Below are positions 1-64,000 of a DNA stretch of 64,000 bases, piece after piece (position 1 is the first letter of the stretch; every line of letters begins with the position of its first letter). A program made the position numbers and the translations under genes. The DNA comes from Gyrodactylus bullatarudis (lineage: Eukaryota > Platyhelminthes > Monogenea > Gyrodactylidea > Gyrodactylidae). The notes below the pieces were generated by a model that saw only the letters and a list, made by a program, of their open reading frames with translations, did not search any database and was not told the DNA's origin. Where the stretch lies: positions 841,977-905,976 of the forward strand of contig SSNU01000063.1 of NCBI GenBank assembly GCA_012064415.1. The letters are read 5' to 3'.

Positions 1-3000
1 ACATATTTCATAATAAAATACGAGAGTGAGTTATTCTGGAATTTAAATTTAAATCAGAGCATGTCCAAGGTGTAACTTTGAATGAAATCTTGATTCCAAA
101 AACTTGGAAACAAAGTTTGAAGCATAGAACTTTCCTCATATAATGATAAATTATGCAAGCAATGGCTTTGAGCTGAGTCTATTTTTATTGATTCAAAATA
201 CTTGAATGTATTTTTGTCTTTTTAATCATTTGAATCTGTCTCTTTCTTCAAATATGAAGAAGTAGAGAGCGAAAATGGACTGATAACTCCACTGTATGAT
301 TGCACAAGAATTGTAACAATTTTATTTCATTCAAAAAAATAAGATCTATGGCGAATTCCAGGTGTTTGATATCTTTTCTAGTAGGAAAATCACATTCAGT
401 GTTTTGCATCTTTTGTTTCACTTAAAAACAACTTTGAATGATATCTCGAGAATGAATGGAACAAAGTAAGATAATTTTCTCGTAATGAGAAATGACTTTT
501 ATCCATTTTTCTTTCGCCTAACATAAACAGTTTTTGGATCATTTATTCAAAAATCTATGACAAAAGTTGAAAAATATCCGGTTTCCAAGAGTTAGAAGAA
601 CCTTTGGAATAGATAATATTTCAGACCTTACTTCCAGATAAAATTCCCTTATATTTTAATGCAATTTTCTCAATATTATACGATGTATAATCACATAAAT
701 CCACTGTTCTATTTAAAATATAGGTATATTTCCTCTCTGCCACGGAGAGAGACAAGGGAATTATTATTTTCTATCGAAATTCATGTATCTTTAGATTTCA
801 CAAGTATCCTAAATAATTGAAACGAAATTCTTTCAAGTGGTTATCCAATGTTTCCTAATTCAATGTGCAGTTTTATAACAAAATATAGAAAGTGATATGT
901 GAATTCAATCTGATAAGATGCTAGACTAAATTCTAACCATAAGATGAATGAAAAAGGGGCTCATGTAAAGCTAATTAATCACATTTTTTCAATCTAAAAT
1001 AGAGGATTTAGTGTGAGAGTAGAAGTTTAGCAATATATTGTATTTGTAAGATATAATCAACTGTAAAAAAACTAATCGATATGTAGTAGGGAATCTTTTT
1101 TTTCACTAAAATTTCGAATATGTTGAAAAGAAAAAATATTTTAAAAGAAAACTTCTTAAAATTACGATTTTACACCATTTTTGAGCTGATATATTTTTTG
1201 ATTTGAAAGTAAGAGGGTAAGAAGTTTTTCAAGAACGAACTTCATTGTCAGAGATTCATGAAATATACACTGGAAAATTACATAAGATTGAATTTCAGAG
1301 AAGAACTAAAGGGCAGAATTAAATAAGATTTGCTTGAAATTATTTACGAATAATTTGCATTCTTCCATACGGTCACAGATAGAATAAATCAATTTCCCTT
1401 TTGAAATAATTTAACCTGAAAATCCGGAAGTAATTCAATATTGCAAATCATGAGGTGGAGAACAAATTTAAAAGTTAACAATTGGAGAATTCGTTCAAGA
1501 AAAATCTCAAGTTGATCTACTATTAGTAACCAGCATGTATATTTTCTAGGTCATCACGAATGTACCAAGAAAAAGTCTTGAGAAAAAAGATTCGATTTCT
1601 AGATAATCTGTAGTCTCGAGGAATTCCCAAAAACGTTCAATTTTAAGGCGTGTGTTCTGCCCAACTAGAAATTAATGAATCAAAAAAAGGAATTGTGGAA
1701 ATACCAGAACCTAAGAGACTGATTACAATTGTCCGTCTAAATATGGAACCCCTAAAGTTCCACTGGGGTATTTCTATCACATATCATTTTAGCAACTCAT
1801 TATTGTTCATCTAAGGCTCAGAAAACCTACTTCTCGGTGTCATAGATAAAGAGTGAGATTACTTTTATTGAGTAATTATGCTTGTAAAAATCACTTGAAC
1901 TTCATCTGCTAATTTTCGATCGATAACTCCTGAACTAATAATAATTGCGTTAAAACAACTGTGGATTCGTGATCAGCGTATTCAAAAACCATGTGGAAGA
2001 CAAAAGAATTGGTTCTTTTCTTCTCCTATCAAGAAAGAAAGTTTGGCTTGGAAAAATCTGATAATTTTAATTCATAACAAGAGAAATATTTTTTCTCATG
2101 GCAATTAAGAAAGCATTAAAAATTGCTGGACAATGATTGATTTTCTCTTATTTATCCCGGTAGAAAATACGTTGAAAATAAACTTTTGTGAATTGGACAA
2201 TTAGTCTTTATAAAGATGGATTGATTTAACTCATCAAGGTTTGGAATAAATATACCGTATTACTTAAAATTCTAGCCATATCACCATCAATCATCATCTA
2301 CTCTACTATTATGGATGATTAATAATCAAGATCTTTGGAGTGAATTTGATAGTAACACGTGATCAATCCTTACATCAATGCCAGACAGAGAGTCCCGAAT
2401 TATACGTTTTTTTATTTTAAATTTATTATCAGAACCAGTTTATTAAATCAATTTAAGAGTTCTCTTATGGCTGTATGCTTTAAAAAATTCTGGTATTTTA
2501 AAAATTGCCATCCAATGAATTGTTAAAAGTAGTGACAAAGATATTTTTTAGGATAGTTAGGATGGATTAGGTCCATTTAAAAGTAAAAATACATACATTT
2601 CCATTTAATGCATTTAAAATTAATTTTCAAAATTCTAAAGGAAAAAAAACTCACAATTCGCTTTTATGTCCTGTTCTTTTGCGTTCGAAAACTATGAGGT
2701 CATCTGGGTATATTTCAAATGATTTTTGACAAATACATTACCATCCCCATTTATTTCATTAAATAATTTCTAGAATATTCGTCTCTCTGTTTAATATTTC
2801 CCAGTAGATCATCATCCTTGCCGGATCTAAGTAGGTAGTAATTTAGTCAAGCGTAAAATGAAATCTTTGGTAAAGGACTCATGTGAAGTTTATCGAATGA
2901 AAGATTGATTATCTAAATACTCAACAGTCAGCTATACCTAATTGGGAATAGTGATTTAAGAGAATAAATAATTCAGAATGTTTTTATTGATCTTGTGACT

Positions 3001-4404
3001 TCAGTGAATTTTACTTGAGTAAAAATAACTCTATGAATCTGGTTTTCTTAATAAGCCAATTGTTTCATGATTGTTAATTGGAACTTGAAATTTGTACAAT
3101 TATAATTGAAAAGTTTGTAAAAATCGTATATTCCCAGCTTTAGTAAAACCAGTAGTCGAATATATCAGAGCTAGCAAATTAATAAGAGTTTTAGATCACA
3201 TTTTCCAAGTAAAAAAGAAATCTTAATTGGATTAATTTCATACTGTGAGGGCCTCTTAAAGTCGATTGGCATTACTATATCAACCAGTTTTGCTTTGATA
3301 ACCTGAATATCTACAATAATTTTAAATTTAGAGAAACTATATACTCTATAAAAATGAAAAAATTATATTGTCTCTAGGTATAGATATTAAATTATTACAA
3401 GATTTTATATAAATAAAACAGGTATTATTTTATGATTACACCTTGTTCATATTTATCTGAATACATGCTTTTGTTGTATTCAGAAAGATATTCTGGTTGT
3501 TCGTGATTATTATTATTTTACAAAATGGGTGTCTTGAAGTTTTTATAATTTCTACTAAAATAACCTTTAGAAGTCAAAAGCAAAAAATTTACAGCAATAA
3601 AACAATAGAGACATAGCGGCATATCCTTCTTATTTGAACAGTTCTTATACATTTTAAATTTTGTTAATAAATTTTATATCGCAAGATCGAAGCTTTGTGT
3701 CCTTCAATAATTATAATTATTATAACAGCATTCATAGTTTCTATTTGTAATAAACAATGTAAGTTTTCTCAAGGTTATAGGCAAACATTTGGCTGATTAA
3801 AAATGCATACAAAAATAGAGAATATGACCTATTTTTTCCTTTTATCCAATGAATCAGGCAATATGTAATACTAATTATATTTTCTACTTTTCCAATAAAG
3901 ATTTGAGAAAGCATTTGTTTAAAGGAAATTTTGAATTACACGATAATTCTTACATAGAGTATGCGAGAGATTTTCTGAAATCAAACCACAACACGCATTA
4001 CAGATGCAATCAAGAGATATCCAGTACATTACGATGTTAACAAACTGGAAATGAAATGAGAAAATCAATCCGATACCTAATAAAAGATAAGGAATGCAAA
4101 GCCACAAGAAGCCAATTGAGACATTTTCCATACGGTACTCTCTTGATATAAATCGAGTCGGATTTATTGTTCTTTATGACCTCTTTGTCTTGGAGATAAA
4201 AAAACTTTTGCAATCAAATGCCTTACTTTAAATCAACAGAAAAAGTTGAATGAGTACGAAAAATTGTATGCCTGATTGTTTTGAATCTTATTCTTTATTA
4301 TAAAATAATTGAATAGAATTAATTTTTTAATATAAAATTTTTTGTTGCATCAATCAATATTCTGCGATATAATTGAAAATTTCATATCAAAAACTATTCT
4401 GCTC
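1..4404. other. Gene-poor AT-rich stretch
   Basis: No reading frame here resembles a known family, and no chain of phase-compatible exons could be built on either strand. Short frames are present but look like chance in AT-rich DNA. The one weak candidate is a minus-strand frame at 4131-3919 that begins with a hydrophobic, signal-like segment and continues into a cysteine-rich part (see findings). No tRNA, tandem array or obvious inverted repeat was seen. Confidence 0.6.
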
Positions 4405-5694
4405 ATGTCTAGTGAAAAAATTTTGAGAACTGCGTCATTCTCTATGCTAGACATGTGTGGGATCATTGCAAATTTCAACATTTTTTCACAGGAAGAAGAG
4501 AGAATGTTGGAGAGTAAAGAGAACATAGTCCTCTATAAAATCTTGGATCGTATGAAGTTTTCATGTCAAATGCTTGATCCGAAAGAGGAGAAATACTTAA
4601 AAAAGACTAAAATCCTCAAGTCAATCTCGAGGTATACCAAAGAGACTGATTCTTTTCCCAATATTTTCTATTTCATGATGTTCAACTTGATTGATAAGAA
4701 CTTGTTCAGAGCCCTGCCAAGGAATGTTAATCCAATTGGAGATATATTCGAACGTCTGGATGACGAGGTGGTCATGTATCCCAATTGGACGAATATAAAA
4801 CTAGTCTATAATATCGCGTATCGCTTCTTCTCCTCAAAGTCTATAAATGAGGAGACACTGAGGAGATACTTGGATCGAAATTTTGTCTGTAAACTAGTGG
4901 AAAATTTTTTATCCGAAGACGAAAGAGAAACTGAAATGGTCAAGTGCCTGACTCATTTGATTTATAAGCGATACGTCTGGACGCGAAAGACATTTCGAGA
5001 GCATTTTAAAGAAATTGCCATGCGTTACATTTATAATGATGAAAAATTAAACGGTATAATCGATTTCCTAGTAGTGATAGACTCAATCATTAAAGGTTTT
5101 AAAGTCCCTTTGGAGAAGGAAAATTATGAAATGCTCGATATAATTTTGATACCCTTGCATAAATTAACCGATTATCCGTATTACACAACAAATCTGACAA
5201 ACTGCATGGTTTCTTTTGTGAAGAAGGACCCTGGCTGTTCAGAGAAGATGATCCAGGGAATAATAAAGAATTGGCCAAAGACAAATACTGCCAAGGAATT
5301 GGTACTCTTTGACGAAATGAACAAGCTAATGGAGGTGATTGATGAGCTGGAGAATCAAGAGAAGACAATAATGTTTATGTTTTCCTACTATGCAATGTTG
5401 TTAGGTGCGAATAACTTTCAAATAGTCGAAAAGGTCTTGGTAACATTCCAGGAGAGCTGGTTTATCGAAATCTTTATCAAGAATAAACTGAAACTCTACG
5501 ATATTTTCATACCCCCGTTGTTGAAGGCAAAGAAAAGATGGAATGATATAACACTAGAGGTAATCATGGATACACTAAAGAAAATTTCAGCTCTCGACTC
5601 TAAACTATTCAAGAAGTCTGTGCAAAATTACAGCAAAAAATCTAAGCAAAAGTCAGAGAGTAAGGATAACGAAGAAGCGAAGAAGGATGAATAA
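4405..5694 (+). CDS. PP2A regulatory subunit B56 (B') family, divergent, intronless
   Basis: A single uninterrupted frame encodes about 429 aa from the first ATG at 4405. The frame is open a little further upstream (to about 4342) but without an ATG. The protein follows the alpha-helical HEAT-like B56 fold of protein phosphatase 2A targeting subunits. Landmarks are PNWTNIKLVYNIAYRFF (family: PxWxxLxLVYExxxRFL), the THLIY segment, YIYNDEKLNGI, a PLHK motif, KNWPKT and WND. B56 subunits recruit the PP2A core to proteins carrying LxxIxE motifs. In the LxxIxE pocket region the family HRIY is HLIY here, so the histidine and tyrosine are kept and the arginine is lost. The C terminus is a short lysine/glutamate-rich tail. 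All other genes in the window have introns, so this may be a retrocopy, yet the frame is intact over its full length, which suggests function. B56 identity is confident; paralogue and activity are not known. Confidence 0.85.
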   Translation: MSSEKILRTASFSMLDMCGIIANFNIFSQEEERMLESKENIVLYKILDRMKFSCQMLDPKEEKYLKKTKILKSISRYTKETDSFPNIFYFMMFNLIDKNLFRALPRNVNPIGDIFERLDDEVVMYPNWTNIKLVYNIAYRFFSSKSINEETLRRYLDRNFVCKLVENFLSEDERETEMVKCLTHLIYKRYVWTRKTFREHFKEIAMRYIYNDEKLNGIIDFLVVIDSIIKGFKVPLEKENYEMLDIILIPLHKLTDYPYYTTNLTNCMVSFVKKDPGCSEKMIQGIIKNWPKTNTAKELVLFDEMNKLMEVIDELENQEKTIMFMFSYYAMLLGANNFQIVEKVLVTFQESWFIEIFIKNKLKLYDIFIPPLLKAKKRWNDITLEVIMDTLKKISALDSKLFKKSVQNYSKKSKQKSESKDNEEAKKDE

Positions 5695-6976
5695 CTTGAA
5701 GGAAGACCTTGATAATTTTATACATGATTTTAACAAAACGAACAGAGAGGCAGAGTCTCAAATTTACGATTCATTGAGGAGTCTTTCGATTAAAACTAAT
5801 AAATTGAGATTCTTATTTATTAATAAGCCATGTTTTTCCCAGCTACTTCTACTCTTAAGTTTAGGTAATTGTTTAAAATAAACTCTTATTAACATAGGAC
5901 GTCTTCCATGAGGAGAGGTCTGATCAAATTGAGGTAGTTTACAAGAAACCGTTAACAGAAAGTCTCTATACAATACAAAAATGTTGCTCTATAATCATAT
6001 AACACTTAAAATAAGATAAATATTTAAACTTGAGTCAATATAGAAATTCTCATGCATAATTATGGTTATTCAACAGTGATGGAGTCCATAGGTCTTTGTC
6101 AATGGTCAGAAAAGGTAATCAAAGTCTCTCTTTACAATTCCTATATTTCATCAGAGTAAAATAAAATAATTTTTGACCAATGATATAAAAGATTAAGAAA
6201 TCAAAGATTTTTCCCTTAAATTGATTAAGCCTCTGTCTTTTGCTGAAAAGCTGAAGCTATCACTTTAATTAAAAGAAACTGCACGAATGAGCATTTTTCA
6301 CTGATGAAGACGTTTGAAGTGAGCGAGATGAATGAGAATTACTATATTGACTCAAGTTTTAATTTTATTATGCATTTTAGATCCTTTATTACTGATTTAT
6401 GCTTATCGATATCTCTACTTTTTTCCTTATTTTCAATTAAAATTTCTGATAAAAAAATGTAGAATAATCTTGGTCATAGAAATTCTAAAAGAGCCACTAT
6501 TTCAATGGAAAATTGAGATTTTCTAATTTTGAAATTTCAGTTCATTTGATTTCCCAAAATATTAGATATTAGAGTAGGCCAAATTCTTCAACTTTTCCTA
6601 GCCTTAATCTCATTCTGAAGTTAGTTGAAAACTAAGCATTATTTCCCATTAAATATACGTTTTCGAGTTTGTTCATATATACAAAATCTTGATTGAAAAT
6701 GAAAATTTCTGAACACGCACGAGTTTGTATTCCTGTTTCCAATATAGTCCGGGATTAAGTGTGAAGAGACCCGTGGAAATAAAAAGTTTATCCCTTATTA
6801 TTCGCCTGTTCTCAAACCTTCGATATGAGTCTAGAATCGAGTTGTAATATACTTAATGAAGCTCGGCAATATTACCCTTCTAATTCGAAATTTTTGTCTA
6901 ATCTTGATTCTAAATTTACACGCCTCAATTCTCTGATATCAATAAAAATTCTGAGATAAACTCTTTTAAAGAATCA
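5695..6976. other. Intergenic region between B56 and aminopeptidase
   Basis: A +1-shifted frame of 64 codons begins at 5687, overlapping the B56 stop (see findings). A repeat of about 85 bp at about 6563-6650 has an inverted relative at 58622-58716. A frame at 6332-6526 is hydrophobic and could hold the missing membrane anchor of the downstream aminopeptidase, but no splice connection could be proved. Confidence 0.4.
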
Positions 6977-9900
6977 ATGATATTCCTCAATATCAAAACG
7001 AGAAATGTTCCCCTAGTAAATGAGTTTATTTATCTAGAATCTCCAACATTCGCAGCATGCAGGGAAGCCAGAGGAAAAACATTGAGCTGTTCAGGAAATT
7101 CTGACATGGAGAATTGTCCCTACTTTGACACAGAACCTAAAAATGAAAAATTCATACAGTCATATAGACTACCAACGAACATTATCCCAGTGACGTATAA
7201 CGTTACTCTAGATGCTTACTTTCATGGTTACCATAAGGAGAGCAATTTCACATATAACGGGACAGTTAGCATCCTCATTCACGTTAAAAATGATACTCCA
7301 GTTATTTCATTACATGCTGGTAATAGCTTGAATTATACAATCGGAGATATCATTGTGAGAATTATATAAATGAAATGTTTTCTTATATCTAAAATGAATG
7401 TTAAAATTGACTCATTGTAACTTATCATATCCAATGAATTACAATTGTATCCTAGAGCCTGTCGACAATAAAAATTAAAACATCTTTTTTACATTTGAAA
7501 TATATATATAGAGTTAAAATAATCTTGATAGTTAAACCAATAAACACCTAGTAAATATTAAGATGGGAATTCATGAAATCGAATTTGAATGAAATTTTAG
7601 AAATCAGACCCCTTTTGACGATATGAGGAGAAAAAATTAGAAAAAAAATCACGAAGAATCATAGAAATAAAATAGAATTGAATTGTGAACACTTTTACTG
7701 CTTGAAAAGCAGTGAAATTCAAATGATCTCTGAAAAAGTACGACCTCAAAAAACCTTCCATAGTGATAAAAGGTTTCCTTGTCTTATTGTCATCCTAAAA
7801 ACCAACTTTTGATCAATTTGAAATCTGAAAAGATTTCTGACTGAAAGTTCAAAAAAATGGGAATTCGATACCAAATCTAAATAGATTTTTCACAAATTTT
7901 ATTTTCTCCATATCGTTGAAGTGGGCCTCATGATCTAGACTCCAAAAGTTCTTGAGAATTTTTTTGTGTAAATGATGAATTCCCATTTTCATATCAACTA
8001 ATATCCATTCCTTGAATAACTTGGGTGAGTGCAGATTACTCATGAAATACACTGGGATAATTCATTATTTAGATTAGTATATTTTGCCATCAATGTAATT
8101 TTTAAAGAAATTATCATTATTATTCATTCTCCGATGGGAAATATCGAGATCGATATTGAAGATACAGTAGTATAGTATTTCCATCAGAGCTTATTCAAAT
8201 CCTATCACTGGATTAAGACATTACCCAAATTTATAAAAAGAAATTTGTTGAAAAAAGAGTAAGCTATACGAGGAAATTATTCAAAATCAATCCATTGATG
8301 AACAAAAATTGGTAGATATTTCTTAAATTTTCATTATCCATAGGTGAAGGAGGTGAATTCAGACGAGAATCTTGTTGAGTCCTTGGATTACGACAATGAT
8401 CGAGAGTTGATCACAATAAGGACATCAAAAATGTTAAGAGCAAACTCTTCCCTCGTATTGAAATTTGAACAATTCTTTTCTACATTTAACGAACATCTTA
8501 AAGGATTTTACTATACCAATTATACACATGATGGTGTTGTCAAGTGAGTATTTGTATTCTCCCACAACAGTGTTGAGTTGATCTTGATCTATTTTGTTTA
8601 GACACATGGCCACATCTCAACTACAGCCTACAGATGCAAGAACTGTCTTTCCATGTTTCGATGAGCCAAGTTTCAAAGCTACATTCAGAGTAATCTCTCT
8701 TTACTAAAAAATATTTCTCTGCAATTTGATTTTTGGTTTTGGCACTCAATAGTTGAAAAGGGTGTCTTTTAAAATTCAGTCTGAATCTTGAAAATATTTA
8801 TTTAAATTTTCTTATCCAGTTTAGAAGTCAACAGCATCAATTTCATAATTAACCCTTCATGTCCTATTGTTCCAACAGTGGATAATTTGAAATGAAAGAT
8901 TTATTTCAAAATCTTGTCAAATATTTAAAAAATATTCAGAAAATATTTGCTGTGGCCTAAGGTAGGTAACTTTCTATCGTGAAAAAATAGCTTCAGATTT
9001 GGAATATGCAATCGCCTAGTCGACATCTTTCATAGTTTAGAAGATTTTAACCTCTATTATCTTTGAAATGTTGAGTCAGCTTTCGAAAAGGAGTTCAGAT
9101 TCAGAATCAGTGTAACTATTTTGGTAAATTTTCTAATTTGTGTGATGAAATAAAATAATAATTCGGGACAAGAATAGTTAAAACTTGGGCCAATTATCAA
9201 TAGATCAAACTCTTATATTATACTGTATTATGTAATCTAATTGGACAAAATTGATATGGATGAGATCTTAAAAGTATATAAGAGTAATTTATGTTTGATG
9301 AGCTCGTTGTATCACTTAAGTATACAAATATTGATGCAATTTTTAATATGTATTTTATTATAAAACTAATTTTAGATCATTTTTCACTGAGCAACATTAA
9401 TGTTAGAGAAAATGCAAAATTCATCAAATATATAATCTAGAATCTTTTAAGATTAAGATAATACGTGAGAAAAAATATCACAGTCTATGCAATGCAAGAA
9501 AAATCAAAACTATCACCTTGCCAAATGGCCGAGAGGAAGATGAATATGAGGAAACTCCTATTATGGCTACGTATATTTTAGCATTCATCGTTTCTGAACT
9601 GCCACACAAGTCGATAAAGTTCCTTGGTGATAAAGAGGTAATCTATTTACAAAAAATTTTAAAAATTAAAGAAATAAAGATTTAAATACTACAGTAAATA
9701 TCATACAAGAGTGCTGATAGAATTCTAGTTGATCAAGATATTGAAGAAAAGTAAAAGAGGCTTATCTGGGATTATCTTGAGCTAGAACAAAAACTCCAAA
9801 AACATATTTGGAGTCAGGAAATACCTATTATCAGCGAAATATTAACCGCTCATGCTCAAATAAATTATAATAATAATACTAAGCATTTGAGGTCTTGGCT

Positions 9901-12900
9901 TGAATTTCTTAAATGAGTAGAAATCCTAAAATATTTTATTTTCAGCTCAGATTGTATGTACAACCCAAGTTCCTTGATCAAGTAGATTTTTCTCTGAATG
10001 CAGCAAAGAGATTTTTAGAAATATTCGAACCCTACTTTGGGCAAAAGTATCCATTGAAGAAATTAGGTAAATAATATACTTAAGATTTCTCAAGTTTTAA
10101 ATAAGATCCCTTTTGCTAGATATGGTAGCTGTGCCTGAGTTTAATGCAGGTGCTATGGAAAACTGGGGATTAATAATCTTTAGAGAAAGTTCCATGTTGT
10201 TTGATCCGAAAAAATGTTCTGCGACCACGTTACAAAAGATGACAAAAATTGTATTTCACGAACTTGGTCACATGGTGAGTTCTTTTAATCGTTCGACAGT
10301 TCTTCTTTGTTAAGTTTCCATTTTTAATTATTTCTTTAGTGGTTCGGAAATCTTGTCACAATGAAATGGTGGACGCATCTCTGGCTAAATGAAGGATTTG
10401 CATCTTTCATTGAAACTTTGGGCATTCGTCATGTCTTTCCAGATTGGTATGATGTAAGTAGCTACGAAACAATTGTATTTCAACTTTGAGTTGGATCCAG
10501 TGAAGCAGCTAAATCTAGAGTTTTCAATATTCGATTGGGTAGGAAAGTAAGAGAATCAAGTGATAGCGTGACACTTCAAGTATTAATACTATTGTTAGAA
10601 ATAGTGTGGAAGAAGATTAGTAAATAAATTTCAAACAGATTTAATAAATTCTGTTTTAATTTTAGAATGACCGACTCTCAAAAAGTTTCTAAACTAAAGA
10701 AAAATTTATGATTCTCCTTAGATTAATTATTTTAAGCCTGCTTTTATGCGTTTTAAATTTATACGTTATAAAGCATTCTTTTATCCTAGACCATCAAAAA
10801 TTAATGAAATATGAAAAATGTCACTATATTTTTCACCCAGGATACGACTTCATTTAGAAATCATCCTGACATTCTACATTTAATGGTTCTACTAACTAAG
10901 AAACACTAGCTAAATATTAAACATCAAATGCTCAAATTTAATTGAAACTTATTTTTTGGTCTAAATTCTTTAATTTGTCAATGAATTTCAAGTAAAGATT
11001 GGGAGAGCTGGTAATCATAGTCTCATGCTTGAATCCCATATTCACACAATCCATTGAATTCCTACCATGAGTATATTTCATAGGCATTCTCATTTCTATC
11101 CAGAGAATGAAATGCAACACAGATGGATGATCCTCAAGAATGCAACATTTCCCACATCGAATAAGTATGAATACTCATGATGAAAATAATTGGTTTTTTT
11201 CCTAAAAATTGATCTTTAAGTAAAATTTTTCGAGGCTCAGTTTGAATTTATTACTTGTGAAACTTGGTAGCATAATACTGCGGCATAAAATGATATTTTA
11301 ATTGTGTAAATTTCAAAGTTCATATTTGAGATAAATGAACATTACTTTCAGAGTAATTCCCTGCATTTTGAAATCCAATCCTTATACAATACGGAAACAA
11401 AGAGGAAATCTCAACCAATTCTGGTGCACGTGGATCAACCAAAAGATATAAATCGTCTTTTCAATGATATAAGCTACGTTAAAGTGAGGCATTTATTTAT
11501 ATAGCTATTCTCAATGAATTTGGCAATTTACAACTTTTTACAAAAAGGTGTCAAATTTTCTGGAAATCTTTTTGACATTTGAGAAAACAAAATTCGAAAA
11601 ATATTTTGGAAAAGGTTAGGAGTTAAGCTTAGGGAAATTACTGCAAAAGTTATTTCTATAAATTTGCAGAAATAAAGCATTTTAAACAGAACAGTCTATA
11701 TTTTTGAAAATAGATAACTTTTTAAAATTTTGGAATCTTAGAATCCTTTTTGTGCGTCTAAAGAACAATTAACATCTCAACAAATATTGCCTTTCTAATA
11801 AGTGATTAAATTTCAATCATTTTCGATAATATCATCGCCCTTTTATAAGAGACTGAACAAGAATAAGGTCTCAAAACAGTAGCTCTATTGCTTTGAATGA
11901 CTGATTTTCTAGATGTTTATTTTCTCTTTAGCAGAAATGATTTTGTCATGGGAATATATCAAACATTAATTTAATCAATAAAATAGCATTCTGAAAAACG
12001 ATACTTGATCCATAGAAGAAGTTTTTCTGGTATTTACTGTAAATCATTTGCGGATATTCAAAATTTAGCATTTCTTTAAAAATACCTGTAAAATTTCTGT
12101 TAATTAAAATGATTTGAAATTTATTTTACAGAATTAAAATTTTTTCAGAATCAGGAATTTTCCGAAACTTAGTTAGGAGGTATTTTAAAATTCGAGATTG
12201 CGGGAAAGTTTCATTTTTTTTAGTTTGAGTTACTTGATGATTTCGAGGAGTGAGATGGACCAAACATTATTTTTCCGGATCATTATTAAACAACAAGACT
12301 TTATTTTGAATTTTTTTCGGTGAAAGCGTGCCTTTTGAATAGGTTTCTCTAAAATATTTCAACATATTGATGAAAAAATGAAATTTTTGTAAAAATTCCA
12401 AACTCAACGAGAATTGGGTTAGGTATTAAAGTAAATTAAGAAAAAATTTTATTTAGGGAAATGCTATAATTTACATGTGCGAAGGCTTCCTGGGTGAGAA
12501 AAAGCTACAAGAATTTTTCAGAGTAAGTAAAAGACTCATAGTATTTTGTTAAATATTGTCAGACTCTCCTATACAGAGATATTTGGCGAAATTCGCTCTG
12601 AAAAATACTGAAAGTCAAGATCTCTGGAACACTCTCTCAGAGGTAGGTCTTGGATAGTCAAAAAAAATTCAATGATAATTACAATTTTTTCTCTGAATTA
12701 AAAGGTGATTAAAGAGTCAAATCTAGATATCGATATTCATAGTGCCATGGAAGGATGGCTGAATAAATCAGGAATTCCTCTGATTACTGTCAGTTACTTG
12801 GGAAACAATACCTTCAACTTTGAGCAGAACCGTCTCAATCACTATGTGAAGAAAAATTCAAAGGAAGATGAGTATGTCATTATTTTGGATGAAGATTTTT

Positions 12901-14854
12901 CTAAATTCCTATATTATATATATAATTTAACGATTTTTAGTGTTGTATGGACCATACCCTTAAATTATGTCACAAACAGAAATAACAAACTCTTGCCTCA
13001 TGAAGACATTAAATGGATTAAAAAGAGTTGGTTTTACTATTTTAAGCATAAATATAAATTTAAAAGAGTCGTCAAGTTATTTGTAACTAACCACAAATTT
13101 GTAAAATTTTTTTAGAGAATTTCAATTTAACAATACCTTTTGAGAGTGAGGACGATTGGATTATATTAAATATCCAGAGAAGAGCTTATTATATAACAAA
13201 CTATGATGATGTACTGTGGGATCGTATTTCTAATATACTCCAGAGAGATCATACAGTAAGTACTATTTTAAATATTTTAAATCTACTTTATAGTAGCTGT
13301 ATGATAAATTATTTTTTTTAATATATCCATATATATATTACAGCTCGTCCCTGTGGAGAATCGTGCAATGATTTTAGACGACGCATTCAGACTAGCACAG
13401 TAAGCCTAAAGTTTGGCTTATTATTAGAAATTCAATTAATTTAAGAAATTAATAATTCCAGGCACAATTTCACGGATATTTCTGCATTCATGAAGATAGC
13501 AAAGTATTTGAAAAAAGAAAAACATAGTTTCCCATGGCGAATTGCATCGAAAGTTTTTCAGATTATACATCAAGTGTTTATGCAATCAGAATACTTTGAA
13601 CTTATACAGGTGTTTGCAAATGATATTGTTGACCCGCATTTGGATGATTTACTCTGGGATTATGAACCAGAAGATAAGAATACTGAAAAACAGTTTGTCT
13701 TCATGTTCTCTCAAGATTATGATAATAATAAATCATTTAAATTTTTAGTAAAATTGACTCACATGTTGGTGCAATCGCTTCCCTATTCGATCATCCAAAG
13801 TTTCTCAAAAAGGCCGAGGAATCTTACAAGGAATGGCTTTCAAGGAATAAAACTTTCTCATAGTGAGCCACTCCTTACTTTGTATGACTAATCAATGAAA
13901 TAATTTCATCCAATAGAATTCTACCAAATTTTTAATTAAATTCTATTGGTTGAAATTGTACTTTGAAACGTGTGCAACATTTTGTGGACATTCTGGTTGA
14001 CTCATATTATAATTATTTTCAGTGTAGCCAATAGCCTTAAGGGACCAATGCTTTTTTCATACTTTAAACGAGCAACCAGAGCAGAATGGAATGATTTATA
14101 CAAGTTATTTGTTGAAGAAGATTCAGACAATATGAAAAGTACTCTTCTAAATGGTCTTCTAGCAACAAGAGAATACGATCTGATCAAAAAGTAATATTTC
14201 TCAACATTTTTTCCTCAGTTTCTCCTCACGATTTGCATTTTGTTTTTAGATTTTTAGATATCAACAGTCAAAAATCTAATATCATACGCCAAGAGCTAGC
14301 CTCCTGGCCAACCAAAAACCCAGTTGTTAAATATTATTATGAAACTTTAAGCTTATCAGTGAAACCATTTGTTTACATGCAAGTTTATCATACACACAGC
14401 CCAGGGTCTTTTGTAGAATGAATCAAAAACTTTTTTCATATTTCAGGAATTCTACAACTGGATTAACTGAGTTTAGCATGGAAAGCTTGTTAGTTTAAAC
14501 CGTTTTGTAAGATTGTAAAGAAAGTGATTAAAACTCTTATTATATTTTAGAAAAGAAAACCTGGAGTTGAGTTATGTTGAGATGAAATCAAGTTTCACCC
14601 TATACAAGATCAATGAACTCTATGATTTACATGGAGAGTTGATTCCATCACTTGATACTTATCGTTACATCAATGAAACCCTGGAGGATAATGCAAGGGA
14701 AGAGTTCTTCATGAGGGAAGTCATGCCAAAGATGTTGTATTGTTTAGGATTACCGAATGACTGTGGCTCGTATAAGAAAAATGTATCAAAGATGATAGAG
14801 GAACCTGATTTACTTCGCATGATGGTTTTGAATAACTACAAAAACTTTATTTGA
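6977..14854 (+). CDS. M1 family zinc aminopeptidase (aminopeptidase N-like)
   Basis: Exons: 6977-7354, 8344-8543, 8602-8689, 9452-9637, 9946-10066, 10120-10274, 10340-10453, 11352-11483, 12457-12522, 12577-12642, 12705-13026, 13116-13255, 13344-13399, 13462-13692, 13749-13862, 14023-14190, 14250-14378, 14447-14488, 14551-14854. All phases agree, giving about 1003 aa (human ANPEP has 967). The enzyme removes N-terminal residues from peptides. With numbering from 6977, the sequence shows [14 protein letters not shown] at the start of the beta-propeller-like N domain, [12 protein letters not shown] and PCFDEP, the substrate motif GAMENW at about 335, the zinc motif HELGH at 371-375 with the third ligand in NEGFA (E394, spacing HExxHx18E), and the catalytic tyrosine in NDISYVKG (about 456). 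A long helical C domain follows. All catalytic residues are present, so it is predicted active. No transmembrane anchor lies in the first exon, so an upstream exon is probably missing. The 14378/14379 junction needs a GC donor. The last two exons match the family weakly. Confidence 0.88.
7557..8005. repeat. Possible MITE or fold-back element in aminopeptidase intron 1
   Basis: Weak terminal inverted similarity pairs GATGGGAATTCAT near 7564 with ATGAATTCCCATTTT near 7977. The right end also resembles the ends of the 51797-52250 palindrome (CTCATCTTCATGTCAAC versus CCATTTTCATATCAAC). The interior looks decayed and codes for nothing. Confidence 0.35.
11497..12425. repeat. Degenerate copy of the 750-bp fold-back family, filling an aminopeptidase intron
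   Basis: Almost the whole intron 11484-12456 is occupied. The left end (TATTCTCAATGAATTTGG) and the right end (CTCAACGAGAATTGGG) are inverted relatives of each other and match the ends of the palindrome at 52514-53263. The inner segment at about 12238-12310 (GATTTCGAGGAGTGAGA, then AACATTATTTTTCCGG) matches 52751-52800 of that element. The copy is diverged and has lost clean arm pairing. Confidence 0.6.
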
Positions 14855-16349
14855 GCATGTAAACTGTATTTTTTATTAGAACTACACAACTGAATGATCC
14901 CCACAAGTAATGTTTCCACATATATTTCTTCCAAAATTTTCATTTTAAAATGAGCGAACCTGAAATCAAAAAAATTTATTTTGAGTTCTACCCACGTGAC
15001 GTTCCCCCTGAGGTTCATTTCAATCTGCCTGATGAATAAATGTGAAGATTATTAAAATTTAATCTTGTAACCATGGTTGGATACATTTCTCCTGACCCCA
15101 GTCCTCTTTGAAAGATTCATACTAAGAAATTTGTACAAAAAATACAGTGTATTCAATTCGGATAATGGTTGATGATGAATTACTGAAGTCAATAAATTGT
15201 GTATAATAATAGTATATTCATTTGGCCTGAGACGATGTATTATTAAATATAAATATTATTGCAATGCATTGTTTGGAAATACTTAAAGAGAATGTAATAA
15301 TGAACCTAAATTTCATTTAACATTTAAACGTAAAAATGTCTCTCACCTTACAAAAAAGACACTGGAATAGCTTAATACGAGAACAATTTATTTTTCATTT
15401 GTATAATTATTCTTGAAAGTTAAATTATTATTATTAACAGTTAACAAAGTTTAATTGAGGCATACATCTTTTTAAGGAGAATTGACAAAAACATAAGATT
15501 TTAACGCAAAAAAACGTGAAAAATACATTACATTATATACACTGTATATTCTGATTACTCTTAACTACCTAAATTAAATGATAAAAGAAAAGACGGAGAA
15601 TAGATGGAACAAAAAGTGAGAAACAAATATGTAGAGATTCATGATACATTCTAATTATTGACCCCTTCACTGGAAATGCTCGATTTAACAGTTTAGTTTA
15701 CAAGTTGGGATCGATTGGATCCCAAAGTCTATAGTTTTCAAATATATTAAAGTCTCAGTTACTCTAGAGTTAGTATAAGAATAAATGATTTATTTAAAGA
15801 TAGATAAAAAAATCTTTAAATTTTAGAGTGTATAACAAGGATTAATTACTACTGTTGCTGAAATGAACAAGATCTTGTCCGTTCAACAATTAAAAGTTAT
15901 AAAACTGAGATCGTATTTAGTATTTTATGGACTTTTCTAGGGAAGTAGCTCTCTTCTCTAAAGCAAAATGCTGAAGATTAAAATTTCCTAGCAATATTTG
16001 AGATTAGGACTGAAAAAAAACCACAGTTGGAAACGATTTAATTACTGAACCAATAAGGTCTATTTGAAGGAATTAAGGACCTTAATTTAAGGTAGAATTT
16101 ATTGAAAAAAATTGCCGAATTCATAGCGAATTTTAGTTAAGGGGTTCAATTTTTCATAAAAAAGCAATTGATTAACATTTTATATGGAATTCTAGCTACT
16201 ACACTTGAACAGGTGCTCTCAAAGGTGAAAGAAAAGTTCAATAAATACATATATTCTATTTCTTTTCTAATTCAAAGGTATTAAACCAATGCTTTATACG
16301 TTATAGTTATTAATATTTGGTTTTTTTAATCAAAAACGGACTTATCTTG
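14855..16349. other. Intergenic, nothing recognised
   Basis: AT-rich DNA between the aminopeptidase stop and the first CAP-gene exon. No frame with family resemblance, RNA gene or clear repeat was seen. Confidence 0.5.
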
Positions 16350-18451
16350 ATGGAGAGTGTTTGGTTTGATTCAAATCAACAGAAAGAAGCCATGAGTAAG
16401 CAAATGATTTGGCAAAACAAGGTGCTTTTTAAACTCACGACTTTCGATGATTTTTAGGCGAAACTTCATCCAAACAAGTGAGCATCCTTGAGATACCGAG
16501 TGCCGATTTGGATGTGAGTTCATTCTGTTAAATTCGTGTTTAAAAAAATTATTTTTCGCTCTTTTTCTAATTCCATCAACCGCCTGGTTATACAAGCGAT
16601 TTTTTCATCTTCTATATGAAATTTATATGAAGTTAGAGATGAATGATGTTTTCAAAAAGGGGGAAAACTCCAAAATTAAATAACCAATAAACTACAATGT
16701 ATAGAGGTTGAGTTCATAATATTAACAGATTTAGACTTGATTAATTTTCTTTCACAATTTAGGCTAGTACATTTCTTGTTTGTGAAAGATATGACTCCTA
16801 TGGGAAATTGATCATAACAAAAAGCAAGCCTGTCTACGTATACAAGAAAGAGGTAAAAGATTTAGACGAGCTAAAATTGGAGCCAAGAGATTTTCGAAGA
16901 AGCAAGGTTAGTTAACCATTATCAACTTGCGCCCTTTTACACACAGGAGAGGAAGGACAACTTCAGGGAATTCGAAGAGAAAATTGAACGTCGAATTGTG
17001 GAAAGGAGGGGTTATCAAAAGGAATTTTTATTGGTGAGCAGCAAGACATACAGCAAGTGTCAAAAGATAGCTAGGGTTTTGATTGTTTAATGTTTCTTAC
17101 ATTTATTGATTTTTCATTGACAAATAGAGTGCTAGTGTCAGTTCACCAAAACCAGAATTTCTCTCACACGACAACTCGAATTTCTTCAACGATAAACAGA
17201 CAAATGAAAGTGTCAAAATAAATTCTGTTAGTTTTTAAATTATTATTGAAACATTTTCAGATCAATAGTCCTATAAAAGTTGAGGAATTAATGAATCGGG
17301 AATCCACGTTTTTCTCAACTACTACAACCTCATCGAAGAACGAGGAGGAAAACTCTGATCCAGTTGTTGTAGCCAAGAATGGAATTATGGAGGGATATCA
17401 GACTATTAATGCTAACAAGAACATCACAGCCTTGTATAACTTGAAGATGGAAAGGAAAAGGGGACGCTTAGCAAAAGATAAACAGGTAGTATACCTCCTT
17501 TTAAAGATTAAATTCGTTATCTATTTTGAGTTATTGGGAATGATTCCTTGTTTGGTTTACTTTCTCCTAGAGAGTAACGTGGTGGTCATTTACTCTAGTT
17601 CATAACAGCTGGATAAATTTCATGAAAATTCACTCCATTCCAGGAATCCTACTCTTCAATGAGAGGTATTTATATAGACGTAAGCTAAAGGCCACATGAT
17701 TGAAAAACATGTAGGAATAACACCATTTTATCGTTGTAACGCATATCTTTTTGAGAAATATTTTATATCACCACCTTTAATGTGCTCTTAATTGTAATTG
17801 ATATAAATAAATTTAATAAGATTAATAATAACAAATTAAAACATGGGTTTACCATCATGCTTAAGCTGCAGCAGAGTAAGTTACTTGACAAGAAATTAAT
17901 CCCTTTGACAACTTTTTTTCAGAAGCAATCCTTACAATTGGAATTTGCAAAGGCCTGTCTAGAGAGACATAACGAGTGAGGAAATTTAATTTTTCATTTC
18001 CACTTCTATAGATTACGAAAGAGACATGGCAGTAGTAGTCTGGTTTTATCGGAAAAATTATCAACCTCTTGCGAACAATATGCAGAGGAACTAGCCAAGA
18101 TGAACTTGTTGGTTCATAGCAAGGGCAAGGGTTACGGAGAGAATTTGGCAATGAAAATACAAACCAACGGTGTCATAATATCGGGAAGTTGGCCAGTTGA
18201 CAAATGGTATTCAGAAGTTGAGCATTACGATTTCAATTCGAATGAAGACCAAATATCATGTGGTAATTTTTCGAGATTATTCATTAAAATTAGGTCACTT
18301 TACACAAGTTGTCTGGAAGGCTAGTCGACAAGCTGGCTTTGGATATGCCTGCAATAAAGAAGGAACTCTAGTTTATTTTGTAGCAAGATATGAGCCACCG
18401 GGAAATGTATCGGGATACTGGAAGGAAAATGTATTTCCCCCCATAGAATAA
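16350..18451 (+). CDS. GAPR-1-like CAP-domain protein with long N-terminal extension
   Basis: Exons: 16350-16395, 16458-16513, 16763-16906, 16947-17033, 17128-17226, 17261-17485, 17923-17975, 18012-18262, 18294-18451, giving about 372 aa with all phases closed. The CAP domain starts near residue 225 (RHNELRKRHG) and contains HSKGKGYGENLAM, WYSEVEHYDF, GHFTQVVW and FVARYEPPGN. These are closest to Golgi-associated GLIPR2/GAPR-1, an intracellular, membrane-associated CAP protein. There is no signal peptide, which also fits GAPR-1 rather than secreted venom-allergen or CRISP proteins. GAPR-1 is about 154 aa, so the first 220 residues are extra: charged, rich in Lys/Glu and Ser/Thr, and of no domain I recognise. 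They begin MESVWFDSNQQ. Two introns are very short: 34 nt (17227-17260) and 31 nt (18263-18293). The latter interrupts the CAP1 signature just before GHFTQ. The first two exons rest on phase and splice-site logic alone. Confidence 0.85.
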
Positions 18452-18590
18452 TGAAATTATCATATTAATATTAATAATGCAAGGAAAAAGATCAAAGAAG
18501 AAAATTAATAATTGCAAAAATATACATTTTTAATATATTCCTCAAATCTTGATTTTAAATGCAATGTAAAAGTAAATTTGAGTGGTAACC

Positions 18591-20024
18591 TTAATTTTTC
18601 TTGAAGAAATCCATCAAATTCTTTTGTTTCGGCTTCGACTTTTCTGCTTGTTTCAGCTTGAAAGGTTCCTCTTTAGTCACTGGTTTAGGTGGGGGAGTGA
18701 TTTTCTTTGGTTCTTCTTGTTCTTCATCGTTGTCTTCAGAATCAGTGACCCAGACTTTTTCTGTTACTAAGATTAAATCAAATATTATTCTTGAAAATAA
18801 AATAGATGAGTACAAAAATTGATTTGGTTAAAATATAACTAATACTAAATTTATTCTAGTATTATTATTAATATTCTAGACAGCTAACTGAAAATTGTTT
18901 AGTTCTGTAAGATTGAGACTAATTCAAAACTGCCTTAATCTAAATGTCTGACTTACTCAAAAATCCATCACTGTCTTTAGTAGTCTGATCGACTAATTTT
19001 CTCTTTTTATTATTTTTGTTCTGAGAATTTAACATTGAAGTCGTAAGTCGTGGTTTACTATCAACATCAGGCTTCTTATCTAGATCATCTTCCCCAACAG
19101 AATTTTTCTTGCGTTTTGCAGTAGATTTCGTTCCTTCAGATTTACAAACTTTCTTTTTCGGCTTACAACTATCTTCATCATCATCCAACATGGATTCTTC
19201 AACGAGGACATTCTCCTCTTTTGGTTCATCTTTAGGATTTTCCTCATCGGAAGAGTCAAACAAAACAGCTCTCTTTCTCACAGTCTTTTTTAAAGGAGAA
19301 ACATTCTTATCTTCTTGAGAAGAGATTTCTTCTTGCTTTTCAACTTTAACTGGAATTTTGGTGGCTTTTGTAGGAGATTTTGTGGCCTTGACAGGCGATT
19401 TTTTATTTAGATTTTCCTTAGAACTGCTAGTGCTTGCAAAGAAAGATTTCGCATTCTTTTCATTGTTTTTCTTAATAATTGCAGCCGGGACTGTAGATAA
19501 TCTGGGAGAATTTGTTTTTTCAGTCTTAGGAGCATTATTCTCGCAACTTTTCAGTTTAACATCTTCTATTGAGCTAGGGAGCCAATTTATCATCGTGATA
19601 CTTGAAAATAATATTAAATAATTTAATTACTTTGAGACAAATTTTGCGTTACGGTCAAATTCATTTGGGAGAGATGATATCCCATCTAAGTCAACGCCTT
19701 TGACACATATACCATAAAGAAAAGATTTTGTAACTTTGAGTTTAGTAGTTTTAGGGTCAAAATTTTTTATTAGGGAAACTGAGCTATTTCCCTCATCATT
19801 TTCTGAGTATACAAAATAAATTGATTCATATTCGTCGTTATTTTCTTTCAACTTTTGAAGAAGACTGGAAAATAATTTGAAAAACAGGCTTACTTGATAG
19901 ATGAATCGTGATTTAAGGATTCTAGACCACTAACAATATAATAGGTTATCTAAATTATTATATATTCAGATTTTACTATATTATTTTCTCTCAAATATTC
20001 TATAATGGAAGTATTGATGCTCAT
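18591..20024 (-). CDS. POLD3: DNA polymerase delta subunit 3 (p66) homologue
   Basis: Exons on the minus strand: 20024-19977, 19949-19894, 19864-19631, 19600-18957, 18766-18591, giving about 385 aa with all phases closed (human 466). POLD3 links polymerase delta to the sliding clamp PCNA and to polymerase zeta. Evidence: the N-terminal YYIVSG (family TYLVSG), the LKVTKSFLYGI segment, a long Lys/Ser/Asp/Glu-rich disordered middle, the conserved GFLITEKVW near the end (human GCIVTEKVY), and a terminal PCNA-interacting box QKNLMDFFKKN (Q-x-x-L-x-x-F-F) at residues 375-385. The N-terminal winged-helix part is incomplete: human-like residues before TYLVSG are mostly absent, so the true start may be upstream or in an unrecognised exon. 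Three introns are only 27, 29 and 30 nt. It is convergent with the CAP gene (140 bp) and head to head with CEP78. Confidence 0.85.
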
Positions 20025-20158
20025 TTAGAAAATTTTCAATTTATTTTCGAAACAGATGCTCATTCAAAAAATTGTGAAACTCTCTACCAGGTTACGTAGT
20101 TTTATTCAATCAATTTAAGGTGGGTTTATGAAAAGTAAACATCAAAGGTAAAACTCTC
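20025..20158. promoter_or_regulatory. Putative bidirectional promoter, POLD3/CEP78
   Basis: Only 134 bp separate the proposed POLD3 start codon (minus strand) from the CEP78 start codon (plus strand). The interval is AT-rich with no obvious TATA arrangement. Shared promoter use is inferred from spacing, and the POLD3 start itself is tentative. Confidence 0.4.
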
Positions 20159-22093
20159 ATGTTTCCAAGAGACAAGTATTCCAAGATCAAAGGAGCTTAC
20201 GATTTTAATTCTTATTATGATGGTATATGCACTTCCAAAAATATATATCCTCTACCTATTGTAAAGACCAATCTGTGTCAGGGCTTAATTGATTTGAATT
20301 TGGATATATTTAGGTAACATACACTTCTAACTAAGTAAAGATATGCCGATTGGGAACCTTTTTGTGAGGCCTTATCAATCAATAAAAACTTGAGATACCT
20401 GCTTTTCAGAAGCTCTTCTTTTAAAGGTAAACTTAAATTAGATTTTTATATCAACAGAAAACCTAATCAAGTGTCGAAAATCGAGTCTTGCTCAATTTCC
20501 CAGTATTCAAGCTTATTTCGCAAATTCTTTAGGTTCATTATTGGCCTATTCTGAAGAAATATACTACTTAGAGGTGATAGGGATCCACCTGAAGGAAAAA
20601 ACCTTCAGATCTGTAGCAGATGGTTTACGATTGAACGGAACACTTACACACTTGAATTTGGATAACTGTAATTTAGGCGAAGATAACTTTGTTCTGCTCG
20701 TTGATTCCATAAAATCTTTATACTGCCTCATATCTCTCAACGTTTCAAATAATAATCTAACATCTCACTGTGGTAGATATATCGCAGAACTCTTTAAATT
20801 TCAAGCAATTCAAAGACACAACAGTGCTTGGCAAAATTCTTTGAGACAAGAAACCACAACCTTTGATCAACTCATGGGTCTTTTACGAATTTCTCTCAAT
20901 GGAAATATTAACTTTGGGGACGAAGGATGTGCTTATTTAATCCAAGGTCTCATCGATAATATATGGGTTGAAGCCATTGATTTGCAAAGGTGTGGAATAA
21001 CAACCATGGGCGCAAACCTCTGGATCGACTTTATCAAAGGATCGAATGAAAATAAAGAACCGGATCAATCTACCATGAATTTACCAAATAAAAGTTTAAT
21101 AGTTTTAGATCTTAGAAGAAATCTAAACATCGATCGTAATTGTTTGATAAATCTAACTGAAATAATTGTACGAAACAGTAAACAGAAAACACCTCATGTA
21201 TGTTAGACCAAGTTGAATAATTTTCTGGAAATACTATTATTTTCTAATATTCAGTTTAGATGGCTGAATTTTGACGGGTCACGGCAACCAAAACCGAGAA
21301 TATGTACAAAAACAATAATAGATAACTGGCCAGGTATTATTAATGTATCAGAAAAACAAATTGCTCGAAATATTTCGACAATTCGTAGACCTTCAAGTGC
21401 CGGTAGTAAAACATCTCCAGTTGTAGCACCAAGTAGGTCACATTCCGCCTCAGGAATGAAGCCAACATTTAAGCCGGGTGGTGGATCAATTAAGTATCAA
21501 TATGTTGGATCGACATTCGTCACTCCTGAGAGAGAATCTATTTGTGACAAAAGAGATAGAATGCCTGAAAGTGTTTGTATGAAACCACCGACACCGATCA
21601 AAAGAACGAAAAAGTTCCCACCGAAAAACAACAGAAGGGGAGATGCTGTTTATAAGCCAGAGACACGAGTAAGATTTTCAAACTGAATTTTACCAGATTG
21701 AACAAAGGAAAATGAAAAACAATCAAATGGGTGATACAATGAATAGCACGAATAAAAGTTTAGTAAATGAAAAGATGATAAAAATTGCCCAGGAATTAGA
21801 ATATGTAACGGAAAAGATGAACTCAGGGATAGTCGAAATCAACATAAAAGTATTAGAGAAACTAAGAAAGACGATTGACAACTTTTGTCAAGCCCAAATT
21901 TACAATGGTACTGAAGAGATTTCCAATCCTTCAAGCATTAAAGTGGGTATATGAATTTTAAACTCTTTAGGAAATCATTGAGATAGAAGAAGATTACAAA
22001 AGACCTAAAAGAACATTTACACAGGATCAAATAAGGACATTTGACATAGAAGACCAGTTTGTCAGTGATTACGACTCTAAGCTTATCGAATGA
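20159..22093 (+). CDS. CEP78: Centrosomal protein of 78 kDa homologue (leucine-rich repeats)
   Basis: Exons: 20159-20313, 20341-20426, 20458-21197, 21255-21668, 21697-21942, 21971-22093, giving about 587 aa with all phases closed (human 689). CEP78 is a centriole/basal-body protein needed for ciliogenesis and centrosome function. The N terminus (MFPRDKYSKIKGAYDFNSYY, then CQGLIDLNLDIF) follows the family. Leucine-rich repeats cover about residues 90-320, with NGTLTHLNLDNCNLGEDNF, LDLRRNLNIDRN and the CEP78-type WVEAIDLQRCGI and LLRISLNGN (human LDLQQCGL, RITLNCN). A Pro/Ser/Lys-rich region follows, then a predicted helical segment (EKMIKIAQELEYVTEKMN) and an acidic tail. Four of five introns are extremely short: 27 nt (20314-20340, with an in-frame TAA), 31 nt (20427-20457), 28 nt (21669-21696) and 28 nt (21943-21970). 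Identity is confident. Confidence 0.88.
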
Positions 22094-22431
22094 AATACAT
22101 TTTTTGATTTTAAATAAAAACTTTCATATTATGAAAACATAATCGTTAACTTACAGTATCTACACTTTAGATTCTACAGAAACTATTTCACACTCGTTGA
22201 TATGGTTTAATATACAGGTCCTTCATTTACTATTAAGTTACTACTAGTAGTATAAGTCGAATATAAGGAATTTCAGAAATGCAATGTTCACAAATTGATA
22301 AATTTCTGAATTATTTTAAGGACATAATGTAAACAAAAATAACAATTTCTTCTATTTTTGAGAATTCATTATTTGTTTTGTTATAGCATTCATTCAAGTG
22401 TTAGAAAAATCATCTTGAAATTCATTTATAA

Positions 22432-23143
22432 ATGATGGAATTCAATGACCCCGATCCTGTAAGATAGTTTTTTAATGACTTAGTCGATGAGAGATATTCC
22501 TTTAACAGGGGAAATTAGCAGTTCCAGCTCATCACAAAACCAAACAGAAGACTCATTTGATTTTGATGAACCTATTCTCAAAACTATTGTAAATTTATTT
22601 AATAATCTTTTATAATCTTAGCTTAGAGATTTATATTCCGTTTGTCGTAAATTTCGTTATGTTCTTGTTCCAAATAAAAATTATGAATTTCTCAATGATT
22701 GGGATCTTTGGGGACCTTTCCTTATATGTATTGCGTTCTCTTTTCTTCTGAAATCAAATTACGATGAGTCCCCGTTGTCTAAAAATACTGGACCAGAATT
22801 TGCACAAGTTTTTCTCATATTTTGGATCGGAGCCCTCATTGTTACAGTTAATTCACAATTGCTCGGTGGAACTCTGTCCCTTTTTCCGACTTTATGTGCT
22901 CTTGGTTATTGTGTGTTACCCTTATTTTTCAGTCTTATCATCTGTCGTATCATTCATGCATTCAGCAATAATATTGGTGGATTTATTGGTCGAGGAATTT
23001 TCGTCATTGTTGGCTTATTTTATTCTGCTTTCTCATCCACAAATTTCATCGTCACAAGCCAAAAGAAGGACAGAGCTCCGTTGGCAGCGTATCCGATTTT
23101 TCTATTCTATCTCTTCTTATCATGGCTAGTAATTTCAGCTTAA
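22432..23143 (+). CDS. YIPF6: YIPF6 (Yip1 domain family member 6)
   Basis: Exons: 22432-22458, 22484-22588, 22622-23143, giving 217 aa (human 236). YIPF proteins are five-pass Golgi/ER membrane proteins that bind Rab GTPases. Family landmarks: MRDIPLTGEI (human QDIPVEGEI), LRDLYSVCRKF, LNDWDLWGP, PEFAQVFLIFWIGAL, NSQLLGG (human NSKLLGG), ALGYCVLPL and AAYPIFLFYLFLSW. Five hydrophobic segments lie in the last exon. The start at 22432 depends on a 25-nt intron (22459-22483). Without it, translation could start at an internal ATG at 22487 with the same downstream frame. The second intron is 33 nt. It lies in tandem 340 bp after CEP78 and is convergent with MELK. Confidence 0.92.
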
Positions 23144-23376
23144 AATGAATTCTCATTCTTGAAATGTATTTTATAAATATATATTCATATTAATACAGAA
23201 TCAAGATATTCACTATTTGCTGATCTTTTTTGAATAAAATTTTTACAAATTAAAAAAGCAGTCTTCATACTTGGTTGAGATTTAGCTACATAAATAAAAT
23301 GTCCAAGAATGATTTAAAATTATTTGTAATTTTCATTAGTCTTCTTTAAATATAAAAATATTGACGAAGGGAATAT

Positions 23377-26164
23377 CTATGAAACTGAGTTTTTGTGAGA
23401 TATTTGAGAATCTGTGATGACACCACGACAAATGCTCTGATATGTAAACGCTTCTCCATGGAGCCTTTTCATTTTCACACCAAGAGTTTGATTTTGGGTT
23501 TTACTACTCTTTGCAGTGTAGAGGGAAGATTGCGTTGAGAATGAAGAATTTGATGAGGCAGCAGACCCATTAGTAACCTTTTCAGTCTTTTTTCGATTAA
23601 AAATGTTATGCATTTTCAGAGGGTTATTTGAGACATTTTCAGAATGATTATCTTCTTGTTCACCTTTTGCAAAGAGGTCAGGTCCATTATTTACCCGGAC
23701 AATTTCAAGTTTAAATGTCAACACCTCTTTTCCCCAATCATTCATTATGTAACAATGAAATCCACCACTATATAATTATTTATATATTAAAAGGTTTCTA
23801 TTTTTTAAATTTGAATAACTTACGATTTGTTAATTTTGTAGTTGATTGCCTTTTTGGTGAGGGAATCAACTAACTTGACGAATATTTCACTTGGACCCAA
23901 TGAATCGCAACAAACAATAACATTTTTACCAGCACGAACCTTGAGAGTAGATTTCAATATTGGATTTTTCCATTTTGATTGCAGAGAGTTAGACTTACTT
24001 TTCTCAGTCGATCTACTGTCAGTTTTTCTCTTTCACCTGATTCACCTAGATTAAAAATAGGAGGTTTACCTTCCGGACAATCTAATGGATAAACGTTTGG
24101 CACAGAATTCTTATCAGCATAACCTACAAGGGTAATAGGATTGCTTAGAAGAGAACATATTCAATTTGGTTAATTATTGACTTACCGGCAAGATTATTTT
24201 TCAAGTCTTCAGGCCTAAGAGAAAAAATATAGTTTAATCATTAAAATTGGAGAGAGTTTTACAGTTCTATGAAAAAATTGGGAGCACTTGGACTACGAGA
24301 TTGTCGATTCAACTTTTTCATAGGTCAACGTGTGAATGAGTGAGGATTAGAAGAACTCATGTAAAAAAAGACGAAATGATGAAATTTAATCGTAAAATTA
24401 AGTTTTCATACATCTTTGATTAAATAAAATGATAAAGAATTCCACAACAGGTGTAACTACTAATGCTGAATTTAGTATAGAGACATTTTTTAGTAGAAAT
24501 TTATTTGAAAATACTCACGCTTTTGACTTGTTATTATTGCTGAGGTTTGATTTGTTAAGCTGATTTATTTGAGAGTCAATAGATCGACTACTCGGAGACA
24601 TGGGTGATTTACCTGAAAAAATAAATTTTTACCAAAAGATGAGTGAATATTTTCTCTCTTAATACTAGAAAAACAATTGAGGGAATATTAATTAATTTTA
24701 AAATATATATAATAAAAAATGGAAAAAATAGAGGAAAACTTACATAAATTTTCAATATTCTTCTTTTTGTTTGGCGAGGAGTTCTCATCAATATACTTGT
24801 TTAAAGAAATGGAACCCTCTTTGAACTTAGGAAAGAAAGATGAAAATGACGAAGAAAAATGGATGAATAAAATACTTACTTTTGTAATTAACTGTTCTTC
24901 AGATAAGGCACGTTGGATCGTTTTTTGCTCACAAACAGCTGAGCTATCTCTGGGCGATTGTCGAGAGTTGTTATTAGAATTCATAAGGTTCTTGTTCTCC
25001 TTCAAAATAGGTTTTTCACTATTGTTGTATACTTTAGTGGTTAATGCTCTGTGAGCCTCTTTGCGGTGAAGTCGTAAAAAGAGGCCTTCTTCGTTAAAGG
25101 CTGTCTCCATAATACGATAAGTTGCCATAATATAATCGTAATAGCCTTTCTTGAGAATTCTGGCTATTTCCACACGAGGAATTCGAGTATATGCAGCAAT
25201 TTCATTCACAATATCCATATTTAAATTCACAGTCTATAGTGATTTTTACAAAATATGTTCAATTTGAGTATCCGATTCAAAAGATTAATACTTACGGGTT
25301 TTTCTTCTTCTATTAGTGAGACTGGTTTATTATAACCTTCGACTATCCACGGGTGTTGGCGAAGATCTTCCATTTTAATTCTCTTCTTAGGGTCAACACA
25401 GAGAAGCTTGCTCAACAAATGTTTGCTATTCTTACTCAAGTAATCAGGCATCTTGTACTGACCCTTGGATATCTTTTGAGGTAGCTCATTTGGATAATTA
25501 GGATCAAATGGAAGGAATCCACATAAAAGAGCGTAGAGTATAACTCCCAATGACCATATGTCAGCAGCATTACCAGAATAATTTTTGTTCGCCAAAACTT
25601 CTGGTGCAGCATATGCGAACGATCCACAAAAAGTATTCAAAAGTTCAGTTCGATTATGTTTAGCACAAAGACCAAAATCAATAACCCTGATGTTCTGATC
25701 ATTATCCAATAGGATGTTTTCTGGTTTTAAATCTCTATGAGAAAATCCTTTCATATGAGAGTAGCCTATAGCTGACACGAGTTGACGAAAGATTACACGG
25801 GCTTTTTCCTCAGATAATTTTTCTTCTTGAAGGATGTAATCGAAAAGTTCACCTCCAGGTAGGTACTTGAGTAATAATAAATTATATAAAAAGTTACTTC
25901 GAATATCAAATAAAAGTGTGAATCGGTTTCTACAACTTGATAAAGCTTATAGATATATTTATGATGAAGTTGCTTCAAGGCATCAATTTCTGTTCGAACC
26001 CTGAATACATCGACTTGAAGTTTCTTTTTATCAATAATCTTAACAGCAACTTTTTGCTGAGTTAAGGCATGGATAGCTGAGTAAATAAGTCCAAATGAAC
26101 CTTCTGCAATAGGTTCGCAAAAGAAATAGCACCCATGTAATGCTTTAGGAGCAAGTAAATACAT
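23377..26164 (-). CDS. MELK: Maternal embryonic leucine zipper kinase (MELK) homologue
   Basis: Exons: 26164-25898, 25865-25296, 25233-24880, 24825-24744, 24612-24519, 24292-24263, 24214-24186, 24123-23999, 23939-23824, 23767-23377, giving about 685 aa (human 651) with every phase closed. MELK is an AMPK-related Ser/Thr kinase of mitosis and progenitor division. Visible: a glycine loop IAEGSFG in which the first Gly is Ala, catalytic Lys in VAVKII (about 42), GGELFDYI, HRDLKPEN (132-139), IDFGLCAK (about 151-158), AYAAPE, a UBA-like segment after HPWI, a long Ser/Asn-rich linker, and a C-terminal KA1 domain (VLTFKLEIVRV ... KMKRLHGEAFTYQSI; human ELEVCQL ... RRQRLKGDAWVYKRL). The KA1 domain carries an insertion of about 65 residues rich in Ser/Asn/Lys. 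The start could lie further upstream in the same frame (26263). Intron 1 is 32 nt. Confidence 0.9.
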
Positions 26165-26483
26165 ATTGAATTTTGTATTTCTTGAAAAATTCCCGCCGAT
26201 ATTTCTCGTATTAGTTAAACAATTCAATTTTTTAATATTCCAACTCAAAAGACAAATGGACATTAATTTGAAGAGTTTTATCTCAATAGAAATCAGTTTT
26301 ATTCAAAAATTTAATTTTGGAAAACTTTTAAAACGTTCTTTATTTACATGTTAAATTTTTCATCCTTTAACTCTCAGATAATTGAGTTTAATTTATATAT
26401 AGATGGTAGTTATTCAATCTTTTTTTGTGCAAAATTCAATTCAGGATTCATCCGAGATAGGAATCGTCTCAAAGTTGAATCTT

Positions 26484-29400
26484 TCATCTTCCAAAGTTCA
26501 TAAGATTATTCTGGGTCGTATCGAAATTTCTGTCGAATCTGCCTAGGGATAAAAAGAAATTAAAGTACATTATTAGCCTTTATATTTAATCAATACATTA
26601 TGTAACATTTTCGACCACATTGTTAAAGTCTCAATTTATCATGTTTTTAAATGTAACAGAGATCAACAGAACTATTCGAAATTCTTTCCCTAACCAATCT
26701 CTATACACTTACAAGTTCTTTTCTTTAGCCTAGTGTGTTTATTATATTAGCAGGAATAACAACAACACTTACATTCATGATTAAATTACTGACCACTGAT
26801 CTATCCAAACATACATTAAGTGTCTTATATTTATTTAACAAGAAAAGGCATTGATATATCAGTGATACTCGAAGGTATATGCAAAGCATAGATTAATGTC
26901 ATAGTAGATCCACCTCAAGAAAAAGGGAGGAGGAAATCAGCTGCAATCTTATCGTGGGATTTAGGGGGGGGGGTAGTTGAGAGACAGAGGGGAAAGGGTT
27001 CTTTATTGAAAATAAAGATTAATAGTGATCCTCTTTTGTGTACATTGTGGATCGAATATATAACTACACAATCTGTATGTTAACTAGAGAGAAATGTATT
27101 TAGAAAAGGTTTTTAAAAAATAATAAGCTTTCATTCCATGTCATGTGATCCCAATACAAATCCCATCCGTTTATTTTATGCCTCATAAACACAACTGAAG
27201 AGGCGAATATAAAAAAACAAGGTTTCTTTTCTAAATGAACAGAATGTAAATTTAATAAAGAGACCAAAATCCCTGGCCCTGAACACATCTGAACTAAATT
27301 GTAAAGAACAATGGAAAAGATTAAAAAATTTTGAGTCAAAGTAACTTTTTTGTCCCACGAAAACATGTAATTTGAGAATAGGTACAATCATTTCTTTATC
27401 AATGGAAAAATTTAAAGATTTATCATAAATTCGATAATTTAGTCATTTTTATGATGCAGTTTTTACGTTGCTTCTTGTTAGTCTTGAAGACTCTTGAAAT
27501 TCTCTATGGTTTCAAAATCTAAAGCACATCAGCCATTCACTTGCACTTTGAAACACTGAATTTGGTAATTTTCTATAAATTACAATTCTGGTGTAACTTT
27601 TCACACTGATTCCAATGGTGTATTTTATATTTTCCTTAAAACGGAAGGAGAAAAGTTACCGAACACGATTTTTTTGAGTCTCAAGTGCTCATTTTGGAAT
27701 AGAAATGTTTGTTTATTAAACTGATAGTAAAAATATAAATAAGTACTTAAAATTAAGAAAAATAGTTTCCGAAGAGGTCTTCGTTCTCAGGTATAAGTCT
27801 CTGGAGAAATGCACAGGTGGATTTGATGGTTGTGGAGGGGATGGAATCTAACGTAAGTTTGAATCTGGCCTGGAGAGAGAGTATGTTTCCAAGGAGAATT
27901 GAGTATCTTCTTTGGTTCCTGGTATTATAAGGAGAGATTTTTTTTCATTCAAAATTTGAAGTGTTTAACTTTTTTCCTTGCATTTTGAGGAAAAATAAGG
28001 TATACCATTGGAATCAGCATGAAAAGTTACACCAAAATAAAATAATTTATAGAAAATTAACAAAAAAATTTGAAATTTGTTGCATAGTGTTATGATATTG
28101 TCACTGACATCAAGGATCTTGGCCTCTATTATGACAATAATCTAAAAACGAACGTTCAATCTCACGAAATCCTAAAAAGGATTTATTGCAAAAATTATTT
28201 TATTCAGGAGATATCTCATTAACCCGAATTTGTGGATTTCTCTTTTCAAATGACTTATTATGGATCTGGAATACTTTGTGACTATTCAGCTCATTTATCT
28301 CGGAACGAGGTTCGGTGCTTTCTCTTTTACTTTATGAATACCTGCTTGACTTTTTCTCATTTTCATAAAATCCGGAATTATTCAATAGTTTGCACCATTA
28401 TGATATTTGAAAAAGTTGATAGTTTGTTCAAAAATAGTGATTTAGGAATTTCTCGAAAAACTCATTAAACAGTGTTGGTGCAAATTCAAAAATTGATGTT
28501 TTCAACTCTAATTTGGCTTATCAAAACAAAATTTTAGACAATTCAAATTAAGTGTTTAATATAGGTGCTTTAATAATACCAGGTATCAAGATTAGCTAGC
28601 TGTATTTATTTGCCAGACTTGAGTATATCAGCTAGTCAAGGATTTCCGTTAATCTCGTTACAGTAAAAAACCATTCGAAACGAACAAAATTAACGGTAAG
28701 AATATAATACAGTATAATTTAAATCTTGTGTTGGGAGCAATAAAAATGAGGAAAATATTCTTGAAATTCAATCAAAAAACAATATTAAAGTTATGTAGGG
28801 AATAAAAAGTTATAGAGCAGAGTAATCATCTTTCTTTCAAAGTCGCATTGTTTAAATCTATTTCTATCTGAAAATGTATTCGATCAAAATAAAATATTAT
28901 TGGCTCTAATCAGACTATCAGTCTCATTGTGAGAGAAGAAAGAACTAGCCTGATCTGAGAGATAGAAAAGAAAAATAATCAAAACCTCTCGGATGAAATA
29001 TGAGTCTGAATTTGAGAACAGTAATTTTTTTTAAAAAAACGTTACATTTCTAATTTTGGATCTCTCACTTGTTGATAAGGGGGTCATTTAAACCCTTTTA
29101 TTGCTCCAAATTAATGATAAATTTGTAATGTAGATTTGTAATACTCACCATAAGGTAGAAAACTATTCTTTGTAGCATTCTGATTAACATTGCCTCCATA
29201 AAAGAGTTCTTCATCACTGAGAGGGATGTTTGTGTGACATTGAACTCCACTATCTATGCTATTTTGATATGAATGCTGGTGATGGGTTGAATCTTTCAGA
29301 CCAATTACATCAGATAATCCTTCGGCTTCTCTTGATAATCCCAATGAATCATCAATAAATGTCTTGGAGAAGAAATTAACATTAAATAACATTTAGAGGG

Positions 29401-31967
29401 ACCTGTTTCAGAATTGCAAATTTATTCAGAATGTAAACGTATCGACTTAAAGAACTTGCTTACATCATGCGGTACATGTCCAAGTATAATACGAGTTTAA
29501 TGAGCTGTAAAAGTATCTGAAAAAACTTGAATTTATGTGGCAGTGAGGTAAGATTAGACAAAAAGTTCACATTATTCTTGTTAAAGAGTTCATAGACCAA
29601 AGAAATTAATTAATTAATCTATTAATTGTCACGTACAATGGAATATCGTTAAATTTACCTAAGATTTTAAGAGAAGCTAGGTCCTTTTTTTGTAAATGAC
29701 CGATTTGGCTAGTTTAGTGTCTTTTCTTCAGGTTCTAAAGGCAAATACAAACCAGAAAGCAGATGTAAGTGAATCTAGTCAACACCGTTTGTGAAACATG
29801 AATTCCAAATCTGGATTCTAAACGATCCTTCAGTGAATTAACCAACACCTCTCGTTACAGATTTTATGTTTTTTGAGTCTTTTGCATAAAAATAATCGAG
29901 GATCTACAAATTTGAGCTCGATTGAGAGAAAATAATGAATTGTCCAAAATTAGGCTATGCCATAAAATCATCAGGCGATCAAAGTTTCGCAATTCATCCT
30001 GCTAATATTCTGCAGAAGTGTTGGAAACCATGTACCCTTGCTTATTTCGGAAAATTATGAATTCCTATCAATAGCAGACTTCATTTTATACGTTGCAGCT
30101 TTATTTTTCAGTAAGAAATTATCCAATAAAAATTTTTGACCTTTTTACATGACTTAGGGCCATAAATTGTGATTTATCTTTTGAGTCTATGCATGGATTT
30201 TGTTTGAAAGTGGCTTCAATTAAAGATTTCTGATCAGAAAAATATACATTTGATGTCTCAAGTTCAAGAATAACCAAATTTTGAAGTTTTTTGGGAAAAT
30301 TTACAAGATACTCTCTTTCTCAATCTTCTCAATTCCAAATCTTACAATCTAAAGTCTTTTTGGAAACTTTCAATAGAGTAATAGTGCAGAGACAAGAACG
30401 AATTAGTAACCTGTTGTCTATCATAATGATTGAGTTTTGTGTTGAAGAAAAGAAAGAACTATGCATCTGATTAGAAATTACAGTTTAATCCACCTGATGA
30501 TGAAAATGTAATAAATCAAGAGAAAGTTATTTCTTCTTGCATTTGTGGAAGACTTTTTTCTCTTTCTGATTCAGTTCTCTTGAATCTTTTTGTCTACATC
30601 AAACATCTATCCTCTTAATGTGAAATCATCTTTTCTCGCTACTTACTAGTAACTTGAATACGTATGGGGAAATTAAAAAAAATTCATTCATCTTTGAATG
30701 ATAAGAGCACTAACATATGAAAAATCGAATTTTAACTTGGATTGTCAAGACATTTCTCATTAAAGTGTGCTTGAATTAGTATGATCATGTTTCAGTTAAC
30801 ATAAACTAGCTCATATTAGCTTTCGAATCGAGTGTATTATTCAAATCAATCTAAACACATGTAATACTAATAATAAAAAAAATTGTGTTCTCATTAAAAA
30901 AATAGAGAATCAAGTTTAACTTACACTTAAAGCATCATTAGTCAAGATGGCCGCAGCAGTGTCATTATGAGAATCTTTATTTTCACTACTGTTCTTCTCA
31001 TTACTAAGTGTACTTCCATAAATTTGAAAGTTATGATGATGAGCTCTGTAATCAGATTCATTGTTATTGTTTACGCTAAGGTTCTCCATGAGACAATTCT
31101 ATAATGAAAAAACAACAGTCTAATTCAGTTTTCTTTTAAATAGGAAAGTAAAGTGTGAGCTTACAGAATCTTTGATTGTTTTCATTTTAGTCAATTGTAA
31201 TTCTTCCATATTTTGTTCGAGAGGTTGTTCGGCCAAGATAACCGAATCGCTAAAACCAAAGTAGGGATCTGGATAGTTCTGATCTCCCATAACTATGGGA
31301 TTGTAGTTCATTGCAATTGCGTTCATACGCTGATGTCTAATGATCAGCGGGTTCTCTGAGTTTGTGGGATGACTATAGTGAACTAGTTCATCGTTATAAG
31401 CCTTATGGGCATTGTCTAGTTCGTGTAGGTTCATTCCCCATTTCTGATAGGACTGAGGAATTCTCGGATCAAACCAAGATGTTTGTTTTGTTTTATGATT
31501 CAAAAAATAAACTTTGTTGTCTGCATTTATTGCCATCTCATATCCATCTGGAATTTGTTGTTTAGCATTTTTAAGATTTGGAACATAAAATCTAAAATTG
31601 AATTTTTCTAATGTAAATACTTGTGAATTTGTGGATTTCTGAAATCTGGTAATGGGGGTATGTATTCTTCAATGGATGAGTTTGGAAGACTCTTTTGATA
31701 TTGATGTGAAGTGTTAGTTGACAGCTTCAGTAGTTCCTGGCTGAATGTAGCAGGAGAAGAATTAGTTTTTGAGTGCGAAATAGTTGGATTATTTTTATCT
31801 GTTTTCGAAATATCTGGGAAAAAGAAAGACTTTGGAAATTTCCTCTCTTTCAATGGGCGGTTATTAGAACTTTTTCTCAAGTTGAATAGCTCTTCAAAAC
31901 TATTTTCAGCTTCTTCTAATTCGAAATACTCTACAGTTGATGGGCAAACTTTGGAAGAATCATCCAT
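26484..31967 (-). CDS. Yorkie/YAP transcriptional co-activator (Hippo pathway)
   Basis: Exons: 31967-31621, 31591-31165, 31098-30925, 29362-29149 and tentatively 26542-26484, giving about 406 aa. Yorkie/YAP binds TEAD/Scalloped in the nucleus and is held in the cytoplasm by LATS phosphorylation. The N-terminal TEAD-binding region has ENSFEELFNLRKS and ERKFPKSFFFP (human NPKTANVP ... RKLPDSFFKP). HSKTNSSPAT at residues 65-74 aligns with the human LATS/14-3-3 site HVRAHSSPAS (H-x-R/K-x-x-S). One WW domain lies at about 129-161 (GYEMAINADNKVYFLNH ... TSWFDPR). Its first tryptophan is Tyr133 and the second (Trp155) is kept. No second WW was found. The C-terminal half is Asn/Ser/His-rich. The last exon (18 codons after a 2.6-kb intron) rests on phase and splice sites only. 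Without it, translation reads past 29149 to a stop at 29111. Intron 1 is 29 nt. Confidence 0.85.
26543..29148. other. Long intron or intergenic stretch downstream of Yorkie
   Basis: 2.6 kb without supported coding sequence. It contains a run of nine G near 26964, a fold-back element at about 27564-28060, and at about 28230-28460 a segment sharing the AAAATCCGGAAT motif and flanks with 57907-57960. Confidence 0.5.
27564..28060. repeat. Fold-back/MITE-like element
   Basis: Inverted arms of about 65-75 bp: 27569-27640 (TTTTCTATAAATTACAATTC, then GGTGTAACTTTTCA and CTGATTCCAATGG) pair with 27997-28060 (CCATTGGAATCAG, then TGAAAAGTTACACC and TTTATAGAAAA). The roughly 350-bp centre has no reading frame. 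This is typical of a non-autonomous DNA element. Confidence 0.65.
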
Positions 31968-32797
31968 TTCTGACAGAAAATTATGTTCTTCTTGAATTTA
32001 AAATTGAATACCCGCTAATTATAAATGACAAAATTCATATTTCGATATAGGGGTTTTAAATTTTTCGTTGGAAACAGTTAATCCTTTTCAAATTCAGATA
32101 ATCAGATTATCATAATCTGAATCAGATTGTCAAATTATTTCACTAAAAAATTTTTATTCTTAAAATTATTTTAGAATAATTCTGACAATATTGGACTAAA
32201 AAAATTGAAACGATTAAATTCAGAAACGAAATTACTCACCATTTTTTAGCTTTTAATCTAAGCGTTTTCTACGTACGATGAGAATAACTCGAGTAATTAA
32301 ATTACAGTTTTTGAGGCAATCTTAGGGTTCGAATATTATACCGTGTTATCCATGTGAAAAAAAGCATATTTCTTTCTTGAGTCGAGGTATCTAAAGGAAA
32401 ACTCTCTTTATTGCTTATTTTTAAAGATTCTACTCAATTGCATCAGTTTATTTATCTTTATCAAATTGATAAATATCAAGGATGAATTGTCCTTCAAAAA
32501 CTGATTATATCGGTATTTTATTGGCATTGGCGAATTAACATTGGAATAGTATACAGATATCTTTAAGAATCTTGTTACAACGGCGAGTTATAATATATTA
32601 TGGACATACGTAAACATGCAAATTTTGCACTGCAAAATAGCCTTTCGGATTAGAATTTTTCAAAAAGGAGCCTTTAGTAATATTGAAACACACAAATTTT
32701 AAAACTTAGTTCCATTTTTTAAATTGAACTATTATTTAGTTTCAAATTCATAATAGAAATTCTATTAGAATATATTCAGACAAAAATTTATATAAAA
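31968..32797. promoter_or_regulatory. Intergenic region between divergent Yorkie and NDC80
   Basis: 830 bp separate two divergent start codons, so 5' UTRs and promoters of both genes must lie here or upstream exons are missed. A small palindrome (TCAGATTATcATAATCTGA) sits at about 32104-32122. No recognisable core promoter motif can be assigned. Confidence 0.3.
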
Positions 32798-34815
32798 ATG
32801 TTCTCAAGAAATTCCCAAACTGCATCCCGAAGTACAGCTCGATCGACTGGAGCTAACAGAGTATATGTGTTTGTTTCTTGCTTTTATTAATTCTACAGTG
32901 TTGACAAAAGAAATCTTTCCGATAAAATTTTTCAGCGCAACGTTGGACTTCGTTTGGTGGATTTTATTGAAAATTTAGATGAAGAAGTCTGTTTGTCTGC
33001 TCGATTCACTGACGACATGACTCAGACAGATATCAAAACTGTTTTTCGACTGTTATTTAAGCAGATTGGCATAGATCTGATAGCTGAACTTAAAAAATCT
33101 CCATTTGAAACATATGTTTATTTTCTAATCGGAGATCTTGGATACCCTTACCGTGTGAACAGATCTTATTTCGTTAACATGACTTCATCAACAAATAAAT
33201 CCAAAATTATTGGAATGTTTGATTGGATTTTGGAAAAATTTTCCGAAGCTGATGCTTCCCTTGTTCCCCAGAGTGATGACAAGAGAGCTCTTATCTGTGC
33301 AAAAGTTTTTCTAAATAACAATTCCAGCATGTCAACCAAGGAAAAAATTATACAGGCCATGGCGAATGAAGCTGACGAATACGTTTCTGATGAGAGACTT
33401 GCCAATCTCAAACAGCAGTTAGATGTAAGATTAATTATAAATTCATCCACTTTTTTTATCAATCAAGTTTCAAACGAATGTTTGCAATAATATCGCTGCA
33501 AAATTATCGAGAGCCGAACATTTTTACAATGAGAAATTTGAGGAAGCTAATAAAATTGAATCTTTAACTCAAATGATACGTGAGAATCAAGATCTCTATG
33601 ATAAGCTTAATGACAAGAAACGACAATTGATTGAAAAGTTTGAGAGCATGCGAATTGAATACGAAAGCCTTAGTGCTCAGAATCAGCGCCTAAATGTTGA
33701 TATTAAAAAACAAATGGTTTCCGGTCTCTCAAATCTTCGCAGAGAGCACAAAGAAATCATTGAAGAAATTGAAAAAATATCATCCAATTGCACAAACAAC
33801 ATAGAAGAAACTGAAAAGATTCAGGAACAAAACTCACAGTTAAAAAAGGAATGGTTGGAGCTCATCGACTCTGTTAATGATCTTATTGTTGTAAGTGAAC
33901 TTTGTCAATAATCTCTTGCTATTACATAGGAAAAATTCATACCAATTGTGAATTCTTTAGATAAGTACTTTGTTAATTTTTAGCAAACTACTTTAAAGTA
34001 GAAACATTTTTATTTTTTTAAATCAAAACATAATTATCTAGTCTACAGTGATTCATTATGTGGGAATCTAATGACAATTTTCTTTCTTAAAATGTTAGGA
34101 GTCAAATTTCGAGGAGGTTGAGACTATTCCAAGAATATTCTCGATGAACATTCCTGAAATTATCAACAATTTGGGCTTATTCACCAGGATTGAAAACCTA
34201 CACGAGATGACCATTCAATCTTCCGACGCTACCCGTAAAAGGCTAGAGGAACTTAAGGCGAATATTAAAAGCATGGAAGAGGAAAAAGTCAAACTTGAGG
34301 AGGACTTGAAGCAGAAGAAGGAGGAAAACAGACTTGGTCTCATCACAAATCAACAAATGAAGAAAAAAATTGAGTTAATTGTTGAGAGTAACAAAAAGTT
34401 GGAAGTAAGAGGAGAAGAACTGAAAAAAGAAATCATCAGCTTGAACAGGAAGATAAAGGAAATGCCTGAAGATAGAATCCATGAAACAAATCAACTCCAC
34501 TCAGTCATGAGAAGCTCTGTTCGTCGAAAGGTATGTCGTTTCCTTGGTTGAATATCTTTTCATCTGATCTTTTGATTTAAAAATTAATCTCACTTTATTT
34601 ATTTTTTAAGCGGCAGACGACAGAAGCTAACGACCAAGTAAGTAAATAATATTAATTCATAAGGAGAAATACATTTCAAAATCAATAATTTTTACTATTT
34701 TAAGGAAAATCCTGAGGCAGATTTATGCAAAGAAATCATTGAACAGGGCATGAAAGATCTCGACATGGAGATGAAAACATTTGAAAACTTATTCATTGTG
34801 AATACTTCCATATAA
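32798..34815 (+). CDS. NDC80: NDC80/HEC1 kinetochore protein homologue
   Basis: Exons: 32798-32860, 32936-33424, 33468-33890, 34099-34530, 34611-34637, 34705-34815, giving about 514 aa (human 642), all in phase 0. NDC80 binds microtubules at the outer kinetochore. A basic Ser/Arg-rich N-terminal tail (MFSRNSQTASRSTARS) precedes a calponin-homology-type domain at about 22-125, with TDIKTVFRLLFKQIG, LIGDLGYPYRVNRS and IIGMFDWILEKF (human DFQMIFTFLYRQID, LLKALGYPFTISKS). Two long Glu/Lys-rich coiled coils follow, broken by a helical segment (IPEIINNLGLFTRIENLH) that could be the NDC80 loop. The end may instead be spliced at 34798 to TTTCACAATAAGC near 34876, giving a different five-to-eight-residue tail. 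Intron 2 is 43 nt. Shorter coils and low similarity make this a fast-evolving homologue. Confidence 0.82.
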
Positions 34816-35328
34816 TTTCCCATTATAACATCTTAAAATTTTTAATAGAGATTGTTCCTTTTTCTTTACTTTCAGTTTCACAATAAGCAAAGTAGCAATT
34901 AAAAAGATTAGACTAGCCGTAGTCAGGTATAATCGTGTGATAATTTATCAGTGATAAATTATAGAATCTATAATATACACTGCATCAATTTTATCAAAAT
35001 TCTAACCTAATGAAATGGTGATTTTCATTAGGAAGACGAGACTATATTGATTTTAACATGGAATCCAATTAAACTTGATAAAAAGTGTCTGGCTTCAAAA
35101 TTAAACTTTCAAGACAATAAACTCTTGAAAATATCAATTACACCTATCTTTATAGGATTAATGATAAACTAAAGAAAATTTTTTATTTAATTAAAAAAAA
35201 TTTTTTCAAAAAAAATATTCCAGTTTGTGAAAAACTATCTCAGGCAATGGCTTAAATATTAAATCCTGTTACGAAAGTAGAGAGTATCATTAATTAATAA
35301 GATGACTTGACAGTTAAATGATGAAAGA
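34816..35328. other. Short intergenic stretch between NDC80 and SQOR
   Basis: Convergent 3' ends. A small imperfect palindrome (ATAATTTATC ... GATAAATTAT) lies at about 34938-34960. Nothing else is evident. Confidence 0.4.
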
Positions 35329-38300
35329 TTAATTCTCAGAATGACGATTCTTTCTGAAATTTAAATATTTCCTGATTGGTGCAGGACCTATCCAGTTACC
35401 TTTCAATAAAAAGTCCCAGTACATTATTGGTAGACATGTCTTCTTGATAAAGGAAAATAGCTTTCTTTCAACACTTTGATCGATTGGCAGGGACTCCTTT
35501 GGTTTTAGACTGTAATCAAACTCTGCAATAATTCCAGAGTCGTATCCGGTTAATATTGGACATGAGGAGTACCCATCATACTGGAAATAAAAATCATGTA
35601 TTTAATTGGTAATTTACAAAAAGCTGAAGGGTATATGATAGTGTGTCATAAGTATGACAACATTTTACAATGAGTTAATTCGGACATAAATTCTAAGATT
35701 AATGCGGTAATTTTAGCATTTGGTCTAACAGTTTTCATGTTGTCTATAACGTTGTTCGCTTGCTGCCTGACTATGTTGTCTTCTGGCTTGTATTGGTCTG
35801 TTTGTAGAAAGAGGAGAATAGGGTGTAGTATTTCTTAAAGAGCAAGGATTATAAAAATTATAGTGATTGTTACAATAATCAGAATTATTAGAGTAATAAC
35901 TCTGATAATATAATTCATCACTTGAAGGAAAATTAAAATNNNNNNNNNNNNNNNNNNNNNNNNNNNNNNNNNNNNNNNNNNNNNNNNNNNNNNNNNNNNN
36001 NNNNNNNNNNNNNNNNNNNNNNNNNNNNNNNNNNNNNNNNNNNNNNNNNNNNNNNNNNNNNNNNNNNNNNNNNNNNNNNNNNNNNNNNNNNNNNNNNNNN
36101 NNNNNNNNNNNNNNNNNNNNNNNNNNNNNNNNNNNNNNNNNNNNNNNNNNNNNNNNNNNNNNNNNNNNNNNNNNNNNNNNNNNNNNNNNNNNNNNNNNNN
36201 NNNNNNNNNNNNNNNNNNNNNNNNNNNNNNNNNNNNNNNNNNNNNNNNNNNNNNNNNNNNNNNNNNAATCACTATAATTTTTATAATCCTTGCTCTTTAA
36301 GAAATACTACACCCTATTCTCCTCTTTCTACAAACAGACCAATACAAGCCAGAAGACAACATAGTCAGGCAGCAAGCGAACAACGTTATAGACAATCTAT
36401 GCCGAACAGCTCCCTGAAGAACTACTTGGTTCAAAATTAAGTTTTCATGTTCTAAAAGTTTGCATCATAAAACTTGACATTCAGTCAAATAATCTTATTA
36501 AAATTTCTGTACTTGTCCCAAAGCTTTTGGAGAATCATAGAATATGGCCTTTTAAATTAAAACCAGAATTCGTTTTCGAGATAGGCTTCAATGCAAAATA
36601 ATGCTTAAATTTTATAGTTCTACCAGAAAAGTTGATAAGAAAATTTAACCCTACTCTAATATACGTTACATAAACCTGATGACATCGATATCATAAAACA
36701 ATTCTTTTTTATTTATCTCATTACTCAACATTACAAAAACAGTATTCTTCTAAATCAAACTGCCTATGATTGTGGAGCTGTTTGCATAGAATGTATCAGG
36801 ATCCGAATTCTCTTTAAAACTTACACATAACATTACACCTCTCATGATTTGAGTGAAATAACAAGTTAAAATACAAGACGCCAAAATTTGATAGACTCAA
36901 AGAATTCGATTCCTCTTGAATAATTAAAAGTACAAAAACATGTCACAAATTCTATTTTTATTTATTTAGCAAGCAGTATACTGATTTGATACGAACCAAT
37001 GCAGAATTAGAAAGGGCTAAAATTTCAAAGACCCACTCTACCTGGTGATTTTGAATTTTGATCGAAATCCAAGAGAATCTAAAAATTTTCTTTCTTCTAA
37101 CTTCATCATTGACGTAGAACAATTTCTTTCTAACCAAAGGTAGAAGAATAGTTGAAATTTATTTTAATGTCAATACATTTTCGTAATATTCGTATAGCGA
37201 GAATCCGAGTAAAAGTATGATATAAATCTTTTTTTTTCTATATATTAACTTTTGATCATTCAAGATTTATATCGTCTTGAAGGCTTGAATTAATAATAAT
37301 AAGTTGCTAAAATGACGTGTGATAGAACTATCACTGTGGGACTTTAAGGCTTAATGTTGAAAGAATTTCTATTACATTTTTAAAGCAAAAATAAATTATC
37401 CTCCCTAATTTTGACTGCGGTCATGGACTTCTCTACCAAATCCCTCAAAAAAATCAGCAAAAAGCCCCAAAGGATTCAGATCCTGTGTTGGACCTCACTA
37501 TTATAAAACTCTCTTGGACCTATCGAATATGCATCCTTCATGGTTTTGTAGAATCGCCGCCTTAGCTTCCCTTTTCAGCAACCGATTGCCTACTCAGCTA
37601 TCCAGATATAATCTCAGATGTGGAATTGATTTCTCTATTTTCCGAAATATAATATTATCGCGCTTCCAGATAAATTTATACATTTTTAAAGATTTGAAAA
37701 TCAGCCAGATTTGTAAGTATCTCAATCAATTTATCCCAGATAACAAAAATTATTTTGTAATTATATTAAATAATCTTCCAAGTAAATAAAAATCTATCAT
37801 ACATGTATGATTTTCTAGTTTAGTTAATGTCTAAAAACAGAAATTAACAATATCGATTGATATTGAAGAAAGAATAATATCAGTATTTAAATGCTTTCGA
37901 TAATTAATCTGTACCCTCGTTTATATAAATTGAGAAAATCTTTTTAACTTGTTTCTGATGATTCTTTATCGATCTATTCAGGTTTGAAGGCTTACTAACC
38001 CTAACTTTGATCATGAATCAACCAATGAAAATACAGTACTTTATTAGGTGTCTATTGAATTGATTGATTCATCACTTAGTTAGTGAATTGGACCACCGTA
38101 TAGCAGACCTATTTTGTATAGAGTCTGTTACACATCGAATTCTCAGTAACAATTCAACGTGCATTCATCTAAATTAGTCCGGGAAACACATAACCGAGCG
38201 AAACCCTTCTAATAGTTGACTTTTGAGCTTGTCAATAAGGCCGAAATAGACCCAAATAGGAATTTGATAAAGCACAGAATCAAAGAGACTTCTCATTGGC

Positions 38301-40013
38301 TAACCCGAAAATCACCCAGCCAAAAAACAAGAACATTAAATTAACACTTGGATTGATTCAAGTCTCAATAAACCAATATGACAATAACACACAGTAAACA
38401 ATATTCGTATTACAATTTATGATCAAAGAAAGTTTAAACAAAGGTTGAATAAATCCTATGTTTATGATCGAGTTAAAACCAAGTAAAGTGCAAAATGTGA
38501 AACTCAAATCTGATGATTAAGCATAGAAGTACATAGAAGAACATTTGTTGAAAATTTTTCAGCATTCTTTAAAAAATATTTTCTCTGCTGAATAAAACTA
38601 TGTTTTGCTGAGTTTTATTACCAAAATGTGAAAGAATCATACATGATTTTATGACAATAAAAAACCCTAGTTTTAGTGATGATTCATTAGGATTTAATTC
38701 AACTCTTTAGAGAAATCTTGTTCCATTCATGTTTTTATTCCGTGTAGGAAATCAATAAAACATTCGGACTTTATTCACCAATTTGTGAAAATATGACACG
38801 ATTATTATAAATTCAGACTACATGTATTTATCAGTCAAAAATTAATTCTGCTCAGCAAGTTGAATAGAGAATCAGATATAAATGGGAAATAAACTAACTT
38901 TGGCGCTGGGTTGATCTGTCTTGTTGATAGCTTTGAGAAGATTTTTTTCAACAACACCCATTTGTGTAGAAGCACTGGCAGCTGTCTTTGACGTTGGAAG
39001 ACTAGTGCAGTCTCCAATTCCAAAAATATTTTCAAAATTATCATGTCTCAGTGTATGCTTGTCAATCATGAGAAATGTTTCACACAACTCTTTATTGGTT
39101 GATAGGCATGCTGGGACTTTCATCGGAGGTGTTACATGCAGAAAGTCATACTTTTCTACTTTTTTTGTTTTATCTTTCAAGTTTTGTACAACAATTTCAC
39201 TTTTGTTATGATCAATCTCAACAAGTTCTTGTTGGAGTCCGACGTTGATGCCCTTACTCGATGCTATTTCTGTCAATTTCATAGAATAATGATCAACACT
39301 GAATAATTTTCCAGTACCTGTCAAATAGGTAATCTTGGATCCTTCACGCTTGTTATTTTTTCTTAGATAATCCTCAAAGAGATACATAACCTTTTGAGCT
39401 CCACCAGCACATTTAACCGGTGATGAGGGAAAAGTGAAAATAGCTGACTGGTTTTTAGCAAAATTCTCATAAGCAGGAAAAGTTTTTTTGACATAAGTCG
39501 GAGAATAATTTGTGCAAACCCTGGGATCATTATCAAGCGCATCAGATAATCCTTTAATCTAAATTGCGAGTTAATAATGTAAAACTCACTTTTTCATAAT
39601 CTGGTATGATACCCAAGGCGATGACCAAATAATCATAAGTTATTTCATCTTTTCCAGTAATAATCTTGTTTTCTTTTGGCATAAATTTCTGAACTGAATC
39701 TTGAATCCATTTACAATTCGGAGGAATAAGGTCTTGCATTTTTCTAAAAGTGTCCTCATATTTGATGATTCCAGCTCCAAGACAAGTAAAAAAAGGTTGG
39801 TAATAATGAATTTCAGAAGGGTCAATTATAGCAAGCTCTCCTTTGGGTAATTTCTTGTGAATACGACTAGCAAGACCTAATCCTCCAGCACCTGCACCGG
39901 AAATAACAACTTTGAAATGTTTCTCTCTATTTATAGAGTGGAAGAAGGAGGATTTTTTTGTCGAAAGAATGCTAAAATAAAAATTTTATACATTACTAGG
40001 AGAATCTGTTCAT
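35329..40013 (-). CDS. SQOR: Sulfide:quinone oxidoreductase, mitochondrial
   Basis: Exons: 40013-39997, 39971-39590, 39558-38899, 35580-35329, giving 436 aa (human 450) with phases closed. SQOR oxidises hydrogen sulfide on the inner mitochondrial membrane and passes electrons to ubiquinone. A short basic, hydroxylated leader (MNRFSYILSTKKSSFFHSIN) fits mitochondrial import. The FAD Rossmann motif GAGAGGLGLA lies at 31-40. The two redox cysteines are present: VKCAGG (Cys183) and GYSSCP (Cys360), spaced as in the human enzyme. Other matches are YDYLVIALGI, HVTPPM, IFGIGDCTSLPTSKTAA and PIMYWDFLLKGNWIGPAPIR. The first exon is only 17 nt and is followed by a 25-nt intron; the next intron is 31 nt. 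The last intron is 3.3 kb and holds the assembly gap inside a palindrome. It is head to head with SH3BGRL. Confidence 0.92.
35741..36396. repeat. Perfect inverted repeat flanking the assembly gap
   Basis: About 128 bp at 35741-35868 is exactly reverse-complementary to 36267-36394 (outer end TGTCTATAACGTTG, inner end ATAGTGATT). The 327-base gap and about 70 known bases lie between them. The left inner part (CTGATAATATAATTCATCAC, about 35901) and the right flank (CTATGCCGAACAGCTCCCTG, about 36398) match the element at 44030-44695. This is either a young fold-back element or an assembly artefact at the gap. Confidence 0.8.
35940..36266. other. Assembly gap (327 N)
   Basis: A run of undetermined bases inside the last SQOR intron. 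Its true length and content are unknown. It sits at the centre of a perfect palindrome, a structure that commonly breaks assemblies. Confidence 1.
36397..38898. other. Intronic DNA of SQOR, little recognised
   Basis: The 3' continuation of the repeat family reaches about 36440. A segment at about 37420-37640 is less AT-rich and holds a 91-codon plus-strand frame (37514-37789) that I cannot assign. It might be a decayed element or pseudogene. The remainder is AT-rich without structure I can name. Confidence 0.35.
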
Positions 40014-40138
40014 TTTAGAGCCTATTTTGAAAATCTACAAAATTCAGCTGTATCAGTACAAATTATTTTACTTTCGTAGAATTTTGTTATAACTGTTTTA
40101 AAAAATTTCGGCATTACGAAATCTCTCGATTGAACAAA
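40014..40138. promoter_or_regulatory. Putative bidirectional promoter, SQOR/SH3BGRL
   Basis: Only 125 bp lie between two divergent start codons whose reading frames are both well supported. A shared promoter is inferred from this spacing. No specific element is identified. Confidence 0.5.
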
Positions 40139-40516
40139 ATGTCAATTAACGTTTATGTATCTTCCATGCCCGGTCAAACCCAAGTAAACTCGATTGAAAT
40201 AACTTTAAGATAAAATACAAACAATCTCTCGTTGATGTTATATTAAAATCGAAGAATATTGACGTAAACTTTATTGACATTTGTTCCGATGAAGAGGTAA
40301 AAGAGTTTTATAAGAATTCTTTAAAATCATCCGGTGTAACAGACTTGTCTCTTCCGAAGATTTTCAATGGAGAAAAATATCTCGGTGTGAGTTTAAATTT
40401 TCCTTCTACTCTGAAATATTTTTAAGTCTTCGGAATTCCTCTAGGGCTTTGACGAGCTACAACAAGCCAATGAAGATGGAAAAATCCACGAATTTCTCGA
40501 GATCAAAGAGAAGTAA
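40139..40516 (+). CDS. SH3BGRL-type thioredoxin-fold protein
   Basis: Exons: 40139-40183, 40210-40386, 40445-40516, giving 97 aa, near the usual size of SH3BGRL/SH3BGRL3 (93-114 aa). These small cytosolic proteins have a glutaredoxin fold without the active-site cysteines. The pattern follows the family: MSINVYVSSMPGQTQ (human RVYIASSSGSTAIK), the strand VNFIDICSDEE (family FEEKDIAANEE), LPKIFNGEKYLGG (family PQIFNESQYRGD) and FDELQQANEDGKIHEFL. No CxxC is present. Intron 1 is 26 nt (40184-40209) and must be removed to join SSMPGQTQ to IKYKQS. Confidence 0.88.
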
Positions 40517-40825
40517 AGCAATCAATCATTCTCCTTGGTCTTTTATGTATATTTATTCGCTATCGACAATCCTTAATTAGGATTATCCTAATTCAACAAT
40601 TCCATATTTTGAGTTTTTAATATGTACGAAAATTATGTTTATTTTGAAATAATATTTATAATTTCTATATTCATTCTTTCTTAAAGAGCCTCTTTTACAC
40701 AACTTACCGTTGCTTCAAGTTGAAGCCTTCAACTGAACCTTTGGGAAGTAAGAATCAAGAATAATCTATTCATTATATTACAGTAGTTTATTTCTTCAAG
40801 GTATTTATAAAAATATTAAAAAACT

Positions 40826-43800
40826 TTAAAATCTCAAATGATCTTGGTGGTTTGCAGGATTACTTGTTGTATAGAAAATTGGCAAATTTTCTGTAATCTT
40901 TCCTTTTGTTCTAACATCCTCTTGATGTAGGGATAGGTATACTGAATTTATATTAGAACAGGTTGGCGGAAAATTGTAAACATCAGCAACAGTTCCACTG
41001 TCATAAGATTGATTGCTCCTGGAATAATTTTTGTTAGAAATTTTTTCTTAGCAATAAAATATAGATATTTTTCTTACTCGTTATTTGTTACAATATCACT
41101 GCTAATAAAGGTTGCATCTGTCAAGAATGTACACTGTAAGTTAAAGTTATAATTTTAATTAAATTAATTAATGCAGGAAAATTAATTAGAAACTTGCTTG
41201 TTTTGAGTCTATTTCACAAGGGCTATAGCAAGCTGTAGTTGCTAGAGGAAAGAGAGACAAATTATTGCTAGGTTGATTGGCACAATGTTTATTAAAGGGA
41301 CCCGGAATCAAAGGAGTTTGGCTGTCAGGACTACTCAGAATATTTGGATTGTACGTGTTGTAATGAATTCCTGAGTGAGAAGGTGTATGATTGAATAAAT
41401 TGTTCCTTGATGTTCTCAGTTCCATTGTTGAGTTAACAATTGGGTTCTTATTCTCATCATAATACTGAGAGATAAATCCTGTTTTTGAAGCTTTGTATAA
41501 ATAAAATGAATTACATTTCTACTTAAGAGTAAATATTGAATTGGGCAAAAAACTTACTCTGTATTATTTGAAATTCTTTCCGTGACTTGATTTGTTTCTT
41601 TGAGTGCCGTATAATGAAGAATATTACACCTGAGAAGATGACAGCTAAAAGAATTGCTGTACCACTGCCTATTGCAAATGCCATTGGTATCTCATCGATT
41701 GTGACCAATTCAATAGTTTTCCAATCAGAACCGTAACCATTCTGAGCAGTACAATTGTATAATGTAAAATCAATTTGTCCAAGAGACTTAAAGTAAAGAA
41801 TCGACTCAAGTCCTCTAGGATAGTCTTCATAATAAAATTGATGACTGTAGAAATAATAAATAAAATGATAATTTTTTTTTCTGTTCATATTTTTTTAAAC
41901 TTACTTTTTATCCTCAATTATTGGAAGACCGTGTCTATACCAGGATATTTGACGATAATCTGGCTTTGGTATTCCAGTAATTCGGCAACTAATTTTGCCT
42001 GGTTCCCCGACTTTTCCAAAAATTCGTTCTGTTGGCAAGATGTTGATTGGACCTGGCCTATCGACAATCACTCGTTTCAATGAAGGCTCCCCAACTCTGG
42101 AATTCGAAGCATAACAAACGTAAAGACCGAAATCCTGTTCATTTAGAATTTTGACATTGAAGACAATAGAGGTTGTGCCAACCAATAGACTCTAAAATTT
42201 ATTAGAACGAAATCAAATAACAAAAAGTAAAATGCGTCCAGATGGATTAACTTGCTTTGGTTCTGAGGCTTTTCATTTGAGATAGAATTTTATAATCATC
42301 TGATTTCATATTTTTAAGAGGAAATCTTTCAAAGATCTCTCTTTCATCTTCAAGTATTTTGAACCAGCTAACAGAAGCCTCAGGATTTGCATCTGACGAG
42401 CAGGATAGAGAAATTGAATCCCCAATGTTACCAGAGAAGGCCTCATCTAATGAACCTTGAATTTGGGCCATATCTGTGACAAATAAAGGGTAGAGTTTTA
42501 AGTCAAAGGAGAAAAAGGGAAAATATCACTTACACTTTACTGTCATCAACTTTTGATTGGAGGCCCAACTAGGCTGCATTCTTGTCATTTTTTCGTAGTT
42601 CATCAATGGCAAGGCGCCAACCCAACATTTTAAGAATTTGTAATTAAAGTTTCTATTCACATCAAGCAAAATGGAATTATTTCTGCTTATAAATCTAGAG
42701 AGGATTTGTTCATCTTGATTAAATGTAGGCAGGAATATATCGTAGAGGTTATCTTCTGTTTTAAGATAACTTGGGTGGATCTTTTGACTCATAAAACTGG
42801 TCAAATCATCCATGCTTTGGGAGCCTCTCATCCTTTTACTCTCTGCTTCATCATGACCATCCAGTAGGGTCCATCTTAGAAAAAAAATGATCAATTGAGA
42901 ACTTGGTAGGTGGAAAAAGATTAGATTTCTTACAAGAAAACTTTATTATCTGGCAATGTAACTGCTTGACAATCAGCATAAACCTTTTCTCCCGAAGTTA
43001 TATCATCTCTATGTATTCTAACGTTGACCTTTTGGACGTCTAAGAAGGTAAAAGAAGAAATACAATAGTAAATTTATGAGAGAATTATCCTTTTTCTAAG
43101 CTTTTATGATCATTAATTATAATTATTAAAGCTGGGAATCCATGATTTTTACAAAATTCTCAATTTTTCATCAAGTAATGAAATACGAAGAGGATTTTTG
43201 GGGGATTACAGATCATATTGTATACTTTTACCATTCGAAAAAAATAATCACTAATTTTATTAATGATTTGAAGGGTGGACAAGGAATTCCTGCAGACTTA
43301 CTTTCATCGGTTTTCAAGTAGCGAAAATGGTCTAGAAATCGAAATTCAACTCCCAAAAGAGTAGTAAAAATCATAGATTCTCAACTTGACATCAATCTAG
43401 GTTTATTTCCAATTACATGGAGCGAAAGAGAGATAGTTCACATGTCTTTTGCTTTTAATAGAAAGAAAGATTACTCACGAGCAACTTGAATTATTGCTGA
43501 AACGATAGGGAGAGATCCAATAGAGTTTGCATCCGAATACTCAACCCTGCACTCCAATCGTCTATTGTGTACCTTTTTGGTTAGTATCACCTCCATAGTA
43601 TTCTCTGTACGAATTCTAAGTAGAAATTAAAGTTTATTCTCATGTTTTTTTCCCTACATTGTTGTACAGTGTGTATGAAGTAAAAAGATGTTTCTACTTG
43701 ACAGTAGATTAGTTTAGAGAAGGAGAGAGATGATGCTCCAATGCTCTGAAAAAAAACATTCTCTGCTCAAATTAATTATTCCCCAGTACATCAGCAGCAG

Positions 43801-46800
43801 TAGTAGTAATAATAAGGGATGTATAATTTAATCATTATTATAAATCATGCTTGGCTGATCAGTGAGATCAATTCATAAATTTTTTAAACATAGGGAGAGA
43901 GTATTTCTTCCAATTTTTTGACTTTAAACATCAGTATAGTACACGTTTGAGGAATAAATCAATATTGTCACTGTGGATTGAGAGACAGAGACACATTAGG
44001 ATTCTAACAAGGCAGTTGATTCTCATCACAGATGATTATAATGAGAAGAATATTACTCGTATTCAGACAATTTATATCATTGTTCACTTGATATACCTGA
44101 CAATGTTGTCTTTTGGCATGTATTGGTCTATCTGTAGAAGAAAAAGACGAAGAGAGTGTAGTATTTCTAAAAAAATAAGGAATAATGATCTGAACTAATA
44201 GAGTTTTATCTCTGATAATATAACTCAAGTATAATTCATAAGTTGAAGGAAAATTAAGATTAGAATACAAATCATTTAGATTACCCTGATGAAAATGGTT
44301 CGATTTCTCACAATAGTAATGAGTCTCTGTGAATTCGAATTCTCCGACTGATGTTGATCTCAAATATCAGCATCTAATTGCTAATTTTTTCCAAAAGGGA
44401 GTTCTCATCTTCATGTCAACTAGCTCTATTTTTATCAGGTTAATCTAAATGATTTGTATTCTAATCTTAATTTTCCTTCAAGTAATAAATTATACTTGAG
44501 TTATATTATCAGAGATAAAACTCTAATAATTAATCCTTATTTGTTCACTACACCCTCTTCGTCTTTTTAAGATAAAGTCTTACTGATACAAGTCTTAAAG
44601 ACCAATACAAGCCAGATAGCAGGTGAGTAGCGTTATAGTCAACCTATGCCGATCAGCTCCCTAAAGAACTATCCGGTTCCCAATTCAACAAAGATTTTTC
44701 TCAGTTTTCAGAAATTCGAAACATAAGCCAATCTAATGATGGATTATTCTGAATGAATAACTTTATTGCAGACTTGTGGCTTGATTTATTTTTATTAGTT
44801 GTTGTAAAGTTTAGTTAAAAAAACGAAGAAAATTTCTTTATTCTTTTATAGAATTTTGAATTTAAGTGTATCCTCAGTTGTGTATGAATTATTATTACTT
44901 GAGGATTAAAACAAAAACTAAGTACAGTATTCTTAACATAAAATCTTGAGAACTTTTTTCGAAAGGTAAACAAAATATTCCAGACTTTTCTTTCATCATG
45001 CTCAAGTTTCTGGGGAAGAATAACAAAATAATTTATTCATAATCACCAAGGAGTACCTCGTTTTAATCTTTTGGGAATTGAATTTTTTGAAGATTTTCTT
45101 GTGTTTTTCCATAATGAATGAACATCATATTTGAGTACTGCACTACTCATAAATACTTTACCAGCCAGATAACATTTCCTTTAAAAAACATTTTCTAAGT
45201 GAATTCCCATGAAAATTCATAAAAACAGTACAAAATTGGCAATGATATATTTATATAATAATTAGATGTTGTAATTTTAGAAATATAAGCCTAACAGATA
45301 ACCTAAAAATCTTGATAATTTTAATCACTAGAAGAAAACTATCTATAATGGAATGAAGATCTTTCTTGAATGGGAGTCTGTAAGAATGAAGTAAATTTGA
45401 AAATGCTCTCTTCAAAAATTCCATCTTGTACATTCATCTAGGTAAAGTTGTCTAAGAGTAGAGAGTCAGCATAAGAAAAAAAACAAGATTATTTCCGCTT
45501 AGTTGAATGAATTAAACTCTATGTTGAACAAAGAAAAACCAGTTCCACTTCTGTATTTGTATTTTACAAAGACTACATAACAAAAAATAGAGGAGAAACA
45601 GAAAAACATGCAATAAAAATATTTCCTCTCAAATTTTCAAAATTTCAACTTCCTCCTGAACAGATTGTTTCTTGTTACATAAAGATTCTTTGTTGAATTA
45701 TGAGTGGAATTAAAAGGATAAAAACAGGATATTTTCAAGCTCATCTTCCCCTCCCTCCTCAATGAATGAATCTCAACGAAAATTCTCGACATAAACTTTC
45801 CCATATTCAAGCTCAGGTAGACTTTTTCCCCTTCTGATCGGTGATCATCTAGTTGAAAACAAGTAAAAAAGAGAAACCTCACACGAATATTTGTTTCGAA
45901 TGACTTTCTCGAGATAGTCAACGATTTCATAGTCATCGAGAGAAGATTGAACAGAATGACTACCTTTGTCCACGTGAATCTAAAAATAATTTGACATGCC
46001 TTGTTTATTCATGTGGAAACCGGAGAGAGGGTAATTGATTTCTTCTTTTAAATGGAAGTTGAAACAAAGTTAGCTTATAGAAGAAACCCACTGGTCTCTA
46101 AATAAAAAACGAACAGGCTCTACTGAAATTTCTTTTAAATCTAGATAGCCTATATCTTAATCCAATCGAGAAAATGGGAGAACTCAAATTAAACAATATA
46201 AAACGATTCTTTGTTATGTCTTTTAATCTAATCACGGATATGCATCTATTTTGTTCAATTTATACCAGATTCGCATAATTATCCCTTTCGGTGCCGATGG
46301 ACATATATGTCCATTTTCTAATTTTTTGAAACTACATAACTCTACCAGTTTGACAGGTTTCTGGATCAATTAAAGTTTAAATTGACTAATATTTTGCATG
46401 TGAATATATCCAGAAAACTTGAACGAGGCATATTTTGATTCATTGATAAATTCAACCTCTGTTCAGGTTTTTATGTCCCAGCCTTAGTTCTTCTAGGAAA
46501 ATTTCAAGCCTAGCAATATGTGTGTCTTTATCTAGACTCACTATTCCGTAAAATAAAAAAGAACGTTTTCGATCAAACAAAAAACATCAATTTAACGATT
46601 CCACTGAATTTCATCAATATTTTAATCCTTTCGGTGCTGATAGAAATATTCCAAATTCTTTGAACCTTCATAAACATACCAGTTTGGTAGATTTCTGGAT
46701 CAATTAAAGTTTAAATTGAAGCCCACAATGTGATATTTTTGGCCAAATAACTTGGTATCTTCATAGCTAAATTTTGGTTTATATAAAAATTGTGAAATAG

Positions 46801-49800
46801 TCTCCGCACCGAAAGGGTTATTTCTGTAATTATTTTAAATAATTTTCTATAAACAAAAACCTATCCTAAATGAGATTCTAGCAAATATTCCTTCTGAAAA
46901 GCAAGTTTTTAAAAAATTTTTTAGAAATTAAACTTTTGATTTTATTGCTTTCCTATTCGAATAGTTCCACAAAATGTAACTATTATTATTATATTGGGAG
47001 GTAATCGTGGGTAATAAAAACCTAGACTAAAAAAATGTAGAGAACGGGCTATTTGACAATTGATTTCACATTTAGCCAGTAGTTCCGTCTTCTTCTTTGT
47101 AATCAACATAAATGTAATTGTATTATTATTAGATAATAACGAGGGGAAAAAATAAGAAGGGATTGCTGGAAAAACTGACTACTACATGTTTTTAATATGA
47201 TAACATTATTCGATCATTTCCAATCAATTCTATATTATACAGCCCAGTATATACAGTTGTAAATTGTATGCGATTAACTTTTCTATGAGACTAAAAGCAA
47301 ACTGAACAAGGGAAAGATATTTATATCTCTTTACTTCCAGATTCACAAAATAATTCAAAAAATATCTATATATTCTGAAAATATATTTAACTAGCAACCT
47401 GTTTTTTGCCTTAAATGTCAAGCCTATATTTTTGTGCGAGAAAAAAACTTTTCCCGTCTTTCGTTTCATGGGATTAATTTATCCATACGTCTATGCTAAT
47501 AGGTTATTAGTACTTTTCGTTGAAATGTATGTTTTTTTTCTAATATTTATGGTTTATTAATATTTTTTGGATGCTCCACATTGATAAGCTCGTTAATATG
47601 GAAATGAGATTCGATTTTTTGAATGCCAGCTAATAAACTATCCTGTTGCAAGTTAAAGAATTACTTTTTACTGCTACTCATAATCGAGCTCTTCTCGTAA
47701 ATGAGGTTGTATGACTTATCGATGAAGAGAAAGTGATTTTCTGGCCCTAAATCTTTCCAACTTTAGTGGGACAAAACTTATTACAGCCCAAAATTAGAAA
47801 AATGCCTCATCTTTGAATAAGCATTGCACATGAAAGTTTACGCGTTTTTCTTGTCTAACGTTGGTAGAATCAAACCAAGATCAGCCAAGATTAAAAATTA
47901 GACACTGGCATTAGAGATAGCATTTTAAAATTTAAAAGATCGTATTTTTAGATTCAGCATCAAATTTAAGACGAGGACTATTTCCAGAACGACATTAAGT
48001 TCCCTTGTTTGTAACAAGCGGTTTTTGATGAATCATGATTGATAAAAAACAGGGCATATTTTAAGCGTTTCTGATTTGGAATATGACCTAATATGACTTT
48101 ATAATTTTAAACCCTGACGTCCTATCATTTAAAACCTAAATCTAAATTTATTTAAAAATTTTTTTAATAGATAGATAATTCCCAAGTACCATTTTAAATT
48201 CAAACGATTAAATTGTGAACATGTTGGTTGATTTTCGAATATCCTATCAAGCCACACGATAAATAATAACCTAACATAGAAACCCCAAAACTACAAAAGC
48301 TTTATTGAGCAAGTTGAGGCAAAACGATCTGCGAAGATCAATTATAGTTAATAATTATTAAGAAAAACTATCTGACTTATGCTCACTTTCAGAAGAAACC
48401 ATCCGAAATGTACATCTACTCAATTAATAAAATTGATGTTGATAATTTCTGATTTAATTCAGTGGATATCAAACAGTAAATCACGTTTATGTGTAGTATA
48501 AAAGATATAGTATTCAATAGAAAATACAATAATAATATAGCATATTTTGGGCTTAAAAATAAAACGACTGTTTTCGAGGCCTTAGTGATAATGTTTTCAT
48601 TTGAGTTAATCTCGTATCAAATGGACTGAAATATTTTAAGTAAGAGGAAATGGCGAGAGAGAAAATGAGATTATTTCCCTCCAAAACGTACATTTATCAG
48701 GTGGGTAAGACAGTGTGGGTGTGTATTCCCAAAAGTCTAAGAGAAGATTTTATAAATTATCTGCTTATGGATTAGAATGAAATTAGTCTGAGATTTTCCT
48801 TCTGTATATAAATTAATTTATTACTTTTTACAATCATCTGTAAATATCCAATTAAACAAGTAAGCTAGGGGAAGAAATTTTTCAAATTTATCCTAATTAA
48901 TTCAGATGAGGAATTGGAAATGATGACAATTAAAAATTTTCGATGCGCTCATTTCAAAAAGGGAAAGAGACGATAAATAAATAAATTAAAAAGCACACAG
49001 AATGTGGATAATTGAATTTTGTTTTTCTGCCTTCCTAATTATTAATCTACCAGATGAAAATTTAAAAACATGAAAAAATAATTTTTATAATTCAATTACA
49101 GATTGATAATGACAACTTTAATTGAAAGCATTCCTAATTCGCATGCTTCAAGGCTCATTCAATATTTTTAGGGTTAATTCCAAATGAAAATTTCAACGCT
49201 TCCTCAAATCAATTATACACATTTCAAAATTTCCCTCTCTACCAGATTTATTGTCAGATAAATTTTTTGAACGGTTAAACTTCTATTCAAAAATTGAAAG
49301 TAAACTTTCTCCTTATATAGAACCTTAGATGGAAAAAAACTTACGCAAATCTAGGTTCTTACAAATTTTCGCTACCTCTGAAGAGAATTAATTTTATGTT
49401 TCTCAAAATCGAAATGGGAAATAAGAAGAGTTTTTAATTTCAATAAACACAAGTGTTCTTAAAGTTTTGAAAAAATGAATGGATATCACTGTAAAAATCT
49501 GAGTGCGGTGGCTAATAAGTTCGAAGTTTCCCTTGAAAATTATGTCTAGAAAGAATCTCCTTGAAAGCAGCTTACACGGAGATTATCATGCTCTGTGACA
49601 CTGAAAGAGTCGGAACTTGAAGGTCACAAAATAAATAAAAAACGTGGATGACCATTTACAAGCCGTAAAAAATCAAGTGCTAAAATAAAGTTTAACGAAA
49701 TTTAGTGTTAAATAAAATAATTTTTGAGAAGTTTCTTTTTAAAAATTTTGGGGTAATTATTGGAATTAAACCATATTTTTATTTCTTGTTGTAGAATTCA

Positions 49801-52800
49801 TTGAAAATCTGATTTTAAAATTGGATTACTCACGGAAAGGAGAAAAAAAATTCAAAGTATAAGTTTAGACTCAAATGGCTAAACTATCAAATGACTTCTT
49901 AAATTCAAAATTATTCTAAGCGCATTTATAAGATAGACTTCTTGGGAAATAAAAAAAAATTATCCCCCAAATGCATAGTTTGTAATATATTTGAGTTTGT
50001 GTTGGGAACGAGAATTTCTCACAAAATTCAATGGAAAAAAGTGTGCAGTAAGAGCAATTTCACTAGAAGTATAAAAACGAAAAATTGATTTTCCGGCAAT
50101 CCAAGATAAAGAAAATTTAATTTTTATCTACAAAAACAAGACAAACGGAGGATTAATTCTCTTAGATGAAAGCAAAAGCAATTCCGATTCAAGTGCACAC
50201 ACTTTGAAAATTAATCATATTGATGAGGTAATCCGATCTAATGATCTAACCTATTGGAGTAGAGAAAAAACAGAGAGTACATTGGATACATCAAGTTTTA
50301 TCTCCTCTCTAGAACATGTCGGTTGAAATTAGGCTAAGCCCTAATTAGGAGATTATTTGAGAGAAAAGACATTTCCTTGTCTGATTGAAGATTGATGAAC
50401 CCGGATAGATCAGATACAATTGAAAAGTGGAAAACTCACAATGGTGTGTTATCATGGGTTAAATCTTTGTTTGTTTCATTGTAATATCTCTCAGTCATGG
50501 AGTAGAGAATTCCACGGTCATCATCAGGCATCCCATTATTCTCCAACCTGAGGCCATCAAGGAGCCAAATGAGCTTAACCTTTGGCTTACTCGGTGCACT
50601 GTTACAAATAACTTGGCTAGTTTGATTTTCCACAAACCAAAAAGTTTGCTCTAGTTTATTGTTAGTTGGTCCCTTGGAAGTGGAATAATTTTCCTTCATT
50701 GGAGCATGCTGCTTCGTTTGTTGTTTGGTGAAAAGATCCCTATTGAAACTAATGAGAGATTCTGGGGAATGTGGGGCATCAGCTACTTGCGTCTCCGAAG
50801 CACTCATTCCCTGGCTTAATGATTCTCCAAATATTTCTTTGATCACTTTCGTATCGTCATATGAGGACAGTTTGATCTTTTGCACAAGACTCACTTGCTT
50901 CGGGGATACTGGAAGGAAAAAGAATTTATTGATTTGAAAAAAAAGGTAAGGAAATGAGTAACCCTTGAGTATTCCTACAATCACAGCATGAACGGAAGCA
51001 TGAATAATTTCTCCAATAACGGACATTTGAAGGCCTGTTCTCATAGAAATCTACCTAAACTTGGATTGAGAAACAAAATAATAGATAATATGGAATTGTA
51101 TGTGAAAGAATTTACCTAAAAGAGAATAACGGAAGTTGAGATTCCCTTTGGAAATCATTTCTTAAATCACTTCTTATTGTTTTCAAGAATAGGCTAGTAA
51201 GTAGTAGTTGTAATAATACTATCTCTCTTACAATAAAGAGTATGTATGTCATTTAGATGAATTTTTAGATTTAGACAATGGAAATATTCAAGATAAAAAA
51301 AATACATCAGTTGAAAAAAGTAGAGAAAAAAAGAAACTCAAATAAAACCTAGAAAAAGCATCTTTTAAAATTAAAGAGAGAGCAAAAGGGAGGTGGGGGT
51401 CGAGCATAAGTCTTACTTAAATCAAAGGAGAAATACTTTGCCTCAGTACTGCCAGGAAAGCAGAGAAACTTATTTTTTAATATCAGGGATAATTGAATTT
51501 TCCCGAGTTATCGGAAAAGAGAAGCGTGAAACTTTGCTAATGTGATTTGAATTTCTTTCATCAGAAAGAAGAAAAAGAAAATTTTGGTGGAAATCTTTAT
51601 TCAAATGATCTAACAGCGCAAGTTCAGGGTTTATTTATCGATAAAAATAAGTGTAAAATACGAAAGAGTATGTATCTGACGATAAGTCATGTTTAAGAAA
51701 GTGTGTGGACTGAATTCGATAACATTTTGACAGTTAACTGGAAAACATTATTCCTATTGAATATTATTATTCCTTATTCATATTAAAACCTAATTGACAT
51801 GAAGATGAGAATTTCCTATTTTTACAAAAAACTCAATATTTTTATCCAGAAAGTCAGGAAAAAATTTATTTTTTGGATTCCACTATGAAATGAGCTGATT
51901 AGTTTTGAATACAAAAAAAATTTAATGGTTCGATTTCCCAGCGTAGTGACGAATTTCTGTGAATTCCTGCAGGCGAATTCGAAATCTTCGTCTAATTTTG
52001 ATCCAATATTTAACTGCTTCAAATCTTTGAAATCGATAAAAATTTTGGATTTGAAGGTTGTAAAAGTGGAAATTTGAAACATTTCCGAAATTCAAAAAAC
52101 GGCTCAATTTTGGTCAGATTGAATTTTTTTTGTATTCAAAACTAATCAGCTCATTTCATAGTGGAATCCAAAAAATAAATTTTTTCCTGACTTTCTGGAT
52201 AAAAATATTGAGTTTTTTGTAAAAATAGGAAATTCTCATCTTCATGTCAACTAGCTTTACAATGTATATTATACATCCTTGTTAGATTAATTAAAGAGGC
52301 AGATGATCAAACTAAAGTAATAGTATGTCACCCTGGACTGTATCTACCCAGCTTTTTGTATCAGCTTTTATCTGTTGGATGGGAAAATTCCTACAATGAA
52401 ATCTGAATTCTTCTAGTAAATTTCAATAAAGCTTTGCGTTCGGATGAAATCAGGTACTTGAACTCTCTATAGAGGAGACTTTTTCAAAAGAAAAATTGGC
52501 GCTTTTAAAATGTACAGCTATTCTCGATGAATTTGGGAATTCATGATTTTTACAAAAATCTCATTTTTTCATCAAGGTATCGAAAATTTTGAAAGATTTT
52601 TTGGTAACTGATTCAAAATGTACACTTTTACTGAATTGAGAAAAAAAAATTTGGAAAAAAGTTTTTTTTGGAAAATTTTAGAGAAATTTTAAAATTCGAG
52701 ATGGCGCGATTTTTTAATTTTTTTAAACTTTGAGTTGAAAATTTTTGTTGATTTCAAGGTCTGAGAGGAATCAAACGTTATTTTTCAGGATCATCATTAG

Positions 52801-55800
52801 ACAAAGAAAATATTTACTCTTATTCATTTTTTTGAAAAAACACACTATTTACGTGCGAAAGTCCACTTCCTATTTTTCGATCATTTTTACTGCTTGGAAA
52901 ATGTTAAAATAGGGTGATCCAAGATCATTTCAAAATGACGGGTTTTTACAAAAAAATGAATAAGAGTAAATATTTTCTTTGTCTAATGATGATCCTGAAA
53001 AATAACGTTTGATTCCTCTCAGACCTTGAAATCAACAAAAATTTTCAACTCAAAGTTTAAAAAAATTAAAAAATCGCGCCATCTCGAATTTTAAAATTTC
53101 TCTAGAATTTTCCAAAAAAAACTTTTTTCCAAATTTTTTTCTCAATTCAGTAAAAGTGTACATTTTGAATCAGTTACCAAAAAATCTTTCAAAATTTTCG
53201 ATACCTTGATGAAAAAATGAGATTTTTGTAAAAATCATGAATTTCCAAATTCATCGAGAATACCTCTATTTCAAATCTGAGAGGAGCTTCTATTTATATG
53301 TAAAACTAGTTAATTTGAAAATGAAAATTTACAATTAAAAGAAACTCAATTTTTTCCTCCGGAAAGTCAGGAACACAAATCATCTTTTGATCTCCAGGGA
53401 AATTCGTAATTTTCATCTCACATAGTGGTTATTATTTTAGGTCTATTTTGATATCCAAATTCTATGGTTAAAATTCAACTCACTTATAATGTTAAGATAT
53501 ACAAGATCATTTGATATTGTTGAGGGTGTATCTTCTCTATTAAGTTTGTAGTTGATTTGACAGGTGAAAGTTGACTCATCATGTTCCATGGTTGCATTAT
53601 TCAAGGTTAGATCGAAATTGCCTGAGAAAATGGAATAAGTAAGTATCGTAAAGGGTTTTTTTATTATGAAATGTCATTTCGTTTAGATTTACTGTAGATT
53701 TCAAGTGAACAGTACAATGGGGTTGGAGATGAAATCAAATGTGTCCCACAATTGATATTTACTTTTCTCTAGATGGAATGCTTGAATCATTCATACCAAT
53801 GGGTAATAAATGTATACAAAGTACTTGATTTCTTGGTAAAAGAGAAAGGAGGATATCCAAAAGTAAGGTTACCAAATAATAAAAATATGTACATTTCATT
53901 ATGATACCCATCCATCTGATATATGGGGAAAAATTATAATCTTTATTTCATAATTCTTTTAATGAAGAATTTTTCCTAAAGGCCAGATTCTATGAATACT
54001 ACGTATATGGCCTGCCTAATTTATTTGATTATCTCTGTGGGAGAAAATTGAACGTCAAAGTTAATAAAATCATTCTCCTTCTCAGATCAATGACAGTCCA
54101 AAGTACAAGGATGGTAGACTTAAGGATGCTTAACGGAAAAAAACATTACGTCTGTTTATTCAGTAGTATAAGTCGGGGGAAACCTAGGACAATTTTAAGA
54201 AGGTGTATCAGTCGAAGAAAGAAGCATAATATTTGATTTCCTCATGAGAAGTAATCCGCTCTTTTCTCAAGAATATCCTGTTTATAATACAATGCTCAAG
54301 AGTTGTAGTTTCTATGTCATGCATGAATAGAATTTTGAATAAAAATTACAATTCTAGTAGTTAAAATGTAAATAAATATAGATGTATATTCTAGAATAAG
54401 GAGATTTTTATCAAAATTACGATAATGTAATGCCATTTTTATTGGAAAAGATGTCTATCTGTTTTTGCACAATACCAACAACTAGTTTGCAAGCAGAGAA
54501 GGAGTCAAATCCAGTAAAAGAAAATTATGATAAATTACATATCATTATAGAAGAAAAATTTTAATTTGGCATGCAAAATATTCCCCAAGATTATTTGGAT
54601 TACATTAACAATCTCTTCAGCACGATGATACTTGAAGTTCAAATTTTGAATGAACTTTGAGTTCAAATAGGAAATCATAGTCGGAGGTGTTATTCATTAT
54701 TCAAATTAAGATAAAGCTCCTCTCGCAACACCCCAAGAATCGTACTAACTGTAAGGCCTTTATCAGGATTAACATTTCTAGGAACGAAATTTCATTCTAA
54801 ACCTAATAAACTAAGCCTTTGGGATTCTTTAAAATTTTATTGAAGAATGACACTGACTTTCTACAGTTGTACAGTATCAAGTTATAATTAAAATTCTGAA
54901 ATAAGCTACAGATCATGATTGGGACGTAACTCTTGATTAGCAAGTGTATCTAATTAGAAGTTGAGAAACAAAACAAACTCCTTCTGTTAGCTGAAGGATA
55001 CAAGATAATACTATGTAATATAACGGAGATATGAAAGAGTTTGCTCGAAAACTAGTATAAATTTCAGTCATTCTACTGCTCTATCCCTTTCATTCGGATC
55101 ACAAAAAAATTGTTTTTCCCTTCATGATCAGTAAAATTTTGTAGAGGATTTTAATGCTACAAAACAAAATTCCCGAAGAAGTATAAAAGGTTCGTTTCTC
55201 TACTATTCATTCAATTTATTATTTCTAACAAAAATGAAAAAGAAGAACTCATAGAGTATTTTTATAGCTGAATTAAGAAAATTGTCATGATCAATCAATA
55301 GTCCTTTGAATGGATAAATCAGAAAAAAAATTTCAATCAATTCCAGGGCGCATTGAAAATGAAGAAATTGAAATTTGAGAAACTTTCTTCTCTAGTACAG
55401 TAATATGAAGACAGAAAAAAAAAGAAAGTCATGAAAGACAGAGAGATTCCATATGGAAGTAAGGAAATTTGAAGATTCCGAGGATGTTCGGATAAATAGT
55501 CAATCATATTACAACGGAATACTGTACTAATAGTAAGTACATTCTTTTTAAGATCAATGTAGGATTTTCTTCAACAAAATCAGTCATGTGAACAAGAATC
55601 TAGGGAATAATCCGGCTAAATACCAATTTTGATACATCAAACCTTTATCATGCTAACTATCAGGCGAGTCAACTCAAGGGGTTGAAATTAATTAAGGAAT
55701 TGAGAATTTTGTTAAAATTAAAAGCTCTCATATTAAATGAATAATATTAATATACAACATTAACCAGCTTCACACTGAGAGGGCTAAGTCAATAACAGAT

Positions 55801-58800
55801 GTGTAAATCTTTAAAATAAAATTTTCTTTGTCTCCTTTCTTGAATAGTCTTGATATTCTCAGACAAGACAGAGGAGAGAGAGAGAAGACGAATGAATTTA
55901 TTTGAAAGATAATTTGAATGACACTCTGGGAGAGTTTAATTCTTTAAGGCGCAGCGGATTGTATATGGGACAGGTTACTTTCTCAAGCCATGATTTTTTT
56001 TAAAGAAACTGAAATGAATTTATTGACCACTTTTCTGAAAGTAGAACTAATATTAAAATTTAAATATCGATATTTAACACAGCCTAATAGATTAAGTTCT
56101 AAAAGATTATTATTCATTGCATATGTACTCAAAATAGATACCTTACGAAAGGGATATTTCTTTCGATAAGTTTTAATTTAGCTGATTATTTCATCAAGAT
56201 TGTTCGGTCATTTTTATGTCGAAGAAATGATCATTTTCAAGAATGTTCCTGTTTTATTGTAATTTTGTCAAACTATATCATTACATTATAACTATAGAAT
56301 TACATTACCATTGATTTATCAGAAGCTGTACCTATTCCAAATCAACACCAGAGTTATTTTATAACAGGAAATCTTTTTTCTATACATCTATAATTATAAT
56401 TTTTTCTCGACAGAAATCCTCTCCCTCAAACATAAATATAATTATCTATTTCCTCTTTATATCTGTGAGTTTTGATACATTTCCTATGCTAAAATATCCC
56501 ACTATTACTTGTGAGGGTAATTTATCAAAATATTTCTATCCTCTTTGAGATGTGCTTAATTCTTTAGTGATCAATTTCTATGTGTTGAATATTTTAGCGA
56601 GCCTTTTAAGGACGATAAGGTTGTAGAATTTTCGAGAAGCTGGCTTGAATAATTCTAGATCTGAAATATATTAGTAAAACATAAAAAAGTTTCGTTTTTG
56701 TTACTTCCAAGTGGTATTTTTTTAATTCCTAATTATAGATAACTAAACATTTCTAGCCAAGACTATTTCACAATTTTCATAAAACCCAAAATTTAACTAT
56801 GAAAATATTAAATTATTCGGTTAAAAATTGTACTGTATTTAAAGTTCACATTTTGGGCTTCAAATTAAAATTTTATTGATCTAGAATTCGGCCAAACTAA
56901 TAGAGTTACAGAAGTTTATTGAAAAATCGACATTTATGTCCATAGGCACCGAAAGGGTTTAATAATTTTAAAAACTATTTCTATAAAACTGTAAAACTGA
57001 GCTAAGAGCTTCAACTATCATTGGAATCATCTTTAAAATTTTTTAAAACTATTCACATTAGTTATGGGGATACTGTCAACATAAATAAAAACAGATTCTA
57101 GTTAACTAAACCTGTTGTGAAGTGAAAATGCATCCAAGACTCGTTTCTAACCCAATAATAATAGGCAGAACCAGATATACATGGTTTTTATTCACTTATA
57201 AAAATCGGATGATGAACCGGATGTTTATTTTCTTATCTCTAAGCCTATTTAATGAATAGTATTAATTTGTACTTTTTTAGTTGAGAACTCTAGCAAAATA
57301 AGTTCCCAAAACTATATCAAAATGAAAAACAATAAAACTGGAATGACTCTTAATGATTTTATAATTTTAATCTGCTCCTGTGTTCAAAGCCAGATGAAAA
57401 ACAACGAACTTATCTTTGTTTATCTTTTATTATATGGAATGTCAGGCCTGAAATCGAATAAACCCACATGAAGAGATAGTGATTTTAATGTGTCTAGACC
57501 CAAGTAAGAAAAGCATTGTATCACTTTCTGATTGATTGGTGATCAAGTAATGGAATATTTTTCCCTCAAAATATTATTAAAGGGATCAAAATGGGTAACT
57601 TATTCAGGCCAGTTTATCTTTATCAAATTTTTTCTCTTTTACACTTCGTGAATTATTAAAACTAATTGATAAGAAGTTGGGAATCTATGATTTTTAGGAT
57701 GCCAGATCATGTTACCTAGTAGGCTAGGGTGAAATTTTCAACCTCATATTAGGATCAACTTTTCCGATAAAACTAACAATTCTAAGCATTATTTTGTATT
57801 GAAGCATGTGTCAAAAATGATTCTCCATTATGTCATTCGGTTTTAAACCTCCAACATTTTTCAAATCGCCACTCAATTTCTAATGAATTTTTACTACGCA
57901 ATGACTAAAATCCGGAATATCTTGGCTATTCAATAAGTTTCTATCGTCAAAAATAGTAATCTTGTCATCAAGAGACGCTTCATGATTAATTTCGTTATTT
58001 TATCATGTCCGTGAGATATTGTGGGAAAATGGGCAATGACATAAAAGAATGATTTTCATCCTTTAAAATTATGCAAAACATTATCTGAGTACTAAATTTT
58101 ATCAGAAAAGTTAGTCCTCTCGAAGAAAAAAAGATTTCACCCTAGCCTATTACCCACTACTACCATTTGATGAAAAAAAATACTGAAACATTTAGTGATT
58201 TTTTAATTTTCGACGCCAAATTGCCACATTTTGACTTCAACTTTGAGCTGAGCATTTTGATTAATTTGAACGTCAGATCAGATTTAGTCAAGAAAATTAA
58301 TGATGCTTCTACTTATTATTGTTGAGAGTTTTAAATTGGATTTCTTAATCATAAAAAATTTAATGGCACTTATCGATTTTCTTGTCTAATTCTGATACTA
58401 AAAATGATTAGAATATTCGAATTCTTGATGAAAAGATTCATATCAACCAACTTTCATATTCTTCCTCATTGTAGGATAGAGTTTCAGATGTAGAAAATTA
58501 TATTTAGACTTCTTATTAATGAAATTCTAAAGAATGAAACGTTGAGTAAATCTAATTAGAGAAAGGTTTTATAGGATGCTTGTAAGTAGATAGGTTTTCC
58601 AACTTCTCAAAAAATGGTTTTTTAGGAAAAAAATGCTTAGTTTTCGACTAACTTCAAAATGAGATTAAGGCTGGGAAAAAGCTGAAAAGTATGCCCTACT
58701 CTAATGCTTATCCTAACTAATTAGCTATGATGATTAATGCATTGCTTACAGACTAGAGTCTAGAGTTATTATTGATTCATTTGCCCACAATTGACAGATT

Positions 58801-61800
58801 TAAAACAATTTCAATAAGGTTTTTTCTAACAAGTTGACAAATTATCATATTATTTTTCCCACCAGTTCCCTCATTATATAATCAACGAAAAATCGGAAAA
58901 CAATCAAAACGTCAAAATATACCTATAGTAGAGTACAGTTCAATTCTGGGATGGATTCATACAATAAGCAGATCAACTTTGTCCATTGCTAGAACGAAAA
59001 GTCAAAGATTCTGATTGATTCCTTGTATTTCGAATGTAGAGGTTCTCTTTAGATTTTAATTTTCCGCAACGAGAATAAAAATACAGTACTCCGTTAAAAA
59101 TCTCTCCTAGCTCTATTAATATTTTGTCTGTTTAGTATTGCAGTAAGAGAGGCAAAACTACCTGAGTTATGCATAGACCAATATGATTTCTAGCAAGATG
59201 TATATGTTACCCTTATCTACCTATGCAGTTTCATTCTGTTGTATGTGGCTGACTCTATATATTACAAAGTGTGTTGTCTAAGCCGAAGTAGGTAAATCTC
59301 ATAAACAATTTCTAGTAATAAATGTCAAAAAATTTATTCCTGACAAATATTTCCCAAAGTAAGTACACATTAGACTCCATACGTAATGGATTAAAAAGGA
59401 AATTAAATGAAAATTTGTTTTAATAACTGCCACTTTTTTGAGTTTAGTGATACCTCTGTTTCATAATTAATAATCAGGAAAAATTCAATACCTTAAACAA
59501 CGTTAGATTCTTTTCAAGTTTCAACTATGATTATTCAGATCAATATATAATGCTTCAGTTTATTCTAACCAAGAAATAATTTTCATCAGATTAACCAAGT
59601 CTTTTTCTAACTAAAGTAAGACTAATGAAATTCAAAGTCAGAGTCGTCTAATCAAATTGATAGTTTTTGAGTTTTTAATTCAAATTCTGCTAATTTCAAT
59701 TTCAAAGACACTCATGCCTAGATACCAGTCGTACCCGAAGAAGAAGGATATACCACTCGCTCAGGAAAAAGTCTTATGAAAAGTAATGAATCAATGCTTC
59801 AATTGTCCTGTAAGTCAGTTTCTTCTATGAAACATCTCCCAGTTGAGAATCCCAATTCATGCAAAGGCTGTTCAATCTGCAAAAGAAAGATATAACCTGT
59901 TGTATAGCTTGTAACATTTTTTATTGTATTTCAAATGAAGAAAGCTGATTTATCAAAAGCTCACTCTTGAATAAATACTCTTTATTCTGTATATTTTTGT
60001 TGATTTCATATAAAAATTAAACAGTTAAAAATTGTTATCCTTAAGTGCCATTTGGACAAATATGTCCATTAAAATATCTAGTGGAAGAAGTTAAAATTCA
60101 AAAAATTAGTTTTTTTAAGTTTTACTTAAAAACATCTGATAAATATGCAAGAGGAATTAGAAAGCTTTCTTTATTGGTTTTCACAGGGTTAAAGTTTAGG
60201 GAAATTTACACTTCCAGTATTATTCTATGTTTTCTTTATCAGTATCAATAGACAAAATAATTTCAGAAACAATATAATATATCCTTTCACTTAGAGTATC
60301 GATGATTATAAAAATTTTCTGACACAGTATCATTTCACGTTTTCCGAAAGAATTTCATTACATTACTGATATTTTTCCTATCTAAACTTGGCTATATTCA
60401 ACTATTTTTACATTAGTTAACCACAGTATCACCGACTCAATAATATTTGAAGGCAATTTTTTATTCTATCGATTAAAAAATAATTTAGGTAAGTTATTTT
60501 GCTGATTGAATTTCTCATCTTTACATCTTTACTTTATTATTTGATCAATTCTGAATGGAAAGAAAACCTTTTGACATTTTTAGATTTGATTCCCATGGCT
60601 TAAGGCTAACAAACATTTGAATTCACTCTCTTCAAGATTAGTATTAGTAAGGGAGAAAAATAAAAGTCTAGCAGACATTGATAAAATGGGAGTAGTGGAA
60701 TAATGCAGTTTTCTTGTGATTTCATCAACAATATTCTAATGAAAAAATTAATGTCTCTCCTTCTGTTTTGACTAACCCAGAATAATCCTTATAATGGCTA
60801 AGCAAAATGTGGGAATATTCCTCTGAAATTAGAGGGAAATATTCCCTCATATCATATCAGAGGATAATTTAAATGTGTTGTTGTTGGATGAGACATTGTC
60901 TCACTTTCGTATTTAGTTGTTGGTTTGGTAGTCTATCATCATCAAATAACAGTAATGAAGATAATAAACTCATGCATTACAGTGGGAAAATACAGTCTCA
61001 GAGTGGAAAAATAGAGGGAGAGAAAGAGAGATAGCAGTAAAGCTAGCTGAGAATATAAGCGTGTATAGAGAATTTTAATTAATTAATTTTTCGTATTTTT
61101 TATTTATTTTTTAAAAGGAGTGTGTTATATGGAGTGGAAATCTTTTAGCAATTGCAGAAAGTGTTAAATTTATTGCTTGTTTATGACACAAGGAAAGGGG
61201 GAATAAAAATAAACAGAAACTTTTCCTTTATTTGAAAATTATATTAAGAATTTAATATTTTATTTCAGAATCATCTGATTCCAACAATATCACTTGTAGA
61301 TGAAATCAAATTCGACTACAAGTTTCTTTTATGATTTTTTTAATATGAAAAAAGCATTTAATCACGTTAAACTGTAACTGATTCAACTGCAGCAATGAGT
61401 ATAAATATTCTAAATTTAAATTTTTTGCCAAATTATTGATTATTTTCCCAACAATCAACCTGTTGATTGAATTTGCAATAATCTGAAGAAAAAATCTGCC
61501 CATCTTATCCCAATTTAAAGATAGCTGGTACTATTTCTGCACTAAATTGTTGTCCCGGTACTTTTTAGTACTATTTTTCTGAATTAAACCTCAGAGTTTA
61601 GAATTCTTCAACTAGTAAACGACCAAGCAAAATTCTTGATGAACGGGTAACTAAGCTAGCAGTATTTCGATAGCAAGTCAAAAATTATTCCATAGAATTT
61701 AAAATTTGAACTCAATGGATTTTCCTGTAAAATATGTGCTATAACAGCTAAATGGTGAAAAAATTTGACAAAAAACCAGAAATTTTGAATACTTCAAGAT

Positions 61801-63421
61801 TTTACTGAGAAGAACTATTTTTTTCACAGAGAATCTTTTAAATTTTCTTCAAAGTACTATTTTCTTCTTATTTTTCAGTACTATGAGATACTATTTTTTA
61901 TTTTATTTAGTACTATTTTTGAGTTCCTAATTATCATGAATAGGGATCCCGATTGTATGGGATGAATTGATCAATATGTAAGCGATACAAGTATTTATCA
62001 ATACATGTACTTGTTTCTTGACTATATCCAAGTAATTATACTTGTCCAAGTACCTCTCAATACTTGACCATGATTGGTCAATATCATAAATACTCAATTT
62101 TATTGGTTAATTTATAAATTAGTCATCAAAAATGATGAATCAACATTGTTATTATTATATTGCTTCCGATATAAAGTCATGCTGTCTAGAAGAATGAAAT
62201 TTTTCTAATTTTAGAAAAAAATACAAGAGTGCCAAAATATTTGGATTTAGTTTTTCAGATTGACTTAACAATTCAAAATGACTAAATTAACTTTGGTTTT
62301 TAGTTCAAACTGATTCTTCTCGTTAACGGAACGCTAATGATATGGCCTAGAACCTATTCTAACCTTAACTTAGGGATCATGGAATTAGGTATGAACATTG
62401 ATGGGGTCTCCAGTCTAATTTCAGTTGAATATTTTATCTATATTTTATGAAATAGCATCAAAATTGACTGATAAAAATAACTTCAAATTTCTCTACCTCA
62501 AAAAATGTAGGTTGAGATCACTGATAAGTTATCAGTGATAAGGTATCATCGAAACGAAGGTATCAAAATAATACATTTAACGACCTCATAACTTTGAACA
62601 CTGTCATAATAGATTTTTTATTGCTTTTAATGGTTCTTAGAACAGAGATAATATCTGGTTTAAATAAGTATTTCATTACTTTTTGGTGCTCAAGTGATTA
62701 TGATTTATATTTGAGTATTTTTGCTCATCTTCATATCAACTGATTGTACTTGAATAACCTTCAAATTATTATTGTTAAGGAAGAGATAACTTCAATCAAA
62801 GAATGGCATCCTTTGTCTCACATTGTTTTGTCGCCAAAGAGAGAAATATATGTGCAATTAGCATTAGAATAAATCTCCATAGGCATAAAAGAAAAAATCA
62901 AGCAAACATAAAAAAATTCCAACTCAATTACAATTAATGGATGGATTTTATGTCAATAAAATTTGAAATCCATTTTCAAGTTGGAAGGGAAATTTCAGTT
63001 TTTTATATAAGGTTGTCAATTTAATTTAATGGAATTAAGTGATAATGATAGAAAATCACGAGGGAAATATTTCATCTAGCCCAAAACCAGATGGAGAATA
63101 CTTACCATGTTGTTCGTCATAGTTGAAATGGAAACGGTTGCCAAATATCGTATCCAGATCAACTTTGGTATATCCGAAATTATCAATGATCCATTGTACG
63201 TTGAGCAGATCAAAGGAGAAAGTTTCATCCTCTATCCTCTTCTTGAATTGACATGTAAATTTGCCATTTTGGTTTAAACCAATTGTTACATTGTGCGACT
63301 TTTCAAGGACCAATTCTCCTCCCTCTTCCATGTAGGCCAGAGTTATTTGATAGGAAAAGATTGTCAGGGCTATTAAAACCTGCATGATAATTCTCTTTAG
63401 ATGATTTTTAGCTGGGGACAT
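40826..63421 (-). CDS. Kirre/Neph-like immunoglobulin-domain cell-adhesion receptor
   Basis: Twelve exons: 63421-63106, 53621-53484, 50908-50440, 43615-43479, 43039-42934, 42874-42534, 42473-42256, 42191-41905, 41844-41558, 41490-41198, 41133-41078, 41018-40826, giving about 946 aa with all phases closed. It is a type I membrane protein: signal peptide (IIMQVLIALTIFSYQ), five Ig-like domains, a transmembrane helix (FAIGSGTAILLAVIFSGVIF) and a Ser/Asn-rich cytoplasmic tail. Typical segments are NGKFTCQ with VQWIIDNFG, ESTFTCQINY, RRLECRVEY, GDSISLSCSSDANPEASVSW, DFGLYVCYASN, PGKISCRITGIPKPD and LYNCTAQNGYG (Kirre/Neph: STYNCTAWNSFG). Five Ig domains plus the last motif point to the Kirre/Roughest/Neph adhesion family. 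About 110 residues of Ser/Thr/Lys-rich sequence are inserted before Ig2. The tail ends HLRF, which would fit a class II PDZ ligand. Two introns (42255-42192, 41197-41134) appear to use GCAAGT donors. The family assignment is less certain than the gene model. Confidence 0.75.
43128..43260. repeat. Truncated copy of the 750-bp fold-back family
   Basis: GGGAATCCATGATTTTTACA at about 43135 followed by TTTTTCATCAAG matches the start of the palindrome at 52540-52580 (GGGAATTCATGATTTTTACA, TTTTTTCATCAAGG). Similarity fades after about 120 bp. Confidence 0.5.
44030..44695. repeat. Imperfect fold-back element, same family as the gap-flanking repeat
   Basis: The stretch 44200-44285 (TTTTATCTCTGATAATATAA, then TAATCTAAATG in reverse) pairs with 44440-44530. 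TTGGCATGTATTGGTCTATC at about 44115 pairs with GACCAATACAAGCC at about 44600. The right end, CCTATGCCGATCAGCTCCCT at about 44644, matches the right flank at 36398. The right tip also carries CTCATCTTCATGTCAACTAG at about 44406, shared with 52235, so elements may be nested. Confidence 0.6.
46283..46625. repeat. piggyBac-like MITE, copy 1 (one end clear)
   Basis: It starts CCCTTTCGGTGCC followed by the palindrome GGACATATATGTCC. Its inner sequence GATCAATTAAAGTTTAAATT at about 46371 is repeated in copy 2. The distal end is not clear and may have been lost where copy 2 sits. Confidence 0.55.
46626..46817. repeat. piggyBac-like MITE, copy 2 (complete, 192 bp)
   Basis: Terminal inverted repeats TCCTTTCGGTGC (left) and GCACCGAAAGGG (right) enclose about 170 bp without a frame. 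The left flank is TTAA and the right flank TTAT. CCYTT ends at TTAA targets are the known hallmark of piggyBac-superfamily elements. The assignment is inferred from the ends only. Confidence 0.65.
51797..52250. repeat. Fold-back element with about 115-130 bp arms
   Basis: The left arm (51797-51920; GACATGAAGATGAGAATTTC, ATCCAGAAAGTCAGG, AAATGAGCTGATTAG) is the reverse complement of the right arm (52129-52250). The centre of about 210 bp is AT-rich without a frame. The ends (TTGACATGAAGATGAGAA) recur near 44406, 62727 and 7980, so this is a dispersed family. Confidence 0.8.
52514..53263. repeat. Large near-perfect palindrome (fold-back element, about 750 bp)
   Basis: Arms of about 320 bp, 52514-52838 and 52949-53263, are almost perfectly inverted: CTATTCTCGATGAATTTGG at the left end and CAAATTCATCGAGAATA at the right, with TTTACTCTTATTCATTTTTT next to the 110-bp centre. 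No reading frame spans it. Related, decayed sequences occur at 11497-12425, 43128-43260 and probably 58190-58330. The close arm match suggests recent insertion or gene conversion between arms. Confidence 0.85.
56750..56957. repeat. piggyBac-like MITE, copy 3 (reverse orientation)
   Basis: The right end GCACCGAAAGGG is followed by TTTAA. The inner segment CACATTTTGGGCTTCAAATT is the reverse complement of copy 2 near 46715, and ACTATTTCACAATTTTCATA matches its distal part. The outer left terminal repeat has decayed. Confidence 0.6.
57716..58153. repeat. MITE-like element with about 20-bp terminal inverted repeats
   Basis: CTAGTAGGCTAGGGTGAAAT at 57716-57735 pairs with ATTTCACCCTAGCCTATTAC at 58134-58153 (18 of 20). 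The inner ends also pair (CTTTTCCGATAAAA near 57761, TTTTATCAGAAAAG near 58097). 438 bp, no frame. Confidence 0.65.
58622..58716. repeat. Dispersed repeat shared with 6563-6650
   Basis: GAGATTAAGGCTGGGAAAAA and GCTTAGTTTTCGACTAACTT here are the inverted counterparts of CCTAGCCTTAATCTC and AAGTTAGTTGAAAACTAAGC at about 6598-6640. The end CCCTACTCTAAT also occurs near 36650. The full element limits are unknown. Confidence 0.5.
60038..60070. repeat. piggyBac-like MITE fragment, copy 4
   Basis: CCTTAAGTGCCATTTGGACA then AATATGTCC resembles the start of copy 1 (CCCTTTCGGTGCCGATGGAC, ATATATGTCC). The rest is not recognisable. Confidence 0.4.
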
Positions 63422-64000
63422 TTTAATTCCTGTTTAAAAGAAAGATAAAAAGCATTTAGAGAAGATCTTGGAAAATTAAAACTAATATTAAAATTTTTTT
63501 TTCGTTAATCTTTATGAAAAGCACATTTTTCAGTAATTCTTGATTTCAAACATAATCTTAGAGAAATTTACCTTAAAAATAAAAGAAAAACACTGATATG
63601 AAAATTGAACGCTGTTTTTTGGGTCTCGCAATTCAAAATCTTACAAAACTACTCTCAAGACTACAACGAGTGTAATATTGCCTGATTTTCTTATCCTCAA
63701 CTCTGTCGGTATTTCGTTGATATTCTAGTACCTGGCCAAATATTGATTTTTCTCATTTAATATTTGATTGGGTTTATGGAAAACAAGTTTAACTATAGCT
63801 TCATGCATTGGATATTGGTTTGTACAATCTCTTTTACTTTTGAACTGGAAGACTAAGCTAACTGAACTGAAAAAGGAATACTTTTCCACTTCATTAAATG
63901 ATACCAGATTTAGAATAGATAATCAAGCTTTTAATTAATTTTTAACTTGAGACAATTAGTAATTTTTTCATCTTTTTAGTGAGGGCAAACGGCCACGTTT
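63422..64000. promoter_or_regulatory. Upstream region of the adhesion receptor
   Basis: This stretch lies 5' of the receptor start codon at 63421 (minus strand), so it should hold its 5' UTR or promoter. No specific motif or other gene is seen. Confidence 0.25.

Follow-up and report, generated by a model that had tools for sequence, protein, structure and literature searches.

The window, by which we mean the whole 64,000-nt stretch of DNA presented above, raises the question of whether segments of only 25–34 nt that interrupt its genes are spliceosomal introns and, if they are, of what kind. The first-pass annotation had listed sixteen such segments in eight neighbouring genes; by our count the genes are nine.

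Ends, frame and splice signals

All sixteen segments begin with GT and end with AG on one strand, and have exactly the lengths and positions claimed for them. Every one brings a premature stop when kept in its spliced model. Retention shifts the frame in 12/16, where the length is not a multiple of 3, and the four segments whose length is a multiple of 3 (those starting at 19601, 19950, 20314 and 22589) hold an internal stop; in 11/16, translation would first meet a stop within the segment itself. A splice-site weight matrix, trained only on 159 introns of at least 46 nt, gave the sixteen a median score of 1.90, compared to −4.59 for a background of all 6,179 GT..AG pairs of 20–40 nt in the window, of which 2.9% reach 1.90. 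Twelve of the segments were also called by a gene finder whose length prior was log-uniform; it made no call for those at 20314, 22459, 39972 and 40184. Judged by sequence, frame and homology, the introns of ~24–43 nt that interrupt many genes in the window are almost certainly real, and the identification of the sixteen segments as introns is upheld.

Homology across the joins

That removal would restore a family alignment in each case proved correct for five of the sixteen (18263, 22589, 25866, 39559 and 40184), with two more (22459 and 39972) partly so; the other nine are identified by frame and splice signals. In the plus-strand CAP-domain gene, the Pfam CAP match scores 31.4 bits when limited to the open frame upstream of the 31-nt intron (18263..18293; stop if kept), and 69.8 bits after splicing, when it spans the complete domain. 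The 33-nt intron 2 of YIPF6 (22589..22621, plus strand; stop inside if kept) falls at a gapless junction in an alignment with seven YIPF6 proteins, the 32-nt intron of a MELK-like kinase (25866..25897, minus strand) at one against MELK 4umt (E 8.6e-90), the 31-nt intron of SQOR (39559..39589, minus strand) at one against SQOR 6mp5 (E 1.4e-80) and the 26-nt intron of SH3BGRL (40184..40209, plus strand) at one against SH3BGRL 8iah (E 6.6e-9), the spliced model of the last matching Pfam SH3BGR with E 7.9e-20. SQOR has a further 25-nt intron 1 (39972..39996, minus strand), 17 nt into the coding sequence, where a stop interrupts the frame if the segment is kept; its removal yields a start codon and a leader ahead of the FAD motif. 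Longer introns do stand beside short ones, as had been claimed: SQOR combines its introns of 25 and 31 nt with a predicted intron of 3,318 nt, which holds the window's run of N.

Of the nine segments identified by frame and splice signals, one is the 34-nt intron of an unnamed plus-strand gene (17227..17260; stop inside if kept, called by the finder, no homology). The minus-strand POLD3-like gene has three, of 30 nt (19601..19630), 29 nt (19865..19893) and 27 nt (19950..19976), each called by the finder and each with a stop inside if kept. Its protein has no PDB match, and no Pfam match when the last exon is left out but one when it is included; CDC27 (PF09507, E 1.6e-7) is matched over aa 128–384, downstream of the 19601 intron. 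In the minus-strand WW-domain gene, which is presumably YAP-like, the 29-nt intron (31592..31620; finder call, stop inside if kept) has the WW domain downstream. The plus-strand leucine-rich-repeat gene carries the remaining four, of 27 nt (20314..20340; stop inside if kept), 31 nt (20427..20457; retention gives a frameshift and a later stop) and twice 28 nt (21669..21696 and 21943..21970; stop inside if kept), the last three being finder calls. We take this gene to be CEP78-like, a name confirmed neither by a search for relatives, with none at E ≤ 0.001, nor by Pfam, with no family; the protein matched only leucine-rich-repeat and similar chains.

It is possible, though we consider it rather unlikely, that a minority of the sixteen have a wrong boundary, chiefly 20314–20340 and the 25-nt intron 1 of YIPF6 (22459..22483, plus strand), the others being real. 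Both donor and acceptor of the former are weak for this genome, and it is the least certain of the sixteen because the finder paired its donor with an acceptor further on, at 20409; the latter has a weak acceptor and no finder call. Removal of either segment nevertheless keeps the frame open, and at 22459 it produces an N-terminus (MMEFN.., joined to SM) that aligns with MLEFQ.. in two schistosomatid proteins. A third begins after the intron, and YIPF6 could alternatively start downstream of it.

Across three stretches on two contigs (the window, a second stretch of its contig and another contig), 13 introns of 24–37 nt lie at gapless joins of residue-level alignments in seven unrelated genes: four in RFC5 (25, 27, 31 and 26 nt; E 3.1e-107), four in XPD (24, 35, 37 and 31 nt; E 2e-198, the alignment running from residue 1), one in DBR1 (30 nt), and those of MELK, SQOR, SH3BGRL and YIPF6 (32, 31, 26 and 33 nt, respectively). 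Pfam domains are continuous across other short introns (CAP, SNF, SURF4, Inositol_P and Aminotran_3). The DNA is AT-rich and the segments are known here from DNA alone, as would suit intron look-alikes produced by gene decay or by faults in assembly or sequencing. This explanation is nonetheless extremely improbable in view of the GT..AG ends at all sixteen sites and the gapless homology at 13 junctions in unrelated genes of both contigs.

Length classes and flatworm precedents

Intron lengths were tallied over 234 kb with a self-trained gene finder, the counts being limited to introns of at least 24 nt. Calls below 24 nt are not reliable and were excluded (6/214); one of 17 nt in XPD reads as coding in our hands, and even at 24 nt one call, in the held-out SMU1 gene, proved to be coding sequence. 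The 208 introns that remain include a distinct short class at 24–43 nt (49/208; median 31, interquartile range 29–36), none at 44–52 nt, a second class at 53–100 nt (75/208; median 63) and 84 that are longer still. Retention breaks the frame in 52/55 of the called introns shorter than 46 nt, and in 48/49 once the six untrusted calls are left out. A dinucleotide-only finder returned 41 introns of 24–45 nt with GT..AG versus 10–24 with eleven decoy pairs; the excess over the same decoys was small at 46–99 nt (46 versus 27–43) and absent at 15–23 nt (5 versus 4–16), and a finder deprived of splice signals yielded little. Short introns cluster by gene (15 adjacent pairs versus 9.5, p 0.025), with no clustering within genes (p 0.60) and no bias towards gene ends (17/14/15 by thirds).

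The empty interval would fit a special splicing mode, in which short introns and those of 53–100 nt are mechanistically distinct with a forbidden zone between them, the short class using for example a U2AF-independent (SPF45-type) or SMU1/RED-dependent route. Among the 115 introns of 24–80 nt, 17.6 would be expected at 44–52 nt if lengths were log-uniform, and human SPF45 and Smu1/RED are described in PMC8363638 and PMC6692369 as serving short introns. We regard such a mode as improbable, since the 20 calls of the held-out loci include one of 46 nt, the letters at both splice sites hardly differ between the classes (short and longer introns share a T-rich acceptor and a donor consensus, GTAAGT, that is complementary to U1), and two length peaks have already been described in flatworms. 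The short introns are very probably ordinary U2-type (major spliceosome) GT–AG introns of the ‘peak-1’ short class, which accompanies a second class and long introns in parasitic flatworms and is here centred on ~31 nt, reaching down to 24–25 nt; that they are removed by splicing we infer from their sequence.

The host cox1 is 89% identical to that of Gyrodactylus albolacustris, which places the animal, a parasite of fish, among the gyrodactylid monogenean flatworms, and in our reading its genome has a flatworm-type mitochondrial code. A dicyemid host, considered initially, is set aside on the cox1 placement. Introns this short are not unprecedented in animals, being of a known kind and slightly shorter than the tapeworm and fluke class; the claim that their lengths are unusual for animals is overstated in view of the printed precedents from tapeworms, Gyrodactylus salaris, liver fluke and Dicyema. 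Tapeworms have two short-intron classes, of ~36 and ~73 nt, and two peaks are also reported for G. salaris, of the same family as the host; as here, the short classes are discrete and AT-rich, the second about twice the first (PMC5036155). The medians of our own calls are 31 and 63 nt and a peak near 36 nt is absent, but we treat 31 as a length variant, the published figure being for tapeworms. In tapeworms, peak-1 introns tend to sit nearer the 3' ends of genes (PMC5036155), whereas ours favour neither end. In the liver fluke Opisthorchis felineus, microintrons of ~37 nt form a flatworm short class whose members tend to adjoin each other, as they do here, although they are enriched at gene 5' ends and ours are clustered by gene and not within genes (PMC6530080). 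Dicyemids likewise are animals with spliceosomal introns of 25–30 nt (PMC2222250, PMC6543705, PMC6736024), with a median of 27 nt (PMC6543705) and a mean of 26.2 nt (n = 16; PMC2222250) in Dicyema. About two-thirds of dicyemid introns are shorter than 30 nt, with a mean of 38 in D. japonicum, whereas here about a quarter are shorter than 46 nt, 159/208 are at least 46 nt, and a 53–100 nt class and long introns are present. Paramecium introns are quoted as 20–35 nt in PMC2222250. These lengths are similar to those of the host, in an unrelated ciliate. Paramecium is not known to have multi-kilobase introns.

Room for the spliceosome

The earlier claim that the spliceosome must work in very little room also stands. 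In human extract, splicing is lost at a donor-to-branch distance of 46 nt, and ~50 nt is given for efficient assembly (PMC6692369). Here, whole introns of 24–34 nt occur in basic genes (RFC5, XPD) of an animal with recognisable U1, U2, SF1, SMU1 and RED genes, so that gyrodactylids are useful for finding out what alteration allows the major spliceosome to fit so little room. A practical consequence is that default minimum intron lengths in annotation would break many genes. Among the components proposed for comparison, the usual pairing region is present in one of two U1 matches (one reads ACTTACCTG, the other ACTTACTTG) and in two of three U2 matches, the remaining U1 match lacking it and the third U2 match lacking the branch-pairing letters, and SF1 is present in the genome, as are RED and SMU1.

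We postulate that the short introns are probably recognised as whole introns, with U1 binding the donor and the branch site, which would lie near the intron middle, bound first by SF1 and later by U2. The donor-to-branch distance would be at most ~20 nt in a 25-nt intron, and there would therefore be little room for a pyrimidine tract; if human cells are a guide, SMU1 and RED may ease the crowding at the activation stage. A bolder proposal, to which we give only a slim chance, is that the gyrodactylid spliceosome has two discrete geometries, 24–43 nt (donor to branch within ~20 nt) and >~52 nt, with intermediate lengths selected against and the short mode always needing SMU1/RED. If true, it would make this animal a natural test of the minimum room for the major spliceosome. 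Within the short introns, the branch motif TTNAAT is modestly above shuffles (23.3 versus a null maximum of 18.5), its positions being uninformative because their median is, as we read it, the middle of the searched stretch. A scan for U2 complementarity gave no excess over shuffles in the short introns (z 1.4; strong sites 26 versus 24.3), and an excess of ~2 sd by strong sites in introns of 46–100 nt (62 versus 54.7).

Sixteen short segments and their host genes

All 16 segments of 25–34 nt that the first-pass annotation called introns have the coordinates and lengths it assigned, with GT..AG ends on one strand. Read-through as coding sequence was tested by keeping each segment singly in the spliced model, and a premature stop arose in every case, the first stop lying inside the kept segment in 11 of 16. 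Retention shifts the frame in 12, while the other four (19601, 19950, 20314 and 22589, each named by its start coordinate) stay in frame with a stop. For 22459 the start codon was taken in the first exon, a start of YIPF6 further downstream being also possible. Scored with a splice weight matrix whose training set was limited to 159 introns of at least 46 nt, the segments have a median of 1.90, compared with −4.59 for all 6,179 GT..AG pairs of 20–40 nt in the window, of which 2.9% attain 1.90. Four score below zero: 20314 (−2.88), 22459 (−0.93), 25866 (−0.82) and 19950 (−0.49); of these, 25866 is nonetheless carried by homology.

The segments lie in nine genes rather than the eight first counted: an unnamed gene at about 16350–17679 with no Pfam family above its cut-off, a CAP-domain gene (Pfam CAP; 18263), a POLD3-like gene (CDC27, PF09507, E 1.6e-7), a leucine-rich-repeat gene that we take to be CEP78-like, YIPF6 (22459 and 22589), a MELK-like kinase (25866), a WW-domain gene, presumably YAP-like, SQOR (39559 and 39972) and SH3BGRL (40184). 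Gene limits are approximate, since our gene finder fused neighbouring genes at several places. The claim that removal restores a family alignment in every case stands across the join for 18263, where the CAP score rises from 31.4 to 69.8 bits, and for 22589, 25866, 39559 and 40184. Homology is supportive but partial for 22459, where the first YIPF6 exon resembles two schistosomatid proteins and a third begins after the intron, and for 39972, without whose removal the SQOR model has no start ahead of the FAD motif. The remaining nine (17227, 19601, 19865, 19950, 20314, 20427, 21669, 21943 and 31592) rest on frame and splice signals. Elsewhere in the window, an NDC80/HEC1-like kinetochore gene (32798–34815; PF03801, E 7.4e-9) has predicted introns of 75, 43, 208, 80 and 67 nt, and a single run of 327 N occupies 35940–36266.

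Intron lengths and homology beyond the window

A self-training gene finder with a log-uniform intron length prior (15 to 6,000 nt) was run on the window plus 170 kb from eight contigs, 234 kb in total, and returned 38 genes with 214 introns. Excluding six introns below 24 nt, which we regard as unreliable, leaves 208 in 34 genes. The short class comprises 49 introns of 24–43 nt (median 31, interquartile 29–36), a second class 75 of 53–100 nt (median 63), and 84 are longer (median 398). Across the window and 11 other stretches none of the 208 falls at 44–52 nt, where log-uniform lengths of 24–80 nt would place 17.6 of 115. With the model frozen, seven held-out loci (21 kb) yielded 20 introns, including ones of 28, 26 and 33 nt and one of 46 nt. 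A 24-nt call in held-out SMU1 was rejected as coding because the SMU1 alignment passes through it.

As a control, which is partly circular, the finder was run on 70 kb of coding sequence that it had itself spliced, and it called no introns there. With the terminal dinucleotides as the only splice signal, GT..AG gave 41 introns of 24–45 nt against 10–24 for eleven decoy pairs, 5 against 4–16 at 15–23 nt, and 46 against 27–43 at 46–99 nt. In our reading the decoy counts are high because real gaps between exons are bridged by any permitted pair; the finder by itself is thus no proof.

Residue-level alignments cross 13 short introns gaplessly: four in RFC5 (25, 27, 31 and 26 nt), four in XPD (24, 35, 37 and 31 nt) and one each in DBR1 (30 nt), MELK (32 nt, 25866), SQOR (31 nt, 39559), SH3BGRL (26 nt, 40184) and YIPF6 (33 nt, 22589). 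Pfam domains also extend over short introns in SURF4, an SLC6-type transporter, an inositol phosphatase and an aminotransferase. The first XPD intron (24 nt) lies within codon 2, the protein alignment beginning at residue 1, and 24 nt is the shortest intron that we would defend. A 17-nt call in the XPD model was rejected, as the sequence there appears to read as conserved helicase. The DBR1 gene, predicted to carry its 30-nt intron, encodes the lariat-debranching enzyme and lies at 38614–40000 of C250, a contig stretch outside the window.

The short introns are almost certainly real and of a kind already known, given the published examples. Tapeworm short introns peak at about 36 and 73 nt and Gyrodactylus salaris is reported to share the two-peak feature (PMC5036155), the peaks for Opisthorchis felineus are 37 and 90 nt (PMC6530080), and median introns are 27 nt in Dicyema and 57 nt in an orthonectid (PMC6543705). 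Relative to that tapeworm figure the short class here is about 5 nt shorter; the second class is likewise about twice the first (medians of 63 and 31 nt; tapeworm peaks of 73 and 36 nt). A search of the open literature, as far as its texts were available, found no statement of a flatworm peak near 31 nt or of introns of 24–25 nt.

Splice signals and splicing machinery

Donor and acceptor letters are near-identical between short and longer introns, with G at donor +5 in 55% of short introns versus 81% at 46–100 nt and 69% above 100 nt. If kept, 38 of the 55 called introns below 46 nt would cause a frameshift, 14 would bring in a stop and 3 would leave the frame open; once the six below 24 nt are excluded, 48 of 49 would disrupt the frame. 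By gene, short introns are clustered (15 neighbouring pairs versus 9.5 expected, p 0.025), with no clustering seen within genes (p 0.60) and no preference for gene ends (17, 14 and 15 by gene thirds). Motif discovery returned TTNAAT in short introns and WRTYRAW in those of 52–100 nt, both exceeding shuffled controls and compatible with branch-site motifs. A direct scan of short introns for U2 complementarity gave no excess, and branch position is therefore given as a geometric bound only: with at least about five letters from branch point to acceptor, the donor-to-branch distance of a 25-nt intron cannot exceed about 20 nt.

Two U1 matches were found, with a 5' arm of ACTTACCTG in one and ACTTACTTG in the other; both arms (loci L023 and L024, position 1501) start AAACTTAC, and the vertebrate arm starts AUACUUAC. 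The copy with ACTTACTTG in place of ACTTACCTG is either a variant gene or a pseudogene. Of three U2 matches two contain GTGTAGTATCTGTTCTT; the third (L016) does not, lacking the branch-pairing letters GTGTAGTA present in the others, and is perhaps a pseudogene. Genes for SF1, RED (E 1.5e-64) and SMU1 (E 2.3e-189) are present, and that for SMU1 has a predicted 26-nt intron near its start (locus L027, 1580–1605). In a study with human extract, splicing was abolished when the donor-to-branch distance was cut to 46 nt, about 50 nt being required, and Smu1/RED were essential at short distances (PMC6692369). We infer that the worm may rely on SMU1/RED for its short introns.

Genome background and possible mobile elements

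The window (30.4% GC) lies within a contig of 1.12 Mb, one of 471 that make up an assembly of 77.3 Mb. Assembly size and GC content are close to those of published Gyrodactylus assemblies, 67–91 Mb and 31–39% GC (PMC12677651). Mitochondrial cox1, on another contig, fits the flatworm mitochondrial code: AGR stands for Ser, TGA for Trp, and AAA occurs where Asn is expected. The encoded protein shares 89% identity along its entire length with that of Gyrodactylus albolacustris and 83–84% with those of Macrogyrodactylus, Cichlidarus and Paragyrodactylus. The animal is therefore a monogenean of the gyrodactylid group, most likely of the genus Gyrodactylus.

In C250, an open reading frame at 5887–7561 is reverse transcriptase-like (RVT_1 E 2.6e-6, under the family cut-off), with a C-terminal motif that we take to be GIY-YIG, as found in Penelope-like elements. 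A doubtful 32-nt intron was called in this reading frame and is included in the 49. In C100, another stretch outside the window, the gene at 14641–21658, presumably an adenylation-domain protein, has an IS1595/ISXO2-type transposase domain called inside it (PF12762, E 3.1e-16), perhaps a transposon in an intron. At 3969–10936 of C100 the finder joined into one model the genes for ribosomal protein L38e (PF01781) and an SLC6-type transporter (PF00209), which follow each other head to tail; their spacing is possibly tight or operon-like.
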